Assembly: GCA_028751875.1 (NCBI GenBank) | Contig: CM054145.1 | Coordinates: forward strand, 9,968,967-10,032,966 | DNA from: Rapana venosa | Lineage: Eukaryota > Mollusca > Gastropoda > Neogastropoda > Muricidae | Direction of reading: 5' to 3' | DNA length: 64,000 bases | Part shown: piece after piece, positions 1 through 64,000 of the stretch | Layout: every line of letters starts with the position of its first letter | How positions within the stretch are numbered: position 1 is the first letter of the stretch | The notes under the pieces: generated by a model | Seen by the model: the letters and a program-made list of their open reading frames with translations, nothing else | What the model was told of the DNA's origin: nothing | Databases searched by the model: none | Position numbers and translations under genes: made by a program

Positions 1-300
1 CACAACCTAACCAAACAAAATATATATTTATCAACCTATTTATCTTTTGTACATAAAGCCTAAGTGTGTTTAAAACTTTCTTACCTTCTAGTGAGCAGTT
101 TTATTGAAAGATCACACTAAAAAAAATAATTTAAAAAAGCCTCTGACAAATTTCAGAGGGGACAAAAAATAGATGCTACAAAGTCAAGACTGCAAAACAA
201 CAAAGAAATCAAAGTGCAGGCATTGAACCATATCACAGTATCATTTTCATATAATATCTTGCACAAATTGTGTTATCTCATTCTATCATTAACATGTATT

Positions 301-307
301 CTCTCTC

Positions 308-389
<82 letters not shown>
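301..389. repeat. (CT)n microsatellite
   Basis: Almost uninterrupted CT dinucleotides broken by a few TCATC and TAGT units. An apparent open reading frame of alternating Leu and Ser across it is an artefact of the repeat. Confidence 0.95.
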
Positions 390-391
<2 letters not shown>

Positions 392-644
392 GCAAAACTT
401 TCTTCTTTCGTCAGAAATCTTCAGGCACCAAAACTAATGATGTTCAAGTGCTGATCAAAACAGTTTTAATTTAATACTGCATTAGCGTCAATATCTGATA
501 TTGATTAATATTCCAAAAGCATAACAGACACATTGTATTAAAGGGTAATGTCAAATGCATAATATGTCTGATAATGAAAAGTTCCTCACATTTTATCATA
601 CTCTAACTCACTCTCCTAAATGCGTTCGCATGTATGCATGTGCA

Positions 645-716
645 CACACACAGTGTAAAAAGAAAGCATATAAGTGCTTATTCCACTATCCTCAAAATAA
701 AAGAATAAAATTAATA
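645..716 (+). mobile_element. 3' end fragment of tRNA-headed SINE family D
   Basis: Matches the family-D tail: a GTAAAAA..AGCA block, then AGTGCTTATTCCA, ATCCTC and an AATAAAAGAAT tail. Only the last ~70 bp remain; a CA-rich stretch follows to about 770. Confidence 0.6.
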
Positions 717-940
717 AAACACACACATACATATTCACTCACACACACACATAAAATCACAGTGTCACAGTAAGAATATCATAACAACTTCTTTAAACAT
801 TAGGAAAAACCTCCACCCACATAATTATCTACAAAACAAATTATCATATACATCACAGACATGTTCACCTCAGAATGATTGCACCACAGCTACTGTATCA
901 CAGAAATTCACATGATGATGAAGAAGAAAATGAAGATGTT

Positions 941-1203
941 TCATAAGTTATGTGGTCGTAGAGGAGCGAGGCATCAGAGACCTCACTTCTCTAGGGGCCA
1001 GTATATTGAAGGCAGCGCCCATCTCCTCTCCCTCACTACTTTACCTACCCTGACCCTAAAGAAGCAGGTACCCATTTACAGCCGGGTGAACTGGGCGACT
1101 GTATGCACAAACGGTCACCCATCCATTTGGTAACCATGCTTGACATTGCTTAACGTTGGCTTGGGGAAAGCAAGTGCTCTGATCGTCGAGCTGTCCGGAC
1201 CCT
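941..1203 (-). mobile_element. tRNA/5S-headed SINE (family A), near full length
   Basis: Reading the minus strand, a divergent tRNA-like start is followed by a 5S-rRNA-like segment containing GGATGGGTGACCG, then the family body (CAGCTGTAAATGGGTACC type block, GGTCAGGGAAGGTAAAGCAG type block) and a GCCTCGCTCC..ACCACATA end. This copy is among the most diverged in the window. Confidence 0.8.
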
Positions 1204-3048
1204 ATGATGATACATAACTTGAATAACTCAACAAGTGACATTGGAAGTATTTCCAGTATCTGTCAAACTTGAATTCTGTTCTGAAGAATTCAGTGGACAG
1301 TTTCTTGCAAATTAAAACTGGCAGCAAAATATTTAGAAGGAATGAGGCGAGCACATTTCTACACTAAGGTCACAGGTAGGCAAGTGAAATACTCCTCTCA
1401 GCCCTTTCCCTTAATTCGTTTCTATCACTGGTGATCAATGGATTTTTTCTGAAAATGTCCCACTTATTTTTAAAAGTATTAGATTGTTCAACTTTTTTCT
1501 GAATACACTGAAATATATACACTTTTTGGTCTGTAATTGCACTTTTTTTTTTTAATAACTTCATATTGCTGAATGATTATTACTAAAGAATGTAGAAGAC
1601 TTCAAAAACTGTTTAGAATTAAATGGAAACAAATTCAGTTTTTCCTCAGCTAAATAAAAAACAACTTGCTCATGCAATGCTGAATGACGTAAAGTTGACA
1701 AGATAAAAAGTTTGTACATATGCCACATCAAATGAATGAGGCTTGGGGACCTACCAAGAAGTTATCAGCAGAATGGGCAGACAACATCACTGAATGGATC
1801 AGGAAGAGCTTCTCCACAACCCAGGCACTTGCACACAACCGCCGCAAATGGAGCCAACCAGTGCAACATTCATCACTGCAGTGCCCCTACAATCCTGGAG
1901 GAGGTATGGAAGCAGATGAGATGAGATGCTGAGCATGTATTGTACACCATCAGTAAAATTAAAGTCAATATTCATGCCACCAAGTGTTAAACTACATTTC
2001 TCAATCTAAAAATGTATCTAGCATATATCTCAGTTCTTTTTTGAGAGTGGTTACCTGCACTTGGTTTCCTCCACCACCATTTCCTCAATTTTTTTTAACA
2101 CTATTTTTCATGTTTCATAATAATGTGACATGTAAAGAAGTCGGAGAAGAAAAATAACATGAAAAAAAACAGTTATAGGGGAAGAAATAAACTTGAAAGA
2201 CCAAGTGTTGTAAGAAAGCACCAGCGTACAGCTCAAGAAGATAAAACATCAGTACACACAGAAAACAGTGCAGTCATTTTGCAGTAAACACATTCATGGC
2301 TGCATACCAATAAAAAAACAACAAATAATTACATTTTCCATCCATATTTACAGATAAAACCATGTGGTTTACAGACCAAAAAAAACCTGTGTTCCATTCA
2401 GACTACAAAACGATTGAGAAGAAAATTATCTTCATTGTCTATGATCTGTTGCAAGTTTTCAATCCCAATGGAAACTTGTTCAAGAGTTGTTGAGAGTTTT
2501 GTCCACAGCCTTTACAGGACTACCTCCCACCTCACTAGCAAAGGTTGGTCATGATGCCTGGATAGAGTCAGAGCCTTTTAGAAAGAGTAAGCCTCCTTTG
2601 GCAGAAACTAGAAAAATTCTACACATTGAAAATTAAACCAGGAAACATACAAAGTAAGAGACACCCAAATCAAGACAAAATTAACTAATTTCAGTAGAAG
2701 ACTGAGCCACAATTCATTTAAGCAAACAAAATGTATTGAAGACATAGGTAAAAAGGTCTGCAATCATCTATAGAGATTAAGCAATACTCTCACTACATGA
2801 GACAAATAGGTCTGCAAAGCCTCTGAATTTGATCAACTTTCAACACATTTCTCCAGAAAGACCCCACAAAAGTGATGGAAAGCTTGCAACAGAACTACAG
2901 TTACCTACTTAACAGAGAATACAGGTTCTCATTTTGAGAGTGTAAACTACTCCTTCCCGATTCCATTTGACAACTTAACGTTCTTGTGTAAAAGTAAATA
3001 ACATTTTCATTCACCGCCAGAATTTAAAATCAAGAAAAAGGGAAATAA
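1204..3048. other. AT-rich non-coding stretch downstream of the NHL gene
   Basis: No protein-coding exon, RNA gene or repeat family seen elsewhere in the window was recognised here. Short open frames near 1720-1930 have no domain signature. Part may be 3' UTR of the minus-strand NHL gene whose stop is at 3435, but no polyadenylation site could be assigned. Confidence 0.5.
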
Positions 3049-3452
3049 ATATTTATCACAGAAAGGAGATCTCAAATCTAAGGTGTATGTGACATACCAA
3101 TCACCAGTTTTAAAAATTTAGAAGAAAGCAGATATGACCAAACATGAGTAATTGTCAGAAATAGTAGTACCAGTCATTGAAAAGTACATACATGTACACA
3201 ATAACCAGTATGGCTTTATAACACGTTCAAGCATCCGGAGATGTAATAGTCAGTAGTATATATTTATCACAGGAAGATCTCAAAAAGATGTGTGTGATGT
3301 ACCAATCGCCAGTTCTAAAAATTAGAAGGAAACATATACATGACCTAACACTAGTATGGATTAAGAACTAGTCAGTAGTAACAGTCCGTGAAAAGTACAT
3401 GTCCAACAATAATCAGTATGGCTGTATAACGTACTCAAGCATCCGGAGACGT
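3049..3452. repeat. ~200-bp tandem duplication spanning the NHL gene stop codon
   Basis: Copies at about 3049-3242 and 3260-3452 share ordered blocks: TTTATCACAG, GATCTCAAA, ACCAATC.CCAGTT, GAAAAGTACAT, CAGTATGGCT and TCAAGCATCCGGAGA. The last block in the right-hand copy is the end of the NHL coding sequence (minus-strand TCT CCG GAT GCT TGA); the left copy is a decayed duplicate now downstream of the gene. Confidence 0.8.
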
Positions 3453-4058
3453 CGCAGGAGTCCTCTTCTTGCTGGAGGCCTGTTTGCCTTCATGACAGGG
3501 GCACTCACGGTAGCGGAAAATCTTCACACAATGAAGCCCCGTCATGGAAAACTCCGAGACGACCAGGTGACCCTCCGGGCCCACAGCCAGGGAATGCACA
3601 CACCCCACCTCGTCTGTGGGCAGAGCCACCTGCTTGAGAAACGTCCCCGTGTCGGTGAACAAGCTGATGGAGTGGTTCAGCGTGTCCGCCACAAGGATCT
3701 GTCCCAACACACTGACGAAGATCCCGCCCAGGGAACAGCTCAGCCCTTCCGCGTGCGACTGGGGCGTGAACTGGCGAAGGAGATCGCCTTGGAAGTTGAA
3801 GACTTTGATGCGCTGATCGGCGGGGTCGCTGATGATGACCTCCTCCTGCTCGCTGACGCCCACATGGAGGGGAGAGCCTTTGGGGACCGTGCTGCTGCAG
3901 GGGACGGGGAAGGAGGTGACTGGCTCCATCTCCTGGAACAGCTCCACCGTCCTCTCCAGCGTGCAGACGGCCAGGTTGTACTGACGGTCGCAGGCCAGGC
4001 TGTAGGGCTCGTGCTGGAGGGCGACCTGGCTGAGGTACTCCCCTTCCTCTGAGAACAC
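3435..4058 (-). CDS. NHL protein, coding exon 3 (terminal)
   Basis: The acceptor TTGGGCAG precedes GTG TTC TCA; the phase-0 entry matches the preceding exon. It encodes about four blades and a tail ECPCHEGKQASSKKRTP.., ending at TGA 3437-3435. It is visibly GC-richer than its flanks, which supports coding. An open frame on the opposite strand (3399-4052) is a shadow. Confidence 0.92.
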   Translation of the reverse strand: MFSEEGEYLSQVALQHEPYSLACDRQYNLAVCTLERTVELFQEMEPVTSFPVPCSSTVPKGSPLHVGVSEQEEVIISDPADQRIKVFNFQGDLLRQFTPQSHAEGLSCSLGGIFVSVLGQILVADTLNHSISLFTDTGTFLKQVALPTDEVGCVHSLAVGPEGHLVVSEFSMTGLHCVKIFRYRECPCHEGKQASSKKRTPATSPDA

Positions 4059-7000
4059 CTGCCCAACAAAGACAGGTCAAATTTGTACGATTTGAATCCG
4101 GGTCAGAACTAGACTGCACCACCCACTCTGGAGCAAAGGTGTACAGAATAATAATAATAATGTATGGAATTTATATCGCGCTGAATCTTGTAAAGCAACA
4201 AATCAAAGCGCACAGATTTTTTTTTTTATGATTTTTTTTAATTTATGCCTGTGTCTGTCAGTCCAGGAAACAGTCCAAATTTGTCTGAATCTTGGCATTC
4301 ATTTCTCTGACATTCATTCATAGCCAAGGCAGATTTCTCTGACGTTCATTTATCACCATGGCAGATTTCTCTGTATAATAAGTCAGTCACAGCTGTTCTC
4401 CCCATAATGCATGTACCAACAATGCAGAAACTTTTTTTTTTCATTATCTATTTTTTATTTGTTTTCCTCTAAGAACGGATTTTTCCAACAGAGTTTTCCT
4501 ACAGACAACTCTCAGATTGTTTCAGTGGTTTCCTCGTGTACTAAATGCACGTTGTAGTCAGGGCCTCAGTTTATCATCTTGTCCTAAAGACAAGCACTTG
4601 GATCACTACTCATGGTCAGTCTAGTGTTTAGGGGGGAAATCTGGCGCCAATCAAAAGTTCAACCTGGGACTGTTCACATTCCAAATATGCTAAATGACTA
4701 TTCCTCGCTAATACTAGTGGGCTTTGGGAAGCTCAGCCTACTGCAAGTTAGAACCAAATGTATTGAAGTAATACATAAAAATATGAAAGGCCGAAGAATG
4801 GACCAAAAAGGCAGAAAATAGACAAGAAGGAGGTGATAAGACGACAAGGAAGAAGGCAGAAACCCAGAGAAGGATAGAAAAGAGGGAATTCCTAGCGCAT
4901 GATTTCCAGAAGGCCGAGGTGCTATTTATACTGACAGGCCCCCGGCATCCCCACGGAGGAAAATACAATATAGAATGCAATGTGATATAGTACAATACAA
5001 TAGGGGAGCAAGGCGCCCATCTCCTCTCCCTCACTGCTTTACCTTCCCTGACCCTAAAGAGGGCAAGGTACCCATTTACAGCTGGGTGAACTGGGAGAAC
5101 TGTACTGAAGCCAAGGCACGCAAACGGTCACCCATCCAACTGGTAACCACGCTCGACGCTGCTTAACTTGGCTGGGGGAAAGCGAGTGCTCTGACCACTG
5201 AGCTATCCCGTCCCCAGCACAATACATACATATATATATACCTGTATTCGCTTATTCTTCCTGTCGGCAACAGCAAAATCACCATTGGGCATCTCAGTCA
5301 CATCTGTGGGTTCATTCAGCTGCCCAGGTCCGGAGCCCAGCTTTCCGAAGGCCCGTTTAAACACTCCAAACTGATTGAGGATCTGCACCCTGTGGTTCTG
5401 GCTGTCAGCAACAGCAATGTCGCAATCCAGGGTGGCGCACAGTCCCCTAGGGTACTTGAATTCCCCATAGCCTGAACCTCGCTCACCCACCTGGTACAGC
5501 AGTTTATCTGGCCTGCAGACATAGGAGGACTGTTGTAGTTGTTACATTTACATTCCAGAGAAGATTTATGGATGGTACAGGATGCATGCTGGGTATGTTC
5601 ATGTTTCCATATTCCATGGTGAGAATTATGGGATCTTTAACATGCATATTTGATTTCTGCATGTGTATATGCATGAAGGGAGCAAAGGTACTGGCAGGTC
5701 TGCACTTTGAGATGATGCGGGAGATTGTCAAAAATCCCCACCCTTACTTCACCAGATGCTACAGCCAAGATTTAAACTCAACTTCACAGACCCACAGGAC
5801 TGAAGTCAAACGGTTTTAACCACTTGGCTGTAGTGTCAGTCAAGATGTATAATAGGTGGTGACTGGTAAAATCTAGGGAGGCACCGTGGTCAAGTGGTTT
5901 AGGTGGTCAACTCGTGATCCAGAGGTCGCGGGTTCGATCCCCGCTCGGCTCGGTGTTGTGTCCTTGGGAAAGACACTTTACTCCTATTTTCCTCACTCCA
6001 CCCAGGTGTACAAGTGGGTACCAGCTCTGCTGGATAAGTATCTGGTGACAGACTAGCGTCCTGTCACAGGGGTGGTGAAAAACCATCAGTTTGCTTAACG
6101 CTACAGAAACCGGGATAAGCTCCGGCTCTATGGGCCTTCTGGCTCGAAAGAACATACTACTACTACTGGTAAAATCTAGGAAAGAATAAGAGAGGATGAA
6201 GTATGATTTTTACTTTCTTCATTCAACCGTAATCTCATGTTTTGTATTTTTAACACATTTTGGAGAAGTTTTTTGGGGGTGGGTGGGTAATGTTTAACTA
6301 CCATTTATGTTACTGTGATGATAATTATTGTTATTATCATCATTATCATAAACTTTTATTACTATTCCCATCATCATCATCCTTTGTATGCGAGTGTGTG
6401 TGAGTGTGTGTGCATGCCTACATGCATGCATACTTGCATGTATGCACATACAAGCAATGTCTTCCATACTGACTGCAATACAAGATCAGAATATTGCTTT
6501 TTTTTAAAGTAGTGGAGCTTCTTCAGTGTTCTCCTCCATCCCCCTACACTCACTCACTCACTCACACACACACACACACTCACACACTCACTCACACACA
6601 TGTTAAACTCACACACACAACACTGTCACACAAACACTTACACACACACCGTCACACACACTGTCACATACACACACTATCTCACAAACACACACATGCA
6701 TACACACACACATACATACACACTTCCAAATGGATATACAACCAACAAACCCTTAAAAACTGAAACAAGAAGAAGAGCAGTACTCAAAATCTTCACACAA
6801 CAAAACTGTTGAATGCACATTGACTGCGAAACAATGCATACTTTTTCTTGCTGCTGGGAGTGTCGGTATCTCTCCTCTCGTGAGAGGCCAGGACGTCATC
6901 GTAGGTTGAGCGCAGACCATGGGACAAGAGCCAGGCATCCCATCGCTTTGATGCCGTGTGTCTTTTTATCACTTCCGCTCGACAGTCGTGTACTGAAACC

Positions 7001-10000
7001 AATATCACCACCTCAGTGAAAATGCAGACATAATGGAAGTCCCTTGCACACTCTTTGTTGTTATAGGAATTTTTATGATTTTTGTTTTCAAATTCAAATT
7101 TGTTGTTGCATACTCTGTCATATAATAATGTTTACATAGAGATGAAACCCAAAAAAAGGGAAAGACAGAAAGCAAGAAACAACAAAATTGAGAGAAAAAA
7201 AGGAATGGGAGCAGGCAATTTTTTAAAATAAAAAAGACAGAAAGAAAAAGAAAGAACTCAAGACATGAGTAGTGATAAAGAAACAATATATACAGATTCC
7301 AATATAAAGTGAGCTCCATGTCAACATTCCTTATTGTTTACCTAAGAACAATGATATTATTACAACAAACATAAATGGGTCAAAATACAAAGTTGATGTT
7401 CAACATGTATTATCTTTTCTGTCAGTAAGCAAGGCTTGTCTTTTACATAAGGTAATGGGGGGGGGGGGTGGGATAGCCTAGTGGTTAGAACACTGCTCGT
7501 GATATGACAGCCCAGGATGGAGCACCATTTTAAGGAAATTTACCCTGGAGTTAACACCAGTACTGACTCCACTCCTCCAAAAGTCCATCAGATGAGACTA
7601 TAAACCACGACCCCCATGTGCATACACATGCAGAACATATTGTGCACACGTTAAAAACCTGTTCCACCTTTCAGAAGTGCAGGCCATTTCATGCCAGTAG
7701 GAATGAATTTAAGAAACACCATGCGCACAAGTGTCATGTTTAGACACCATTCCTGATGTCGGAATGCAGCCACCTTAATGGTGGGCAAAAACAGTCGCAT
7801 CCGCAAAATCTCACCATGGAGAAATCTCACCATCTCAACTTGGAGCTTTAGCCAAGGAATGAAAAAATAAATCATTATAAATCATTATAATAATCTACAA
7901 AAAAGTACCACAGTGGGAAAACATTGCAAGACTGTAATAAGCATACTTTTCTAACTCATTTAAAACATGATCCATCTAAATCTCACAGTTGCAAAACAAA
8001 CAAAAAAAGGGTATATCTTTGAAGAAAGGGGGGGGGGGGGGGGAGTAAAAATGATGTATTTAACAAGCTTTGCTTTTACTTTCTGCATCAGTGAAAGTCA
8101 TCAGAAACTATTCAGAAAATCTGAAATCCAAGAAAAAAATCAATCAAATTAATGCTAGTGAACTGCCTTTTACACCAGTGTGCATAAAAAGAACAAAAAG
8201 ACCAACAGTACAACCAGCAACAAAATTCCTATTGCACTGTTGTTGTTAGTTTTATTGTTGTTGTTGCTGCTATAGTACTTGTTGCTGTTGTTATATCTAC
8301 TATCATTATTTGCTCCACAGATGCATTCATTAATACAATGACCATCCACTGTGATGTGCTCTCTCTCTTCCAGTGATTTATACACATCATTTCTTCTTTG
8401 AACCCTCAGACAGGAACTATTATAGCCTGTCATGTCAGTGAAAATGTGTTGTGCTGCCATTAAATGCCTGACAAGTCAGGCCCATTGCATGTGACTTTGG
8501 TGTGGGAGAGAATCATTATCTTTCAAGTCTTACTGAGAAAAAAGGCTGTAGAATAGACCAAGGTGGAAAACGGATAAGAATAAGGTGACAAGAAGAAGGC
8601 AGAAACAAAGAGAGGGCTAAAAAAGAGGGCATTCTGAGTTTCCTGAAGGTGGGGATGCTATTTATACTGACAGCCCCCACCCCCCGGACACACCTCTCTA
8701 AATGCTTGAAACTTTTCTCTCTGCTAAATGCTTGAATTGATAATCTAATACTGACACAGCAGCCAAAACATGAGATGGTTCAATCAAAGACAGTGGAAAA
8801 GCAGGGAAGAGATAGACAAACAGTTATAAAACACACAAGATGGATTTACACTTGGGTTTCCTGGAAACAAGATGGAATGGATTAGCCAATAACAACATTT
8901 CCATGGCTTTAAGCCCACCAAACCAGATTATGAAAGAAGAATTAACCCAGTCCAAAAGCTTTGTCAGTTATTAATGTAAGCAAAGTACAAAGGCCTACAT
9001 TTAACATATTGTCATGCTTTAAAAACTTATGCCGACATTGTCTTCATCCCCCGTGGGGATGCCAGGGCCTATCAGTATAAATAGCATCACCACCTTCTGG
9101 AAATTCTGTGCTAGAAATTTCCCTCTTTTCTTTCACTCTCTTTGTTTCTGCCTTGTTCCTTTCCTTCCTGTCACCTCCTAGTTTCTGCCTTCTTGGTCCA
9201 TTCTCCTGCCTTTTTTTCAGAAAGACTTAAAAGATAACAAATCTCTTATGCTGAAGTTGGATGCACTGGGCCTGACTTGTCAGGTAGTGTGACGCATTTT
9301 TCCGCATATAACAGACAACAATAGTTGCTGTCTGAGTGTTTTGACGAAGAAGATGATTAACTTCATCCATGACAAGCTCTTAGCAAAACAACCTATACTG
9401 ACATTAAAGGAGAAAAAAAAATTTAAGTTAGGACTTGGCTGCCTTTATGGTAAAGTATTTCTTCTTTTTTTTCCTTCATCAAATGCTCTGGCACCAACTA
9501 TTGTTTTCTGTCACATGAGCGAAAATGCATTGCGCTGCTGTTAAGTGCCTAACAAGTCAGGCCCAGCACAACCCAATGAAAACGTCATACTGCTAATTGT
9601 AAAATGATGTGCTTGAAATGTCTAGCAAATGCTCTGATTACAGTGCATCAAAACTTTTAATCAATTGCTGGGAGTTTTGGGGGCTGATACATAGCACTTT
9701 TTTTCACTGTGTTTGTGTTAACTTTATTTTTATTGAATAAACCTCAAAAACCAAACCAAAAAATTCAACCACCACCACCACGACCCAAAATCAACCAAGC
9801 AAATAAAAACAACAACAAAATCCTTGTCCAAATAAAACAATTAAAGAAATAAATATCCACAGATCTATAACGCATCAAAACATAACTAGAACCCCCCAAA
9901 AATCCAACAAACATGAAATGAAAAACAACTAAAAAAATCACATATATATTACTGGCAAAACTGAAATGAATAGAGCCACACAAAAAAACCCACATCAGCA

Positions 10001-10797
10001 ACAAATAAACAAAAAGAACAACAAAAAACAAACAAAAGTTCCAGCAAAGTTTCCTGTGATTATTCTCACCAACATTGATCCACTTCAGTCTTCTCACCTA
10101 CCTCCAATCTGAGAGTGACACCAACATTATATTTCAGCTGGTTAAGGTTGGACTTTTTTGGTCTGGGGAGGTGGTTTTCTTCTCTTTCGGAAGGAAGGGG
10201 GGAGGTGGGGGGGGGGGGGCCACGATCACAAATCCAACATCACCCAGTCAAGAGTGTCATATTTAGCACACCTTTTTCTTTTACCACGTCCAAGTGCGGT
10301 CAGTTTCTGCTGTAATCAGCACCAGCTGGGATGGGATGGATAGCAGCTGAAAGTGGGGGAAACTGACAGCTGAAAGGGGGGGGGGGGGGGGGGGGGGGTA
10401 GCCTAGGGAGGGAACAATCACATTCACAAAAATCTCACCATTGGTAATCTACCCGAGAAACAAACAACAAAAATCCATTACACATGAACCAAGCATCAAA
10501 TATATAACCCACTGAGCCAATTGGCCCCCCACATCCCAATCCCAGAAAGAAAGGCATTCGGTTCAACACAACTTCCTGGAATATGGCACGGAATTATCAA
10601 CCCAGAGATAAAGTGGCTGATAGCAATACTATGGATCAAATCTATCGAGCAATTCTAGCATATCATGGTACAACTTTACGACACTGACACTACCTTTGGT
10701 ATGGATAAATCAGCTAGCATTCTGCAGCAGTACACAATGGGATATAATGTGAGAAAGACACATGTAACAACATGCATTTCTGTTGTACGTAAACACA

Positions 10798-10833
<36 letters not shown>

Positions 10834-10978
10834 CTAAAATAAACGATGTGTGAACTGCAGCATTAGTGTGTCAAAGATGATACAGCAAAACAAAATGACA
10901 AAATGAAACATAAGAAAGAAGCATGATCATTCAGGCACAATCTCCCTAATCTATGCCTACACTTGTAATATATATAAG

Positions 10979-11058
<80 letters not shown>

Positions 11059-11469
11059 TCACACACACAATTTTTCCAAACTCTTGCAAAACTAGCTGCT
11101 GCATGCAACACAAACACATACGAACAGGCATGCACGCTGGCTTAACATGTGTTGATATGATAATAAATGAGTCCTTACACACAAATCCATTCCATGTGAT
11201 TCGACAGCAGAAGATTTCCACTGAAAACTGTGGATACACACCAAAACATTAACACTGGTGCATTTTTTCAAAGGAACAAAGGCTCATATGAGAATGAAAC
11301 AGCAGATACATTTTTCATAATATATATTTAGTGGAAAGCAATAAGCATATAATTTGAAAGATCAAAACTGTTAGAAGCTTCTATTTGATAGTATGGGTTA
11401 AATCATTAAAATTACAAACTTCATTTGTTTAGTGCACTGTAAGTGTGTGTGTGAGAGACAGGCAGAGAG

Positions 11470-11568
<99 letters not shown>

Positions 11569-12003
11569 ACATTTCACTCAGTAACTGTTCATCTATCTAT
11601 CTTCAGAACTACACACACACACGCACATACACTCTCACACACACACACTAGCTACCACCATGATCAACGAATACATAATAATAATAATAATATATGGAAT
11701 TTATATAGCGCTGAATCTTGTAAAAAAACAAACAAATCGAAGTTGGTCTTGTGTTCTTTGTATGATATTTTGAGGAGTCTTCTGTGGCACAAATCGAATA
11801 CATCACAGCACTTTTCTCTTTTTTCAGGGCAACAAAAAGACAAATCTCTCAACAAACAACAAACCTGGTCTGTCTCTGCGAGCAGTGAAAACCTGACGAC
11901 CACTGTCATGGTACAGCTCTCTCAGGGTGGGAACAGCAGAGCGAGGGGTCACAGCCGTATAGCCGTAGCTGTACATGCGATACTTGGACAATTGGTCCAC
12001 CAT
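3435..12003 (-). CDS. NHL-repeat beta-propeller protein (342 aa, three coding exons)
   Basis: Coding exons, 5' to 3' on the minus strand: 12003-11865, 5507-5242, 4058-3435. Junction phases agree (1, then 0) and give 342 residues. NHL repeats are the six-bladed propeller units of TRIM-NHL proteins and usually bind RNA or protein. Residues 47 onward read VGERGSGYGEFKYPRG, IAVADSQNHRVQIL, FAVADRKNKRIQVF, VIISDPADQRIKVF and ILVADTLNHSISLF, the repeated (A)D..N.RIQ.F blade signature; the count is about six blades. The N-terminal ~46 residues are polar, Tyr-rich and unrecognised. No RING, B-box, signal peptide or membrane helix is visible, so it is probably intracellular. The start ATG at 12003 is the first after an in-frame upstream stop if the 5' exon is spliced as proposed. 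The C-terminus is basic and Ser/Thr-rich. The orthologue is unknown to me; the TRIM2/3/32/71 NHL domain is the nearest named class. Confidence 0.85.
4330..4690 (-). mobile_element. SINE family E, diverged copy
   Basis: Shares with the copies at 25270-25600 and 51640-51975 the blocks GGCAGATTTCTCTG, ACAACTCTC, the TCATCTTGTCC.AAAGAC..AGCAC stretch and CACTACTCATGGTC. Very decayed; no tRNA-like head could be aligned confidently. Confidence 0.5.
4783..4960 (-). mobile_element. Hairpin-ended repeat (family B), partial
   Basis: Contains GATTTCCAGAAGG..GAGGTGCTATTTATACTGACAGG..CCGGCATCCCCAC, the hairpin end of family B, preceded by GACCAAAAAGGCAGAAAATAGAC. The distal GAAGAA end is missing. Confidence 0.75.
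5003..5215 (-). mobile_element. tRNA/5S-headed SINE (family A), 3'-truncated
   Basis: The minus strand starts GGGGACGGGATAGCTCAGTG (tRNA A-box-like), then AAGTTAAGCAGCGTCGAGCG and the GGATGGGTGACCG 5S-like block, then the body. The family 3' end is lost near 5003. The copy lies in the intron between NHL coding exons 2 and 3. Confidence 0.85.
5242..5507 (-). CDS. NHL protein, coding exon 2
   Basis: It encodes two clear blades (..GEFKYPRGLCATLDCDIAVADSQNHR.. and ..GQLNEPTDVTEMPNGDFAVADRKN..). The donor is CAG|GTATATA. Two acceptor AGs lie 5 bp apart (TGCAG at 5513 and GCCAG at 5508); only the downstream one keeps frame with the preceding exon (phase 1) and with the NHL blades, so it was chosen. 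Confidence 0.88.
5546..5830 (-). mobile_element. tRNA-headed SINE family J
   Basis: The minus strand shares with 45483-45735 a GTGGTTAAAACCGTT..GACTTCA head, GGTGA.TAA..GGGGATTTTT.AC.ATCTCC, GCAGACCTGCCA, TATACACATGCAGAA and CATGTTAAAGATCC. It is followed at 5831 by unique sequence and then by a nested SINE insertion. Confidence 0.65.
5878..6164 (+). mobile_element. tRNA-derived SINE with 16-bp target-site duplication
   Basis: A tRNA-like head (AGTGGTTTAGGTGG A-box region, GGTTCGATCCC B box) is followed by a ~200-bp body and a (TAC)n tail. It is flanked by perfect 16-bp repeats ACTGGTAAAATCTAGG at 5862-5877 and 6165-6180, so both ends are exact and the element is full length (287 bp). It sits in an intron of the NHL gene. 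Confidence 0.92.
6540..6725. repeat. CA-rich microsatellite block
   Basis: Irregular CACACA/CACTCA units with GTCACA interruptions. Open frames here encode only Thr/His repeats. Confidence 0.9.
7456..7705 (+). mobile_element. tRNA-headed SINE (family D), 3'-truncated
   Basis: GGGATAGCCTAGTGGTTAGAA (A-box-like) is followed by the family-D body: CTGGAGTTAACACCAGT, GATGAGACTATAAACC, TGTGCACACGTTAAA. The tail ends near 7705 and abuts a family-F tail fragment (about 7755-7870). Confidence 0.8.
7755..7870 (+). mobile_element. 3' tail of SINE family F
   Basis: Carries the shared tail GTCGGAATGCAGCCACCTT, ATGGTGGGCAAA, AAAATCTCACCAT, TTGGAGCTTTAGCCAAGGAAT seen at 12590-12680, 33360-33470 and 45755-45845. 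Confidence 0.65.
8392..8688 (-). mobile_element. Hairpin-ended repeat (family B), near full length
   Basis: Complete order on this strand: hairpin end at 8688, the TTTCTGCCTTCTT..TCC.TTCTCC..CTT middle, the TGACTTGTCAGGC block and the CTGACATGACAGGC..TTC end near 8392. Hairpin arms GTGGGG.TGC/GCATCCCCAC are partly eroded. Confidence 0.75.
9047..9354 (+). mobile_element. Hairpin-ended repeat (family B), near full length
   Basis: It starts CCCCGTGGGGATGCC..GTATAAATAGCATC, continues with CTTTGTTTCTGCCTTGTTCC, CTTGGTCCATTCTCCTGCC and GGCCTGACTTGTCAGG, and ends in TGACGAAGAAGATG. About 308 bp. Confidence 0.8.
9495..9570 (-). mobile_element. Hairpin-ended repeat (family B), distal fragment
   Basis: Only the distal ~75 bp: GGCCTGACTTGTTAGGCACT..AGCGCAATGCATTTTCGCTC on the minus strand. 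It lies 140 bp from the preceding full copy in opposite orientation. Confidence 0.7.
9571..10370. other. Non-coding, no recognised feature
   Basis: AT-rich intronic sequence of the NHL gene. Contains A-rich CAAACAAA stretches (9730-10050). No exon or family member recognised. Confidence 0.5.
10376..10398. repeat. G homopolymer (23 bp)
   Basis: Uninterrupted G on the plus strand, followed by a GTAGCCTAGG start resembling a decayed family-D head. Confidence 0.95.
10798..10831. repeat. G homopolymer (34 bp)
   Basis: Uninterrupted G run inside the NHL gene intron; it can form a G-quadruplex in principle. True length is uncertain because such runs are error-prone. Confidence 0.9.
10972..11056. 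repeat. (TA)n microsatellite
   Basis: Nearly perfect TA dinucleotides, self-complementary. Open frames of Tyr-Ile repeats on both strands are artefacts. Confidence 0.95.
11462..11569. repeat. (GA)n-(GT)n compound microsatellite
   Basis: About 40 bp of GA repeats pass directly into about 60 bp of GT repeats. Confidence 0.95.
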
Positions 12004-12020
12004 CCTGCTCTTCACACACA
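11865..12020 (-). CDS. NHL protein, first coding exon with start codon
   Basis: The acceptor TTGTTTCAG is at 12021; the exon opens with a 17-base 5' UTR, then ATG at 12003-12001. It encodes the N-terminal MVDQLSKYRMYSYGY.. segment of 46 residues and ends with a phase-1 donor CCAG|GTTTG. No known domain. The assignment rests on strong splice sites, frame compatibility with exon 2 and the promoter upstream. Confidence 0.7.
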
Positions 12021-12309
12021 CTGAAACAACAACATATATATGGGAACACATACTTTTTTTTATGAGGGCAGGATGAAAAAAAGTTGTGTAAATGTAATCC
12101 TTGATAAAGATCATTTTGACTTGACTTGATTCAACTTTACACACACACAAGCACACACACACAGAAGATATTAATTTGTTTACTATGTTGCAGCTATAGC
12201 TTATGCATAATTACCCAAATGGTAATATTATTTTCTATCTGCTGTTTCCACACAGTGAAATGGATGTCATAGGGTAAAGTTTATATCATTCTGCTGTTCA
12301 CATTTGAAA

Positions 12310-12680
12310 TTACATATATAAGTGGTAAGATGATTTAGCTGTTCACCTAACTAGTAAACTATGAGGTTCTGGGTTTGATTCCCAGCCTAGCCCTTTCTTC
12401 CCAGTTTGAAAGGAAAACCAGACTGAACTGTCAAGTATTTCTGATGAGATTCTAAACCAGTCAGACCCATGTGCTTATGGACTTGTATGTATACATCAAA
12501 AGAACTCACAACTGTTAAAAATCTGAAAGAACAGGAAGATACCTCCTGGCTGTCCTGGCAAAATCGATAGGTTCAATTCCCAACTGTATCTCCGAAGTCC
12601 GAATGCAGCTACCTAAATGGTGGGTAAAATGGTTGCACACACAAAAAATGTTAACCTTGGAGCTCTTAGCACTGAAGAAA
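12310..12680 (+). mobile_element. tRNA-headed SINE family F, near full length
   Basis: A head with GATGATTTAGCTGTTCACC and a B box GGGTTTGATTCCCAGC, then CCCTTTCTTCCCAGTTTG, a middle with GATGAGATTCTAAACC, and the shared tail CGAATGCAGCTACCT..GGTGGG, CTTGGAGCTCTTAGC. Confidence 0.7.
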
Positions 12681-13662
12681 GGTTTTTTTTAAACACAATA
12701 CATAGAGACATATTTGCTAATAATGTTGCAGCTATGGGTTATGCACAAATACCAAAATGATAATATCTATCTGCTTTTTACACATATTGAAATGTCAACA
12801 AATAATATGGTTTAGGGTAAGATCTAGATGCAGCTGTAGTTTGTCTACAATGAGCAAACAGTTTCACTACAAAATGACAACATATGTTAGTCTGATATAT
12901 GGACTTTCAATATAAAAATGTGTGTATGTGTGCGAGTCCATGTGTGTATTGTGTGTGTGTCCATGTATATGTGTTTATTTTGTGTGTATGTGCATGTGTG
13001 CACATACATGCATTCAAGTATGTGAATCCATGTGCATGCACCCCTATCTCCAATAGTTTGTCCTTTCAGCTTTTTCTTGATTCCCATTTTCAGTTTTAGT
13101 TCAAGGGAAAAAATCTCTGTAGACTGGAAGGACAACTATCTACCACTACACTGAATGTGTAAACAGCAGTCCAGTCTGCTGTAGCAATCACCAAATTTTA
13201 CAAACAGGTATGTTTAAAAAAAACAGTTAAAAAAACAGAAACAAAGCAAAACATTTTCCTCTCATGGGGATAACTGAACGTCAGATATGGATGGTAGTAG
13301 TTACGACAAAAATACTTCTGTGATTTAAAAAAAAAATCGTCTGCATAAAGGATGCAAGCACAGGGACAGCATATCCCTATTCGGAAGGCCAGCGATATCG
13401 AATATGAAACAACAACAAAAAAGTCCATATGATCAAAAATGGGAGGGGGGGGTCCATAAAATCTTTCTTCTTCTTCCGTAGAGCAGCTACTATCATGGGT
13501 TTGTTTACAAAGCCACTTGGGGCGAGGGGGGCATCTGCACCGAGTCAGCTTGCTAGCGGCTTCAGAGTTCGAATATAAACCTTACTTGTATAGCGCTCTC
13601 ATACTGTGCTTTTTTGTTGTTGCTGCAAGAATGACAGAAGTGACTTTTCTTCGAAAACTTAC

Positions 13663-13800
13663 CACAGACTTTTTTCCTGTTTGTTGACTTTTCTTTATGA
13701 CAAGTTCAGTTCTCCGACAACATCGGTTTCGCTCACAACACAATGGACGCCGCCATTTTGTTTAAATGCTGGCAACATCGCTCTAGTTACCGTTACTTCC
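13663..13800 (-). other. Probable 5' UTR exon of the NHL gene
   Basis: A strong donor CTGTG|GTAAGTTTT lies at 13663/13662 on the minus strand, just downstream of promoter-type motifs. Spliced to 12020 it gives a leader with a stop in frame upstream of the proposed start. It contains a short upstream ORF, ATGGCGGCGTCC.., of only seven codons. The exact transcription start was not determined. Confidence 0.55.
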
Positions 13801-13805
13801 GGTTA
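13750..13805 (-). promoter_or_regulatory. ETS and YY1 motifs, probable NHL gene promoter
   Basis: On the minus strand AACCGGAAGT (13804-13795) is an ETS-class core and AAAATGGCGGC (13760-13750) is the YY1 consensus that often sits just downstream of the start site in housekeeping promoters. Order and spacing (about 35 bp) fit a TATA-less promoter firing leftward. Confidence 0.6.
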
Positions 13806-14163
13806 GTCCGTAGCCATAAGGAAACTTGTGATTTAGTTTAATGTCCCAGCGGAGATTTCCGATTTAGGCACTAGGGAACCTGTAAAATCTGTCCCCAATA
13901 ATATTATTATTCATTAATTTATTTGTGCAAATGGTTGTGTGTGTGTTTGTTTGGGGGCGGGAGGGGGGATGAACATGTTTTGTTAGTGTACTATTTAAAC
14001 GATTTATTTTTCATGTGTTTATTTATTTTCGTGTATTTATTCATTTACTAATTATTGTACGATCTATATAATTAATTATTTTTGTGTTTATTTACTTTGA
14101 TATATTTATTCATTCACTAATTATTCATATTCATTCTAGTCTTATTTTATGTGTGAGTGTGTT
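13806..14163. other. Intergenic AT-rich stretch
   Basis: Upstream of the NHL promoter. Contains a tandemly decayed ATTTATTTT..GTGTTTATTTA..ATTCA.TTACTAATTATT segment (about 14000-14130). No gene recognised. Confidence 0.5.
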
Positions 14164-14250
14164 TTAGCTTTTTTCCTTAGATACAGTTCAGAGGTTCACC
14201 AATAATCAGATTTTTCATATCCGATTATTTACCCATCATTAAGGTAGCCA

Positions 14251-15217
14251 AGGTAGACTACTTCAAAACCACAGTTGGGGTCCGACAAGGATGCCTGTTA
14301 TCTCCAGTCCTGTTCAATCTGTTTTTGGAAAACATCATGAGAGAGACCCTCCATGACTTCCACCCTACCATCTCCATTGGCGGCAGACCCCTCAACAACT
14401 TACGGTTTGCCGATGACATTGACCTCATGGGTGGAAGTAACACAGAGCTGCAAGATCTTACGACCAGACTTGAGAACAGAGCTGGAGCATATGGGATGGA
14501 GGTGAGCTCGGAGAAAAGTAAAGTACTTGTGAACAGCACGAGCAATGCCACCGCTAAAATTTACATGAACGGCCAACAACTGGAGGAGGTAGACGCTTTT
14601 AAATACCTCGGCGCTACACTCACAAAGGACGGGCGATCGACGACAGAAATCAAAGTCAGAATAGCCATGGCAACATCTTCCATGACAAAACTCACCACCA
14701 TATGGAAAAGTAAAGAGATCAGTTTCCCAATCAAACTAAAGCTCTACAAAGCCCTAATTCAGTCGATCCTGCTGTACGGAAGTGAAACCTGGACATTGAC
14801 TGCTGAAACAGCAAAGCGAATCCAGTCATTCGAAACAAAATGCCATAGAAAACTACTGGGCATATCCTGGAGAGAACGAAAGACCAACGAATTTGTCAAG
14901 AGTCAAATAACACGGCTGGCAGGTCCACAGGAACCCCTTCTCACCATCGTCAAGAAGAAAAAGCTGACATGGTTCGGCCACGTCACCCGCCACAACACTC
15001 TGCCCAAAACAGTACTGCAGGGAACACTCGAAGGTGGCAGAAGGAGGGGAAGACAGAACAAGTCATGGATGGACAACATCAGAGAATGGACCAGGATGAA
15101 TGACTCGGCACTACTGCGCAGAGCCGAGGACCGAGATGGATGGAGGAGGCTTACCACGGCATCGTTTTTCATGTCTCCCCCACGACCGCCAAGGTCACGG
15201 GTCTGATGATGATGATG
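14251..15217 (+). mobile_element. RTE-like LINE, 5'-truncated copy 1 with target-site duplication
   Basis: One open frame from about 14253 to 15206 encodes the C-terminal part of a reverse transcriptase: VRQGCLLSPVLFNLFLE, the catalytic FADDIDLM, then YLGATLTKDGRSTTEI, ILLYGSETWTL and WFGHVTRHNTLP. The element ends in (TGA)n/(GAT)n repeats, typical of RTE-clade 3' ends. It is flanked by the 10-bp duplication AAGGTAGCCA (14241-14250 and 15218-15227). It lacks the endonuclease and most of the RT palm, so it cannot move itself. It landed inside an older family-F SINE tail. Confidence 0.9.
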
Positions 15218-15369
15218 AAGGTAGCCATATTCTGATTTTGGAGTGTGTGCCTGTTTTGTTTTTTTGGTTGGGGGAGGGGGGGGGGGGGGGGGGCGGTTGG
15301 TCGTTTTTGTTTGTTGCTGTTGGTTTTTTGTTGGTTTTTTCTCTTTTTTTTGGGGGGGGAGGGGGGCGG

Positions 15370-15560
15370 GGGTGACTCGGCTAGAGCTCCAAGGTTCACT
15401 AGTAGTAAGATTTTAAGGGGGAAAAAAAGTAAGATGTTTGCATATGCGACCTCCCCCGCACCATTAAGGTAGCTGTATTCCAATTTCAGAGATGCAGTTG
15501 GGACTTAAACCTACCAATTTTGCCAAGACAGTTGGGAGGCTCCTCCCTGCTCTTTCTAAT
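15370..15560 (-). mobile_element. SINE family F fragment
   Basis: The minus strand carries CTGAAATTGGAATACAGCTA.., TTAATGGTGC, a G/T-rich gap and CCTTGGAGCTCTAGCCGAG, plus the GAGCAGGGAGGAGCC block of the family middle. Preceded at 15268-15370 by G-rich low complexity. Confidence 0.6.
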
Positions 15561-15849
15561 TTTCAATTGATTCTTTTGGGTGTATTGGTTAATGATGATG
15601 ATGTGTGCATGTGCATGTAGTAGAGGAGGGAACAGAGATTGTGAACCTTGATATATGTGACCATACGGTCATGCTACACGGGAATTTGCTTTTCTTTTTT
15701 TCTTTTTTAATTACTGAGGTTTGGGGGTGGGTGGGAGGTGGGGGTGGGGTGGAGGTGGGGGTGGGGGGGGGGTGTTGCTTAAGTTTCTCATTTGCTAAAG
15801 GTTAAAAAAAAATACTTTGATTGTCTCAATGACAAAACAACACACATTC

Positions 15850-18834
15850 AGATTTGTTTAATACATTTTATTACGAATATAAAACATTTACTTTGATGAA
15901 AGTAAAAAAAAAAAAAAAAAAACCCACTATCAATTCATGCAAAGAGGAATACAACATTCTGCATGCCAACTATAAAAAGCTTGACGATATCAGCAGGATT
16001 AAACAGACCATGCATGTAACCAATCCATAATAATTATGTATCACTTTGTTAACACTGTAAATATTGTAAACTAAACTCAAAATAGATCCATGTTAAATGC
16101 TGCTGTTTTCACATCTCCAATGTATAAAAGGCTAAACAATTCTCTCTCTCTCATACACACACACAAATCATACATACAAACACACAAATCATGCATGTAC
16201 ACACACACACACACATTTAAGCATCAAACATTTGTCTTACCTATCAATATCTTTCCTACTGTCCCAACAAGTTTTGATAACAGCAGAAAGTTAGTTGAAT
16301 ATAAAATGAATACAAAATATTTAAAAAATGTATGAAAACGTGAAATGTTTGCTCACAACACATTACTGTAATACCCTCACAACATTTGATAACTCTTAAG
16401 TACATAGGCTGCACAACTCTGAAATTCTGATCATGATAAAGTTTCCAAAATGCAAAAAAATGACCCGATTTAAAAAAAATCTGTTAAAAAACTTCTTCTA
16501 TATATATATTAGAAAAAAGATTTTGCGTTTAAGAAGTTCCTTTCACACGGAATCGCATACAAATACTGACCAAAATAAATAATAAAAACGGTAAAAATAT
16601 TGAACAAATTGCAGGCTGTTAACAACTCCGGTCATATACAAAATAAAAAGAATGACACCTCCTCCCTATTAGATTTAGCTGGTACACCAACCAGCTTAAT
16701 CAATAAAAACAAATAATTTTTTTCCCATAAAATCAAATAATTAACCGACAATATCAAATAATCACTCATAAAAAGCATGGATACCATGTCAAGATTCATA
16801 ATCAAACTTCCACAAATATTTTTTCAAATCAAACTTGAAAATCAACTGACAAAATGATTTTTTAAAGTACAAAGTACAGATATTCCACAATTAGATGTTA
16901 AGTACTTAATATAACATTACATGAGACAAACAGAATTCAAGTTCGAAAGCAACAGAAATAGTACCACTGTGATCCATCAAATGCATTTTATAATGACAGC
17001 TGCCACTGTATTTACATAACTACTTGAAAAAAAAGACCAAATACCTGTCACCTCTCATACTAAAATACACACGCATGTACAGCATCAAAATGATTGGTAA
17101 CTTCTTTGTTACTTCTCGTAGTGAACTAATAAATAAAGTACTACCACACAGTTTGGATGGAAAAGAACTTTCTGTACAAGAATGACCCAGAGCAAAGGGA
17201 TACTTCTGAGGTAACTGTGTTCTTACTCAAAGTATATGAAAACCTTTCTCGCACCTCAAAAACTAATTTTTCTGAAGTCCCCTTGGAATGTACAATATAT
17301 GCCTTTCTAGATCTTACTACGGCTACATATTTAATGTGGTGAACCTATATCTGATACATAAAATCTTGAGTTTAAAAAAAAGACGAAAATAGTAAAAATT
17401 ACCCCAAAAATTTGTGCTGGAGGTAATGTTATTACTTAATTTGTCTTTGCAAGATATAGCGCTATATAAGTTCCATTTATTATTATTATTATTATTATTA
17501 TTAATTCAAAATAAATAATTTCTCAACACTTTTGTGCCAATACACATAACCCTCACCTGCAACACAGACTTGTATACATACGACAATGAAACCGGGAGAC
17601 CATTGGCAGCAAGACTTAAAAAGAACGCCTAAGCACAAACACCTCTTCCCTGACATCAAAAGGGACACATTGCCAAAAAATCTGGATGTAAACTATCCAT
17701 GAAAAATACAAAAAAAACTCTGACCGTTAAAAAACAACACCAACAACAAGCTCTTGAGTAAAACAATAAAAAGTACTGGCGACCATGCAACGAGATTTGT
17801 CTTCGAAGAAAAACAGGTTGTGAGCTATCAAGCATTTACAGGTAATATCAGAGTGAGGTCCGACAAAACAGGTGTAGAAAACCTCAAGATGCAAGCTACC
17901 TCCACACCACTTTGTAAAAAGTCCGAAACTAGCTGATACAAGCAACATTCCCACTGCTTCATAAAAGTCTTTTAATTGCTTTAAAGCAAATCCACAGCTG
18001 TCAGTAGGTTTTTCTTTATTTAACTTAAGTCCTTTTTCCCAATCAAAAACATTTACTCTGAAAAAAAAAATGCACCAGAAAAAAAGTAGAAATCTACTGA
18101 CATTCATAAGAAATCTTTCATGCAAAAAATGGTGAACAATTTTTTTAAAAACCCAGGCATTTATGATCAACATTCTGTACATAAAGTCTTTTATTTCTAA
18201 GAAACAAATGATTTTTTTTCAGAGTTCAGGTTGATTTAGTTCTGGCCTTTACGTGAACACATAAATAAAGTTGGAAAACACACAATATCAACATTTATGA
18301 CATCCATACAAATTTGCATCAAGTCCTGCACTTTGTATATTGTACGTAACCCAAGTTTTCATTAACTCCTAATGCTTGAGGAGCTCTTTGTATATTGTAA
18401 CCCACATTTTCATTAAGCATTAGCTCTTTGTATAATGTAACCCACATTTTCATTAAGCATTAGCTCTTTGTATAATGTAACCCACATTTTCATTAAGCAT
18501 TAGCTCTTTGTATAATGTAACCCACATTTTCATTAAGCATTAGCTCTTTGTATAATGTAACCCACATTTTCATTAAGCATTAGCTCTTTGTATAATGTAA
18601 CCCACATTTTCATTAAGCATTAGCTCTTTGTATAATGTAACCCACGTTTTCATTAAGCATTAGCTCTTTGTATAATGTTACCCACGTTTTCACTAAGCAT
18701 TAGCTCTTTGTATATTGTAACCCATGTTTTCATTAAGCATTAGCTCTTTGTATAATGTAACCCATATTTTCATTAACTCTTAATGCTTGAGGAGCTCTTT
18801 GTGTATTGTATGTAACCCACGTCTTCATTAACTC
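15850..18834 (-). other. Probable 3' UTR of the midkine/FN3 gene
   Basis: AT-rich, without recognised exons or SINEs, running from the stop codon at 18835 to a minus-strand AATAAA at 15872-15867. Other AATAAA candidates lie near 17476, 18011 and 18190, so shorter 3' ends are possible. A 151-residue open frame at 17727-18182 has no domain and is hydrophobic by composition only. The first ~500 bases are a 40-bp minisatellite. Confidence 0.5.
15867..15872 (-). promoter_or_regulatory. Candidate polyadenylation signal
   Basis: AATAAA on the minus strand, the most distal before the SINE- and LINE-rich intergenic block. Inferred as the end of the midkine/FN3 transcript. Confidence 0.4.
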
Positions 18835-18840
18835 CTAATG
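18340..18840. repeat. 40-bp minisatellite built from the last coding codons
   Basis: About ten units of a 40-bp repeat (TAGCTCTTTGTATAATGTAA + CCCACATTTTCATTAAGCAT). Outer units at 18361, 18776 and 18833 retain TAATGCTTGAGGAGCTCTTT, which is the end of the coding sequence (minus strand AAA GAG CTC CTC AAG CAT TAG). The array thus grew from the stop-codon region into the 3' UTR. Confidence 0.9.
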
Positions 18841-19037
18841 CTTGAGGAGCTCTTTGGGTATGACGTAATCGGCAGGTGTGGAGTGAGGGCCTGAGGAGTG
18901 GCTGTAGCGGGGCTGCACCGTGAAGCGATAGATCCTGGCAGGCAACAACCCATGCACCACCGCTGTCAGCTGATCCCCTTCCACCTGTATACGATCCGTC
19001 TCTTCTGCATCCATGTCCAAACGAATCAAAGTGTAGT
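18835..19037 (-). CDS. Midkine/FN3 gene exon 19 (second half of FN3-8, stop)
   Basis: Acceptor CTCAAACAG. It encodes YTLIRLDMDAEE..VHGLLPARIYRFTVQPRY..GPHS, the E-F-G strands of an FN3 with the L.P...Y.F.V motif, then ADYVIPKELLKH and TAG at 18837-18835. No splice donor with a coding continuation is seen, so the protein ends here. Confidence 0.88.
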
Positions 19038-22000
19038 CTGTTTGAGAAAACAAAAAGAAAACAGAGAGAGAGAGAAAGTGAATCTCTTGTCAACTCAGTC
19101 TTCTTCTTCTTCTTCGTCGAACGCTCAGACTACAACTAAAAAAGCGTTGCGCTGCCGTTAAGCGCCTGACAAATCAGGCCCAGCGCATCTGAGTTTGATG
19201 TGAATTCAGTCTTAACTGAAGTTTGTGCTTTCCCTGTAAATTCAATTCATTAATGAGTTCTTTTTGTTGTTGTGAAAAAGAAAAGAAGCCTTTCTGCTTT
19301 CAAATTTATTGTTTTGATGTAACAGATTCAATTTTATTTGAGGTTAACAGTACATTTTAAAAAAATCTTCGTGTCATGTTTTTAAAAAAAAGTTCTTTGA
19401 AATATTTATATGTTATCTCCAGTCCTGTTCAATCTGTTCTTGGAAAACATCATGAGAGAGACCCTCCATGACTTCCACCCTACCATCTCCATTGGCGGCA
19501 GACCCCTCAACAACTTACGGTTTGCCGATGACATTGACCTCATGGGCGGAAGTAACACAGAGCTGCAAGATCTTACGACCAGACTTGAGAACAGAGCTGG
19601 AGCATATGGGATGGAGGTGAGCTCGGAGAAAAGTAAAGTACTTGTGAACAGCACGAGCAATGCCACCGCTAAAATTTACATGAACGGCCAACAACTGGAG
19701 GAGGTAGACGCTTTTAAATACCTCGGCGCTACACTCACAAAGGACGGGCGATCGACGACAGAAATCAAAGTCAGAATAGCCATGGCAACATCTTCCATGA
19801 CAAAACTCACCACCATATGGAAAAGTAAAGAGATCAGTTTCCCAATCAAACTAAAGCTCTACAAAGCCCTAATTCAGTCGATCCTGCTGTACGGAAGTGA
19901 AACCTGGACATTGACTGCTGAAACAGCAAAGCGAATCCAGTCATTCGAAACAAAATGCCATAGAAAACTACTGGGCATATCCTGGAGAGAACGAAAGACC
20001 AACGAATTTGTCAAGAGTCAAATAACACGGCTGGCAGGTCCACAGGAACCCCTTCTCACCATCGTCAAGAAGAAAAAGCTGACATGGTTCGGCCACGTCA
20101 CCCGCCACAACACTCTGCCCAAAACAGTACTGCAGGGAACACTCGAAGGTGGCAGAAGGAGGGGAAGACAGAACAAGTCATGGATGGACAACATCAGAGA
20201 ATGGACCAGGATGAATGACTCAGCACTACTGCGCAGAGCCGAGGACCGAGATGGATGGAGGAGGCTTACCACGGCATCGTCTTTCATGTCTCCCCCACGA
20301 CCGCCAAGGTCACGGGTCTGATGATGATGATGATGATTATATTTTAAGACTCGAATACAGTTTCAAGATACTTTTGATTACAGAATGTTTTTTGCACATG
20401 ACAATGCGTAAGCGGTTTAAATCCAAGTATTCTGACAGAAAACAGCTTTTTTAGCTATTAAAAAAACAAACAAACAAAAAATGATGGTTAATGCTCTTCA
20501 AGAAAAGTTTCAGTCCCCAAGCCAGTTGTATTCAAAACAGACAGACCGATACACACACACATACACACACGTGCGCACACATGATTACACAAACACACAT
20601 GATTACACATACACACACAATCACATAATCATACACACACACACACGATTACACACAACATACTCATAATCACACACACACACACACTGAGGGGGTTTTT
20701 TGGTTTAAAATAGTTCATAATAGTACTTCTTCCTCAATACACCCCACCACACACACACACACACATGCTCTTGCCCCTCTTTTTCTCTCCTCTTTCTATA
20801 AACGCACTTAAACTTGCACATGCTTATTCATACACATCTTCCCTCCCTCTTTTTTACCTTTCTCATTTCCTTATTGTCTAATATCACTAAAAGTGGAAAG
20901 ACGTTAAAGCAAAGAACAAACACACATCCACACACACTTCACCCTGCTGACTTAAAAGGCTATCTACACACACACACTTCACCCTGGACTTTCAGGCTAT
21001 GTACACCACAACTTCACCCTGCTGACTTACAGGCTATCACACACACACACTTCACCTGTGACTTACAGGCTATCTACACACACACACTTCCCCTGCTGAC
21101 TTACAGGCTATCTACACACACACACTTCACCCTGCTGACTTACAGGCTATCTACACACACACACTTCACCCTACTGACTTACAGGCTATCTACACACACA
21201 CTTCACCCTGCTGACTTACAGGCTATCTACACCACACACTTCACCCTGCTGACTTACAGGCTATGTACACACACACACTTCACCCTGCTGACTTACAGGC
21301 TATCTACACACACACACACTTCCCCCTGCTGACTTTACAGGCTATCTACACACACACACACACTTCACCCTGCTGACTTACAGGCTATCTACACACACAC
21401 ACACACTTCACCCTGCTGGAATTACAGGCTATTTACACACACACACTTCACCCTGCTGACTTACAGGCTATTACACACACACCACACTTCACCTGCTGAC
21501 TTACAGGCTATCTACACACACACACACACTTCACCCTGCTGACTTACAGGCTATCTACAAAACACACACACTTCACCCTGCTGACTTACAGGCTATCTAC
21601 ACACACACACTTCACCCTGCTGACTTACAGGCTATCTACACACACACACACTTCACCCTGCTGACTTACAGGCTATCTGGCCTCTCTGCTCCGAGGGCGG
21701 TTGCCAGCTAACCACAGCAGAATATGGGTCATCAGGGGAGGCCACCACTGTCACGTCTTCCACCCTTCCCCCGTGAACTGTTTTAAAAATACAAACAATA
21801 CATACGAACTTGTCATTTTAATAACAATAATAATATATGGAATTTATATAGTGCTCAATCTTGTAAGGCAAACAAATCAAAGCGCTTGCATTCAAAGCAT
21901 TCATGCGCAGGCAACCATTCACAAATAAGGTTTAACAAATTATGCATTTACACAGACACAAACCAACACACACACACACACAAAGTAACATACTATGGCA

Positions 22001-25000
22001 AAGATGCCGGAGATGGAGGAGACTGATTGAAAGTAGGGACAGCTGTGAAGTGTAATGATGGAGGAAGATCCTAGGTAGGAAATAAGTGTGTTGTGAGGTA
22101 GGATTTGAAAGTGTCAAATGTCATTTTTCACACAAAAGAATACTGACATGATTTTTACACCACTCCTTATAAAGCCACACACCCTGAAGATTTTTACACA
22201 GCTCCCTATAAAGCCACAGGCCCTGAGGACTTTTGCACAGCTTCTTATGAAGCCATAGGCCCTGAAGACTTTTACACAGCTTCTTATGAAGCCATAGGCC
22301 CTGAAGAGTTTTACACAGCTTCTTATGAAGCCATAGGCCCTGAAGACTTTTACACAGCTTCTTATGAAGCCACAGGCCCTGAAGAGTTTTACACAGCTCC
22401 TTATGAAGCCACAGGCCCTGAGGATGTTTACACAGCTCCTTATAAAGCCACAGGCCCTGAGGATGTTTACACAGCTCCTTATAAAGCCACAGGCCCTGAG
22501 GATGTTTACACAGCTCCTTATAAAGCCATAGGCCCTGAGGATGTTTACACAGCTCCTTATAAAGCCATAGGCCCTGAGGATGTTTACACAGCTCCTTATA
22601 AAGCCATAGCCCTGAAGAGTCTTACACAGCTCCTTATGAAGCCATAGGCCCTGAAGATTTTTATATAGCTCCTTATGAAGCCATAGGCCCTGAGGATGTT
22701 TACACAGCTCTTTATGAAGCCACAGGTCCTGAAGATTTTTATACAGCTCTTTATGAAGCCACAGGTCCTGAAGACTTTTACACAAACTTATTGCAGCATG
22801 GAAGAAAACATCAAAACCCAGATCATCATGAACTGAGAAAACTCACCAGTTGGAGTCTTGTAGCGGACGGCAGGAGAGAGAGGCCCGAACCCTTTGGCAT
22901 TGCGGGCCTGAATCTTGAAGAAATACTTGGTGCTGGGGGACAGGTCTCGAACCGTCAGCCCCAACTGTTCTCCATGCACTGCCTCCACTAGCCAGTCACG
23001 TATTGGCTGTTTACGATGCGTGGATGAAAACACCAGATAGCCTGCGATAAAAAAGCAATTAAAAAAAACACCTCACACGAAGTGAAATCTGCTGTAACTT
23101 AAAGTGGTATACAAGATTAAGTGTATCCCAAATGCTTGCCTGTTATCTGTTACCCATTTCCATTGCCACAGTCTATGGGTAGGAGCTCCACATAATGCCA
23201 CCAAAGTTTACCATCTTCCTCTGTCTCTGCTGAGTTCTACAATCTCCCATATCCCTCCCAGACCTCAGAGACGTGGGCAATGTAGGATGTTGGTGGTCTG
23301 CCTAAAGTTTAGCCTTCTGGCTTCAGCCTTACCTCGGAGAAGTAAAATATTACTCTATTTCTCAGCAGAGTTCTCAAGTCTTCCACATCACCATAAGCAG
23401 GTAGAAAACTACGGGTCTCTGTGTCTTTTGCTATATTAGACCAGTTACATGGAATACGTACCAACTTTGAGAATCTGACATCCACCAAAGAGTCCTCTAC
23501 ATATAAGTCTTCAGCAGTTGATAGCAACAGAAAAGCATAGATTCCCACTTCAGTATTCCTTAGACTACGAATAAGATCTCATCACTTCATAGTTGCACAA
23601 TGGAGAAAATGAAAATCTGATCTAAAAAAACCCCTCAAAACAAAATCAACAGTAGTTAATAAATATATGTATACTATCAGGTGCACAAGTTCCAAGCTCT
23701 ACAGTTATATAACCAGTCTAAATGAGTGTTTGACAAAGGAGAAGAAGAAATAGACTCGGTCCACACTAAAACCACAGACAGGAGTAAAATCAAAGACATT
23801 CCCAAACATTGTGAACCCTGATGACACCCAATAACTGCTTACCTGTGATGACCCCATTAGACTTGACAGGGGGAGTCCAGGTGATCTTGGCCACAGTGGG
23901 GTCATCCTCACCCTGTGTGACACTGACATTGGTGGGGGCTGACTCAGGTGCTGTGGCAGACATCATCATCGTGACAGTGAGACATTGTCGTCATGACAGT
24001 GAGACATTGCCGTCATGACAGTGAGACATTGCCGTCATGACAGTGAGACATTGTCGTCATGACAGCGAGACATTGCCGTCATGGCAGTAAGGCGTTGTCA
24101 TGACAGTAAGGCATTGTCGTCATGGCAGTAAGGCATTGTTGTCATGGCAGTAAGGCATTGTCGTCATGACAGTGACACTGTCGCCACAACAGTGAGACAT
24201 TGTCGTCACGACAGTGAGACATTTTCGTCATGACAGAAGACATTTCCGTCATGACAGAAGACATTTCCGTCATGACAGTGAGACATTGCCGTCATGACAG
24301 TGAGACATTGCCATCATGACAGAAGACATTGCTGTCATGACAGCGAGACATTGCCATCATGACAGAAGACATTGCTGTCATGACAGCGAGACATTGTCGT
24401 CATGACAGTGAGACATCGTCATGACAGTGAGACATTGCCGTCATGGCAGTGAGACATTGCCGTCATGACAGTGATACATTGTTGTCATGACAGTGAGACA
24501 TTGCCGTCATGACAGTGAGACATTGTTGTCATGACAGAAGACATTGTCGTCCTGACAGTGAGACATTGTCGTCCTGACAGTGAGACATTGCCATCATGAC
24601 AGAAGACATTGCTGTCATGACAGCGAGACATTGTTGTCATGACAGTGAGACATTGCCGTCATGACAGTGAGACATTGCCGTCATGGCAGTGAGACATTGC
24701 CGTCATGACAAAGACACATTGTCGTCATGACAGAAGACATTTCCGTCATAACAGAAGACATTTCCGTCATGACAGTGAGACATTGCCGTCATGGCAGTGA
24801 GACATTGTCGTCATGACAGAAGACATTTCCGTCATGACAGAAGACATTTCCGTCATGACAGTGAGACATTGCCGTCATGACAAAGACACATTGTCGTCAT
24901 GACAGAAGACATTGCCGTCATGACAGTAAGACATTGTCATCACGACAGTGAGACATTGCCGTCATGACAGTGAGACATTGCCGTCATGACAGTGAGACAT

Positions 25001-28000
25001 TGTCGTCATGACAGTGAGACATTGTCATCATGACGGTGAGACATTGTTGTCATGTCATGAGACATTGTTGTCATGACAGTGAGACATTGTTGTCATGACA
25101 GTGAGACATTGTCGTCATGAAAGTAAGACATTGGCCTTTGCCTGCAGCTTTGGGCAAATCTGTATTGTACTGTGGTGTTATGTTGTGTTGTATGGGGTTG
25201 GGTTGTGTTGTGTTGAGTTGTAGTGTGGTGTGTTGTGTTATGTTGTCCTACACTGTGTCATATTGGGTACCACTTTGACCTGTGGCAGATTTCTCTGCAT
25301 ACGATTCAACCTGCCCTTCCAAGACTTGAAAAGCATCATTGCCACAAGAGCAGCATACTTTTTCTCCCTGTCTATGGAACTATTTGTTTCCCCATGAAAG
25401 TCTGTTTTATTCTTCTGCAGACATTTTTAAAGGATGACTCCCTTGCAGCCATAGGATCGTTAATGAGCACTTAATGTATGCTGCATGCAGCATCTCAATT
25501 CATCGTTACCTTCTCCAAAAGACTAGCACACAGACCACTAACTATAGTCTGATGGATGGGTGAAAAGTCCAGCTTCAGAGAGAAATTAAACCAATAATTT
25601 TGACCTCTCACTTTCTAGAAATGTGTGTTCCTGCTACACTACTGTTACGGACATCTGCAAAATGTCAAGTCATACATTAAAACGTTTAAAGGGGACGGGA
25701 TAGCTCAGTGGTCAGAGTACTTGCTTTCCCCCAGCAAAGTTAAGCAGCATCAAGCGTGTTACCACTTGGATGGGTGACCGTTTGCGCGCCTTGGCTTCAG
25801 TACAAGTCCCCCAGCTGTAAATGGGTACCTGCCTCTTTAGGGTCAGGGAAGGTAAAGCAGCGAGGGAGAGGAGATGAGGAGAGAGAGATAGAAAGGTGGG
25901 AATTTCTGGCACAGAATTTCCAGAAGGTGGGGATGCTATTTCTACTGACAGGCCCCTGGCATCCCCACAGGGAAGTCCTGGTCATATTCCTTCTGTGTAT
26001 CACAGAAAAAAATCCCCCATGGGACGCCAGGGGCCTGTCAGTATAAACAGCATCCCCACCTTCTGGAAATTCTGTGCAGAAATTTCCTCTTGTCTATCAC
26101 TCTCTTTGTTTCCGCCTTGTTCCTTTTATTCCTGTCAAATCCTTCTTGACCATTTTCTACCTTCTTGGTCCATTCTCCTGCCTTTTTTCCAGAAAGACTA
26201 TAAAGATAACATTTCTCTATTATGCCCAAGTCAGATGCGCTGGGCCTGACTTGTCAGGTACTTAACAGCAGTGTGTGCATTTTTGCTCATATAACAGACG
26301 ATAGTTGCTGTCTGAGCATTCGATGAAGAAGAACAGGAAAAAAACTGTACAAAGGCTACAGCTTTGTGCTATTCCATCTGTTCATTCTGTGTGGCATATT
26401 CAGTAACAAACCATTCACTACATTTTTAAACAGAGGCTGATATGTATTCGCACATTGCATATTTTTCTGTCTTTACCGCAGTGCACATATTTAAAAAAAT
26501 GATCGGTGAATGAATAACCAGGGACCTTCCTTTATTTGAAGAAGTCTTACTACTTAACTTCATGATAAAGATGTTTCCATTTACTCTTCACCATCTATTC
26601 ATTCACATGTAAACTAGCTGGTGAGTAAGCATCTTCACCTCAGTTAAGTCGTGTTGTGTCTTCTGAAAGAAAACCTTACCTTGCTTGTGTGTTGTTTGCT
26701 AAAAAAAAAATATATATTCCCCAAACAAAACTAATTATCTCAAACTCACAAAAAATCCCCCTGAGAATGCCAGGGGCCTGTCAGTATAAATAGCATCCCC
26801 ACATTCTGGAAATTTTTTTACTAGAAATTTCCTCTTTTAACTCTCTTTGTTTCTGCCTTGTTCCTTTTATTCCTGTCACCTCCTCGTCTATTTTCTGCCT
26901 TCTTGGTCCATTCTCCTGCCTTTTTTCCCCCCAGAAAGACTTAAAAGACAACGATTCTCTCCCATGCTGAAGTCAGATGTGCTGGGCCTGATCTGTCGGG
27001 CGCTTAATGGCAGTGAAACGCATTTTTCGCTCATATGGCCGACAACAATAGTTGCTGTCTGAGCGTTCGACAAAGAAGATCTACTCATTCACAACGCTTG
27101 TGTAAAGGTAAGGTAAAGGAGTCCCATAACCTATAAGGTCGTAGGGGAACGAGGCGTCAGAGACCTCACTTCTCTAGGGCCAGCATATTGAGGGCGGCGC
27201 CCATCTCCTCTCCCTAGCTGCTTTACCTTCCCTGACCCTAAAGAGGGCAGGTACCCATTTACAGCTGGGGGAACTGGGGGAACTGTACTGAAGCCAAGGC
27301 GCGCAAACGGTCACCCTATCCAACTGGTAACCACGCTCGACGCTGCTTAACTTGGCTGGGGGAAAGCGAGTGCTCCGACCACTGAGCTACCCCGTCCGCT
27401 TGTGTACTACTTGCTAAAAACATCCCCAAAACAAAGCTAATGATCTACTCATTCACACACACACACACACTCACCAGCCTCAAACGTCTTATTGACGTTT
27501 GGCTCGCTCCAGTCGCTGTGCTGATCCCCGCGGTTCAGTCGCACGGAGAACTGGTAGCGGGTGTTGGGTTCCAGGCTGACCAGGTACAGGCTGGGGAAGT
27601 AGGGAGGGCTGAGGTAGGTGTAGTTGGAGAAGGAGGCCAGGTCATGGCTGCTGCTGCTGCTAGTGTCGTTGAGGAAGGCTCGGTAGCGCACGGTGTAGGT
27701 GGAGGAGAGGTTGGACTCCTTGTCGGCCAGGCTCATGCTCAGCATGGGATCTCGCCAGCTCATCACCGCAGAGTTTGAGGACAAGACGTACACTCTCAGG
27801 TCCGTTGGAGCTTTGAGCTGTCCCGAGTTATCTGAAGCGACAATATTGATGATGATAATAATGATATTGATGATGACAATGATATTTTTTTTAAAAATAA
27901 TAATGATTTTTAAAATAATCATTTAAAAAAAAAGGAATTTATATAGTGCTATATTACATACAAACAAATCAAAGCGCTTGCATTCAACCATTCACATTCA

Positions 28001-31000
28001 ACCTACATATGCAACCAACAATGATTAACAGTTTTAACACATTCAAATGTACACACACATACACACACACATATAGTAGTAATTGTTATTGTTTATTGAT
28101 TTCGCCATCATCATCGTCGTCGTAGTCACCATCGTCATCTTTATCATTATAATTTCCTTTTCAATAAGGTTTTGTATATTTGTTTGTGTGTTGTTGTTTT
28201 GTTGTTGTTATTGTTTTTTTGTTGTTGTTTTTTTCTCTTAGATGGCTTGACGAAAAAAAGCAAGTATTTTGCTTATTCAATGTACCATCTGGAAATAAAA
28301 GTTTGACTTTGACTTTGACACAGGCACGCACACACACACACACACACACACACATGCACACACACACACATGCACACACACACACATGTTATACACTTCA
28401 GCAGGGTGATGGGAATTTTGGCTGTTGAAGGCAGGGACAGATATGAGATGAAACAGGAGGGGAAAGTCTTAGGTTTGAAATAGGAATGTCTTGAGGCTGG
28501 ATTTAAAAGTGTCATAAGTAGGCTTTTGGTGAAGGGAGAGAGGGAGCGACAACGGCAGGAAAAGTAAACAATAATATAACCTGGGAGAGATCGACTTGTT
28601 GTGTAACAAGTATGGATTTCACACACCTTAAATGTCTTTTTTTCAAACATCTCAACCTGTGGCAGAATCTATATGAAAGAAGAAGTGAAAACTAGTCTTT
28701 GCCCTCTCTTGCAAAAAATAACCATAGACTTCATCTAATATCACTGAGTGAAAAAATATTAAACCAAAAGAACAAACAAATAATAACCATAATAAACCTC
28801 CTCCCCCTTCAGGTCTGGGTTATTTTCCACATTACTTCTTGCGAAAACCTACCAACAATCCAAAACAAATATTCTGTGCCATCACTTAAAGGTAAAGGTG
28901 TCCCATAACCTATGTGGTCAAAGGTGAATGAGGCATCAGAGACCTCAGCTTCTCCAGGGGCCAGCATATTGAGGGCGGCGCCCATCTCCTCTCCCTCACT
29001 GCTTTACCTTCCCTGACCCTAAAGAGGGCAGGTACCCAATTTACACCTGGAAGAAATGGGGGATTGTACTGAAGCCAATCCCCCGTGGGACTCCTGGGGA
29101 ATGCTTGCAAAGCGAGCATTGCAAGAATAGGATCCCTGCCCTCCAACCAGGCATGTCGTAAGAGGCGACTAAGGTGGAACCCTTCCTCCAGGTTGGGGGT
29201 TGGGCACAGGGCTAACAACCCTGTCCCGTAAAAGAAGAGAAGTTACAGAAACAGCAACAGAGAAAATTTCTACTTTTGTGTGCGAAGGACCTCCCGGGTC
29301 CAGTGAGACTCGTATGAATGCTGATGGCCAAAGCCGAGAGGAAGATGAAGGCCATGCAGCACTCTTGGGGATCAGTGACTAGGTTGGCCCAGGATAGACA
29401 GGAGTGGAAGCGCTTTGTTGTTGCCCTACAAACCACTGGGTGTAATGGTTAATGATGATGATGACTGAAGCCAAAGCACACAAACAGTCACCCATCCACT
29501 TGGTAACCACGCTCAATGCTGCTTAACTTTAACTTGGGGAAAGCGAGTGCTCTGACCACTGAGCTATCCCGTCCCCCAATCTGTGCCATCAGTTACATAC
29601 AAACAAGCAAACCAACCAACCTTCAGGCGTGGTGTAGGTGACGACAGGTGAGGCAGGCCACAGCCTCTCCTCTGTGCGTACCTGCACCTTGACGGCGTAG
29701 GTTGTACCAGGTTGCAGGCTGGGCAGGATCAGAGACAGGGAGTCCCACAGCACTCCCTCCGCTGACCACTGCAAGGAGTGCTCCTCCCGGTAAGACACCA
29801 CATACCCTGTGTAAGCACACACACACACGTACATATGTGACGCTCCATCACATAGCAAGTCGCATTGCACAACAAAGGTCAATTTTTTTGTTTTTGACGT
29901 GTTTTTAACCTGCAATAAAAAGGCTATTCAATACAGAAAACAGACTGAAAATTGGATGATTCTATGAAAAGTTATGTTATTACAAACTGAAATTATATAC
30001 TGTGGTATGTGACAAAATGAGAAATTGGGTTTTTTATTTATTTATTTATTAATTTATTCTTTTATATCGAGGAATATGGAATAAGCATTTATGTGCTTTT
30101 TTTACATCCAGTCCCCGTGTGTATGCAGATTTGTTAATTCTGTCATGTGTTCCCACCGGCACACAATGGCCTACTCTTATAAACAGCAGAACAGGATTTA
30201 ACATGTGCACAAGATGTTCTGCGTGCGTTCACACACGGGACCTCGGTTTATAGTCTCATCCGAAGGACTTTTGGGGAGAGTGGAGTCTGCACTAATGTTA
30301 ACTCCAGAGGAAAATATCCCCTTGAACGGGAATCGAACCCGGGTCATCAGATTGCGAGCTTGTAGAGTCATGTAACTGCAGGAGGTTTGGTCGCTGGCCT
30401 CAGCCGACACATTCCAACTTCAAAGCAGCACATGAAAAAACTCATACGAAGAATGCCAAAAAATATGTCAGATTTACCTGAAAAAAGACAGTAGAATGGA
30501 CTAGGGAAAGGCAGAAAATCAACAAACGAGAGAGAAAGAGGAAAGAAACGTAAGGAAAAAAGACAGAAACAAAGGGAAAGAAAAAGCAAAATTTTTAAGC
30601 ACAGAATATTCAGAAGGTGGGGATGCTCTTGATACTGAAAGAGCCCCTGGCATCCCCACAGGGCACAGCACGCAAATCCAACATCACATTTTTGAGCGCT
30701 TTGATTTGTTGCTTTACAAGATTCAGCGCTATATAAATTCCATACATTATTATTATCACTCAGTCAAGAGTGCTAAATTCAGTGAGCCCCTTCCTTTTAC
30801 ATAGTGTGGTCAGTTCCTGGGCTGGGCTGGGCTGGGATGGAATGTATAGCAGCTGAAAGTGGGGGGAATCTGACAGCTGTGTGGAGAAAACTGAAGAAGA
30901 ACAGAGACAATGAGCCAACGCACCACTGATGGATTCGCCCATGCTCTGAGGAGGGAGCCAGGAAACGATCACCGCTCCGGCCAGTTCTGCAAACTGGGTC

Positions 31001-31727
31001 ACCGTGACATTCCTCGGAACTGTCGGGGGCACTGCCAACAGTACACCAAGTACACACATATATATACTTATGAACATACCTATACAAATGTACATGTTTG
31101 ACAGCATATGCTAAAACACACCTCCTGTTTTCAGGTTCTGAGTTGTAAGGATTGATTGTTGTAATGAGTGAATTTGGATGGAATGCATATATTTACGCAA
31201 CATAACACACACACAACCACTCACACACACATGTGTGTACGCGTGCACACAGGCACAGACACCCTCACTCACTCACACACACACAGACACACTCATTCAC
31301 TCTCTCTCACACACACGCATGCACGCGCGCACACACACAAACATAAACACACACTATATCTATCTATCTATACACACACACGCTACCCATACAAAAAAGA
31401 AACAAATACACATATAGAAAAGATGCATTGTCAGGAGTGAACCTGGAAAGACATGAGCCACTAGTATGTGTGTGTTGTGGTAGTGGTAGTAGTAGTAGTA
31501 GTAGTAGAAGTAGTAGTAGTAGTTGTAGTAGTAGTAGTAGTAGTAGTAGTAGCAATAACAGCAGAAGTAGTAGTAGTAGCAGCAGTCGACAGTGTTGTAG
31601 TAGAAGTAGTAGTAGAAGTAGTGGCAGTCTTCACTGTTTCATATCTTTCCAACGTAAGTGGTAACAGACAACACTAAAACGTGAAAAATTAAGAGGACAG
31701 TATTTATAATAACAGAGGTATTAGAAA

Positions 31728-31772
<45 letters not shown>

Positions 31773-31773
31773 T

Positions 31774-31837
<64 letters not shown>

Positions 31838-31894
31838 TGTGTGTGGGTGTGTGTGTGTGTGTGTGTGTGGGTGTGTGTGTGTGTGTGTGAGTGT

Positions 31895-31966
<72 letters not shown>

Positions 31967-32209
31967 TGTGTGTTAGTGTGTGTGTGTGAGTGCGTGCATG
32001 CGGACAAGCTCATGTGTGTTTGTGTGCATCTGCCAGTGTGCACATGCACGTGTATGCTGTGTATATGCATGCATGTATGTTTGCCTAAACACCTTCTTAT
32101 ACACACACACACGTGTGTGTGTGTGTGTGTGTGTGTGTTGCTTTTTTTTTCATTCTTTTATATCGAGGATAATGGAATAAGCACTTAAGGGCCTTTTTTC
32201 ATCCAGTGT

Positions 32210-32273
<64 letters not shown>

Positions 32274-35200
32274 AGTGTGTGTGTGTGCGTGTGTGTGTGT
32301 GCATGCATGCCTGCACACATGCATATGCGCTCAAGTGCACGTGTGCCTGAGAGTATGTGGCTGTGCTGTACCTGAATGTACGTGGGCATGGGTGAAAGCT
32401 TTAGATCTGTCATATTTCTTTATTTCGTTCTCTTCAGCTATAGCTTTACATCTGTCACATTTCTTATTTCGTTCTCTTCAGCTATAGCTTTACATCTGTC
32501 ACATTTCTTTATTTCGTTCTCTTCAGCTATCAGTACGCCCTGTCCCCTGATCATCCCTCTCACCGTCGGCCACCACGTAGGAGATGGGCCTTGTGGCGGG
32601 GCCGGCCCCGGCCTTGTTTCTGGCCTGCAGCTTGAAGAAGTACCTGGCGCTGGGCCGCAGGTCAGTGACGGTGTTGCTCAGCTGGTCGCCCCGCACATCC
32701 TGAACCACCCAGGACCGTTCCGGAAGGTTGGGGTCGTCCGTGTAATAGATCACGTAACCTGTGGACAGAAAAAAGAAAAATATTGTATTGTCTACTCTAT
32801 CTACCCCCCGTGGGACTCCTGGGGTATGCTTACAAAGCGAGCATTGCAAGAATAGGATCCCTGCCCTCCAACCAGGCATGTCGTAAGAGGCGACTAAGGT
32901 GGAACCCTTCCTCCAGGTTGGGGGTTGGGCACAGGGCTAACAACCCTGTCCCGTAAAAAAAGAGAAGTTACAGAAACAGCAACAGAGAAAACTTGGTGCC
33001 CGTCTCCTCTCCTTTGCTGTTTTACCTTCCCTGACCCTAAAGAGGTACCCATTTACAGCCTGGGAGAACTGGGGGACTGTACTGAAGCCAAGATGTGCAA
33101 ACCATCACCCATCCAAGTCGTAACCACCCTTGATGCTGCTTAACCTTAGATTAGGGAAAGCGAGTGCTCTGACCACTGAGCTCTCCCGTCCCCATCTACA
33201 CAGTACATCTTAGAAATAAAGACAAAGAAAGAGCAGGCCAGGAAAGAAAAGAACTCTGAATGCTGAGACAAGTAGTATGTACTGAAGTTACTGATCGGTG
33301 CTGTTCATGAAGTTAGCAAGTTAAAAAACTCCCATGTTAAAGGTTTTTGTTTTTTTTATACAGAGGTACATCTCTGAAGTTGGAATGCAGCTATCTTCAT
33401 GGTGAGCAAAACTGGTCAAGTATGCAAAATCTCACCATTGCTGAACCTTGGAGCTCTACTGAAGGAACAAAAGACAAAAGTATTTGTATATGGAGTAATT
33501 TTTATCTATGGGTTCCTGGATTACTGATATTTTCTCTGTTGTATTTCAGTTTGTTTTCCTGTCTGTCAAGATCAGATTTTCAGTTTTTCCATTGTACAAC
33601 TATATGATAAAGTCACATACCGCAAAATGATAAAGTCATACTATGAAATGATAAAGTCACATATTACGAAATGATAAAGTCACATACCACAAAATGATAA
33701 AGTCACATACTACAAAGTGATAGTCACATACTACAAAGTGATAGTCACATACTACAAAGTGATAAAGTCACATACTGCAAAGTGATAAAGTCACATACTA
33801 AAAAGTGATAAAGCCACATACTACAAAGTGATAACACATACTGCAAAGTGATAAAGTCACATCCATAGTCTAAGGAGAACTGAGGTGGGAATCTTTGCTT
33901 TCCTTTTGCTATTGTGATGGACTTATCTGTCTGTCTGTCTGTTTGTTTGTTCTTGCTTCTATATAGGTATATAAGCTGGTTACAAAATCTTCATTGGTGC
34001 CCCCACGGTCCATATGACTACGGGATAGGTGAAGGTGCGATGAAGATGATATAGGTTCAAAATTCTTTTGCAATTTTGTGCTTTTACTTGATTGTTTGCT
34101 GAGTTTTGTTTAGTTCAAATGTCTAAATTAAACATTTTGCCTCCAGGATTAATGAATACTTGTTGTGAGCAGCTCCTAAAAAACCAAACCTATTCAGAGT
34201 TGCAAGTGTCTGTTATCAGGATTCCATGGGGTGCCAAAATTAAGTGAACACATTCATGAGAAACAGAATGCACTGTTTTCCTGTTTCAATGAAAGCATCG
34301 GGACAGGATAGCTCAGTGGTCAGAGCACTCGCTTTCCCCAAGCCAAAGTTAAGCAGCGTCGAGCGTGGTTACCACGTGGATGGGTGACAGAGGTGTTTTT
34401 TTTCTTTCCTGGCTGCTCTTTCTTTGTCTTTAATATCTAAGACGTACTGTGTAGATGGGGACGGGTTAGCTCAGTGGTCAGAGCACTTGCTTTACACCAG
34501 CTAAGGTTAAGCAGCATCGAGCACGGTTGCCAGTTGGACGGGTGACCGTTTGTTTGCCTTGGCTTCAGTACAGTCCCCCAGTTCACCCGGCTGTAAATGG
34601 GTACCTGCCCTCTTTAGGGTCAGGGAAGGTAAAGCAGCGAGGGAGAGGAGATGGGCGCCACCCTCAATATGTTGGCCCCTGGAGGAGCTGAGGTCTCAGA
34701 TGCCTTACTCCCCTACGACCACATGGGTTATGGGACACCTTTACCTTTTTTCTTTTTTTTATCCACAGCATGCACTGAACAAAACAACACAACATCAGTA
34801 CAAAAGAAACATCACTAAAAAAAGAAAAAAGAAAAAAAAGCAAGAATGAACTAAACACCAACCTGATGGCACAGTATGTATACAGTACACGGTATATACA
34901 TGCAGTACAACCAGCCGCCATGGCGCAGTGGTTAGCGCCTTGGGTTACGGACTGGAAGGTCGCGGGTTCGATTCCCATAAGAGTCATAGGGATTTTTCGG
35001 ACTCCGGCCGGCTCCTACCCAGAGTGAGTGTGCTGTGGGCTCAGTGGGAAGACTGGGACCACACAGTCGAGCTTCATCCACTTAACGGATGCGAGTTTGA
35101 GAGTGTTGCTCAAATTACCTGACCAGTACTGCAGGTGTCTGTATCTCTCGGGCCCGGTTGACGCCGGGATATATTATGATAGTAAGCGTAGAGTACAACC

Positions 35201-35761
35201 CTGTCAAGTAGTCTCAAAGCATATGCACTTCCACAGCAGCATCATTACGTCATCCTCATTGTCATTGATCATCATGCATTGAAAAAAAAAAATTGCCTCT
35301 GATTCGGTGGTCCCGGTTTCTCTGGTCTCATGGTGACCTCAGATTCGGTTTGCCCATACACTTCTGTGCCTGTGGTGAGTTTGTGTCAAAGCCTTTGGGG
35401 TTGGAGGTTCGCGGGGGACGGTCGTTGGAGGGACGTTGTGGTGGTTGCCACCTCGGGTGGGCAACTCACTCAGTCTGGCTCCGCGACTGAGCTAATACTG
35501 TCGTTAGTAGGGGGCTTAGTAGGTGGTGTCCTGCGTATGTTAGCTCAGAACAGGCACCACTGAACACCACCAAAGTGACCCAGCAGCAGTGCAGGGCCCC
35601 TCTGGCTGGTGGCCCCACGGCGGCCGGATAGTGATAGGCTCCCTGTGGACTTCCGACCCTGAGGATGAGACACAGTGAATCTGGGTGTGGCTGTGGCGGG
35701 GAGATGGAGATGAGCGGTGTGGGAGCAGTAGGACGGGGGGTCGTCAGAAGATGAGGCAGCA

Positions 35762-35792
<31 letters not shown>

Positions 35793-38700
35793 CATGCAGT
35801 ACAGACCTGTGATGGGTTCCAGAACTTTATCAGGACGCTGCCATCTCAGCATCACGGCACTGGGATTGTGGTCCAGGCCAACCGATGTCAGGTTCAGAGG
35901 TACCGACGGCAGAACTGAAAATCAGATGGTGCAAAAAATATTGCTGAATACATTTTCATGGCCACCTATGATCCATACAATCACACATTGCAAGCATATA
36001 CCATTATTTATTGTACTGTGGGTTGGGGGTAAGGGGTAACATAAAAAGGTGTCCAATAACCTATGTGGTCATAGGGGAGTGAGGCGTCAGAGACCTCAAC
36101 TTTTCAAGGGGCCAGCATACTAAGGGCGACGCCCATCTCCTCTCCCTCGCTGTTTTACCTTCCCTGACCCTAAAGAGGCAGGTACCCATTTACAGCTGGG
36201 TGAACTGGGGGACTGTACTGAAGCCAAGTGCGCAAACGGTCGCTGCTTTACCTAGGCTGGGGGAAAGCAAGTGCTCCCCCTAGAAGAGGAAACAAAAAAA
36301 AAACCCCAAAAAATTCTGTGCAAGCACACCAACTTCCAGCCTTCTTCTTCTTCCTTTTTTGTCATGTTTCTCCCAGGGGAGGTTTGACATTGATGAGCCT
36401 TCTCCATCTCTCTCTGTTTTGAGCTTCCCTCCTTATTTATGCCCCTTTCTCTAAGATCATCTGCAATACAGGTAGCCCAGGTTTTGCTAGGTCTTCCCTT
36501 TGGTCTCTTTCCATCCACTATGAAGTTCATTGCTCTTTTTATGATGTGGTCTGCTTTCTGTTGAACGTGCCCAAACCAGCGCAGTCTATTGGTACTAGCT
36601 ACAGACTTCAGATCATCAACTTTGCACATTCTCCATAGTTCTTCATTCGTGATCCTGTCTTCCCATTTGATCATGTAGCGTAGCATTCGGTTTTCACAGC
36701 TCTTCAACAAACGTTTGACGGTTTTTGTGAAAACCCACGTCTCCAAACCTTACAGGAGAACAGGTCTGATGCAACCTCCAACCAACTTCCAGCCTAGCAA
36801 ACTAAAAACCATTCCAAAGGAGAAAACAAAAAAACCCCCATAAAAACCCCCAAAACACTGCTGATGATCTCACCATCGGGCACGGTGACAGTGACGGGGG
36901 AGGTGGTAGGACCCACCCCCTCCTTGTTGCGGGCCTGTATCTTGAAGAAGTACGCAGAGTTGGGGTCCAGATCCTTGATGACAGTGGACAGCCGGTTGCC
37001 CGTGATGACTGACGTGGCCCAGGCAGCGTCAGGAAGGATGGGGTCTTTGGAGTAGAAGATCATGTAACCTGAACACACACACACACACAAAGAAAAAGAA
37101 CCAAAATGAATGAATGAATGCAACGCTCCACCACAAAATGAGTCGCATTGCACCAGAGGTCAATTTTTTAGTTGTTAACATGTTATTAATCTGCAATATA
37201 ACGGCTATTTAATACAAAAAACAGAGTGAAAATCGGACAATTCTCTGAAAAGTTATTACAACTTGGAGTGATACACTGCAGGAAGTAACAAAATGAGAAA
37301 TTGACAAGTTTAGCGCCATAATTGGTGGTCAGAATGTGGGCTTGGGTATTTTTAAACGCATTTTAAAGCAAAAGAAAACAAACTTATGCCTTAATATTTC
37401 TGTACAAGGTAGAATAATGGCTATAGTTTTATAATCAATAAAAATCTAAAAATTGAAATTTTGACCCTCACCTGCCTAAAATGGCTCCTAGTAGAAAAGT
37501 GGGTCAGGTGAAAAGTGACTCATTTCGTGGTGGAGTGTCACAAAATGAGCATTTGGCCCAGACCAAAAGCTGTGTGAGTTGTTGTTTTTTCTTTATGAAA
37601 GATGAGTGTTAAGGGGACAGGATAGCTCAGTGGTCAGAGCACTTGCTTTCCCCAAGCTAAGGTTAAGTAGCATTGAGCATGGTTACCAAGTGGATGGGTG
37701 ACCGTTTGTGTGTCTTGGCTTCAGTACCATCCCATAGTTCACCCAGCTGTAAATGGATACCTGCCTCTTTAGGGTCAGGGAAGGTAAAGCAGCAAGGGAG
37801 AGGAGATAGGCACCGCCCTCAATATGGTGGCCCCTAGAGAAGCTGAGGTCTCTGATATCTCGCTCCTCAACGACCGCATAGGTTATAACACCTTTACCTT
37901 AAAGTGTTAAGGCCTACATTAAAATGTTAAGTTGTAAAATGTTATGATAAGATTGCCTTCAGCCATGACAAGCTCTTAACATAACAACCTGCACTCTCCT
38001 TTAAAGGAGAGCAAACAATCCTCTAAAGTCGGAGTATGGCTGCCTATATGGCAAGATACTTAAAAACAGTCATACACGCAAAACTTCTCATTCAGTGTGC
38101 AATTTCAATCTCACAGTGATTCCCAGTGCACATTCTGGGTGACCCCCAAGAGTGTTAAGCTGGGGAACGCACAACAACAACAACAATACAACAACAGTAA
38201 ACAAACTGACCTGTGATTGGTCCATTGGGTTCTTCAGGGGGCTGCCATGTTAAGGTCACTGAGGTCGGGTCAGACTGACTGATGTCAGCAGTGAAGTCCG
38301 CAGGCTTGGATGAAGGAGCTGTAACAAGAACATAATGCCGGTTTTGTTGTTGTTTTTGTTGTTTTTTCCTAGCACCTAGTATTATTTCTTCCCCCGTGAG
38401 GATGCTGGGGGCCTGTCAGTATAAATATCATCCCCACATTCTGGAAATTCTGTGCTAGGAATTTCCTCTTCTCTATCCCTCTCTGTCTTGTTCCTTTTCT
38501 TCTTGTCACCTCCTTCTCATCTATTTTCTGCCTTCTTGGTCCTCTCTCCTGCCTTTTTTTCAGAAAGACTTTAAAGACAACAATTCTCTCCCATGCCGAA
38601 GTTGGATGCACTGGGCCTGATCTGTCAGGCGTTTAACAGCAGTGTAATGCATTTTTTTGCTCATATGACAGACAAAACTAGTTGCTGTCTGAGCGTTCGA

Positions 38701-41700
38701 AGAAGGAGTACTGTTTCTTGCACTTTTTATTTTCTGGTATCAAATACATTTCTTTCTCTGATTATTTTCTTGATATTCATACCTTTTCTTAATACTAGGT
38801 GTTCCTTTTTCTTTAAATCCATACTTGTTTCTTCTCTGATTCTTTTTCTAATATCCAACACTATCTTTCCCTATTTCTTTTTCCAATGCCCAAATACAGT
38901 TCCCTCTAAATATATTATCACAATATCCAATAGTGTTGCTTCCTAGTTTCTTTTCATGACACATCCAAAACTCTTCCCCATTTCTTTTCACAGTTTGTAA
39001 TATCACTAGATGAAAGGTGGTCACATGGAATAGACGGAGAGACAGTCAGATAAACAGACAGCAGACAGACAGTCACACAGATTGACTGATAAATCAATCA
39101 AAATATTCAATACTATTCCTCCTCTAAGTATGATTTTTTTTTTTAAATCCAGTACTATTCTTGTCTGTTTTCAAAAGAATCACAGAAAACCAACCAATTT
39201 ATTTTCTTGTCTCCAACAAAGTTGATAAATCAGCCTATTTTCCTTCCCATTTTCAACACTTTCAGAAAACCAAGCGGTTTTCCCATTTTCAACACATTCA
39301 GCAAACCAAGCGGTTTTCCCATTTTCAACACTTTCAGAAAACCAAGCGGTTTTCCCTTTTTCACCATGTTCAGCAAACCAAGCGGTTTTCCCATTTTCAA
39401 CACGTTCAGCAAACAAAGCGGTTTTCCCATTTTTAACACATTCAGCAAACGAAGTGGTTTTCCCATTTTCAACACATTCAGCAAACCAAGCGGTTTTCCC
39501 ATTTTCACCATGTTCAGCAAACAAGCGGTTTTCCCATTTTCAACACATTCAGCAAACCAAGCGGTTTTTCCCATTTTCAACACTTTCAGAAAACCAAGCG
39601 GTTTTCCCATTTTCAACACATTCAGCAAACCAAGCGGTTTTCCCATTTTCAACACTTTCAGAAAACCAAGCGGTTTTCCCATTTTCAACACGTTCAGCAA
39701 ACAAAGCAGTTTTCCCATTTTCACCATGTTCAGCAAACAAAGCGGTTTTCCCATTTTCAACACGTTCAGCAAACCAAGCGGTTTTCCCATTTTCAACACT
39801 TTCAGAAAACCAAGCGGTTTTCCCATTTTCAACACGTTCAGCAAACCAAGCAGTTTTCCCATTTTCAACACATTCAGCAAACGAAGCAGTTTTCCCATTT
39901 TCAACACTTTCAGAAAACAAAGCGGTTTTCCCATTTTCACCATGTTCAGCAAACCAAGCGGTTTTCTCATTTTCACCATGTTCAGCAAACCAAGTGGTTT
40001 TTCCCATTTTCACCATGTTCAGCAAACCAAGCGGTTTTCCCATTTTCACCATGTTCAGCAAACAAAGTGGTTTTCCCCATTTTCACCATGTTCAGCAAAC
40101 AAAGCGGTTTTCCCATTTTCACCATGTTCAGCAAACAAAGCGGTTTTCCCATTTTCACCATGTTCAGCAAACCAAGCGTTTTTCCCATTTTCACCATGTT
40201 CAACAAACCAAGCAGTTTTCCCATTTTCAACACATTCAGCAAACCAAGCGTTTTTCCCATTTTCACCATGTTCAGCAAACAAAGCGGTTTTCCCATTTTC
40301 AACACATTCAGCAAATAAAGCCATCTCACCCGAGGCGAAGGTAGTGTTGGTCACTGCCATGCTCCACACACTGCGGGCCGATCCTTGCGAGACTCGAACT
40401 GCAAACTCGAACCTAGTGTAGGGCATCAGACCGTCCACCTGCAGCACCGACTCTGTGGTGTTGATGGTGACGAATGTCGGCTTGTCCTTTTTGCTCAGGT
40501 GGTTCAGCTGCATGTAGCGTACTGTGTACATCTTTCCTGATAGACACAGGCAGCACAGAAGAAAGGCATGACAAAAGATATTAAAGGGTTCCCATTTAAA
40601 ACCTATGCAGTCGTTTGGGAAGCGAGATGTCAGAGACCTGAGCTTCTCCAGGGGCCAGCATATTGAGGGCGGCGCCCATCTCCTCTCCACTGTTGCTTTA
40701 CCTTCCCTGACCCTAAAGAGGGCAGGTACCCATTTACAGCTGGGTGAACTGAGGGGGTACTGTATTGAACCCAAGGCACACATCATCATCATTAACCATT
40801 ACACCCACAACAAAGCAACAAAGTGCTTCCACTCCTGCCTATCCTGGGCCAACCTAGTCACTGATCCCCAAGAGTGCTGCATGGCCTTCATCTCACTTTC
40901 TACAGTCCTCCTCCACATTGCTTTTGGTCTTCCTTTCTTTCTCCTTCCTTCTGGGGTCCAGTGCAATGCTATTCTTGTGATTGACTGTGGGTCTCTTCGG
41001 AGGATGTGCCCAATCCACTTTCACCGTCATCTGGTGATGATGGTTCCCATCCAAGGCACACAAACAGTCATCTATCTACTTGGTAACCACGCTCAATGCT
41101 GCTTAACCTTAGATTAGGGAAAGCGAGTGCTCTGACCACTGAGCTATCCTGTCCCTTAAAGGCATGATAGGAAACCTTAGTTCACTTTTTCTTTTTTTTC
41201 TTTTTTAGGGGGGGGGGGCCATTTGTCTCCATTCCTCAGCTAGAGCTCCATGGCTCCCCCATAGCGAGACTTTGTGTGTGTGACTTTTTTTGCCCACCAT
41301 TAAAGCAGCTTTGTTGCAACCTTTGAGATAGTGTCTAAATACCACACCTGTGTGCATGCCTTATATCAACATTTGTTCCTACCAGCACAAAAATGGCCTA
41401 CTCTTCCAAAAGCAGAACAGGTTTTCAATGTATTATGCATAAGATGGTCTGCATGCGTTTGCATGTGGGGCTTCGTTTATAGTCTCATCCAAAGGACTTT
41501 TGGGGGATGGAGTCAACACATATCAACTCCAGGGGTAAATCCCCTAAAACCAGCACCTCCATGGTGGCTCGATCCTGGACCATCAGATCACAAGCACAAA
41601 GCTCTAACCACTAAGCTATCCTGTCCCCCAGTTCACATTTAAAAAGACCTACAAGTCTTCGATGATACATATGTGAACAAGAAACCAGCTTTTCATAAAA

Positions 41701-42087
41701 TGCATATAGTTATATCATTAACTGTCTTCACTGGTACAATCCATCGCGTTCCCTTCATTCAGCCGCAGATATGTTGTGCTTTCAAACACCCAGATACAAA
41801 CAAACCGCTGTTGTCTGTCACTCTTTCTCTGTTTCTGGTCCAGCCACATGGAACAACCTCCCTCTCTCACTGCACCAAAAGCCTTCATTTGATACTTTCA
41901 AATCCAGCCACAAAACGCACTTATTCCTACCTGACACTTTCCCTCATATCTGTTTCTACTTTTTCAATGGCTACCTTCATCTCCACCACCCCACCTAAGC
42001 ATGTTGAGTGAATGTACTTTCTTTAATTTAACGTCTGTTCACTCAAGGTGATATTAGATAAAAGATAGTGTTACAATATATAGAGAA

Positions 42088-42118
<31 letters not shown>

Positions 42119-43690
42119 ACCTATTAGTGTCTGTGCATAAGATAAAAGAAAAAAATAATACAAAGAAATTATGGGAGGGCGCATTGAACAGCTTAAACCG
42201 CAGCAAGAACAATTACAAAAGTTTGCCAACAGGGCTTCTAACTAAACAACTAACTATCTCCAATATAACCATATTATCGGCCAAATAAATGTTCAAATGA
42301 CATATTTGAATGAATGTGCGCATGTGTGTGTGCATGCGTGTGAGTGTGTGTGTGTGTGTGCGTGCACGCGTGCATGCATGTGCACATGTGTATATATTTT
42401 ATATTTATTAATTCTAATATTTGTATACTTATAGACAGTTGCATGTGTTATAAATGATTTGAATGCAAGCGCTTCGGTTTGTTTACTTTACTTTTATTTA
42501 TTCCATACATTATTATCATAACCCCCCAAAACTCAGGCTAACAACAACAACAACAACATAAAAAGAAAGACGTTGATAAAAAGAAAAGCATCTGACCCGC
42601 GCTGTCTTCCACCCCTCCTCGCAGTTTGAGGACGGAGGAGTCTGTCCAGGACACCACCACGGCAGAGGCCGACACCGTCACTGCCTTCACTGCCACCGGC
42701 GCCAACAGCAGCTGTCCGGAATTGCCAGAGTCTGGCAAAGAAAACAGTTCCAGGTGAACCAGCTTTGTGTACAACTTTCCATTCTGGCTTGGGCCAAAAG
42801 CTGTGTTAGTTATTGATGTGAGCTAAAAACTTGAGCCCCACATTCATCATTGTCATCAACCATTACACCCAGTGGTGTGTAGGGCAGCAACAAAGCGCTT
42901 CCACTCCTGCCTATCCTGGGCCAACCTAGTCACTGATCCCCAAGAGTGCTGCATGGCCTTCATCTCACTTTCTACAGTCCTCCTCCACATTAAAATGCTA
43001 TAAAACCATTGTCTGTCACATGAGTGAAAATGCGTTGCGCTGCTGTTAAGCTCCTGAAGGCCAATATCTGACCTGCTATTCAGGGACAAACTCTTTGGAG
43101 CCCTTGAGGGCCTTCACCACATGGCAGCATTTGTCAGGGCCTCAGGAGTTTCTGTATGACGATGAAGAAGAAGAAATACTATAAAATTTTATACTAAGAT
43201 TGTCTTCAGTCTATGATAACATCCTGCACTGTCCTTTAAAGGAGAACAAAAATCCTCTGGAGTTGGAGTATGGCTGTCCAGAGGGAAAAAACAAGCCCCA
43301 ATTACTTCACCAGTTGCAGATGGATTAACATATTTTGATATTGTTGGGGATGGGCAGACCCCTTAACATAATCTCCTTGGTGTTTGTATGGAAGCAACAT
43401 AGCAGTGCTCCTGATTCTTGCAACTAAAAACAAAAGTTGGTAATACAATGTTACTGTTCCCATCATAAACAATAGCCTTCAAATACTGTACACTCATTAA
43501 AAAAAAACCAACTTTAAAAAATATTTATCACATCAATATTTCTCTGAGTGTATATGAAATCTCTAAGAAGAAGTAGAAAAATTTCTGTCATGCTTATAAT
43601 GGCTATTTCCAACATGAGGAACTTCTTTGCACACACACAGAGTACAGGCATGACTTGATAATGGCAGCTGCCAATATGGGCACTGTTTGG

Positions 43691-43721
<31 letters not shown>

Positions 43722-46700
43722 CTCACTTGCACACACCCCACACTGTTAAGACACTTGTACGTTACCTTTATCACGTCCAGTTCTGACTGTTTCATACAAA
43801 GGGCTGCCTAGGCCAGCTTTGTTCCTTGCTCGAACACTGACTATGTACTCTTGCTCTGGTTCTGCACAAGGGAGAGAGAGAGGAGAGTGACAGACTCACA
43901 ATATGTTAACATTTCTGCAGAGGCCAAATTAACCATAACATACAAAGGAGGAAGGTGGTAGGATGGTTTAGACGTTCGCCTGCCATCTTCCTTCTTACAA
44001 GGGGGACAGGGTAGCCTGGTGGTTAGAGTGATGCGTATTGCGCTCATGATCTGCTGACCCGGGTTTGAATCTCATTCAAGACGATTTCTCCTCTGGAGTT
44101 AACATCAGTGCCGACTCTGCTCCTCCTCCAAAACTCTTTCAAATGAGACTATAAACCAAGGTCCCATGTGCCAATGCACGCAGAACATCTTGTGCACACG
44201 TTAAACCCTCTTCTGCTTTTTGGAAGAGTAGGCTATTGTGGGAACGGATGGCAAAATTTACAAAACTGCATGCACACGGGGACAGGATGTAAAAAAAAGC
44301 ACATGAGTGTTTATTCCATTATCCTTGAAATAAAAGAACAAGATAAAATAAACAAAAATAAACAGAGGAATGCATAATGATGAAGAAAAAAATGTTTGCC
44401 ACAAATACAATGAACATTCTTACTACAAATTTTCCTTGACGTTATATTTAAGCCTTAGATGGTAAAATAGTGCAGCACTCAGACTCGAGCCAACAATAGT
44501 AGCTGAGCATTCAACGAAGAAGAAAGACTTGAGTAACATACTGAGGAATGTGCAAGATATTCTTTCATGCTTTCAAAGACAGATGAAATCTTATTTTGTG
44601 TATATATTTCATTAGCAAGCATCTAAAAAATCTTTTCTATTACATAGTTTTAGATAAATATACACCTTATTTTACAGATAAAAATACATGTAATTCGGTA
44701 GACAATGTAAAATTGTGTACCCCTCGTTTTGCTACTATATCAACTAATGCATTACCAAAAACACTAACATGAGAAGGCAGCCCAGAAAATGAATATATAT
44801 ACCAATTATGTTTATACAGTGTACCACGTGATTCATTTACTCAGATCAGGTTAGGTCAGATATTAGTAGTGCAAGTTTCTATGGCCTTTGGATGAGACTA
44901 TAAACCGAAGCCCCGTGTGCCAAGGCACGCAGAACATCTTGCGCACACGTTAAATCCTGTTCCGCTGTTTGTAAGAGTAGGCCATTATGTGCCGGTGGGA
45001 ACAGATGACAGAATTTACATAACCACATACACACGGGGACTGGATGTAAAAAAGCAATAAGTGCTTATTCCATTATCCTCAATAAAAAATTTTAAAATAA
45101 ATAAAAGAAAGAAAAAAGTAAGACACATGGAATCTTTACTACAAAAATTGAAACTTTAAACAAATTTACTGGGAGATTGACTGTGTAGTCTAAAGCAATA
45201 AACATGGTGACAAGTTCCGCACTAAGGAGTGTTATGTTTTGTATATCTGTACATGTGCGCACACTTACATGCAGATATGATATGTACATGTAAAAGCACA
45301 CACACAAAATCCCTATTGATGCATATCTTTAGGTTCTAGTTGTACAGACTGTAAATTCTGACAACTAGAGTGACTGATCACAAGACTCAGCAGGAAAAGT
45401 AAGCTACACAATAATGTTGAAAACGTGTCTCCAAAACTATAGGCTATGCATACTGTTCACAGCTGTAATCATACCAGTATGATGGATGGTATGGCTTAGT
45501 GGTTAAGACCATTCAACTTCAATCTCACGGGTCCATGAAATCAAGGGTTTGAGTCTCGGCAGTGTCTGGTGAATAAAGTTTGGGGATTTTTACGATCTCC
45601 CAGTCAACTTCAAGTACAGACCTGCCAATGCCTTGACTCCCTTCAGGTATATACACGTGCAGAAGATCAAATAAGCATGTTAAAGATCCTGTAACTCACG
45701 TCAGCATTCAAAGGGTTACAGAAACAGGAACATACCTAGCAAACATCCCCGAAGTTGGAATACGGCTACCTTCACGGTGGGCAAAGACGGTGGCATACAC
45801 AAAATCTTACCTTTGATGAACCTCAGAGCTCTAGCCAAGGAATAATAATGATTTTTTTTAAAAACCCAAAGAAAACATTACACAGAACATATTTTTCTGA
45901 CACTCATAAAGTCAAACTTTGTGAAAACCAAACAGTCGGAGACCCATCCATACCTAAGCCTTCGATGATGTAGTGAAGCACTGAGGCGTTGACCTGGACC
46001 TTGTAGACATCGGGGATGCTGATGCCATAGCCCACTTGGTAGCCCCGCACTGTCCCATGGTCAGGGGGCTTCCACGACACCTCTACCGAAGTGGTCAGTG
46101 GCCAGACCCGCATCTCTGTCAGCTTAGGAGGAGCTGGCTGAAAATCTGTTGAAAAGCCAGCATCCTCGCTAGCGCCTTCAGACGGCAAGTCTTGGTCCTT
46201 GACATTCTTTAACTTCAATGAACTAGCTATTCTGGCACAGTGGTTATAATAATAATAACAACAATAATGATGATGCTGATAATCATCATCATCATATTTG
46301 GCATTTTTACTACCCTGAATCTTGTAAAACAAAGAAATCAAAGCACTTGCATTCAAAACAAATCATTCACACACATGCGACCATTGACAAAAGATTAACA
46401 GATTTAAAACTGAGTATCGCTCTCATTCATACACACACACACACACACACACTGCTGACCCAGGTTCAAATCTCATTCAAGAGAATTTTTTCTCTGGAGT
46501 TAACATCAGTGCCGACTCCACTCTCCTCAAAACTTCTTCAGATGAGACTATAAACCGATGTCCTGTGTGCGAATGCACGCAGAACAGCTTGTGCACATGT
46601 TAAATCCTGTTCCGCTTTTTGGAAGAGTAGGCTATTGTGTGCCGGTGGGAACAGATGACAAAATTTACAAAACTGCACACACCTGGGGACTGGATGTAAA

Positions 46701-49700
46701 AAAGCACATGACTGCTTATTCTATTATCCTTGAAATAAAAGAATGAATAAATAAATAAATAAATCCAATTAAAATGAGTGCTCGGGAATCTAGCCCAGAG
46801 AAAACCCCAACCAAACCATAAAATAAAATAAAATAAAATGAAGAGCACTCACCATCCACGGGTCCTTTTTCTTTCTTGTGTTTCTTGCGATTCTTGTGCT
46901 TCTTCTTTTTCCCTCTGCCTTTTTTTCTGTGTGACTTGCCTTTGCTCTTCTTTCCTTTCTTTTTGTGAGGGCTGCACTGTCGAGTGTGCACTTTGTTCTT
47001 CTTGCACGACGAAGGACCCCGTTTCAAGTCCAAGGTTCGAACCTTCTTGCCCACGGCGGGATCGCAGTCACTCCATTTTCCTTTCTTGTACTTGCAGCGC
47101 TTGTCACCTGCAAGTTAAAAATCGATAAATAATCGAGCTGAAATGTGACGTTCCAGCACACAATGAGTCACACTGCACCAGAGGTAAGTTTTCAATTATT
47201 GGCATGTTGTTGTTCTGCAATAAAAAAGGCTGTTCAATACAAAAACCAGATTGAAAATGGGACAATTCTATGAAAAGTTACAACAAATTGAAATGGTAGC
47301 CTGTGGGAAGTGACAAAATGAGAAATTGACAAGTTTAGTTTCGTAATAGGTGGTCAGAATGAGGGCTTGGGTATTTTCAAACATGTTTTAAAGCAAAAGC
47401 AAACAAACTTCTGCTTTGATATTTCAACTTTTTATATTCTTTTCATTTTGAGGATTTTAATTTATTTATTCCTTTTTTTATATTCTTTTATATTGAGGAT
47501 AGGATGAGGGAATAAGCACTTGTGTGCTTTTTTACATCCAGTCCCCGTGTGTATGAAGTTTTGCACATTTTGTCATCTGTTCCCACTGGCACACAATGGC
47601 CTACTCTTATGAAAAGTGGAACAGGATTTAACACGTGCACAAGATGTTACACGTGCACAAGATGTTCTGTGTGCGTTCACACACGGGGCCTTGGTTTATG
47701 CTCTCGTCCGAAGGACTTTTGGGGAGAGTGGAGTCTGCACTGATGTTAACTCCAGGGGAAAATATCCCCTTGAACGGGAATCGAACCCGGGTCGTCAGAT
47801 TGCGAGTACAATGTTCTAACCACTAGGATATCCCGTCCCCCCCCCATATAGGATAATGGAAGAAGTACTCATGTGCTTTTATACATCGAGTCCTTGTGTG
47901 TATGCAGTTTTGTAAATTTTGTCATCCATTCCCACCGGCACACAATGGCCTACTCTTCTGAAAAGCGGAACGGGTTTTAACATTTGGGCAAGATGTTCTG
48001 TAAGCGTTTGCACACAGGACCTCAGTTTCTAGTCTCATCTAAAGGACTTTGTGGTAGAAAAGTGGCTATAGTTTAGTAATTAGTGGCTATAGTTTAGTGA
48101 TCAATAAAAATCTCAAAATCAACACCCTGACTCCCACCTGCCTTCAAATAGCTCCTAGCAGAAAAGTGGGTCTGGTGCAAAGCGACTCATTTTGTGGTGG
48201 AGTGTCACAAATCTTGTCAGTGAACCTAACCACTGGATTTTGTCAGACATTCTTTTTTGCACATCTCACTGCAAACACATCAACACAAAACAAACAACCT
48301 AATATCCTGTCCAAAACCAAAACAAGACTTTCTTTAACCCTTCCACTGCTGGATATAATTATTGGCGCTCACAGGAATTGCACTTAAAACCAAGAAATTT
48401 TAGCGGTGGCTACCTTGTTCTGTTTTAGGGTTTTTACACGCTTATGATTAACACTAGATAGGTAAACCTATACATTTTTGGAAAGTAGAGACAATGTAGA
48501 ATGTGATACAAAAAACAAAAAAGACATTACCTAGTATGTAGCAGGAGATATCCCACAAATTGTATTGAAAAAACTCCCTGACCAGTAAGCCACCTCACCC
48601 TCTACTTTTCATCAACTACACCCCTTTCATGGCAGAGACACAGAACAGAATGAACAACAAGGCAAAGCAACATGTGTTAAAGGCATTAGAAGTGTGAGAT
48701 AAGACTCCACTTCATTCAGCATCTTAGGTTGGTTACTAGCCTATCACTTCCACAACTGACTCCTTTAGGGTAGTGTCAACAACATTCCTTTCCAGATCAT
48801 CATCACTCCTAGTAACCCTAATCACACAAAGAACTGGAAGTTAGACACTTGAGGGACCCTACCAAGTGAAAAGGAGGCACTTTTCCCTAAAGTTACAATA
48901 ATATGAACCTGATGTTGAACCTGACTTATGCAAGACCACGATCGTGGCCCATCGCAGTCTACAGGGAAGCCACGATCGTGGCCCATCGTGGCCCATCGCG
49001 CTGTACGGGTTAAATTACAGCTCCAAAGTGATGTAATTGTGACTGAAAACTGTACTTTTTACCAAATCAAAAGGAGCATTTGGCATATACTGACAAATTC
49101 CACCAAAATACCAGAAAAATAGTCATTCTTTTATATTGTTTCTTTGCTTTTATTTTTAAAAATGCACTAATCATTCTAAAAAAATATCTTCTTCTCTCCT
49201 TTACTTTCTCAACTTTAGGTCAGTTACATACTTTTGTTTGGTATTTCTGATTTCCAGTTTGTTTAGGTCTATCTTGTGTCATCTCTTTATAATTTATCTC
49301 ATAGAAATTTCTCAATTTAGGCTCACCGTCATACTCTCTGTATGTAATTTATACAGAGAGTATACAGAGAGCATGACAACGAGCACACACACATTCATTT
49401 GTAATCAACTGTCCCTAACATATCTCTCTAGTACACGACAATATGACATATAACCAACAATGTCTTTCTCACAAAAATTTTTTTTTTTTTACCTTTTCTT
49501 TTTCCGTGTTTCTTCTTTTTTTTGCTGCCGTTTCTCCGTTTCTCAGCCCCCTTGCCACAGTTCTTGCTCTCCACTTCATTGTTGCCACACTGGTTGGACT
49601 TTTTGGAATGAAGCTCTAATGTGCGAGTGCGTGTTTGGGTAACAGGGTCACAGTCACTCCAGCTGCTCACCGGTACATATATGCAGCCTGAAATATTAAA

Positions 49701-51844
49701 CAGCAACAAAAAGCTACAAACACTTAGATGGCTTGCTTTTGTAATTTGAAAAAAAAAAATCATACATTTGGAAAGAATTTCCTCTGTGGGGATGCTGGGG
49801 GCCTGTCAGTATAAAAAGCATCCCCACCTTCTGGAAATTCCGTGCTAGGATTTTCCTCTTTTCTATCCCTCTCTTTGTTTCTGCCTTGTTCCTTTTCTTC
49901 CCATCACCTTCTTCGTGTCTGTTTTCTGCATTCTTGGTCCATTCTCCTGCTTTTTTCCCCAGAAAGTCTTAAAAGATTATGATTCTCTCCCATAGATAAG
50001 TTGGATGCACTGGGACTGATTTGTCAGGCACCTAACGGCAGCGCAATGTCTTTTCGCTCATATGACAGAAAATAGTAGTTGATGTCTAAGCTTTCAACAG
50101 AGAAGAACATAGAATTTAAGGTAAAATGCCTCGATTCAGTAATGGCAGTGGAAAATATGAAAGGCTACAAAATAATAATTTTATCAATATCATGACTAGG
50201 ATTCTTACCATATAAAGAAAACTAAGATAACCTCTATTTGAAAAGAAAATGAACAGACATAATATCCCATCTTTATATCCAATCTTACTATATATGCCTT
50301 CTGGAGCCCAACTGATACCTCTTGGGAAGCTTCATTGTGATTCTGATTAGTGTCAGATGGAAAGTTACATTCATCTATATTGCTACCAAATCTAAATTCT
50401 ATAGTAGTGATACTTTAGAAGAAAATCATAATCAATGATGTTAATACACTCAAACACATGTGCACACAGACAAACAAACACACACACACACACACTTAGT
50501 TGCACATGCCTGTGCGCTTATGCCCATACACAAATGAACACACACACAAGGCTCGACAATTTGATCAAGAAAAAAAATACAGTCTCAAATAAGCAATTGC
50601 ATAACCAGCTTATATCCTATATAACATTATAGAGTACAAAAGCTAATGCTAGCAGAAAAACGAGCCAATACTACACAATGTCGCCACAAATGTCAACTCC
50701 GGCAGAAATATGATATATACAACAAAATGTATCATTTACTTTCACACTTTTCACCAGAAACAGGATACTACAAAGCTCACCATTTATTTCCACTCCAGCT
50801 GCTTTGCATGGCTTGGTGATCACTTTAGGATCTGGGCAGCCCTTTTTGCCTTTGCGCAGGGGAAGCGACTTGGTCTTCACTTTCAATGCTGGGTCACAGG
50901 GAGACCACTCCACACCTTTCTTGTTATATTTGCAACCTGAAATTTACAGTAAGCAAAGATTGATAAAGAAAAAAAAGTCTTTTTTGTAGAATTCTATGGT
51001 CACTTTTATTACTTACAGTTGCAGACAGGAAAAAAAGAAATGGTGGTGCTGCTCTTGTGGTGACACGCTCTCCCTGGGCTGAGCAGCCCGAATTTCACGT
51101 AGAGAAATCTGCTGTGACTCGAACTGTTACAGTGGCATGAAAACAAAAACGAAAATGAAAGCAACTCTATCTCAGAGTTCTTACGTCATTCTCAGCAAGT
51201 AACAAACTGTACACAAGTCTCTCGTAGAGCTGTTCTGTGTTCATGGGCCTGTTTGTTTCTTTAAATATATTTGATTTTTCATGATGATGATTCTCCTTTG
51301 AGTCAAAACAGCCCTTGCATCCACAAAATATATATACAAATGTGGTACAGAGTTGTTGTTTTTTTAAATAACCCACACTTACTAATTTGACGAATCTAAA
51401 AAGATCTTAGCTGTTTATCATATAGTCTTTTTTTTTTTAATAAATCAAACTGACAAGTATAAATCATCTAATCAAATTGAAACTCAGATCCTTCTGTGCT
51501 GGAAACTTCATCTTGTCTTTATCATCTAAAAAGAAGTCTGAATGAAAAAATAATTTTGGTTTAAACAAAATTTTATTCCAAAATAATCATACATATAGAC
51601 ATTTACAATATTTATTTATTTATACCACTTTAAGTCACGAGATTTCTCTGCGTGAAATTCGGGCTGCTCTCCCCGGGGAGAGCACGTCGCCACAAGAGCA
51701 GCGCCACCCCTTTTTTTTTTTTTTGGTCTGCAACTGTATTTCTTTCCCTATCAGAGTGGCTTTTTTCTAAGAATTTTGCCAGGGACAACTCTCTTGTTGC
51801 CGTGGGTTCTTTTTCGTGCGCTGCATAATTTTCTGTAACACACG

Positions 51845-51875
<31 letters not shown>

Positions 51876-52672
51876 TAGCGCCCAGACCACCACTCATGGT
51901 CTAATGGATGGGGGAAAAGTTTCGGGCCCAGACGGGATACGAACCCGGACTTTTCGCTTTCTAGACAGGCGCGTTACCTCTAGACCACCGATCCACCGAT
52001 CCACTAGAGCAACAAGGAATCATTTTCAACTAAAAAACACAAAAAGAACACTTCTTAGTTTCTGCAGATTCTCTTTGTTTTCAGACAGTTAAATACAGAC
52101 AGGCATATATCAACAAAATAAATCAAATGAGAAAAAAAACGTTTTTTTAAGCTGCAGAACTTCTGACGAAAATCAGCATCTAATTTCTAAATAAAAATTG
52201 CAATACAAAGTAAAACTTGGTACATTTTACTCTTTTATTTCGAGGATAATGGAATAAGCACTCATGTGCTTTTTTTCAACCAGTCCCCTTGTGTATGCAG
52301 TTTTGTAAATTTTGTCATCCGTTCCCGTTCCCACCAGCACAAACTGGCCATTTGAATATGTTTCTGTCCATACAGATTCTGTGTCTACAAATGTGTGTTT
52401 ATACATGTACAGATGCAAGTACGCATATGTTTTACAATTTACATGTGTGTGTGTGCATGTGTGTGTGAGTGTGTGCACAAATTTGAGTCTATCAATCCAG
52501 TATTATACCGTACAGTCTCAAACAAATTACCATCCATTCGTATTTATAACAGATCATTCATTCAACATGCCCATTACAATCACTCACGTCTGGAGCTGGA
52601 GGCAGCGGCTGAGGCAGTCACAGCAACCAGCAGCAGCAGCAGCAGAGCAGACGACAAAGTAGCTTGCACCAT
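18835..52672 (-). CDS. Secreted pleiotrophin/midkine-FN3 chimeric protein (1063 aa, 19 coding exons)
   Basis: Exons are listed separately; all 18 coding junctions are phase 1 and the joined frame is 3192 bases. Domains: signal peptide 1-22; three PTN/MK C-domain-like modules at about 30-75, 82-130 and 150-190, each with C..Y..W..CD and a later C plus terminal C pattern, followed in modules 2 and 3 by lysine-rich tails (heparin-binding by analogy with midkine); eight FN3 domains at about 231-326, 327-440, 441-541, 542-642, 643-740, 741-859, 860-960 and 961-1055. FN3 1-3 resemble DCC/neogenin FN4-FN6. Most FN3 domains are split by an intron at the same place (108-base first half, ~195-base second half). 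There is no Ig domain, membrane helix or cytoplasmic tail, so it is predicted to be extracellular, perhaps a heparan-sulfate-bound matrix or guidance ligand (inference). Fusion of two genes by misprediction is the main alternative. A 5' UTR exon must exist upstream of 52699. Confidence 0.85.
19100..19190 (-). mobile_element. Hairpin-ended repeat (family B), distal fragment
   Basis: Starts TCTTCTTCTTCGTCGAACG on the plus strand and includes CGCTGCCGTTAAGCGCCTGA and CAGGCCCAGCGCATCTGA. This is the GAAGAA-tailed end of family B, lying 63 bp upstream of exon 19. Confidence 0.8.
19411..20336 (+). mobile_element. RTE-like LINE, 5'-truncated copy 2
   Basis: Nearly identical to the copy at 14251-15217: I count about four single-base differences in ~920 bp. 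The open frame to 20321 carries SPVLFNLFLENIMRE, FADDIDLM, YLGATLTKDG and WFGHVTRHNTLP, and the element ends in (TGA)n. It begins 43 bp further into the element than copy 1. Target-site duplication is weak (possibly TTATAT). It lies in the intron between exons 18 and 19, opposite to the gene. Confidence 0.9.
20551..20690. repeat. CA-rich microsatellite
   Basis: CACACA with GATTACA and ATAATCA interruptions. No other feature between the LINE and the following minisatellite. Confidence 0.9.
20930..21668. repeat. ~40-bp minisatellite carrying copies of the exon-18 splice donor
   Basis: About 17-18 units of (CA)n + CTTCACCCTGCTGACTTACA + GGCTATCT. On the minus strand each unit reads AGATAGCCTgtaagtcagca, the same as the true exon 18 end and its donor at 21670/21669. 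Unit length varies with the CA stretch (roughly 37-45 bp). Confidence 0.92.
21670..21777 (-). CDS. Midkine/FN3 gene exon 18 (first half of FN3-8)
   Basis: 108 bases, identical in length and phase to exons 9, 11, 13 and 16. It encodes VEDVTVVASPDDPYSAVVSW with the conserved B-strand Trp, then QPPSEQRGQIA. Acceptor TTTTAAAACAG has a weak pyrimidine tract; donor CCT|GTAAGT is strong and is the copied motif of the adjoining array. Confidence 0.88.
22140..22790. repeat. 39-bp minisatellite in intron 17
   Basis: About 17 units of CTTATGAAGCCATAGGCCCT + GAAGA.TTTTACACAGCTC. The unit is a multiple of three, which keeps a 223-residue minus-strand frame open (..LWLHKELYKNLQG.. repeated); I regard that as an artefact. 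The array ends 57 bp downstream of the exon 17 donor. Confidence 0.92.
22847..23041 (-). CDS. Midkine/FN3 gene exon 17 (second half of FN3-7)
   Basis: 195 bases. GYLVFSSTHRKQ..DWLVEAVHGEQLGL..LSPSTKYFFKIQARN..GFGPLSPAV: the DWV..VVGNRL and YYFKIQARN pattern of neogenin FN6. Acceptor TTATCGCAG, donor ACTG|GTGAGT. Confidence 0.92.
23042..23842. other. Intron 16-17 sequence without a recognised feature
   Basis: Contains a short family-E-like fragment near 23080-23100 (GAAATCTGCTGTAACT). No further exon was found here; the frame-compatible exons on either side make a complete FN3 domain. Confidence 0.5.
23843..23950 (-). CDS. Midkine/FN3 gene exon 16 (first half of FN3-7)
   Basis: 108 bases. 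APESAPTNVSVTQG..TVAKITWTPPVKSNGVITG, the proline-rich start, B-strand Trp and NG.ITG end of a neogenin FN6-like domain. Donor ACAG|GTAAGC. The acceptor CTGCCACAG has a poor pyrimidine tract because a minisatellite begins just upstream. Confidence 0.92.
23968..25135. repeat. ~22-bp minisatellite with a palindromic core
   Basis: Over 50 units of GTCATGACAGTGAGACATTG with variants AGAAGACATTTCC and AGTAAGGCATTG. Each unit contains the near-palindrome TGTCATGACA. There are no unique spacers, so it is not a CRISPR array. It begins about 17 bp upstream of exon 16. Confidence 0.92.
25270..25600 (-). mobile_element. SINE family E copy
   Basis: Shares with 51640-51975: CACTTTGA.CTGTGGCAGATTTCTCTGC, GCCACAAGAGCAGC, a CTCCCTGTCT..GAACTATT block, ACTCCCTTGCAGCCATAGGATC and AAGACTAGCACACAGACCAC. 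Confidence 0.65.
25691..25880 (+). mobile_element. tRNA/5S-headed SINE (family A), 3'-truncated
   Basis: GGGGACGGGATAGCTCAGTG, then CAAAGTTAAGCAGCATCAAG (5S-like), TTGGATGGGTGACCG (5S box-C-like), CAGCTGTAAATGGGTACCTG and AGGGTCAGGGAAGGTAAAGC. It joins directly to a family-B fragment near 25880. Confidence 0.88.
25881..25975 (-). mobile_element. Hairpin-ended repeat (family B), hairpin-end fragment
   Basis: AATTTCCAGAAGGTGGGGAT, GCTATTTCTACTGACAGGCC and GGCATCCCCACAGGG. Oriented head to head with the next family-B copy 37 bp away. Confidence 0.8.
26012..26332 (+). mobile_element. Hairpin-ended repeat (family B), full length
   Basis: CCCCCATGGGACGCCAGGGG..CTGTCAGTATAAACAGCATCC at the left, GGGCCTGACTTGTCAGG in the middle and CATTCGATGAAGAAGAA at the right. 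About 320 bp. Confidence 0.85.
26755..27081 (+). mobile_element. Hairpin-ended repeat (family B), full length
   Basis: Begins CCCCCTGAGAATGCCAGGGG, contains TTGTTTCTGCCTTGTTCC and GGGCCTGATCTGTCGGGCGC, and ends GAGCGTTCGACAAAGAAGAT. Confidence 0.85.
27105..27398 (-). mobile_element. tRNA/5S-headed SINE (family A), full length
   Basis: The minus strand starts GACGGGGTAGCTCAGTGGTC and ends with the GACTCC..TTTACCTTACC tail at 27105. All family blocks are present, so this copy is a good template for a consensus (about 294 bp). Confidence 0.88.
27475..27831 (-). CDS. Midkine/FN3 gene exon 15 (complete FN3-6)
   Basis: 357 bases, the only FN3 held in one exon. NSGQLKAPTDLRVYV..NSAVMSWRDP, YTVRYRAFLNDT.., LVSLEPNTRYQFSVRLNRGD and SDWSEPNVNKTFEAG: it matches neogenin FN5 features (YYTVRW, L.P.T.YEFSV, STWS). 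It carries a Ser-rich loop insertion. Acceptor CGCTTCAG, donor GCTG|GTGAGT. Confidence 0.93.
28321..28388. repeat. (CA)n microsatellite
   Basis: CACACA with ATGCAC interruptions. A family-D-like tail precedes it at 27930-28000. Confidence 0.9.
28891..29577 (-). mobile_element. tRNA/5S-headed SINE (family A) split by a nested RTE-like insertion
   Basis: SINE blocks run 28891-29078 and resume 29464-29577, ending at the GGGGGACGGGATAGCTCAGT head. The insert is flanked by the duplicated SINE bases ACTGAAGCCAA (29068-29078 and 29464-29474). Confidence 0.88.
29079..29463 (+). mobile_element. RTE-like element with internal deletion, nested in a SINE
   Basis: 385 bp flanked by an 11-bp duplication. 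The 5' part (CCCCGTGGGACTCCTGGGGA.., GGCATGTCGTAAGAGGCGAC) recurs alone at 32804-32992. The 3' part encodes GHAALL../KAMQHSWGSVTRLAQDRQEW, an RTE-type ORF C-terminus, and ends TGATGATGATG. The middle of a longer LINE is missing, so this is a non-autonomous derivative. Confidence 0.85.
29621..29806 (-). CDS. Midkine/FN3 gene exon 14 (second half of FN3-5)
   Basis: 186 bases. GYVVSYREEHSLQWSAEGV..LILPSLQPGTTYAVKVQVRT..WPASPVVTYTTPEG with the L.PGT.Y.VKV motif. Acceptor TTACACAG; donor GAAG|GTTGGT is weaker than the others. Confidence 0.9.
29835..30040 (-). mobile_element. Terminal-inverted-repeat MITE (family I), truncated
   Basis: Starts TGTGACGCTCCATCACATAG, the family-I terminal repeat, and matches 37119-37542 through GACAAAATGAGAAATTG; the other end is replaced by a family-D SINE. 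It lies 28 bp upstream of exon 14. Strand is arbitrary. Confidence 0.75.
30059..30362 (-). mobile_element. tRNA-headed SINE (family D)
   Basis: The minus strand carries a B-box-like GGGTTCGATTCCCGTTCAAG, CTCTGGAGTTAACATTAGTG, GATGAGACTATAAACCGAGG, GGCCATTGTGTGCCGGTGGG and a TTCCATATTCCTCGATATAA end. The A-box end near 30362 is replaced by other sequence. Confidence 0.85.
30478..30662 (-). mobile_element. Hairpin-ended repeat (family B), partial
   Basis: ATATTCAGAAGGTGGGGATG..GGCATCCCCACAGGG hairpin end plus the purine-rich middle; distal end missing. Confidence 0.8.
30924..31031 (-). CDS. Midkine/FN3 gene exon 13 (first half of FN3-5)
   Basis: 108 bases. VPPTVPRNVTVTQFAELAGA, VIVSWLPPQSMGESISG, with B-strand Trp and the proline-rich start. 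Acceptor TTGGCAG; a second in-frame AG (CCGACAG) 9 bases on could also serve. Donor AGTG|GTGCGT. Confidence 0.9.
31200..31380. repeat. CA-rich microsatellite block
   Basis: CACACA with short TCATTCACTCTCT and (CTAT)n interruptions. Confidence 0.9.
31478..31630. repeat. (AGT)n trinucleotide repeat
   Basis: AGT/AGA triplets that yield poly-Ser, poly-Val or poly-Thr frames on either strand; intronic, so not coding. Confidence 0.92.
31730..31976. repeat. (GT)n microsatellite, ~250 bp
   Basis: Long GT array with GGT and TATG interruptions; with 32100-32137 and 32205-32272 it makes intron 12 the most GT-rich part of the window. Confidence 0.95.
32152..32207 (-). mobile_element. Family-D SINE tail fragment
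   Basis: TTTTATATCGAGGATAATGG and AATAAGCACTTAAG, then CATCCAGT, the family-D 3' end, flanked on both sides by GT microsatellites. Confidence 0.7.
32395..32529. repeat. ~46-bp tandem repeat, three units
   Basis: AGCTTTACATCTGTCACATT + TCTTTATTTCGTTCTCTTCA + GCTAT, three copies. It ends 35 bp from the exon 12 donor. Confidence 0.92.
32564..32758 (-). CDS. Midkine/FN3 gene exon 12 (second half of FN3-4)
   Basis: 195 bases, neogenin FN6-like: GYVIYYTDDPNLPERSWVVQ, VRGDQLSNTVTDL, SARYFFKLQARNKAGAGPAT. Acceptor CTGTCCACAG, donor GACG|GTGAGA. High GC contrasts with the flanking intron. Confidence 0.94.
32804..32992 (+). mobile_element. RTE-like element 5' segment
   Basis: About 95% identical by eye to 29079-29270: CCCCGTGGGACTCCTGGGGT, GCGAGCATTGCAAGAATAGG, CCCTCCAACCAGGCATGTCG, CAGCAACAGAGAAAA. 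It stops where a family-A SINE begins, so it is either 3'-truncated or fused to it. Confidence 0.75.
32995..33193 (-). mobile_element. tRNA/5S-headed SINE (family A), 3'-truncated
   Basis: The minus strand has the GGGGACGGGAGAGCTCAGTG head at 33193, the diverged 5S-like segment and the body to GGAGAGGAGACGGGC. Confidence 0.82.
33605..33860. repeat. ~22-bp minisatellite
   Basis: About 12 units of CACATACTACAAAGTGATAA with an optional AGT, in intron 11. Confidence 0.9.
34300..34390 (+). mobile_element. tRNA/5S-headed SINE (family A), head only
   Basis: GGACAGGATAGCTCAGTGGT, CAAAGTTAAGCAGCGTCGAG and GTGGATGGGTGACAG; the SINE body is absent. It preserves the tRNA-like and 5S-like parts alone. 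Confidence 0.82.
34456..34747 (+). mobile_element. tRNA/5S-headed SINE (family A), full length
   Basis: From GGGGACGGGTTAGCTCAGTG through the 5S-like GGTTAAGCAGCATCGAGCAC and GACGGGTGACCG, to CCACATGGGTTATGGGACAC and CTTTACC. About 292 bp. Confidence 0.88.
34910..35786 (+). mobile_element. ~877-bp composite insertion with tRNA-like head, A tail and 17-bp target duplication
   Basis: Flanked by TATATACATGCAGTACA at 34893-34909 and 35787-35803. It starts with GCCGCCATGGCGCAGTGGTT, an A box (GTGGTTAGCGCC) and a B box (GGTTCGATTCCC). It has an internal A run at 35281-35290 and then a GC-rich segment (GGTGGTGTCCTGCG.., GGCGGCCGGATAGTG). It ends with ten A and (TA)n. It may be two elements joined or one long SINE or LINE derivative. 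Its right duplication ends 3 bp from the exon 11 donor. Confidence 0.75.
35807..35914 (-). CDS. Midkine/FN3 gene exon 11 (first half of FN3-4)
   Basis: 108 bases. VLPSVPLNLTSVGLDHNPSA, VMLRWQRPDKVLEPITG with B-strand Trp and the .PITG end. Acceptor GATTTTCAG, donor ACAG|GTCTGT. Confidence 0.92.
36047..36282 (-). mobile_element. tRNA/5S-headed SINE (family A) with internal deletion
   Basis: Complete 3' end (GTGTCCAATAACCTATGTGG) and body; about 60 bp of the 5S-like segment and most of the tRNA-like head are missing. Confidence 0.82.
36343..36780 (-). mobile_element. Non-LTR retrotransposon C-terminal fragment with 15-bp target duplication
   Basis: Flanked by ACCAACTTCCAGCCT (36328-36342 and 36781-36795). 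The minus-strand frame encodes METWVFTKTVKRLLKSCENR, WEDRITNEELW and RLRWFGHVQQKADH, the region after the RT domain of RTE/CR1-type LINEs. It ends in (GAA)n, like family B. 5' truncated, so not mobile by itself. Confidence 0.85.
36874..37068 (-). CDS. Midkine/FN3 gene exon 10 (second half of FN3-3)
   Basis: 195 bases, strongly neogenin FN6-like: GYMIFYSKDPILPDAAWATS, VITGNRLSTVIKDLDPNSAY, FFKIQARNKEGVGPTTSPV. Acceptor TTCAG after a GT/CA-rich tract; donor GATG|GTGAGA. Confidence 0.95.
37119..37542 (-). mobile_element. Terminal-inverted-repeat MITE (family I), full length
   Basis: Left end TG.AACGCTCCACCACAAAAT and right end ATTTCGTGGTGGAGTGTCACA are inverted repeats of about 30 bp including GAGTC(G/A)C. 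No transposase. It matches 29835-30040 and 47144-48209. It lies 50 bp upstream of exon 10. Superfamily unassigned; no clear TA duplication was seen. Confidence 0.85.
37613..37900 (+). mobile_element. tRNA/5S-headed SINE (family A), full length
   Basis: GGGGACAGGATAGCTCAGTG, GTTAAGTAGCATTGAGCATG, GTGGATGGGTGACCG, CAGCTGTAAATGGATACCTG and a GGTTATAACACCTTTACCTT end. Confidence 0.87.
38211..38318 (-). CDS. Midkine/FN3 gene exon 9 (first half of FN3-3)
   Basis: 108 bases. PSSKPADFTADISQSDPTSV, TLTWQPPEEPNGPITG: the W.PP.E.NG.ITG pattern of neogenin FN6. Acceptor TGTTACAG, donor ACAG|GTCAGT. Confidence 0.94.
38389..38707 (+). mobile_element. Hairpin-ended repeat (family B), full length
   Basis: CCCCCGTGAGGATGCTGGGG, CTGTCAGTATAAATATCATC, GGGCCTGATCTGTCAGGCGT and GAGCGTTCGAAGAAGGAG. 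About 319 bp. Confidence 0.86.
39247..40318. repeat. 36-bp minisatellite in intron 8, starting at the exon 8 donor
   Basis: About 29 units of CAAACCAAGCGGTTTTCCCA + TTTTCAACACATTCAG, with CACCATGTTCAG variants. Because 36 is a multiple of three, long frames stay open on both strands (404 residues plus, 252 minus). The last unit runs to within about 12 bases of the exon 8 splice junction. Confidence 0.95.
40330..40536 (-). CDS. Midkine/FN3 gene exon 8 (second half of FN3-2)
   Basis: 207 bases, neogenin FN5-like: KMYTVRYMQLNHLSKKDKPT, LQVDGLMPYTRFEFAVRVSQ, GSARSVWSMAVTNTTFASG, including the WSM..(N/G)TTF end. Acceptor TCTATCAG, donor TCGG|GTGAGA. Confidence 0.95.
40585..41155 (-). mobile_element. 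tRNA/5S-headed SINE (family A) split by a nested RTE-like insertion
   Basis: SINE blocks 40585-40780 and 41051-41155 are separated by a LINE fragment; the SINE bases CCAAGGCACA are duplicated at 40771-40780 and 41051-41060. Confidence 0.88.
40781..41050 (-). mobile_element. RTE-like LINE 3' end, nested in a SINE
   Basis: The minus-strand frame encodes DWAHPPKRP / HILRRDPQSITRIALHWTPE, GRRKKGRPKAMWRRTVESEM, KAMQHSWGSVTRLAQDRQEW: the typical C-terminus of an RTE ORF2. The element ends (TGATGATGATG) at 40781. 10-bp target duplication; 5' truncated at 270 bp. Confidence 0.88.
41210..41335 (-). mobile_element. SINE family F tail fragment
   Basis: TCAGCTAGAGCTCCATGG, ATAGCGAGACTTTGTGTGTG and GCCCACCATTAAAGCAGC match the family-F tail in reverse. 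Confidence 0.55.
41374..41629 (-). mobile_element. tRNA-headed SINE (family D)
   Basis: The minus strand has GGGGGACAGGATAGCTTAGT, TGGAGTTGATATG, GATGAGACTATAAACGAAGC and GGCCATTTTTGTGCTGGTAGG. 3' tail missing. Confidence 0.78.
42597..42731 (-). CDS. Midkine/FN3 gene exon 7 (first half of FN3-2)
   Basis: 135 bases. DSGNSGQLLLAPVAVKAVTV, SASAVVVSWTDSSVLKLRGG: B-strand Trp followed by D-S as in neogenin FN5 (TWADNS). Acceptor TTTGCCAG, donor GCGG|GTCAGA. Confidence 0.92.
42844..42991 (-). mobile_element. RTE-like LINE 3' end fragment
   Basis: The minus-strand frame has MWRRTVESEMKAMQHSWGSV and RQEWKRFVAALHTTGCNG, the ORF end shared with 29079-29463 and 40781-41050; a degenerate ATGA tail. A short family-B piece follows at 43004-43062. 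Confidence 0.82.
43766..43861 (-). CDS. Midkine/FN3 gene exon 6 (second half of FN3-1)
   Basis: 96 bases. PEQEYIVSVRARNKAGLGSP, LYETVRTGRDK, matching the HYVITLKA.N..GEG.PLYE end of neogenin FN4. Acceptor CCCTTGTGCAG, donor AAAG|GTAACG. Confidence 0.93.
44001..44342 (+). mobile_element. tRNA-headed SINE (family D), full length
   Basis: GGGGGACAGGGTAGCCTGGT with A-box-like TAGCCTGGTGGTTAGAG, B-box-like GGGTTTGAATCTCATTC, then the complete body and a CTTGAAATAAAAGAACAAG tail. About 342 bp. A 45-bp family-F head fragment precedes it (43950-43990). Confidence 0.88.
44480..44525 (+). mobile_element. Hairpin-ended repeat (family B), distal tip
   Basis: GCCAACAATAGTAGCTGAGC and ATTCAACGAAGAAGAA only. 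Confidence 0.55.
44878..45095 (+). mobile_element. tRNA-headed SINE (family D), 5'-truncated
   Basis: GGATGAGACTATAAACCGAA through GTGCTTATTCCATTATCCTC and an A-rich tail. Confidence 0.85.
45483..45845 (+). mobile_element. tRNA-headed SINE family J with family-F-like tail
   Basis: Head GGTATGGCTTAGTGGTTAAG and B-box-like GGGTTTGAGTCTCGG; middle shared with 5546-5830; from 45745 the tail CCGAAGTTGGAATACGGCTA, TCACGGTGGGCAAAGACGGT matches family F, so two head types share one 3' tail. Confidence 0.72.
45954..46145 (-). CDS. Midkine/FN3 gene exon 5 (first half of FN3-1)
   Basis: 192 bases. APPKLTEMRVWPLTTSVEVS, WKPPDHGTVRGYQVGYGISI, PDVYKVQVNASVLHYIIEGL: the V.GY.(I/V)GYGI..P....V.V....YYIE.L string is characteristic of DCC/neogenin FN4. 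Acceptor GGCTTTTCAACAG, donor TTAG|GTATGG. This exon links the midkine part (exon 4 upstream, same phase) to the FN3 part. Confidence 0.93.
46453..46745 (+). mobile_element. tRNA-headed SINE (family D), head-truncated
   Basis: Starts at the B-box-like CCCAGGTTCAAATCTCATTC, complete to CTTGAAATAAAAGAATGAAT. Confidence 0.87.
46853..47107 (-). CDS. Midkine/FN3 gene exon 4 (third PTN/MK module and Lys-rich tail)
   Basis: 255 bases. CKYKKGKWSDCDPAVGKKVR, TLDLKRGPSSCKKNKVHTRQ, C: the closest of the three to the midkine/pleiotrophin C-domain. It is followed by ~45 residues rich in Lys, Arg and His (KKKGKKSKGKSHRKKGRGKK..), a heparin-binding type linker. Acceptor ACTTGCAG, donor GATG|GTGAGT. Confidence 0.95.
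47484..47841 (-). mobile_element. tRNA-headed SINE (family D), full length
   Basis: The minus strand runs from GGGGGGACGGGATATCCTAG with GTGGTTAGAACATTGTACTC and GGGTTCGATTCCCGTTCAAG to the TATCCTCAATATAAAAGAAT tail. It contains a 15-bp local duplication of the ACACGTGCACAAGATGTT type. Confidence 0.9.
47846..48052 (-). mobile_element. tRNA-headed SINE (family D), head-truncated
   Basis: Second copy in tandem with the previous one, same orientation: CACAAAGTCCTTTAGATGAG.. to TTCCATTATCCTATATGG. Confidence 0.82.
48338..49010. mobile_element. piggyBac-like non-autonomous element
   Basis: Bounded by TTAA at 48334-48337 and 49011-49014, the piggyBac target duplication. Ends are imperfect inverted repeats: CCCTTCCACTGCTGG at left, and CCCGTACAGCGCGAT read inward from the right. 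Subterminal repeats of CCACGATCGTGGCCCATCG lie near the right end. No transposase frame, so a MITE. In the intron between exons 3 and 4. Confidence 0.75.
49493..49687 (-). CDS. Midkine/FN3 gene exon 3 (second PTN/MK module)
   Basis: 195 bases. GCIYVPVSSWSDCDPVTQTR, TRTLELHSKKSNQCGNNEVE, SKNC, then a basic tail KRRNGSKKKKKHGKRK. Same C..W..CDP...C...C spacing as modules 1 and 3. Acceptor AATATTTCAG; donor AAAG|GTAAAA beside an A run. Confidence 0.93.
49783..50107 (+). mobile_element. Hairpin-ended repeat (family B), full length
   Basis: CTGTGGGGATGCTGGGGGCC, GTATAAAAAGCATCCCCACC, GGACTGATTTGTCAGGCACC and a CTTTCAACAGAGAAGAAC end. About 325 bp. Confidence 0.86.
50108..50780. other. Intron 2 sequence without a recognised feature
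   Basis: AT-rich, with a short CA-rich patch at 50450-50550. No exon or known repeat family seen. Confidence 0.5.
50781..50936 (-). CDS. Midkine/FN3 gene exon 2 (first PTN/MK module)
   Basis: 156 bases. CKYNKKGVEWSPCDPALKVK, TKSLPLRKGKKGCPDPKVIT, KPCKAAG: the CKY...W..CD....K.....L......C.....(T)KPC pattern of the midkine/pleiotrophin C-domain. Acceptor AAATTTCAG, donor AATG|GTGAGC. Confidence 0.95.
51045..51125 (+). mobile_element. SINE family E fragment
   Basis: TGCTGCTCTTGTGGTGACAC, CCCTGGGCTGAGCAGCCCGA, ATTTCACGTAGAGAAATCTG: reverse complement of the start of the copy at 51640. Confidence 0.7.
51640..51975 (-). mobile_element. tRNA-headed SINE (family E), near full length
   Basis: The minus strand starts near 51985 with GGTCTAGAGGTAACGCGCCT (A-box-like) and a B box GGGTTCGTATCCCGTC, then ATTAGACCATGAGTGGTGGT, GATGAGACGATAAACCGAGG and a CTCCCCGGGGAGAGCA hairpin before the AAATCTC end. 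Confidence 0.82.
52230..52350 (-). mobile_element. Family-D SINE tail fragment
   Basis: TTTTATTTCGAGGATAATGG, AATAAGCACTCATGTGC, CAGTCCCCTTGTGTATGCAG and a CCCACCAGCACAAACTGGCC stop. Confidence 0.82.
52588..52672 (-). CDS. Midkine/FN3 gene exon 1 (start and signal peptide)
   Basis: ATG at 52672-52670. MVQATLSSALLLLLLVAVTA then SAAASSSR: a short n-region, a Leu-rich hydrophobic core and an Ala-x-Ala cleavage site (likely after residue 22). Donor AGAC|GTGAGT. An acceptor TTGCAG at 52700 opens this exon, and an in-frame upstream ATG at 52699 runs into TAG after five codons, so 52672 is the start. Confidence 0.9.
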
Positions 52673-52699
52673 TGTCAGCCTCTAACCATGTCTACTCAT

Positions 52700-54480
52700 C
52701 TGCAACAAAACGATACAGAAACATCAGTGCTAATACTTACAAGTAATGAAACAAATATTGAAAAAATCATTTCCAGCAGATCTTGTCTTCCTCCTTCTTA
52801 TCATCCATCAAGTTGGCTTTAGAAAGAATCTTTTTTTGAGTGAGTTAGAATCAGGGAGTGAAATTAAGAAATTGTTTAAACTAATATCTTTAATGGTACA
52901 CTGTACATTTCTGAACATTCATTAATTTAACACTCTGGAATTTTAAAAACAATAGAAATACAGCTTTTGTTTATAAGTTTTTGGTTGTCCTTTGGTTTGA
53001 CTGTATTAGAGTCACAGTGCAGCTCCCCCATTTAGGGACTGTACCATCAACCACATTTCAGGTCATCCCCCAGGTGTTTAGCAATAAAACCATAGCCATA
53101 ACACTCCTGTTTCACCTTTGTTGGGTTCCTCACACTGATCACAGTCACACTTTGGTCTACTAGAAAGTTCTCAATGGTTTTTCAGTTTCAGAAGTCTGTT
53201 TTGCCTCTTAGATGTGATAGTGTGAAAAATATTCCTTCTATTCTTTATGCTGGCCAAGAAATCCACTTTACTGATGCTTCACCAACTACTTACCAAATTT
53301 GACACAAAAGCTGTTCTGATCATAACATATGCTTTGAGAGAATGTGGAAAATGATTAAAAAATGGATGACATTATCTGTCATCCTGCAGATGCACCTCAA
53401 CTGGTCTTTTTTTTTAAACGTTGACCTTACTTTCACAAAAAACATTTTGGAGAATGACTGTACCTTAATTTGTTTAAAAGACAGAAAGATTAATAGTAGA
53501 AACATATATAAAACTGGTTGTAAACAAAAAGTCAAAGGGTTTTCAAACTTTCTAGTGTTCTGTTTCCCATGTAACTTACACACAATTTTGCAATCTATAG
53601 ATCTGCTATCACACACACACAACACACACACACACACACTCACACAGAGTGTTTTGCCACATGTTTATGTGTGATAATATTCTTACATATACTTTGCCTC
53701 ACACAGTCACAGATAACTCTTCTTTTGGAAGTTCACATAATTTTAAAAACACACACAAAAAAACCTTTCCTGAGCAATCAAATTGAGGGAATGTGCAGTT
53801 CATAGCAGCAAGTATACATCTGTAGTTTCTAACTTTATTTCACGTCTTTCTTCTATGCAGTCACTCCCTCTGGCAGGGGTAGGGCAGCCTTCATCAGGAA
53901 AATTCCATAGTGCCACTCCTGCTCCGCCGGGCTCTGTGACTTGGTTAGAACTATTCTTCTTTGGTTGGATTGTCAAAGGGTTGACCCAGGAAATTCTCCT
54001 GTATCTGGATTAGTCTACCTGGTCTGAAAATGTGCAAGTGATTTCCTCCTCCACCCTCCCCCCCCCCCCTCAATGATCACTATTTTTTTCAATAATTATT
54101 TTGATTATCTGACTAAAGTAGTTTCAGCGTGATAACCCATGTACTGTCAAAACTGAAAGACAAAATCAAATGAACAAATTCACCATAAATGCCTATATCC
54201 TCTGCACAATAAATGATTACATGCAACGTGTAAATCGGTTAAGCATCATCAAGAGAAAAAGCAACAGTCACAAAACAAACTAACATTCACAACCACATTG
54301 TGTTTCCGTAAACAAGCGGTGAAGCGTCGATATTCCAGATTTCCTGTAATTTGCTTCTGGGGTTACCAAGACGAAAGTCCACTGTGGTGTCGCTAAGTAA
54401 ATTTTAGTCGTTAACTGGCTCAAGATGTTTAAACTGCACAAGTGTTTTCTCGTAAAGTAGTTGTTGTCATGAAGTGGATA
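52700..54480. other. Upstream region of the midkine/FN3 gene
   Basis: No protein exon recognised. A minus-strand donor GTCTTG|GTAACC near 54366 in a locally CG-containing stretch (54300-54450) could end a 5' UTR exon; this is only a candidate. A decayed CA patch is at 53610-53645. Confidence 0.35.
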
Positions 54481-55260
54481 GGCTCAACGGAGATAAGACA
54501 TCCTCAAATGGTCTGGAAACTTGCCTCCTCGTTTCCTTCACCAGGTGGGCTGCCAATGCACAGATTGTACACAACAAGACATGTGATTCCAAATTGGACA
54601 ATTTCTGTTGTCTCTGTGAACATGCAATTTGGCAAATTAACATACACCCCACCCCCCAAAAAGTCAGGGAGTGCACATTTTACATTCACAGTCTTGAATG
54701 AGTTTTTATATGTGTAATATCTTTGTTATTGCCATAACTTTTTTTAAAAAATTGCCATTACTTTTGGTTGGGCTAAGTCCCTTGAGAAAACTAGGAATAC
54801 AAAATAAACCCAAAACAATTTATAAGTAAAAATGTATTGGAGTTAGTCCAAGAAAGCAGCAAAGCCCGCAAATCAGATTAAAAGAGAAAAATAATCACGA
54901 TGAAACAGAGAAATCAAGAGCAAGATTTGAAGAGACAGGAAAAAAAACTGGCTGGAACAACAAAAATAAATGAACACCGCGAAAAAGAAAAATTGAGAGA
55001 ACTCTTTCAACAGATCAGATTAGTCATACAAAATAAGTTATAAGCCAAAATTCAATGCATCAATACCTCAGACAGAACTGCTCTAACCGAACCAGAAGAC
55101 ATTCTAAAAAGGTGGCACGAATGCCGCAAAGCATCAATCATACACGCTTGTTCTTCCTCACGCATTTCTTTGTACAACCATTGTTCGGGATTCACAAAGC
55201 AATGACCATCAACAACAACAAACACAAAAAATAAAAACACAGAGAAAAGAAACAAGAAAA
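54481..55260. other. Non-coding, no recognised feature
   Basis: Open frames near 54442-54717 have no domain signature. No repeat family member seen. Confidence 0.45.
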
Positions 55261-55266
55261 ATATAA

Positions 55267-55300
55267 GGGGGGAGGGGGGGGGGGGGGGGGGGGGGGGGGG
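55267..55300. repeat. G-rich homopolymer (34 bp)
   Basis: G run with one A interruption; the length is probably unreliable. Confidence 0.9.
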
Positions 55301-55566
55301 AATGGGGAAAATGTAACCAATATTCAGCACCATGAACGTCCAAGAAAAGAAGAATCAGAACTTGAAAACGAGAATGTTGTTTTACTCATATAGATCTAAA
55401 ATGGAAAAAAAAGATGTAATATGAAAATGTGTGTGCACCTACTCGCGCGCATGAACACGCACGCACGCACATACGCACTCATATGTACGCGTGCGCAAGC
55501 ACACACACACACACGAGCGCACTCGCCTGCACGATGCAGTTTGCACACACATACACACACCAAGAA

Positions 55567-55792
55567 TCCTTCGGATGAGACTATAAACCCGTGTGTGCGA
55601 ACGCATGCGGAACATCTTGCGCACACGTTAAATCCTGTTCCGCTTTTCGAAATAGTAGGCCATTGTTTGGCGGTGGGAACAGATGACAAAATTTACAAAA
55701 CTGCATATACATTGGGACTGGATGTACAAAAAATAAATAAAAAGAAGCACACGAGTGTTTATTCCATTACCATCGATATCAAATGAATAAAA
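55567..55792 (+). mobile_element. tRNA-headed SINE (family D), head-truncated
   Basis: TCCTTCGGATGAGACTATAA through GGTGGGAACAGATGACAAAA to GTGTTTATTCCATTACCATC. Confidence 0.86.
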
Positions 55793-55807
55793 ACATACGC
55801 CATATAA

Positions 55808-56063
55808 CACATAACTGGTGCTGACTCCACTCCCCTGAAAGTTCTTGACTGAGACTATAAACCCAGACCCCTTTGTGCAAATGCATGCAGAACATCTTGC
55901 CCACACGTCAAAACCTGTTCTGCCTTTCGAAAGAGTAAGCCACTTACGCTGGTGAGAACGGATGACAAAATTGATAAAACTGCATACACAAAGGGACTAG
56001 GTGTAAAAAACAACACCCCAAGCACATTGGAGTGCTTATTCTGATATCCTTGAAACAAAGGGA
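55808..56063 (+). mobile_element. tRNA-headed SINE (family D), head-truncated, tandem to the previous
   Basis: GTGCTGACTCCACTCCCCTG, GACTGAGACTATAAACCCAG, GGTGAGAACGGATGACAAAA and ATATCCTTGAAACAAAGG. Confidence 0.82.
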
Positions 56064-56214
56064 CCCCCCTAAAAAAAACACACAAACAAACAAACAAACA
56101 AAACCAACAACAAACAAACAAACAAAAAACCCAACCAACAACAAAAGAACTCAAACTCGAACTGGAAATGTTTATTGAGAGTAAATAGATAAGCACAGGG
56201 CTTCTTTTCACCAT

Positions 56215-56216
<2 letters not shown>

Positions 56217-56252
<36 letters not shown>
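56217..56252. repeat. (CT)n microsatellite
   Basis: CTCTCT run marking the left edge of the low-complexity block. Confidence 0.9.
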
Positions 56253-56259
<7 letters not shown>

Positions 56260-56260
<1 letters not shown>

Positions 56261-58680
56261 GGGCTGTTTTGTTTTTCTCTTCTTTTTTTCCTTTTCCTTC
56301 TTTTGTTGATTTGGTTTTTCTTTCTCCTTGTTTGTTTGTCTGTTTTGTTTGGGGGGGGGGGTGGGGGGGGAGGGGGGGGGTGTTTTTAAGATTTTTTTTT
56401 TTTTGGTGGGGGGGGGGGGGGGGGGTGTTTTAAAGGGTTTTATTTCCTTGTTTCAAATGTAATGTTGGTTTTTTGGGTTATTTAAAAATTTTTTTCCCCC
56501 TAGGGGGGTTGGTGTTAAAAAAGAAGTTGTTATTCATTACCCTGAAATAAAAGAATTTGTCTTTGCATTGTTTTGGATTTTATTTTATATTTTAATTTTT
56601 TTGGGGCTTGGTGTGTTGTTTTTTGGGGGTTGTTTTTTTTTTTTTTTTCTTTTTTTAAAATTTGGTTTTTCTTTTCTTTTTTTTGGGTTTTTTTTTTTTT
56701 GGTTTTGTGTTGTTTTGTTGTTGTTTGGGTTTTTTTTTTTTTCCCTTTTTTTTTGTTTGGGTTTTTTTTTCCTTTTTGTTTGTTTTTTTTTGGGGGTTTT
56801 TGGGGGGTGTTTTGGGTTTTCTTTTTTGGTTTTGTGTTTTTTTGGGGGTTTTTTTTTGTTTTTTTTTTTTGTGTTTTTGTGGGGGGGGGGGGGGGTGTTT
56901 TAAAAAGGGTTATTTCCCCCTTGTTTCTACTGTGGAGTGTAAAGTTTTGGGTTTTATTAAGATGTATCACTAGGGCGGGGATAGATGTAAAAAACCCGGA
57001 GTGCTTTTTCATTTCCTGAAAAAAAAGTTTTGTTTTCTCTCTTCCTCTTCTCTCTCTCTTCTCTTTCTCTCTTCTCTCTCTTCTCTCTCTCCACACACCA
57101 CAACACACACCACACCACACAAAGGGGTTTGTGTGTTGTGTGTGTGGTGTGGGTGTGAGAGAGAGGAGAGGGGGAGAGAGGGAAGAGAGAGAGAGGAGGA
57201 GAGAGAGAGAGGAGAGAGAGAGAGACAATGACAATGACAATGCAAATTTTTTTATTTGAGGATAATAAATAAGCACCATGGTTTTTTTTACTCCAGTCCC
57301 CCCCCCTTTGGGGATACTTTTAAAATAAAAACCCCAAATTACTTATACAGTCCCCAAAAAAAAACAAGGGGAAAAAACCCCTTTTTCAAAACAGCCCCCC
57401 CCCCCCCCAACAACCCCCCCCCCCCCCCAAAGCAAGAAAATAAAAGAAAACCATAAAAATCACCCCCCCCCCCCCCCCAGAAAACCTTACCAAAACAAAC
57501 AAACAAAAAAACAAAAGAAAAGGGAAAAACCAAAAACCAACAAAGATGAAAAAAAGAGAAAAAAAAAAACAAACCCCAAAAACAAGACAAAAACAAAACA
57601 GACCCAAGAAAAAAACAAACCCCAAACAATAAGTGTAAAGATAAAATCAAACTTGTCAAATGGTAAATACTTTTTTCCCCTAATTTAAAAATAAATTTAA
57701 TTAAAAAACAGTCATTTCAAATAACAATAAAATATTCTCAAAACTCCCTTTCAATAGTGAAAAATCAAAAAAAATAAAAAAATAAAATGAATAAAAAAAA
57801 ACCAATTAAACAAGATAAAAAAACCAAAAAAAACCCCCCCCCTTCCCAACACCCCCCCCCTAAACAAAAAAACCCCCCCAAAAGTCCAGACTAAATACAA
57901 GCGTGCGCGCGCACACACACACACTACACATCACACCACTTACGCACGTATACCCACGCATGCACACCACACCCCACCCCACAACTCTTACACATCACCC
58001 TCACACATAATCACCAAAACCAACACACACACACCACACATCCTGGATACATACCCATTTGAAGAATTTCCCCCATACAAAATAGACACATGTCAAAAAT
58101 TTTCAAATATCATAACCATACTTTTACAGACAAAACCAGGAAATAAACTTATTTGATGTACAAAGAAGCAAGCCACAAAGCATAAAGAAAAAGCCCAATT
58201 AAATCAGCTATTTAAACAATAAACAACAGAACTGCTTTCTTTCCGCTTCAATCTCAACCTGTGAATGGGCGCTCATTACTATCACTGACACACACATACA
58301 CACACATATACACACACCAACATATTCATGCTGCGCAATCCTATATACACATTATTAGAATTGTAAAAAAAGTCCAGAAGTAATGAAATTGTCAAAAAAC
58401 ATTGCAAATTAACAACCCTCCCTTTCTGAAATTAACAACAAAATAAAACCCAAAGCCCTTTTGGGGGGGGGAAAACTCAGAAATTTATTTTTTCAAAATC
58501 AAAACAAGCAAGGGCACACACCACACACACACACACACTACAATTCAAAGAAAGCTACTAATGTCAGACAGAGAGAGAGAGAGAGGAGAGGAGAGGGGGA
58601 AGAGGTAATTTGGTTTAAAATGCAAGGGAGGATTGTTTACTTTGTTTCCAACAGATAAATTTGTGGATTTTTTTTTTTGA
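56260..58680. other. Low-complexity block, probably low-accuracy consensus
   Basis: Dominated by T/G runs (56260-56930), GA/CT and CA tracts (57040-57240) and A/C runs (57290-57900). Damaged family-D SINE tails are recognisable at about 56510-56560, 56960-57030 and 57245-57330 (for example GATAGATGTAAAAAACCCGG), with homopolymers stretched and single bases dropped. Long open frames here consist of Phe, Gly, Lys and Pro runs and are rejected as genes. Confidence 0.7.
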
Positions 58681-60570
58681 TGCATCAAGGGGATAAAAAA
58701 ATGACTTTTGAGATTGTTAAAGTTTGGAGTTGTCAAAATGAGTCGGGAAGGGGGGGGAGTTCACAGCAAGGGGCCCCTGAGTAAATAAGTAATTTGAACA
58801 AATTATTTTGGGATTGGGAACATGGCTTTTTGGTATTTTGGAATGATTCATTTTGGGAATTGTCTTTTAAGGATGAGGGAAAAATTCCTGTCATTATCTT
58901 AAACTCATGATGCCTTTGTTAAAAAATTTGGGCTTTGGTGTAGGGGAAGAATATTTAATGGGGATAATCCATTCTTTAAGGGGTCTTCTTCGAAGAACCC
59001 AATTTAAGAGCACGTTTATACGACTTATAATGGTTTCATAGTGTTTGCACTAGAGAACCCACAGGGTTGAAGCATTTATTGGGATTGTATAAAGCTTTAA
59101 GAATAGTTTTCTGAAAAAAGTCAAGAAAATGTTGATTTTAGTCAGTTGGTATACTCTTTGAGACATGTTTTGCAAGATGGGATATTGGGTGGTACCAGCT
59201 GGATTTTTATCAATTTTTACTCCCAGAACTTTTTTGGTGAGAGGGGTTTTTTTATTGTTTTCCTTTTTTTAATATGGATTGGAAAAATTTTTGATAGATT
59301 TTGGCTTTGTCTGGGAGTGATAAGATGATTTTGTTTTTTGGGGGTGTATAGAAGTGATTTAGTTAGTCCTTTTGACAAGATCATCGTGCTATTTTGCAAT
59401 GTCTTGCAAGAGGTTATGTAGTTGGTTGTATGTAGGGTTTTGTCGTCAGCAAAAAATTCGCATTTAATTTGTATGGAGGGGAAGGTCATTTTGTTAATGA
59501 AAGAGAATTGGTCCTAAGATGGTCCTTTGGGACTCCCTAATGATGGGTTTTTTGTGGGTGTGGACGTTGCTATTGAAACACATGTTGCTGTTTTTAAAAT
59601 AAGAAAAAGAAGTTCAAGAGTATTTGTAGAGGATTATATAAGTCTAGCTTTTTAATGAGAAGTCTTCGGCAATTGTATCAAATGGTTTTTGAAATTAAAA
59701 TAATACTCCACAAAATTTATTGTCATTAAAGTTAGACAGCCAATTGTTACAAGCTAGTTAATGCCGTATGGACGAGTGATTTTTTCTAAATCCAGATGAT
59801 TTGGGGAAGTAAGTTGTTAAAATTTATAGAGGACTTGTGTTTATTCTATGTTTTTCCCAAAAGTTTTTTAAAAAGGGAAGATAAAATAGAGTTGGGCCCA
59901 TAATTTTTAGGGATCAGAAGTGTCTCCAGACTTGTGGCGGAATCCCTTTGAGTTTTGAAGGCGTTGGGGAAAAAAGTTTTTATGAAGACAAAGGTTATAG
60001 ATATGGTCAGAGTGTCTTAAAACTGGGCGAGAGTTTCGTATTCTGCCATCTATTTCCTCAAAACCACGCGTACTTGATTGTTGAGGTGAGTCAGGTAAAC
60101 GGACCTCGAAACAGATATGAATGGTATGTGGAGTTTTGATGGAATAGCTTTTCTTGGCAGAATTGTTTTTAGTTCATTGAGATATTGGACTTGATTTATC
60201 TTTTAAATTATGTTACAAGGAAAAATTTAATGAAAATGTTGTTAGTTTTTCAGAGAAATTCTTTAATTCGTTTGATTTTGGAAAAAACAATTGATTTTTT
60301 GTTATTTTATTTATTGCCCTTCCATCGTCTTTGAATTTTTTTTTGGGTGAAAATAGATTTGGAAAAATTTCCTTTTCTTCCCGTTTTGTGAATTTATGGC
60401 ATTTTTTAATTTTTTTTGCCTCCTATAAATATTTTGTTTTTTAAGAAATCCTAAAATAGCATGCTTCTTCTAGTTCCTTTGTAAACCAAGGTGGGTTTTC
60501 GGCATGTTTGATCCTTATGGTTTTTAATGGGGCATGTTTGTTTTAGATTTCAGTAAAAAAATTTTATCCC
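58680..60570 (-). pseudogene. Decayed CR1/L2-like LINE reverse transcriptase
   Basis: Minus-strand translation pieces in three frames fall in the order of a non-LTR RT: NPLWFTKEL, QSSGFRKNHSS, DNWLSNFNDNKFCGVLF, a GPILF piece, catalytic FFADDKTLHTT, KVLGVKIDKN, RVYQLTKINIFLTFFRKLF, SPLNILPLHQ and RGPLL. Many frameshifts and stops, several at homopolymers, separate them, so the element is inactive or the sequence here is error-laden. No endonuclease domain was recognised. Confidence 0.8.
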
Positions 60571-60837
60571 GAACTCAATGGCCGGTTGGATCGTAATATT
60601 GAATGTTTCGAGAGCATGGAACTGCTTAACTTATAAGAAAAACTGTCTTAAAATTTTCAAAAGAGCGATAGGTTATAGTTTTATGGGCCGGTTTAGGAAA
60701 ATTTTTTTTCCTTTTTTTTACCATGGGTACAGACTGGGTAGTGGTCGACAGTTGTGTACAGGGGGCACAATTTCTATGATGTTTTTAGGGTTGTCATGTG
60801 TGATCAATGATTGGGTTTTAGAATTTTTTTGAGTGTG

Positions 60838-60985
60838 CATGTGTTGGGGTGTGTTGGGGAGAGAGAGGGAGAGAGGGGAGAGGGAGAGAGGAGGAGAAAA
60901 AAGTCATGAGAGAGAGAGAGAGGAGAAAGGGAGGGGGGAGGAGAGAAAAAAGAGAGGAGGGGAGAGAGAGAGAGAGAGAGAGAGG
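60838..60985. repeat. GA-rich microsatellite
   Basis: GAGAGA/GGGAGA tracts; the apparent Arg/Glu frame is an artefact. Confidence 0.9.
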
Positions 60986-61059
60986 AATTTTTATGTAAAT
61001 TTCTTACAGTTCTTGTTTTTTATTTTTTATTTTTTAATATAGTTTTTATATAGTATACA

Positions 61060-61095
61060 TGTAATACACACCCACACCCCAACAACACCCCAACA

Positions 61096-61126
<31 letters not shown>

Positions 61127-61130
61127 CACA
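61060..61130. repeat. CA-rich microsatellite
   Basis: CACACC and CACACA units; right edge of the low-quality block. Confidence 0.9.
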
Positions 61131-61224
61131 TTCTTTGTTTTTTACATGTTTAGTCTCAGGCAAGGCAAGGCAATGTGGGCTAGTATTTTTGGATGATTTC
61201 CGTGGAAAAGATAAAATGTATTGT

Positions 61225-61280
61225 ACTTCCGCTCATGCGAAGTCGGGCCTTTCCGCAGAAACAGAGAGAGTGTCAACATG
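61225..61280 (+). promoter_or_regulatory. RPL36A: eL42 gene core promoter and 5'TOP leader
   Basis: TACTTCCGC (ETS-like) is followed by a pyrimidine tract CCTTTCC (61248-61254), the expected 5'TOP start of ribosomal protein mRNAs, then a ~23-base leader to ATG 61278. The exact start site is inferred. TOP mRNAs are translated under mTOR control. Confidence 0.7.
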
Positions 61281-63765
61281 GTGAGTGCCTGAAATTCTCT
61301 TGCTATAAGAAAATCGGACTCCATCTGGAGCTTATAATTGTACATTTCTGAAATAGCTTTTAGTATCTATGAATATACCTTGTATATTTTTTATTCGGTT
61401 TGTTATGCAATGTAAAATGAGTTACTTTTATAATTAAAATTGATGGAAACAAAAGTAGTACGATCTACAGAAAAGAACGATCAGGAACTTCTGCTAGTTT
61501 TGAAAATGAATCGATGTGTAGGATACCAGCCAGACACATGTTTCTGCAGCAGTAGTATGGCAACCTCCCAGTCATGTCGTTGAATTTTGTGTGGAGATAA
61601 AAGGTTTAATTGCATCAGCAGTTCGAAACCCGATCACCGTAAATCTGAGTGGGCATAGCCGTGTACTACACGACTTGCTAATTTGAAGCCGATGGGGCCT
61701 CAAAATAGAAAGTATACCGTTATCATGATCCTCCCATCTCTCTCTCACCAACTCTTGCACTCTGTCCTTACTAGTAAATAACCGTTGTGAATGCCTAATG
61801 CAGTAATACTAATTTAGTAATAGCCACATCTTGTTATAGCTATAGCTAAGCCAGTATCTAGCCTTTAGGCCTAGGGGGCATAGTTTATTATTAAATCATA
61901 AATGCCAACACTGCAGTTTATAACTATTGCATCAAGTTGTATATTATTTCATTTTGGAACCTGCTACAGTGATAGCTCTGTGGTCAGAGCACAAGATTTT
62001 TGTTGTTCCTTGGTTAGAGCTTTGACTTTTTGAGGTTTACTAATGGTGAGATTTTTGTGTGTGACAGCTTTTACCCCATACCAACAACAATTCAACCTAC
62101 CTATTTAAGTATTTTGCCAGGACAGTGGGGAGGTACCTCCCTGCTCTTTTATATTTGTTTATATATATTTTCAACTGTTGTTGGTTCTTTTGATGTGCAC
62201 ATGTCTAACACTAAGTGTAAACTGTTTTACTGTAACTTGTAAGCACGTGGGTCTGACTACAGTCTACACTACACAGTCTACAGTCTCCAACATTCAGTGT
62301 TTTTTCCTGTCGAACTGGGAAGAAAGGGCAAGGATGTAATCGAACCCTGTGAACCCATGTCTGAACTGTTCTGCAATTGATCAGTGAATCGGTTCAATCA
62401 CCCTTCTTGGATAATGGTATATTAACGTATCAAAAAAAGTTACCCATAAAAAAGTTACCATATAATGCCGTTATTTTAAAGTAGTTTGAAATAAGGAAAC
62501 CTTGACCATCAGTTATCCAATATGCCTACATTACTTCCTGTGTATAACTATAAGTAGTTAACCTAGTACATTTGGCACTTCTGGATGATTTGTAGTGAAG
62601 GTAAAAAGTGGCTGTGATTGTGAAGAATGTTTCTTTTTGGTATATATACATATACCATTTTGTGAGTTGGTGCTAAAAATTAATGTGCACTACTATTACA
62701 GTATTAGTTTTTGTATTCTTTTGATTTCATTTTTATTTCAGTTTCTATTAAAAAATTTGCATTTCTGTAGTGATGACTTGCGTGGGTGCCGTAAAGCCAC
62801 CAATCCAGTCCAGCCATAATTATTAGTAGCATGTCATATACATTATGTAGAAAAAGACTTGAGCGCTTACACATCTGTTGACCCAGGTTTGAATCTTGTT
62901 CAAGAGGATTTTTCCTCTGGAGTTAACGTCAGTGCAGACTCCACTCCCACAAAAGTCCTTTGGATGAGATTATAAACCGAGGTCCCGTGTGCATACGCAC
63001 GCAGTACATCTTGCGCACTTGTTAAAACCTGTTCCGCTCTTTGGAAGAGTAGGTCATTGTGTGCCGGTGGGAATGGATGACAAAATTTGCGAAAACTGCA
63101 TGCACATGGGGATTAGATGTTAAAAAAAGCTCATGAGTGCTTATTCCATTATGCCCGAAATAAAAGAATAAACACACACACACACATTGAGTCACACTCA
63201 CACTTGCACACACAGAACAAACACACACGCAGACACACACACACACACGCACACACAAAGAGCTCAGTATGGTGTTTTTGTCAATGCAGTGCCCACATTT
63301 CCATTTGGTTTTTGGACTAGTACAGTAGTACTAGTAGTAGTAGTAAAGTCTTGAACTTTACAACTTGTGGTTGTTGAGATGTCGCGGAGTTTTGCTTGAA
63401 AGGTTATCCTATGGTTTTTATACATTAGCCATGCAACTTTTCAGCCTTGGTGTAATTTTCTGGGCTGTTGCAGGTTTTAACTAAACTATTATCAGTCAAA
63501 TGTAATCAGTTTTTATACTGTTTGATATTTCACAGATCTTATGTGGTCCTTGGTTCCATACTGATGATACATTGCTATGATTTATTTTATAACCCAAGAT
63601 GCTTTAGTAAGATTATGGTATTTCAATTATCCTGTAAACACAATTGTTTCCAGGTGAACGTACCCAAGCAACGAAAAACCTTCTGCAAGGGTAAAAATTG
63701 CAAGAAGCATACCTTGCATAAGGTGACACAGTACAAAGCTGGCAAAGCTTCCCTGTATGCACAAG
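61278..63765 (+). CDS. RPL36A: Ribosomal protein eL42 (RPL36A/L44), first 38 codons, continues past the window
   Basis: Two coding exons are visible: ATG alone at 61278-61280 with donor ATG|GTGAGT, and 63654-63765 after acceptor TGTTTCCAG with a phase-1 donor CAAG|GTCAGT. Together they read [38 protein letters not shown]. This is the conserved N-terminus of large-subunit protein eL42, which lies near the ribosomal E site. The family is about 105 residues, so roughly two thirds lies beyond 64000. The CKGKxCKKHT form resembles the fungal and many invertebrate versions rather than the human FCKKCGKH. Cys residues of the N-terminal zinc-binding pair are present. The plus-strand direction and TOP leader fit an intact gene. 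Confidence 0.95.
61975..62410 (-). mobile_element. SINE family F copy in the eL42 first intron
   Basis: The minus strand begins near 62405 with GGGTGATTGAACCGATTCAC, a B box GGGTTCGATTACATCC, CCCTTTCTTCCCAGTTCGAC, then the body with GAGCAGGGAGGTACCTCCCC and the tail ending in GCTCTAACCAAGGAACAA. Confidence 0.7.
62868..63172 (+). mobile_element. tRNA-headed SINE (family D) in the eL42 first intron
   Basis: B-box-like CCCAGGTTTGAATCTTGTTC, TCTGGAGTTAACGTCAGTGC, GATGAGATTATAAACCGAGG, GTGTGCCGGTGGGAATGGAT and a CCCGAAATAAAAGAATAAAC tail, followed by a CA microsatellite to 63255. Confidence 0.88.
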
Positions 63766-64000
63766 GTCAGTTGTAAGCATATGTTAATGTTTTTGTTGTT
63801 CGTGTGTGCTTGGTTTTATTGTGTATTTTTATAGAAAACTAATGAACATGCAATTTTATGTTTTATTGTCTTTTTAAATTAACACATTGTTTCATAGAGT
63901 CATGTATTTCCATGATTCAGTTATGTAATTAGATTGGTAATAAAAAAAAAAACTACAGTAGAAAACAGTCACTTTCATTACTTCTGATAAATTCCTGAGA
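63766..64000 (+). other. RPL36A: Second intron of the eL42 gene (partial)
   Basis: Begins with the donor GTCAGTTG; AT-rich, no further exon before the window ends. Confidence 0.8.

Follow-up and report, generated by a model that had tools for sequence, protein, structure and literature searches.

Background

Does a single gene of the gastropod Rapana venosa join the midkine/pleiotrophin (PTN/MK) family and the neogenin/DCC family of guidance receptors in one secreted protein, and, if so, what might such a protein do? A sequence-only reading of the 64,000-nucleotide stretch of DNA analysed here (the window) had proposed such a chimera, with three PTN/MK modules followed by eight FN3 domains. 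Midkine, pleiotrophin and the Drosophila Miple proteins are described as small, and Miple1/2, which are basic, as binding heparin in vitro (PMC4224452). For neogenin, one structural account gives FN4 as the main netrin interface, FN5 as a second one and FN5-6 as the RGM site (PMC8063088).

Results and discussion

One minus-strand gene of 19 coding exons

Combining open frames with splice sites gave a minus-strand gene model spanning 52672 to 18835 (Table 1). Its 19 coding exons are joined by 18 junctions, all of them in phase 1, into a spliced frame of 1063 codons, and the coding sequence of 3,192 bases is spread over a genomic span of 33,838 bases. Splice scans gave further candidate exons, and the chain was picked by domain likeness together with the coordinates of the sequence-only reading; exons 1, 14 and 19 were set by eye, and the chain was afterwards checked against relatives. 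The earlier model of 19 exons, 1063 codons and phase-1 junctions could be rebuilt in this way, down to the end of exon 4 at 46853 and the start of exon 5 at 46145. Its splice sites had been called good, which is true of the exon 4 donor (10.0 in a splice scan) and too generous for some others, the acceptors of exons 5 and 16 being modest (4.7 and 2.4 with a home-made matrix).

Independent support for the model is provided by proteins of Littorina saxatilis and Batillaria attramentaria, each of which matches 18 of the 19 exons at the predicted positions when compared with the window by tblastn. The E-values range from 4.2e-38 to 7.4e-07, the weakest being that of exon 13 with Batillaria. Among tblastn matches below 1e-3, none to exon 1 was obtained with these two proteins or with a third relative, P0003 (see below). 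As a chance control, 50 shuffled versions of the Littorina protein, the only one shuffled, gave no match below 1e-6, and the reversed Littorina protein reached 8.3e-06 at best. Extra exons beyond 18.8-51 kb were sought with the same three proteins (E <1e-3) and rejected, the only candidates being low-complexity Lys matches at 56-58 kb that are no better than the reversed control.

Table 1. Predicted gene features, by position in the window
Feature	Position	Strand	Assignment and evidence
Exon 1	52588..52672	-	Start codon and signal-peptide-like stretch MVQATLSSALLLLLLVAVTASA; hydropathy peak
Exon 2	50781..50936	-	PTN/MK module 1, Cys 30, 42, 62, 72; PTN_MK_C E 1.4e-09
Exon 3	49493..49687	-	PTN/MK module 2, Cys 82, 93, 114, 124, and Lys-rich linker; PTN_MK_C E 4.6e-10
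Exon 4	46853..47107	-	PTN/MK module 3, Cys 150, 160, 180, 190, and Lys/Arg tail; PTN_MK_C E 2.7e-07
Exons 5 (46145-45954) and 6 (43861-43766)	43766..46145	-	FN3 D1, neogenin FN4 type; tree clade with NEO FN4 100/99
Exons 7 (42731-42597) and 8 (40536-40330)	40330..42731	-	FN3 D2, neogenin/DCC FN5 type; tree clade with NEO/DCC FN5 100/99
Exons 9 (38318-38211) and 10 (37068-36874)	36874..38318	-	FN3 D3, FN6 type; structure search and tree
Exons 11 (35914-35807) and 12 (32758-32564)	32564..35914	-	FN3 D4, FN6 type; structure search and tree
Exons 13 (31031-30924) and 14 (29806-29621)	29621..31031	-	FN3 D5, divergent FN6 type; structure search and tree
Exon 15	27475..27831	-	FN3 D6, FN5 type, single exon; 1x5j neogenin E 1.6e-05 and tree
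Exons 16 (23950-23843) and 17 (23041-22847)	22847..23950	-	FN3 D7, FN6 type; 1x5k neogenin 2e-26 and tree
Exons 18 (21777-21670) and 19 (19037-18835, stop TAG 18837-18835)	18835..21777	-	FN3 D8, FN6 type by best score; protein end ...PKELLKH
Candidate poly(A) signal AATAAA	18190..18195	-	About 640 bases past the stop

At the 5' end, an AG acceptor-like site lies 27 bases upstream of the exon 1 ATG and may mark an upstream 5'UTR exon. At the 3' end, the candidate signal is weak poly(A) evidence when taken alone, because AATAAA occurs 33 times on the minus strand between 17400 and 53000.

Several minisatellites adjoin the exons. That at 18382-18861 on the minus strand consists of about 10 copies of a 40-base unit similar to the final coding bases, from which it would appear that the array arose by expansion of the 3' end of exon 19 together with its stop codon. 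Others, whose units measure 22 to 65 bases, sit directly next to exon 8 (39244-40315, staying open in frame past the donor), exon 16 (23958-25133), exon 17 (22150-22784) and exon 18 (20929-21678, overlapping its last bases). Elsewhere in the window, two minus-strand open frames with NHL repeats (3435-4076 and 5203-5541; Pfam PF01436) are probably exons of a downstream NHL-repeat gene, and a 341-aa open frame on the plus strand (14181-15206) carrying RVT_1, a reverse transcriptase domain (1.2e-16), is probably a retroelement fragment. Rfam returned nothing at gathering scores on the window.

Relatives of the fusion in other gastropods

A first protein search listed 41 proteins, six of which (P0001-P0006) were aligned to the window protein. 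The closest among the matches listed is the Littorina protein, a database model named 'neogenin-like' (P0001; 69% identity over 98%), and the Batillaria hypothetical protein BaRGS_00015767 (P0002) has 64% identity over 99%. P0003 is an uninterrupted frame of 1216 aa (3,651 bases) in a contig of 3922 bases, where the window gene has 18 introns; the contig is contiguous as a cDNA would be, and it may also be a processed copy. P0003 is 81% identical (867/1067) to the Elysia chlorotica protein. The remaining sequences are shorter: P0004 is marked partial and begins at the third module, the Elysia chlorotica model (P0005) begins within the Lys-rich linker, P0006 ends early in the FN3 part, and the Elysia marginata 'neogenin' model covers the PTN modules and the first FN3 domains.

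The sequence-only reading had proposed a domain search on the joined protein and a look for the same architecture in related genomes. Pfam recognizes both families on the window protein, matching PTN_MK_C over three stretches (7e-22) and fn3 over eight (2.6e-91). At E 1e-5 it finds fn3 in all six relatives and PTN_MK_C in five (P0005 being the exception), and these five carry both. The window, Littorina and Batillaria proteins further share a signal-peptide-like start, three four-Cys modules, a first FN3 domain of FN4 type and the lack of a membrane anchor. As Littorina and Batillaria belong to the Caenogastropoda and Elysia to the Sacoglossa within the Heterobranchia, the PTN/MK-FN3 join appears to be common to caenogastropods and a heterobranch group.

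Since the join recurs in Littorina, Batillaria, sacoglossan relatives and the P0003 frame, it is very unlikely that the model wrongly merges a gene for a midkine-like factor (exons 1-4) with an adjacent one for a fragment of an FN3 receptor (exons 5-19). Each half does have its own recognisable relatives, the exon 5 acceptor is moderate and the Elysia chlorotica model starts in the linker, but the Littorina and Batillaria proteins and the single frame of the P0003 contig run through the junction, exon 4 has a strong donor, neither AATAAA nor ATTAAA occurs in the 707 bases of the intron that follows it (AGTAAA occurs once), and no Met lies in the open frame that precedes exon 5. The claim of a single-gene chimera is thereby upheld.

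In protein searches that need shared exact words, the matches of the same architecture were gastropod proteins and P0003. The first search and that with the alignment each scored only about 8,000 candidates; the alignment listed 49 proteins, including only four of the six relatives already known, and the PTN part alone returned one protein from 4465 candidates, missing P0002 and P0003. Because known relatives were missed, the fusion may extend beyond gastropods. No mollusc neogenin proper was retrieved among the protein-search matches.

A basic N-terminal part with three PTN/MK modules

Each of the three modules, scanned singly, exceeds the Pfam curated cut-off for PTN_MK_C. The sequence-only reading was right about their number and wrong about their signature, which is not a literal Cys-Trp-Cys; they are four-Cys C-domain modules of the pattern C-x(9-11)-C-x(19-20)-C-x9-C, in which W-x2 precedes the second Cys. 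None of the 12 module cysteines is missing from Littorina, Batillaria or P0003. A search of solved structures with the PTN part gave weak matches to chains of pleiotrophin and midkine (best E 0.012), and Pfam returned no family match to a PTN/MK N-domain up to E 1 on the window protein.

The Lys-rich tails that had been reported are evident in the linker of exon 3 and after the last Cys of module 3, where 22 of the 45 residues, counted into exon 5, are Lys or Arg. With 70 Lys/Arg within the first 240 residues, the basic N-terminal part resembles the Miple proteins, and by analogy with these we infer that it holds the protein on heparan-sulfate proteoglycans.

An FN3 array of FN4, FN5 and FN6 types

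The eight fn3 stretches bear out the number of FN3 domains first proposed; seven of the domains are encoded by two exons each and D6 by one. The likeness to DCC/neogenin also proved specific. D1-D2-D3 align in order with neogenin FN4-FN5-FN6 in 7ndg, a netrin/RGM complex structure, at 2e-56, with an identity of D1-D3 to NEO/DCC FN4-6 of 34-44%. In single-domain searches, the top matches of D4 and D8 are neogenin or DCC chains, with the alignment falling on FN6. The matches of D6 and D7 are to 1x5j and 1x5k, which we take to be neogenin FN5 and FN6, and for D5 two titin chains score over neogenin. In the structure searches, among them those with D1-D3 and D4, the neogenin/DCC chains 1x5h, 1x5f and 2ed7, presumably FN3 domains other than FN4-6, score lower.

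A maximum-likelihood tree of 38 domains, with neogenin FN4-6 and DCC FN5-6 as its only references and FN1-3 absent, places D1 with NEO FN4 and D2 with NEO/DCC FN5 and puts D6 on the FN5 side of its deepest split (100/100). D3, D4, D5 and D7 form one group with NEO/DCC FN6 at 87/88, a support too low for the tool's star mark. D8 is not part of this group, and its best pairwise reference is NEO FN6 (136 vs 60 for FN4). Taken together, the array reads as FN4-FN5-FN6-FN6-FN6-FN5-FN6-FN6, with D5 and D8 the least firm. P0003 has nine FN3 domains, whose best pairwise scores give the types 4-5-6-6-5-6-5-6-6; in the tree, H3, H4 and H6 are long rows and H8 groups with FN4.

Pfam and the tree revealed neither the N-terminal Ig domains nor FN1-3 of neogenin/DCC in the window protein: two Ig-named Pfam matches overlap FN3 domains, and the first FN3 domain is of FN4 type. 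On the window protein the NDNF FN3 model of Pfam scores above its cut-off (2.8e-09), as do several other FN3 models. A structure model of the Littorina protein, built with 6 sequences, is of low confidence (mean pLDDT 65.9, pTM 0.28) and matches the neogenin chains of the netrin complexes 7ne1 and 7ndg with 36% identity over 309 and 313 columns, at ranks 20 and 30. Its top fold match by E-value is the titin-containing entry 8q6t, which is expected because the model is an FN3 chain.

A probably secreted product

Both ends of the frame fit the secretion that had been proposed. Exon 1 encodes a signal-peptide-like stretch with a hydropathy peak, and the frame ends after D8 with no membrane helix or hydrophobic tail by hydropathy; the C-termini of P0001-P0005 likewise lie at PKELL or within 5 residues of it. 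The hydropathy maximum outside the signal peptide (2.01 at aa 335-353) was considered as a hidden membrane anchor and rejected: it lies within an FN3 domain, and the matching FN3-2 stretch has 0.98 in Littorina, although 1.73 in Batillaria. The window protein is thus probably secreted. Read-through past the exon 4 donor (46716-46852, minus strand) would run on for about 45 residues, most of them hydrophobic, to a stop; intron retention there, yielding a short form that has only the PTN part and a membrane-like tail, is a pure possibility.

What the protein might do

The array has the look of a guidance receptor's netrin/RGM-binding end that has been multiplied and set on a basic, probably heparin-binding tether. 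The reading that we favour, with confidence a little short of even, is that of a secreted binder of netrin- or RGM-type ligands held by heparan sulfate. The basic PTN/MK part would tether the protein to heparan-sulfate proteoglycans, the FN4-FN5-FN6 unit would bind netrin- or RGM-type ligands outside the cell, and the protein would store them, present them or compete for them at cell surfaces and in the matrix. As to origin, exon shuffling between phase-1 introns would have joined PTN/MK exons to the FN4-6 exons of a neogenin-type gene, the FN5 and FN6 units being duplicated after the join. More tentatively, the protein could be a conserved gastropod 'receptor-turned-regulator', in which several copies of the netrin/RGM end of neogenin are attached to heparan sulfate through midkine modules and control the place and amount of netrin/RGM that cells encounter. 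If so, the FN5-FN6-type pairs, three in the sacoglossan-like form and two in that of the window, would give multivalency. Were netrin or RGM bound, this would be a natural matrix-tethered regulator built of receptor parts, making it testable how domain shuffling lets a lineage rewire guidance signalling. Counting against a binder are the modest identity of D1-D3 to NEO/DCC FN4-6, given above, and the fact that FN3 folds bind many partners; the ligand, if any, may differ between lineages.

Conservation bears on this unevenly. Against Littorina, D1 is kept at 88%, D3 at 86%, D4 at 78% and D2 at 77%, the PTN modules at 67-71%, D6-D8 at 67-68% and D5 at 50%; against Batillaria, D1 is kept at 88% and D3 at 84%, these two being the best kept in both comparisons, which may reflect fold packing. 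Against P0003, D1 is kept at 53%, D6 at 50%, D3 at 38% and D2 at 33%, and the three PTN modules at 48% (23/48), 53% (25/47) and 35%. D1 is thus the best-kept FN3 domain, or level with the best, in all three comparisons, and the FN4-6 unit (D1-D3) as a whole is not specially kept in P0003. Because FN4-6 does not stand out as a unit in the latter comparison, the binder reading is weakened and both of the following rivals gain.

The main rival, which we regard as possible, is a structural extracellular-matrix or shell-matrix protein whose FN3 array serves as an adhesive rod or spacer and has lost the binding of guidance ligands. FN3 arrays and basic tails are frequent in matrix proteins, D5-D8 are less conserved than D1-D4 relative to Littorina (50-68% vs 77-88%), and P0003 shows weak retention of D2-D3. 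Such a role sits less easily with the receptor order of the FN4, FN5 and FN6 types at the start of the array, or with the retention of D1, the netrin LN-binding type. No link to shell proteomes emerged, none of the 10 literature matches listed out of 38 mentioning pleiotrophin.

It is unlikely that the product is instead growth-factor-like, its PTN/MK modules signalling via proteoglycan or phosphatase receptors and its FN3 part adding only length, valency or targeting. The complete retention of the module cysteines in Littorina, Batillaria and P0003 would suit this role, as would the place of modules 1 and 2 (about 50%) among the stretches best kept in P0003; relative to Littorina, however, the modules are less kept than D1-D4, and an N-domain match is lacking.

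Comparison with known systems

What is new here is that two known families are combined in a conserved chimera whose FN4-6 array has been reordered and multiplied, the proteins themselves being already in databases. Two signalling families are joined in one probably extracellular molecule of caenogastropods and a heterobranch group. Open-licence literature searches on the family pair, molluscs and gastropods gave no description of a PTN/MK-FN3 fusion among their top matches, and to that extent the earlier statement that no described protein joins the two stands.

With midkine/pleiotrophin and Miple1/2 the window protein shares a signal-peptide-like start, PTN/MK C-domain modules and Lys-rich tails; it differs in having three C-type modules with no N-type match and about 830 extra FN3 residues, and at 1063 aa it lies outside the small size of that family. 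Anosmin-1 and NDNF are secreted heparan-sulfate-binding FN3 proteins in neuronal guidance, and Anosmin-1 carries a WAP module; to our knowledge, neither carries PTN/MK modules.

With neogenin/DCC the likeness lies in D1-D2-D3, which follow the receptor order and are succeeded by more FN5/FN6-type copies. The Ig domains, FN1-3, transmembrane helix and cytoplasmic tail of the receptors were not found in the predicted window protein, which instead has PTN/MK modules replacing the N-terminal half, and duplicated FN5/FN6 units. The gastropod relatives come closest, the Littorina and Batillaria proteins having the same architecture, P0003, close to Elysia, having nine FN3 domains against eight, and the 657-aa 'neogenin' of Elysia marginata having the PTN modules and first FN3 domains. 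Databases call the fusion 'neogenin-like' or 'FN3 domain-containing', names that omit the PTN/MK part in Littorina, Batillaria and Elysia marginata alike, so that a protein labelled 'neogenin' in these genomes need not be the receptor.
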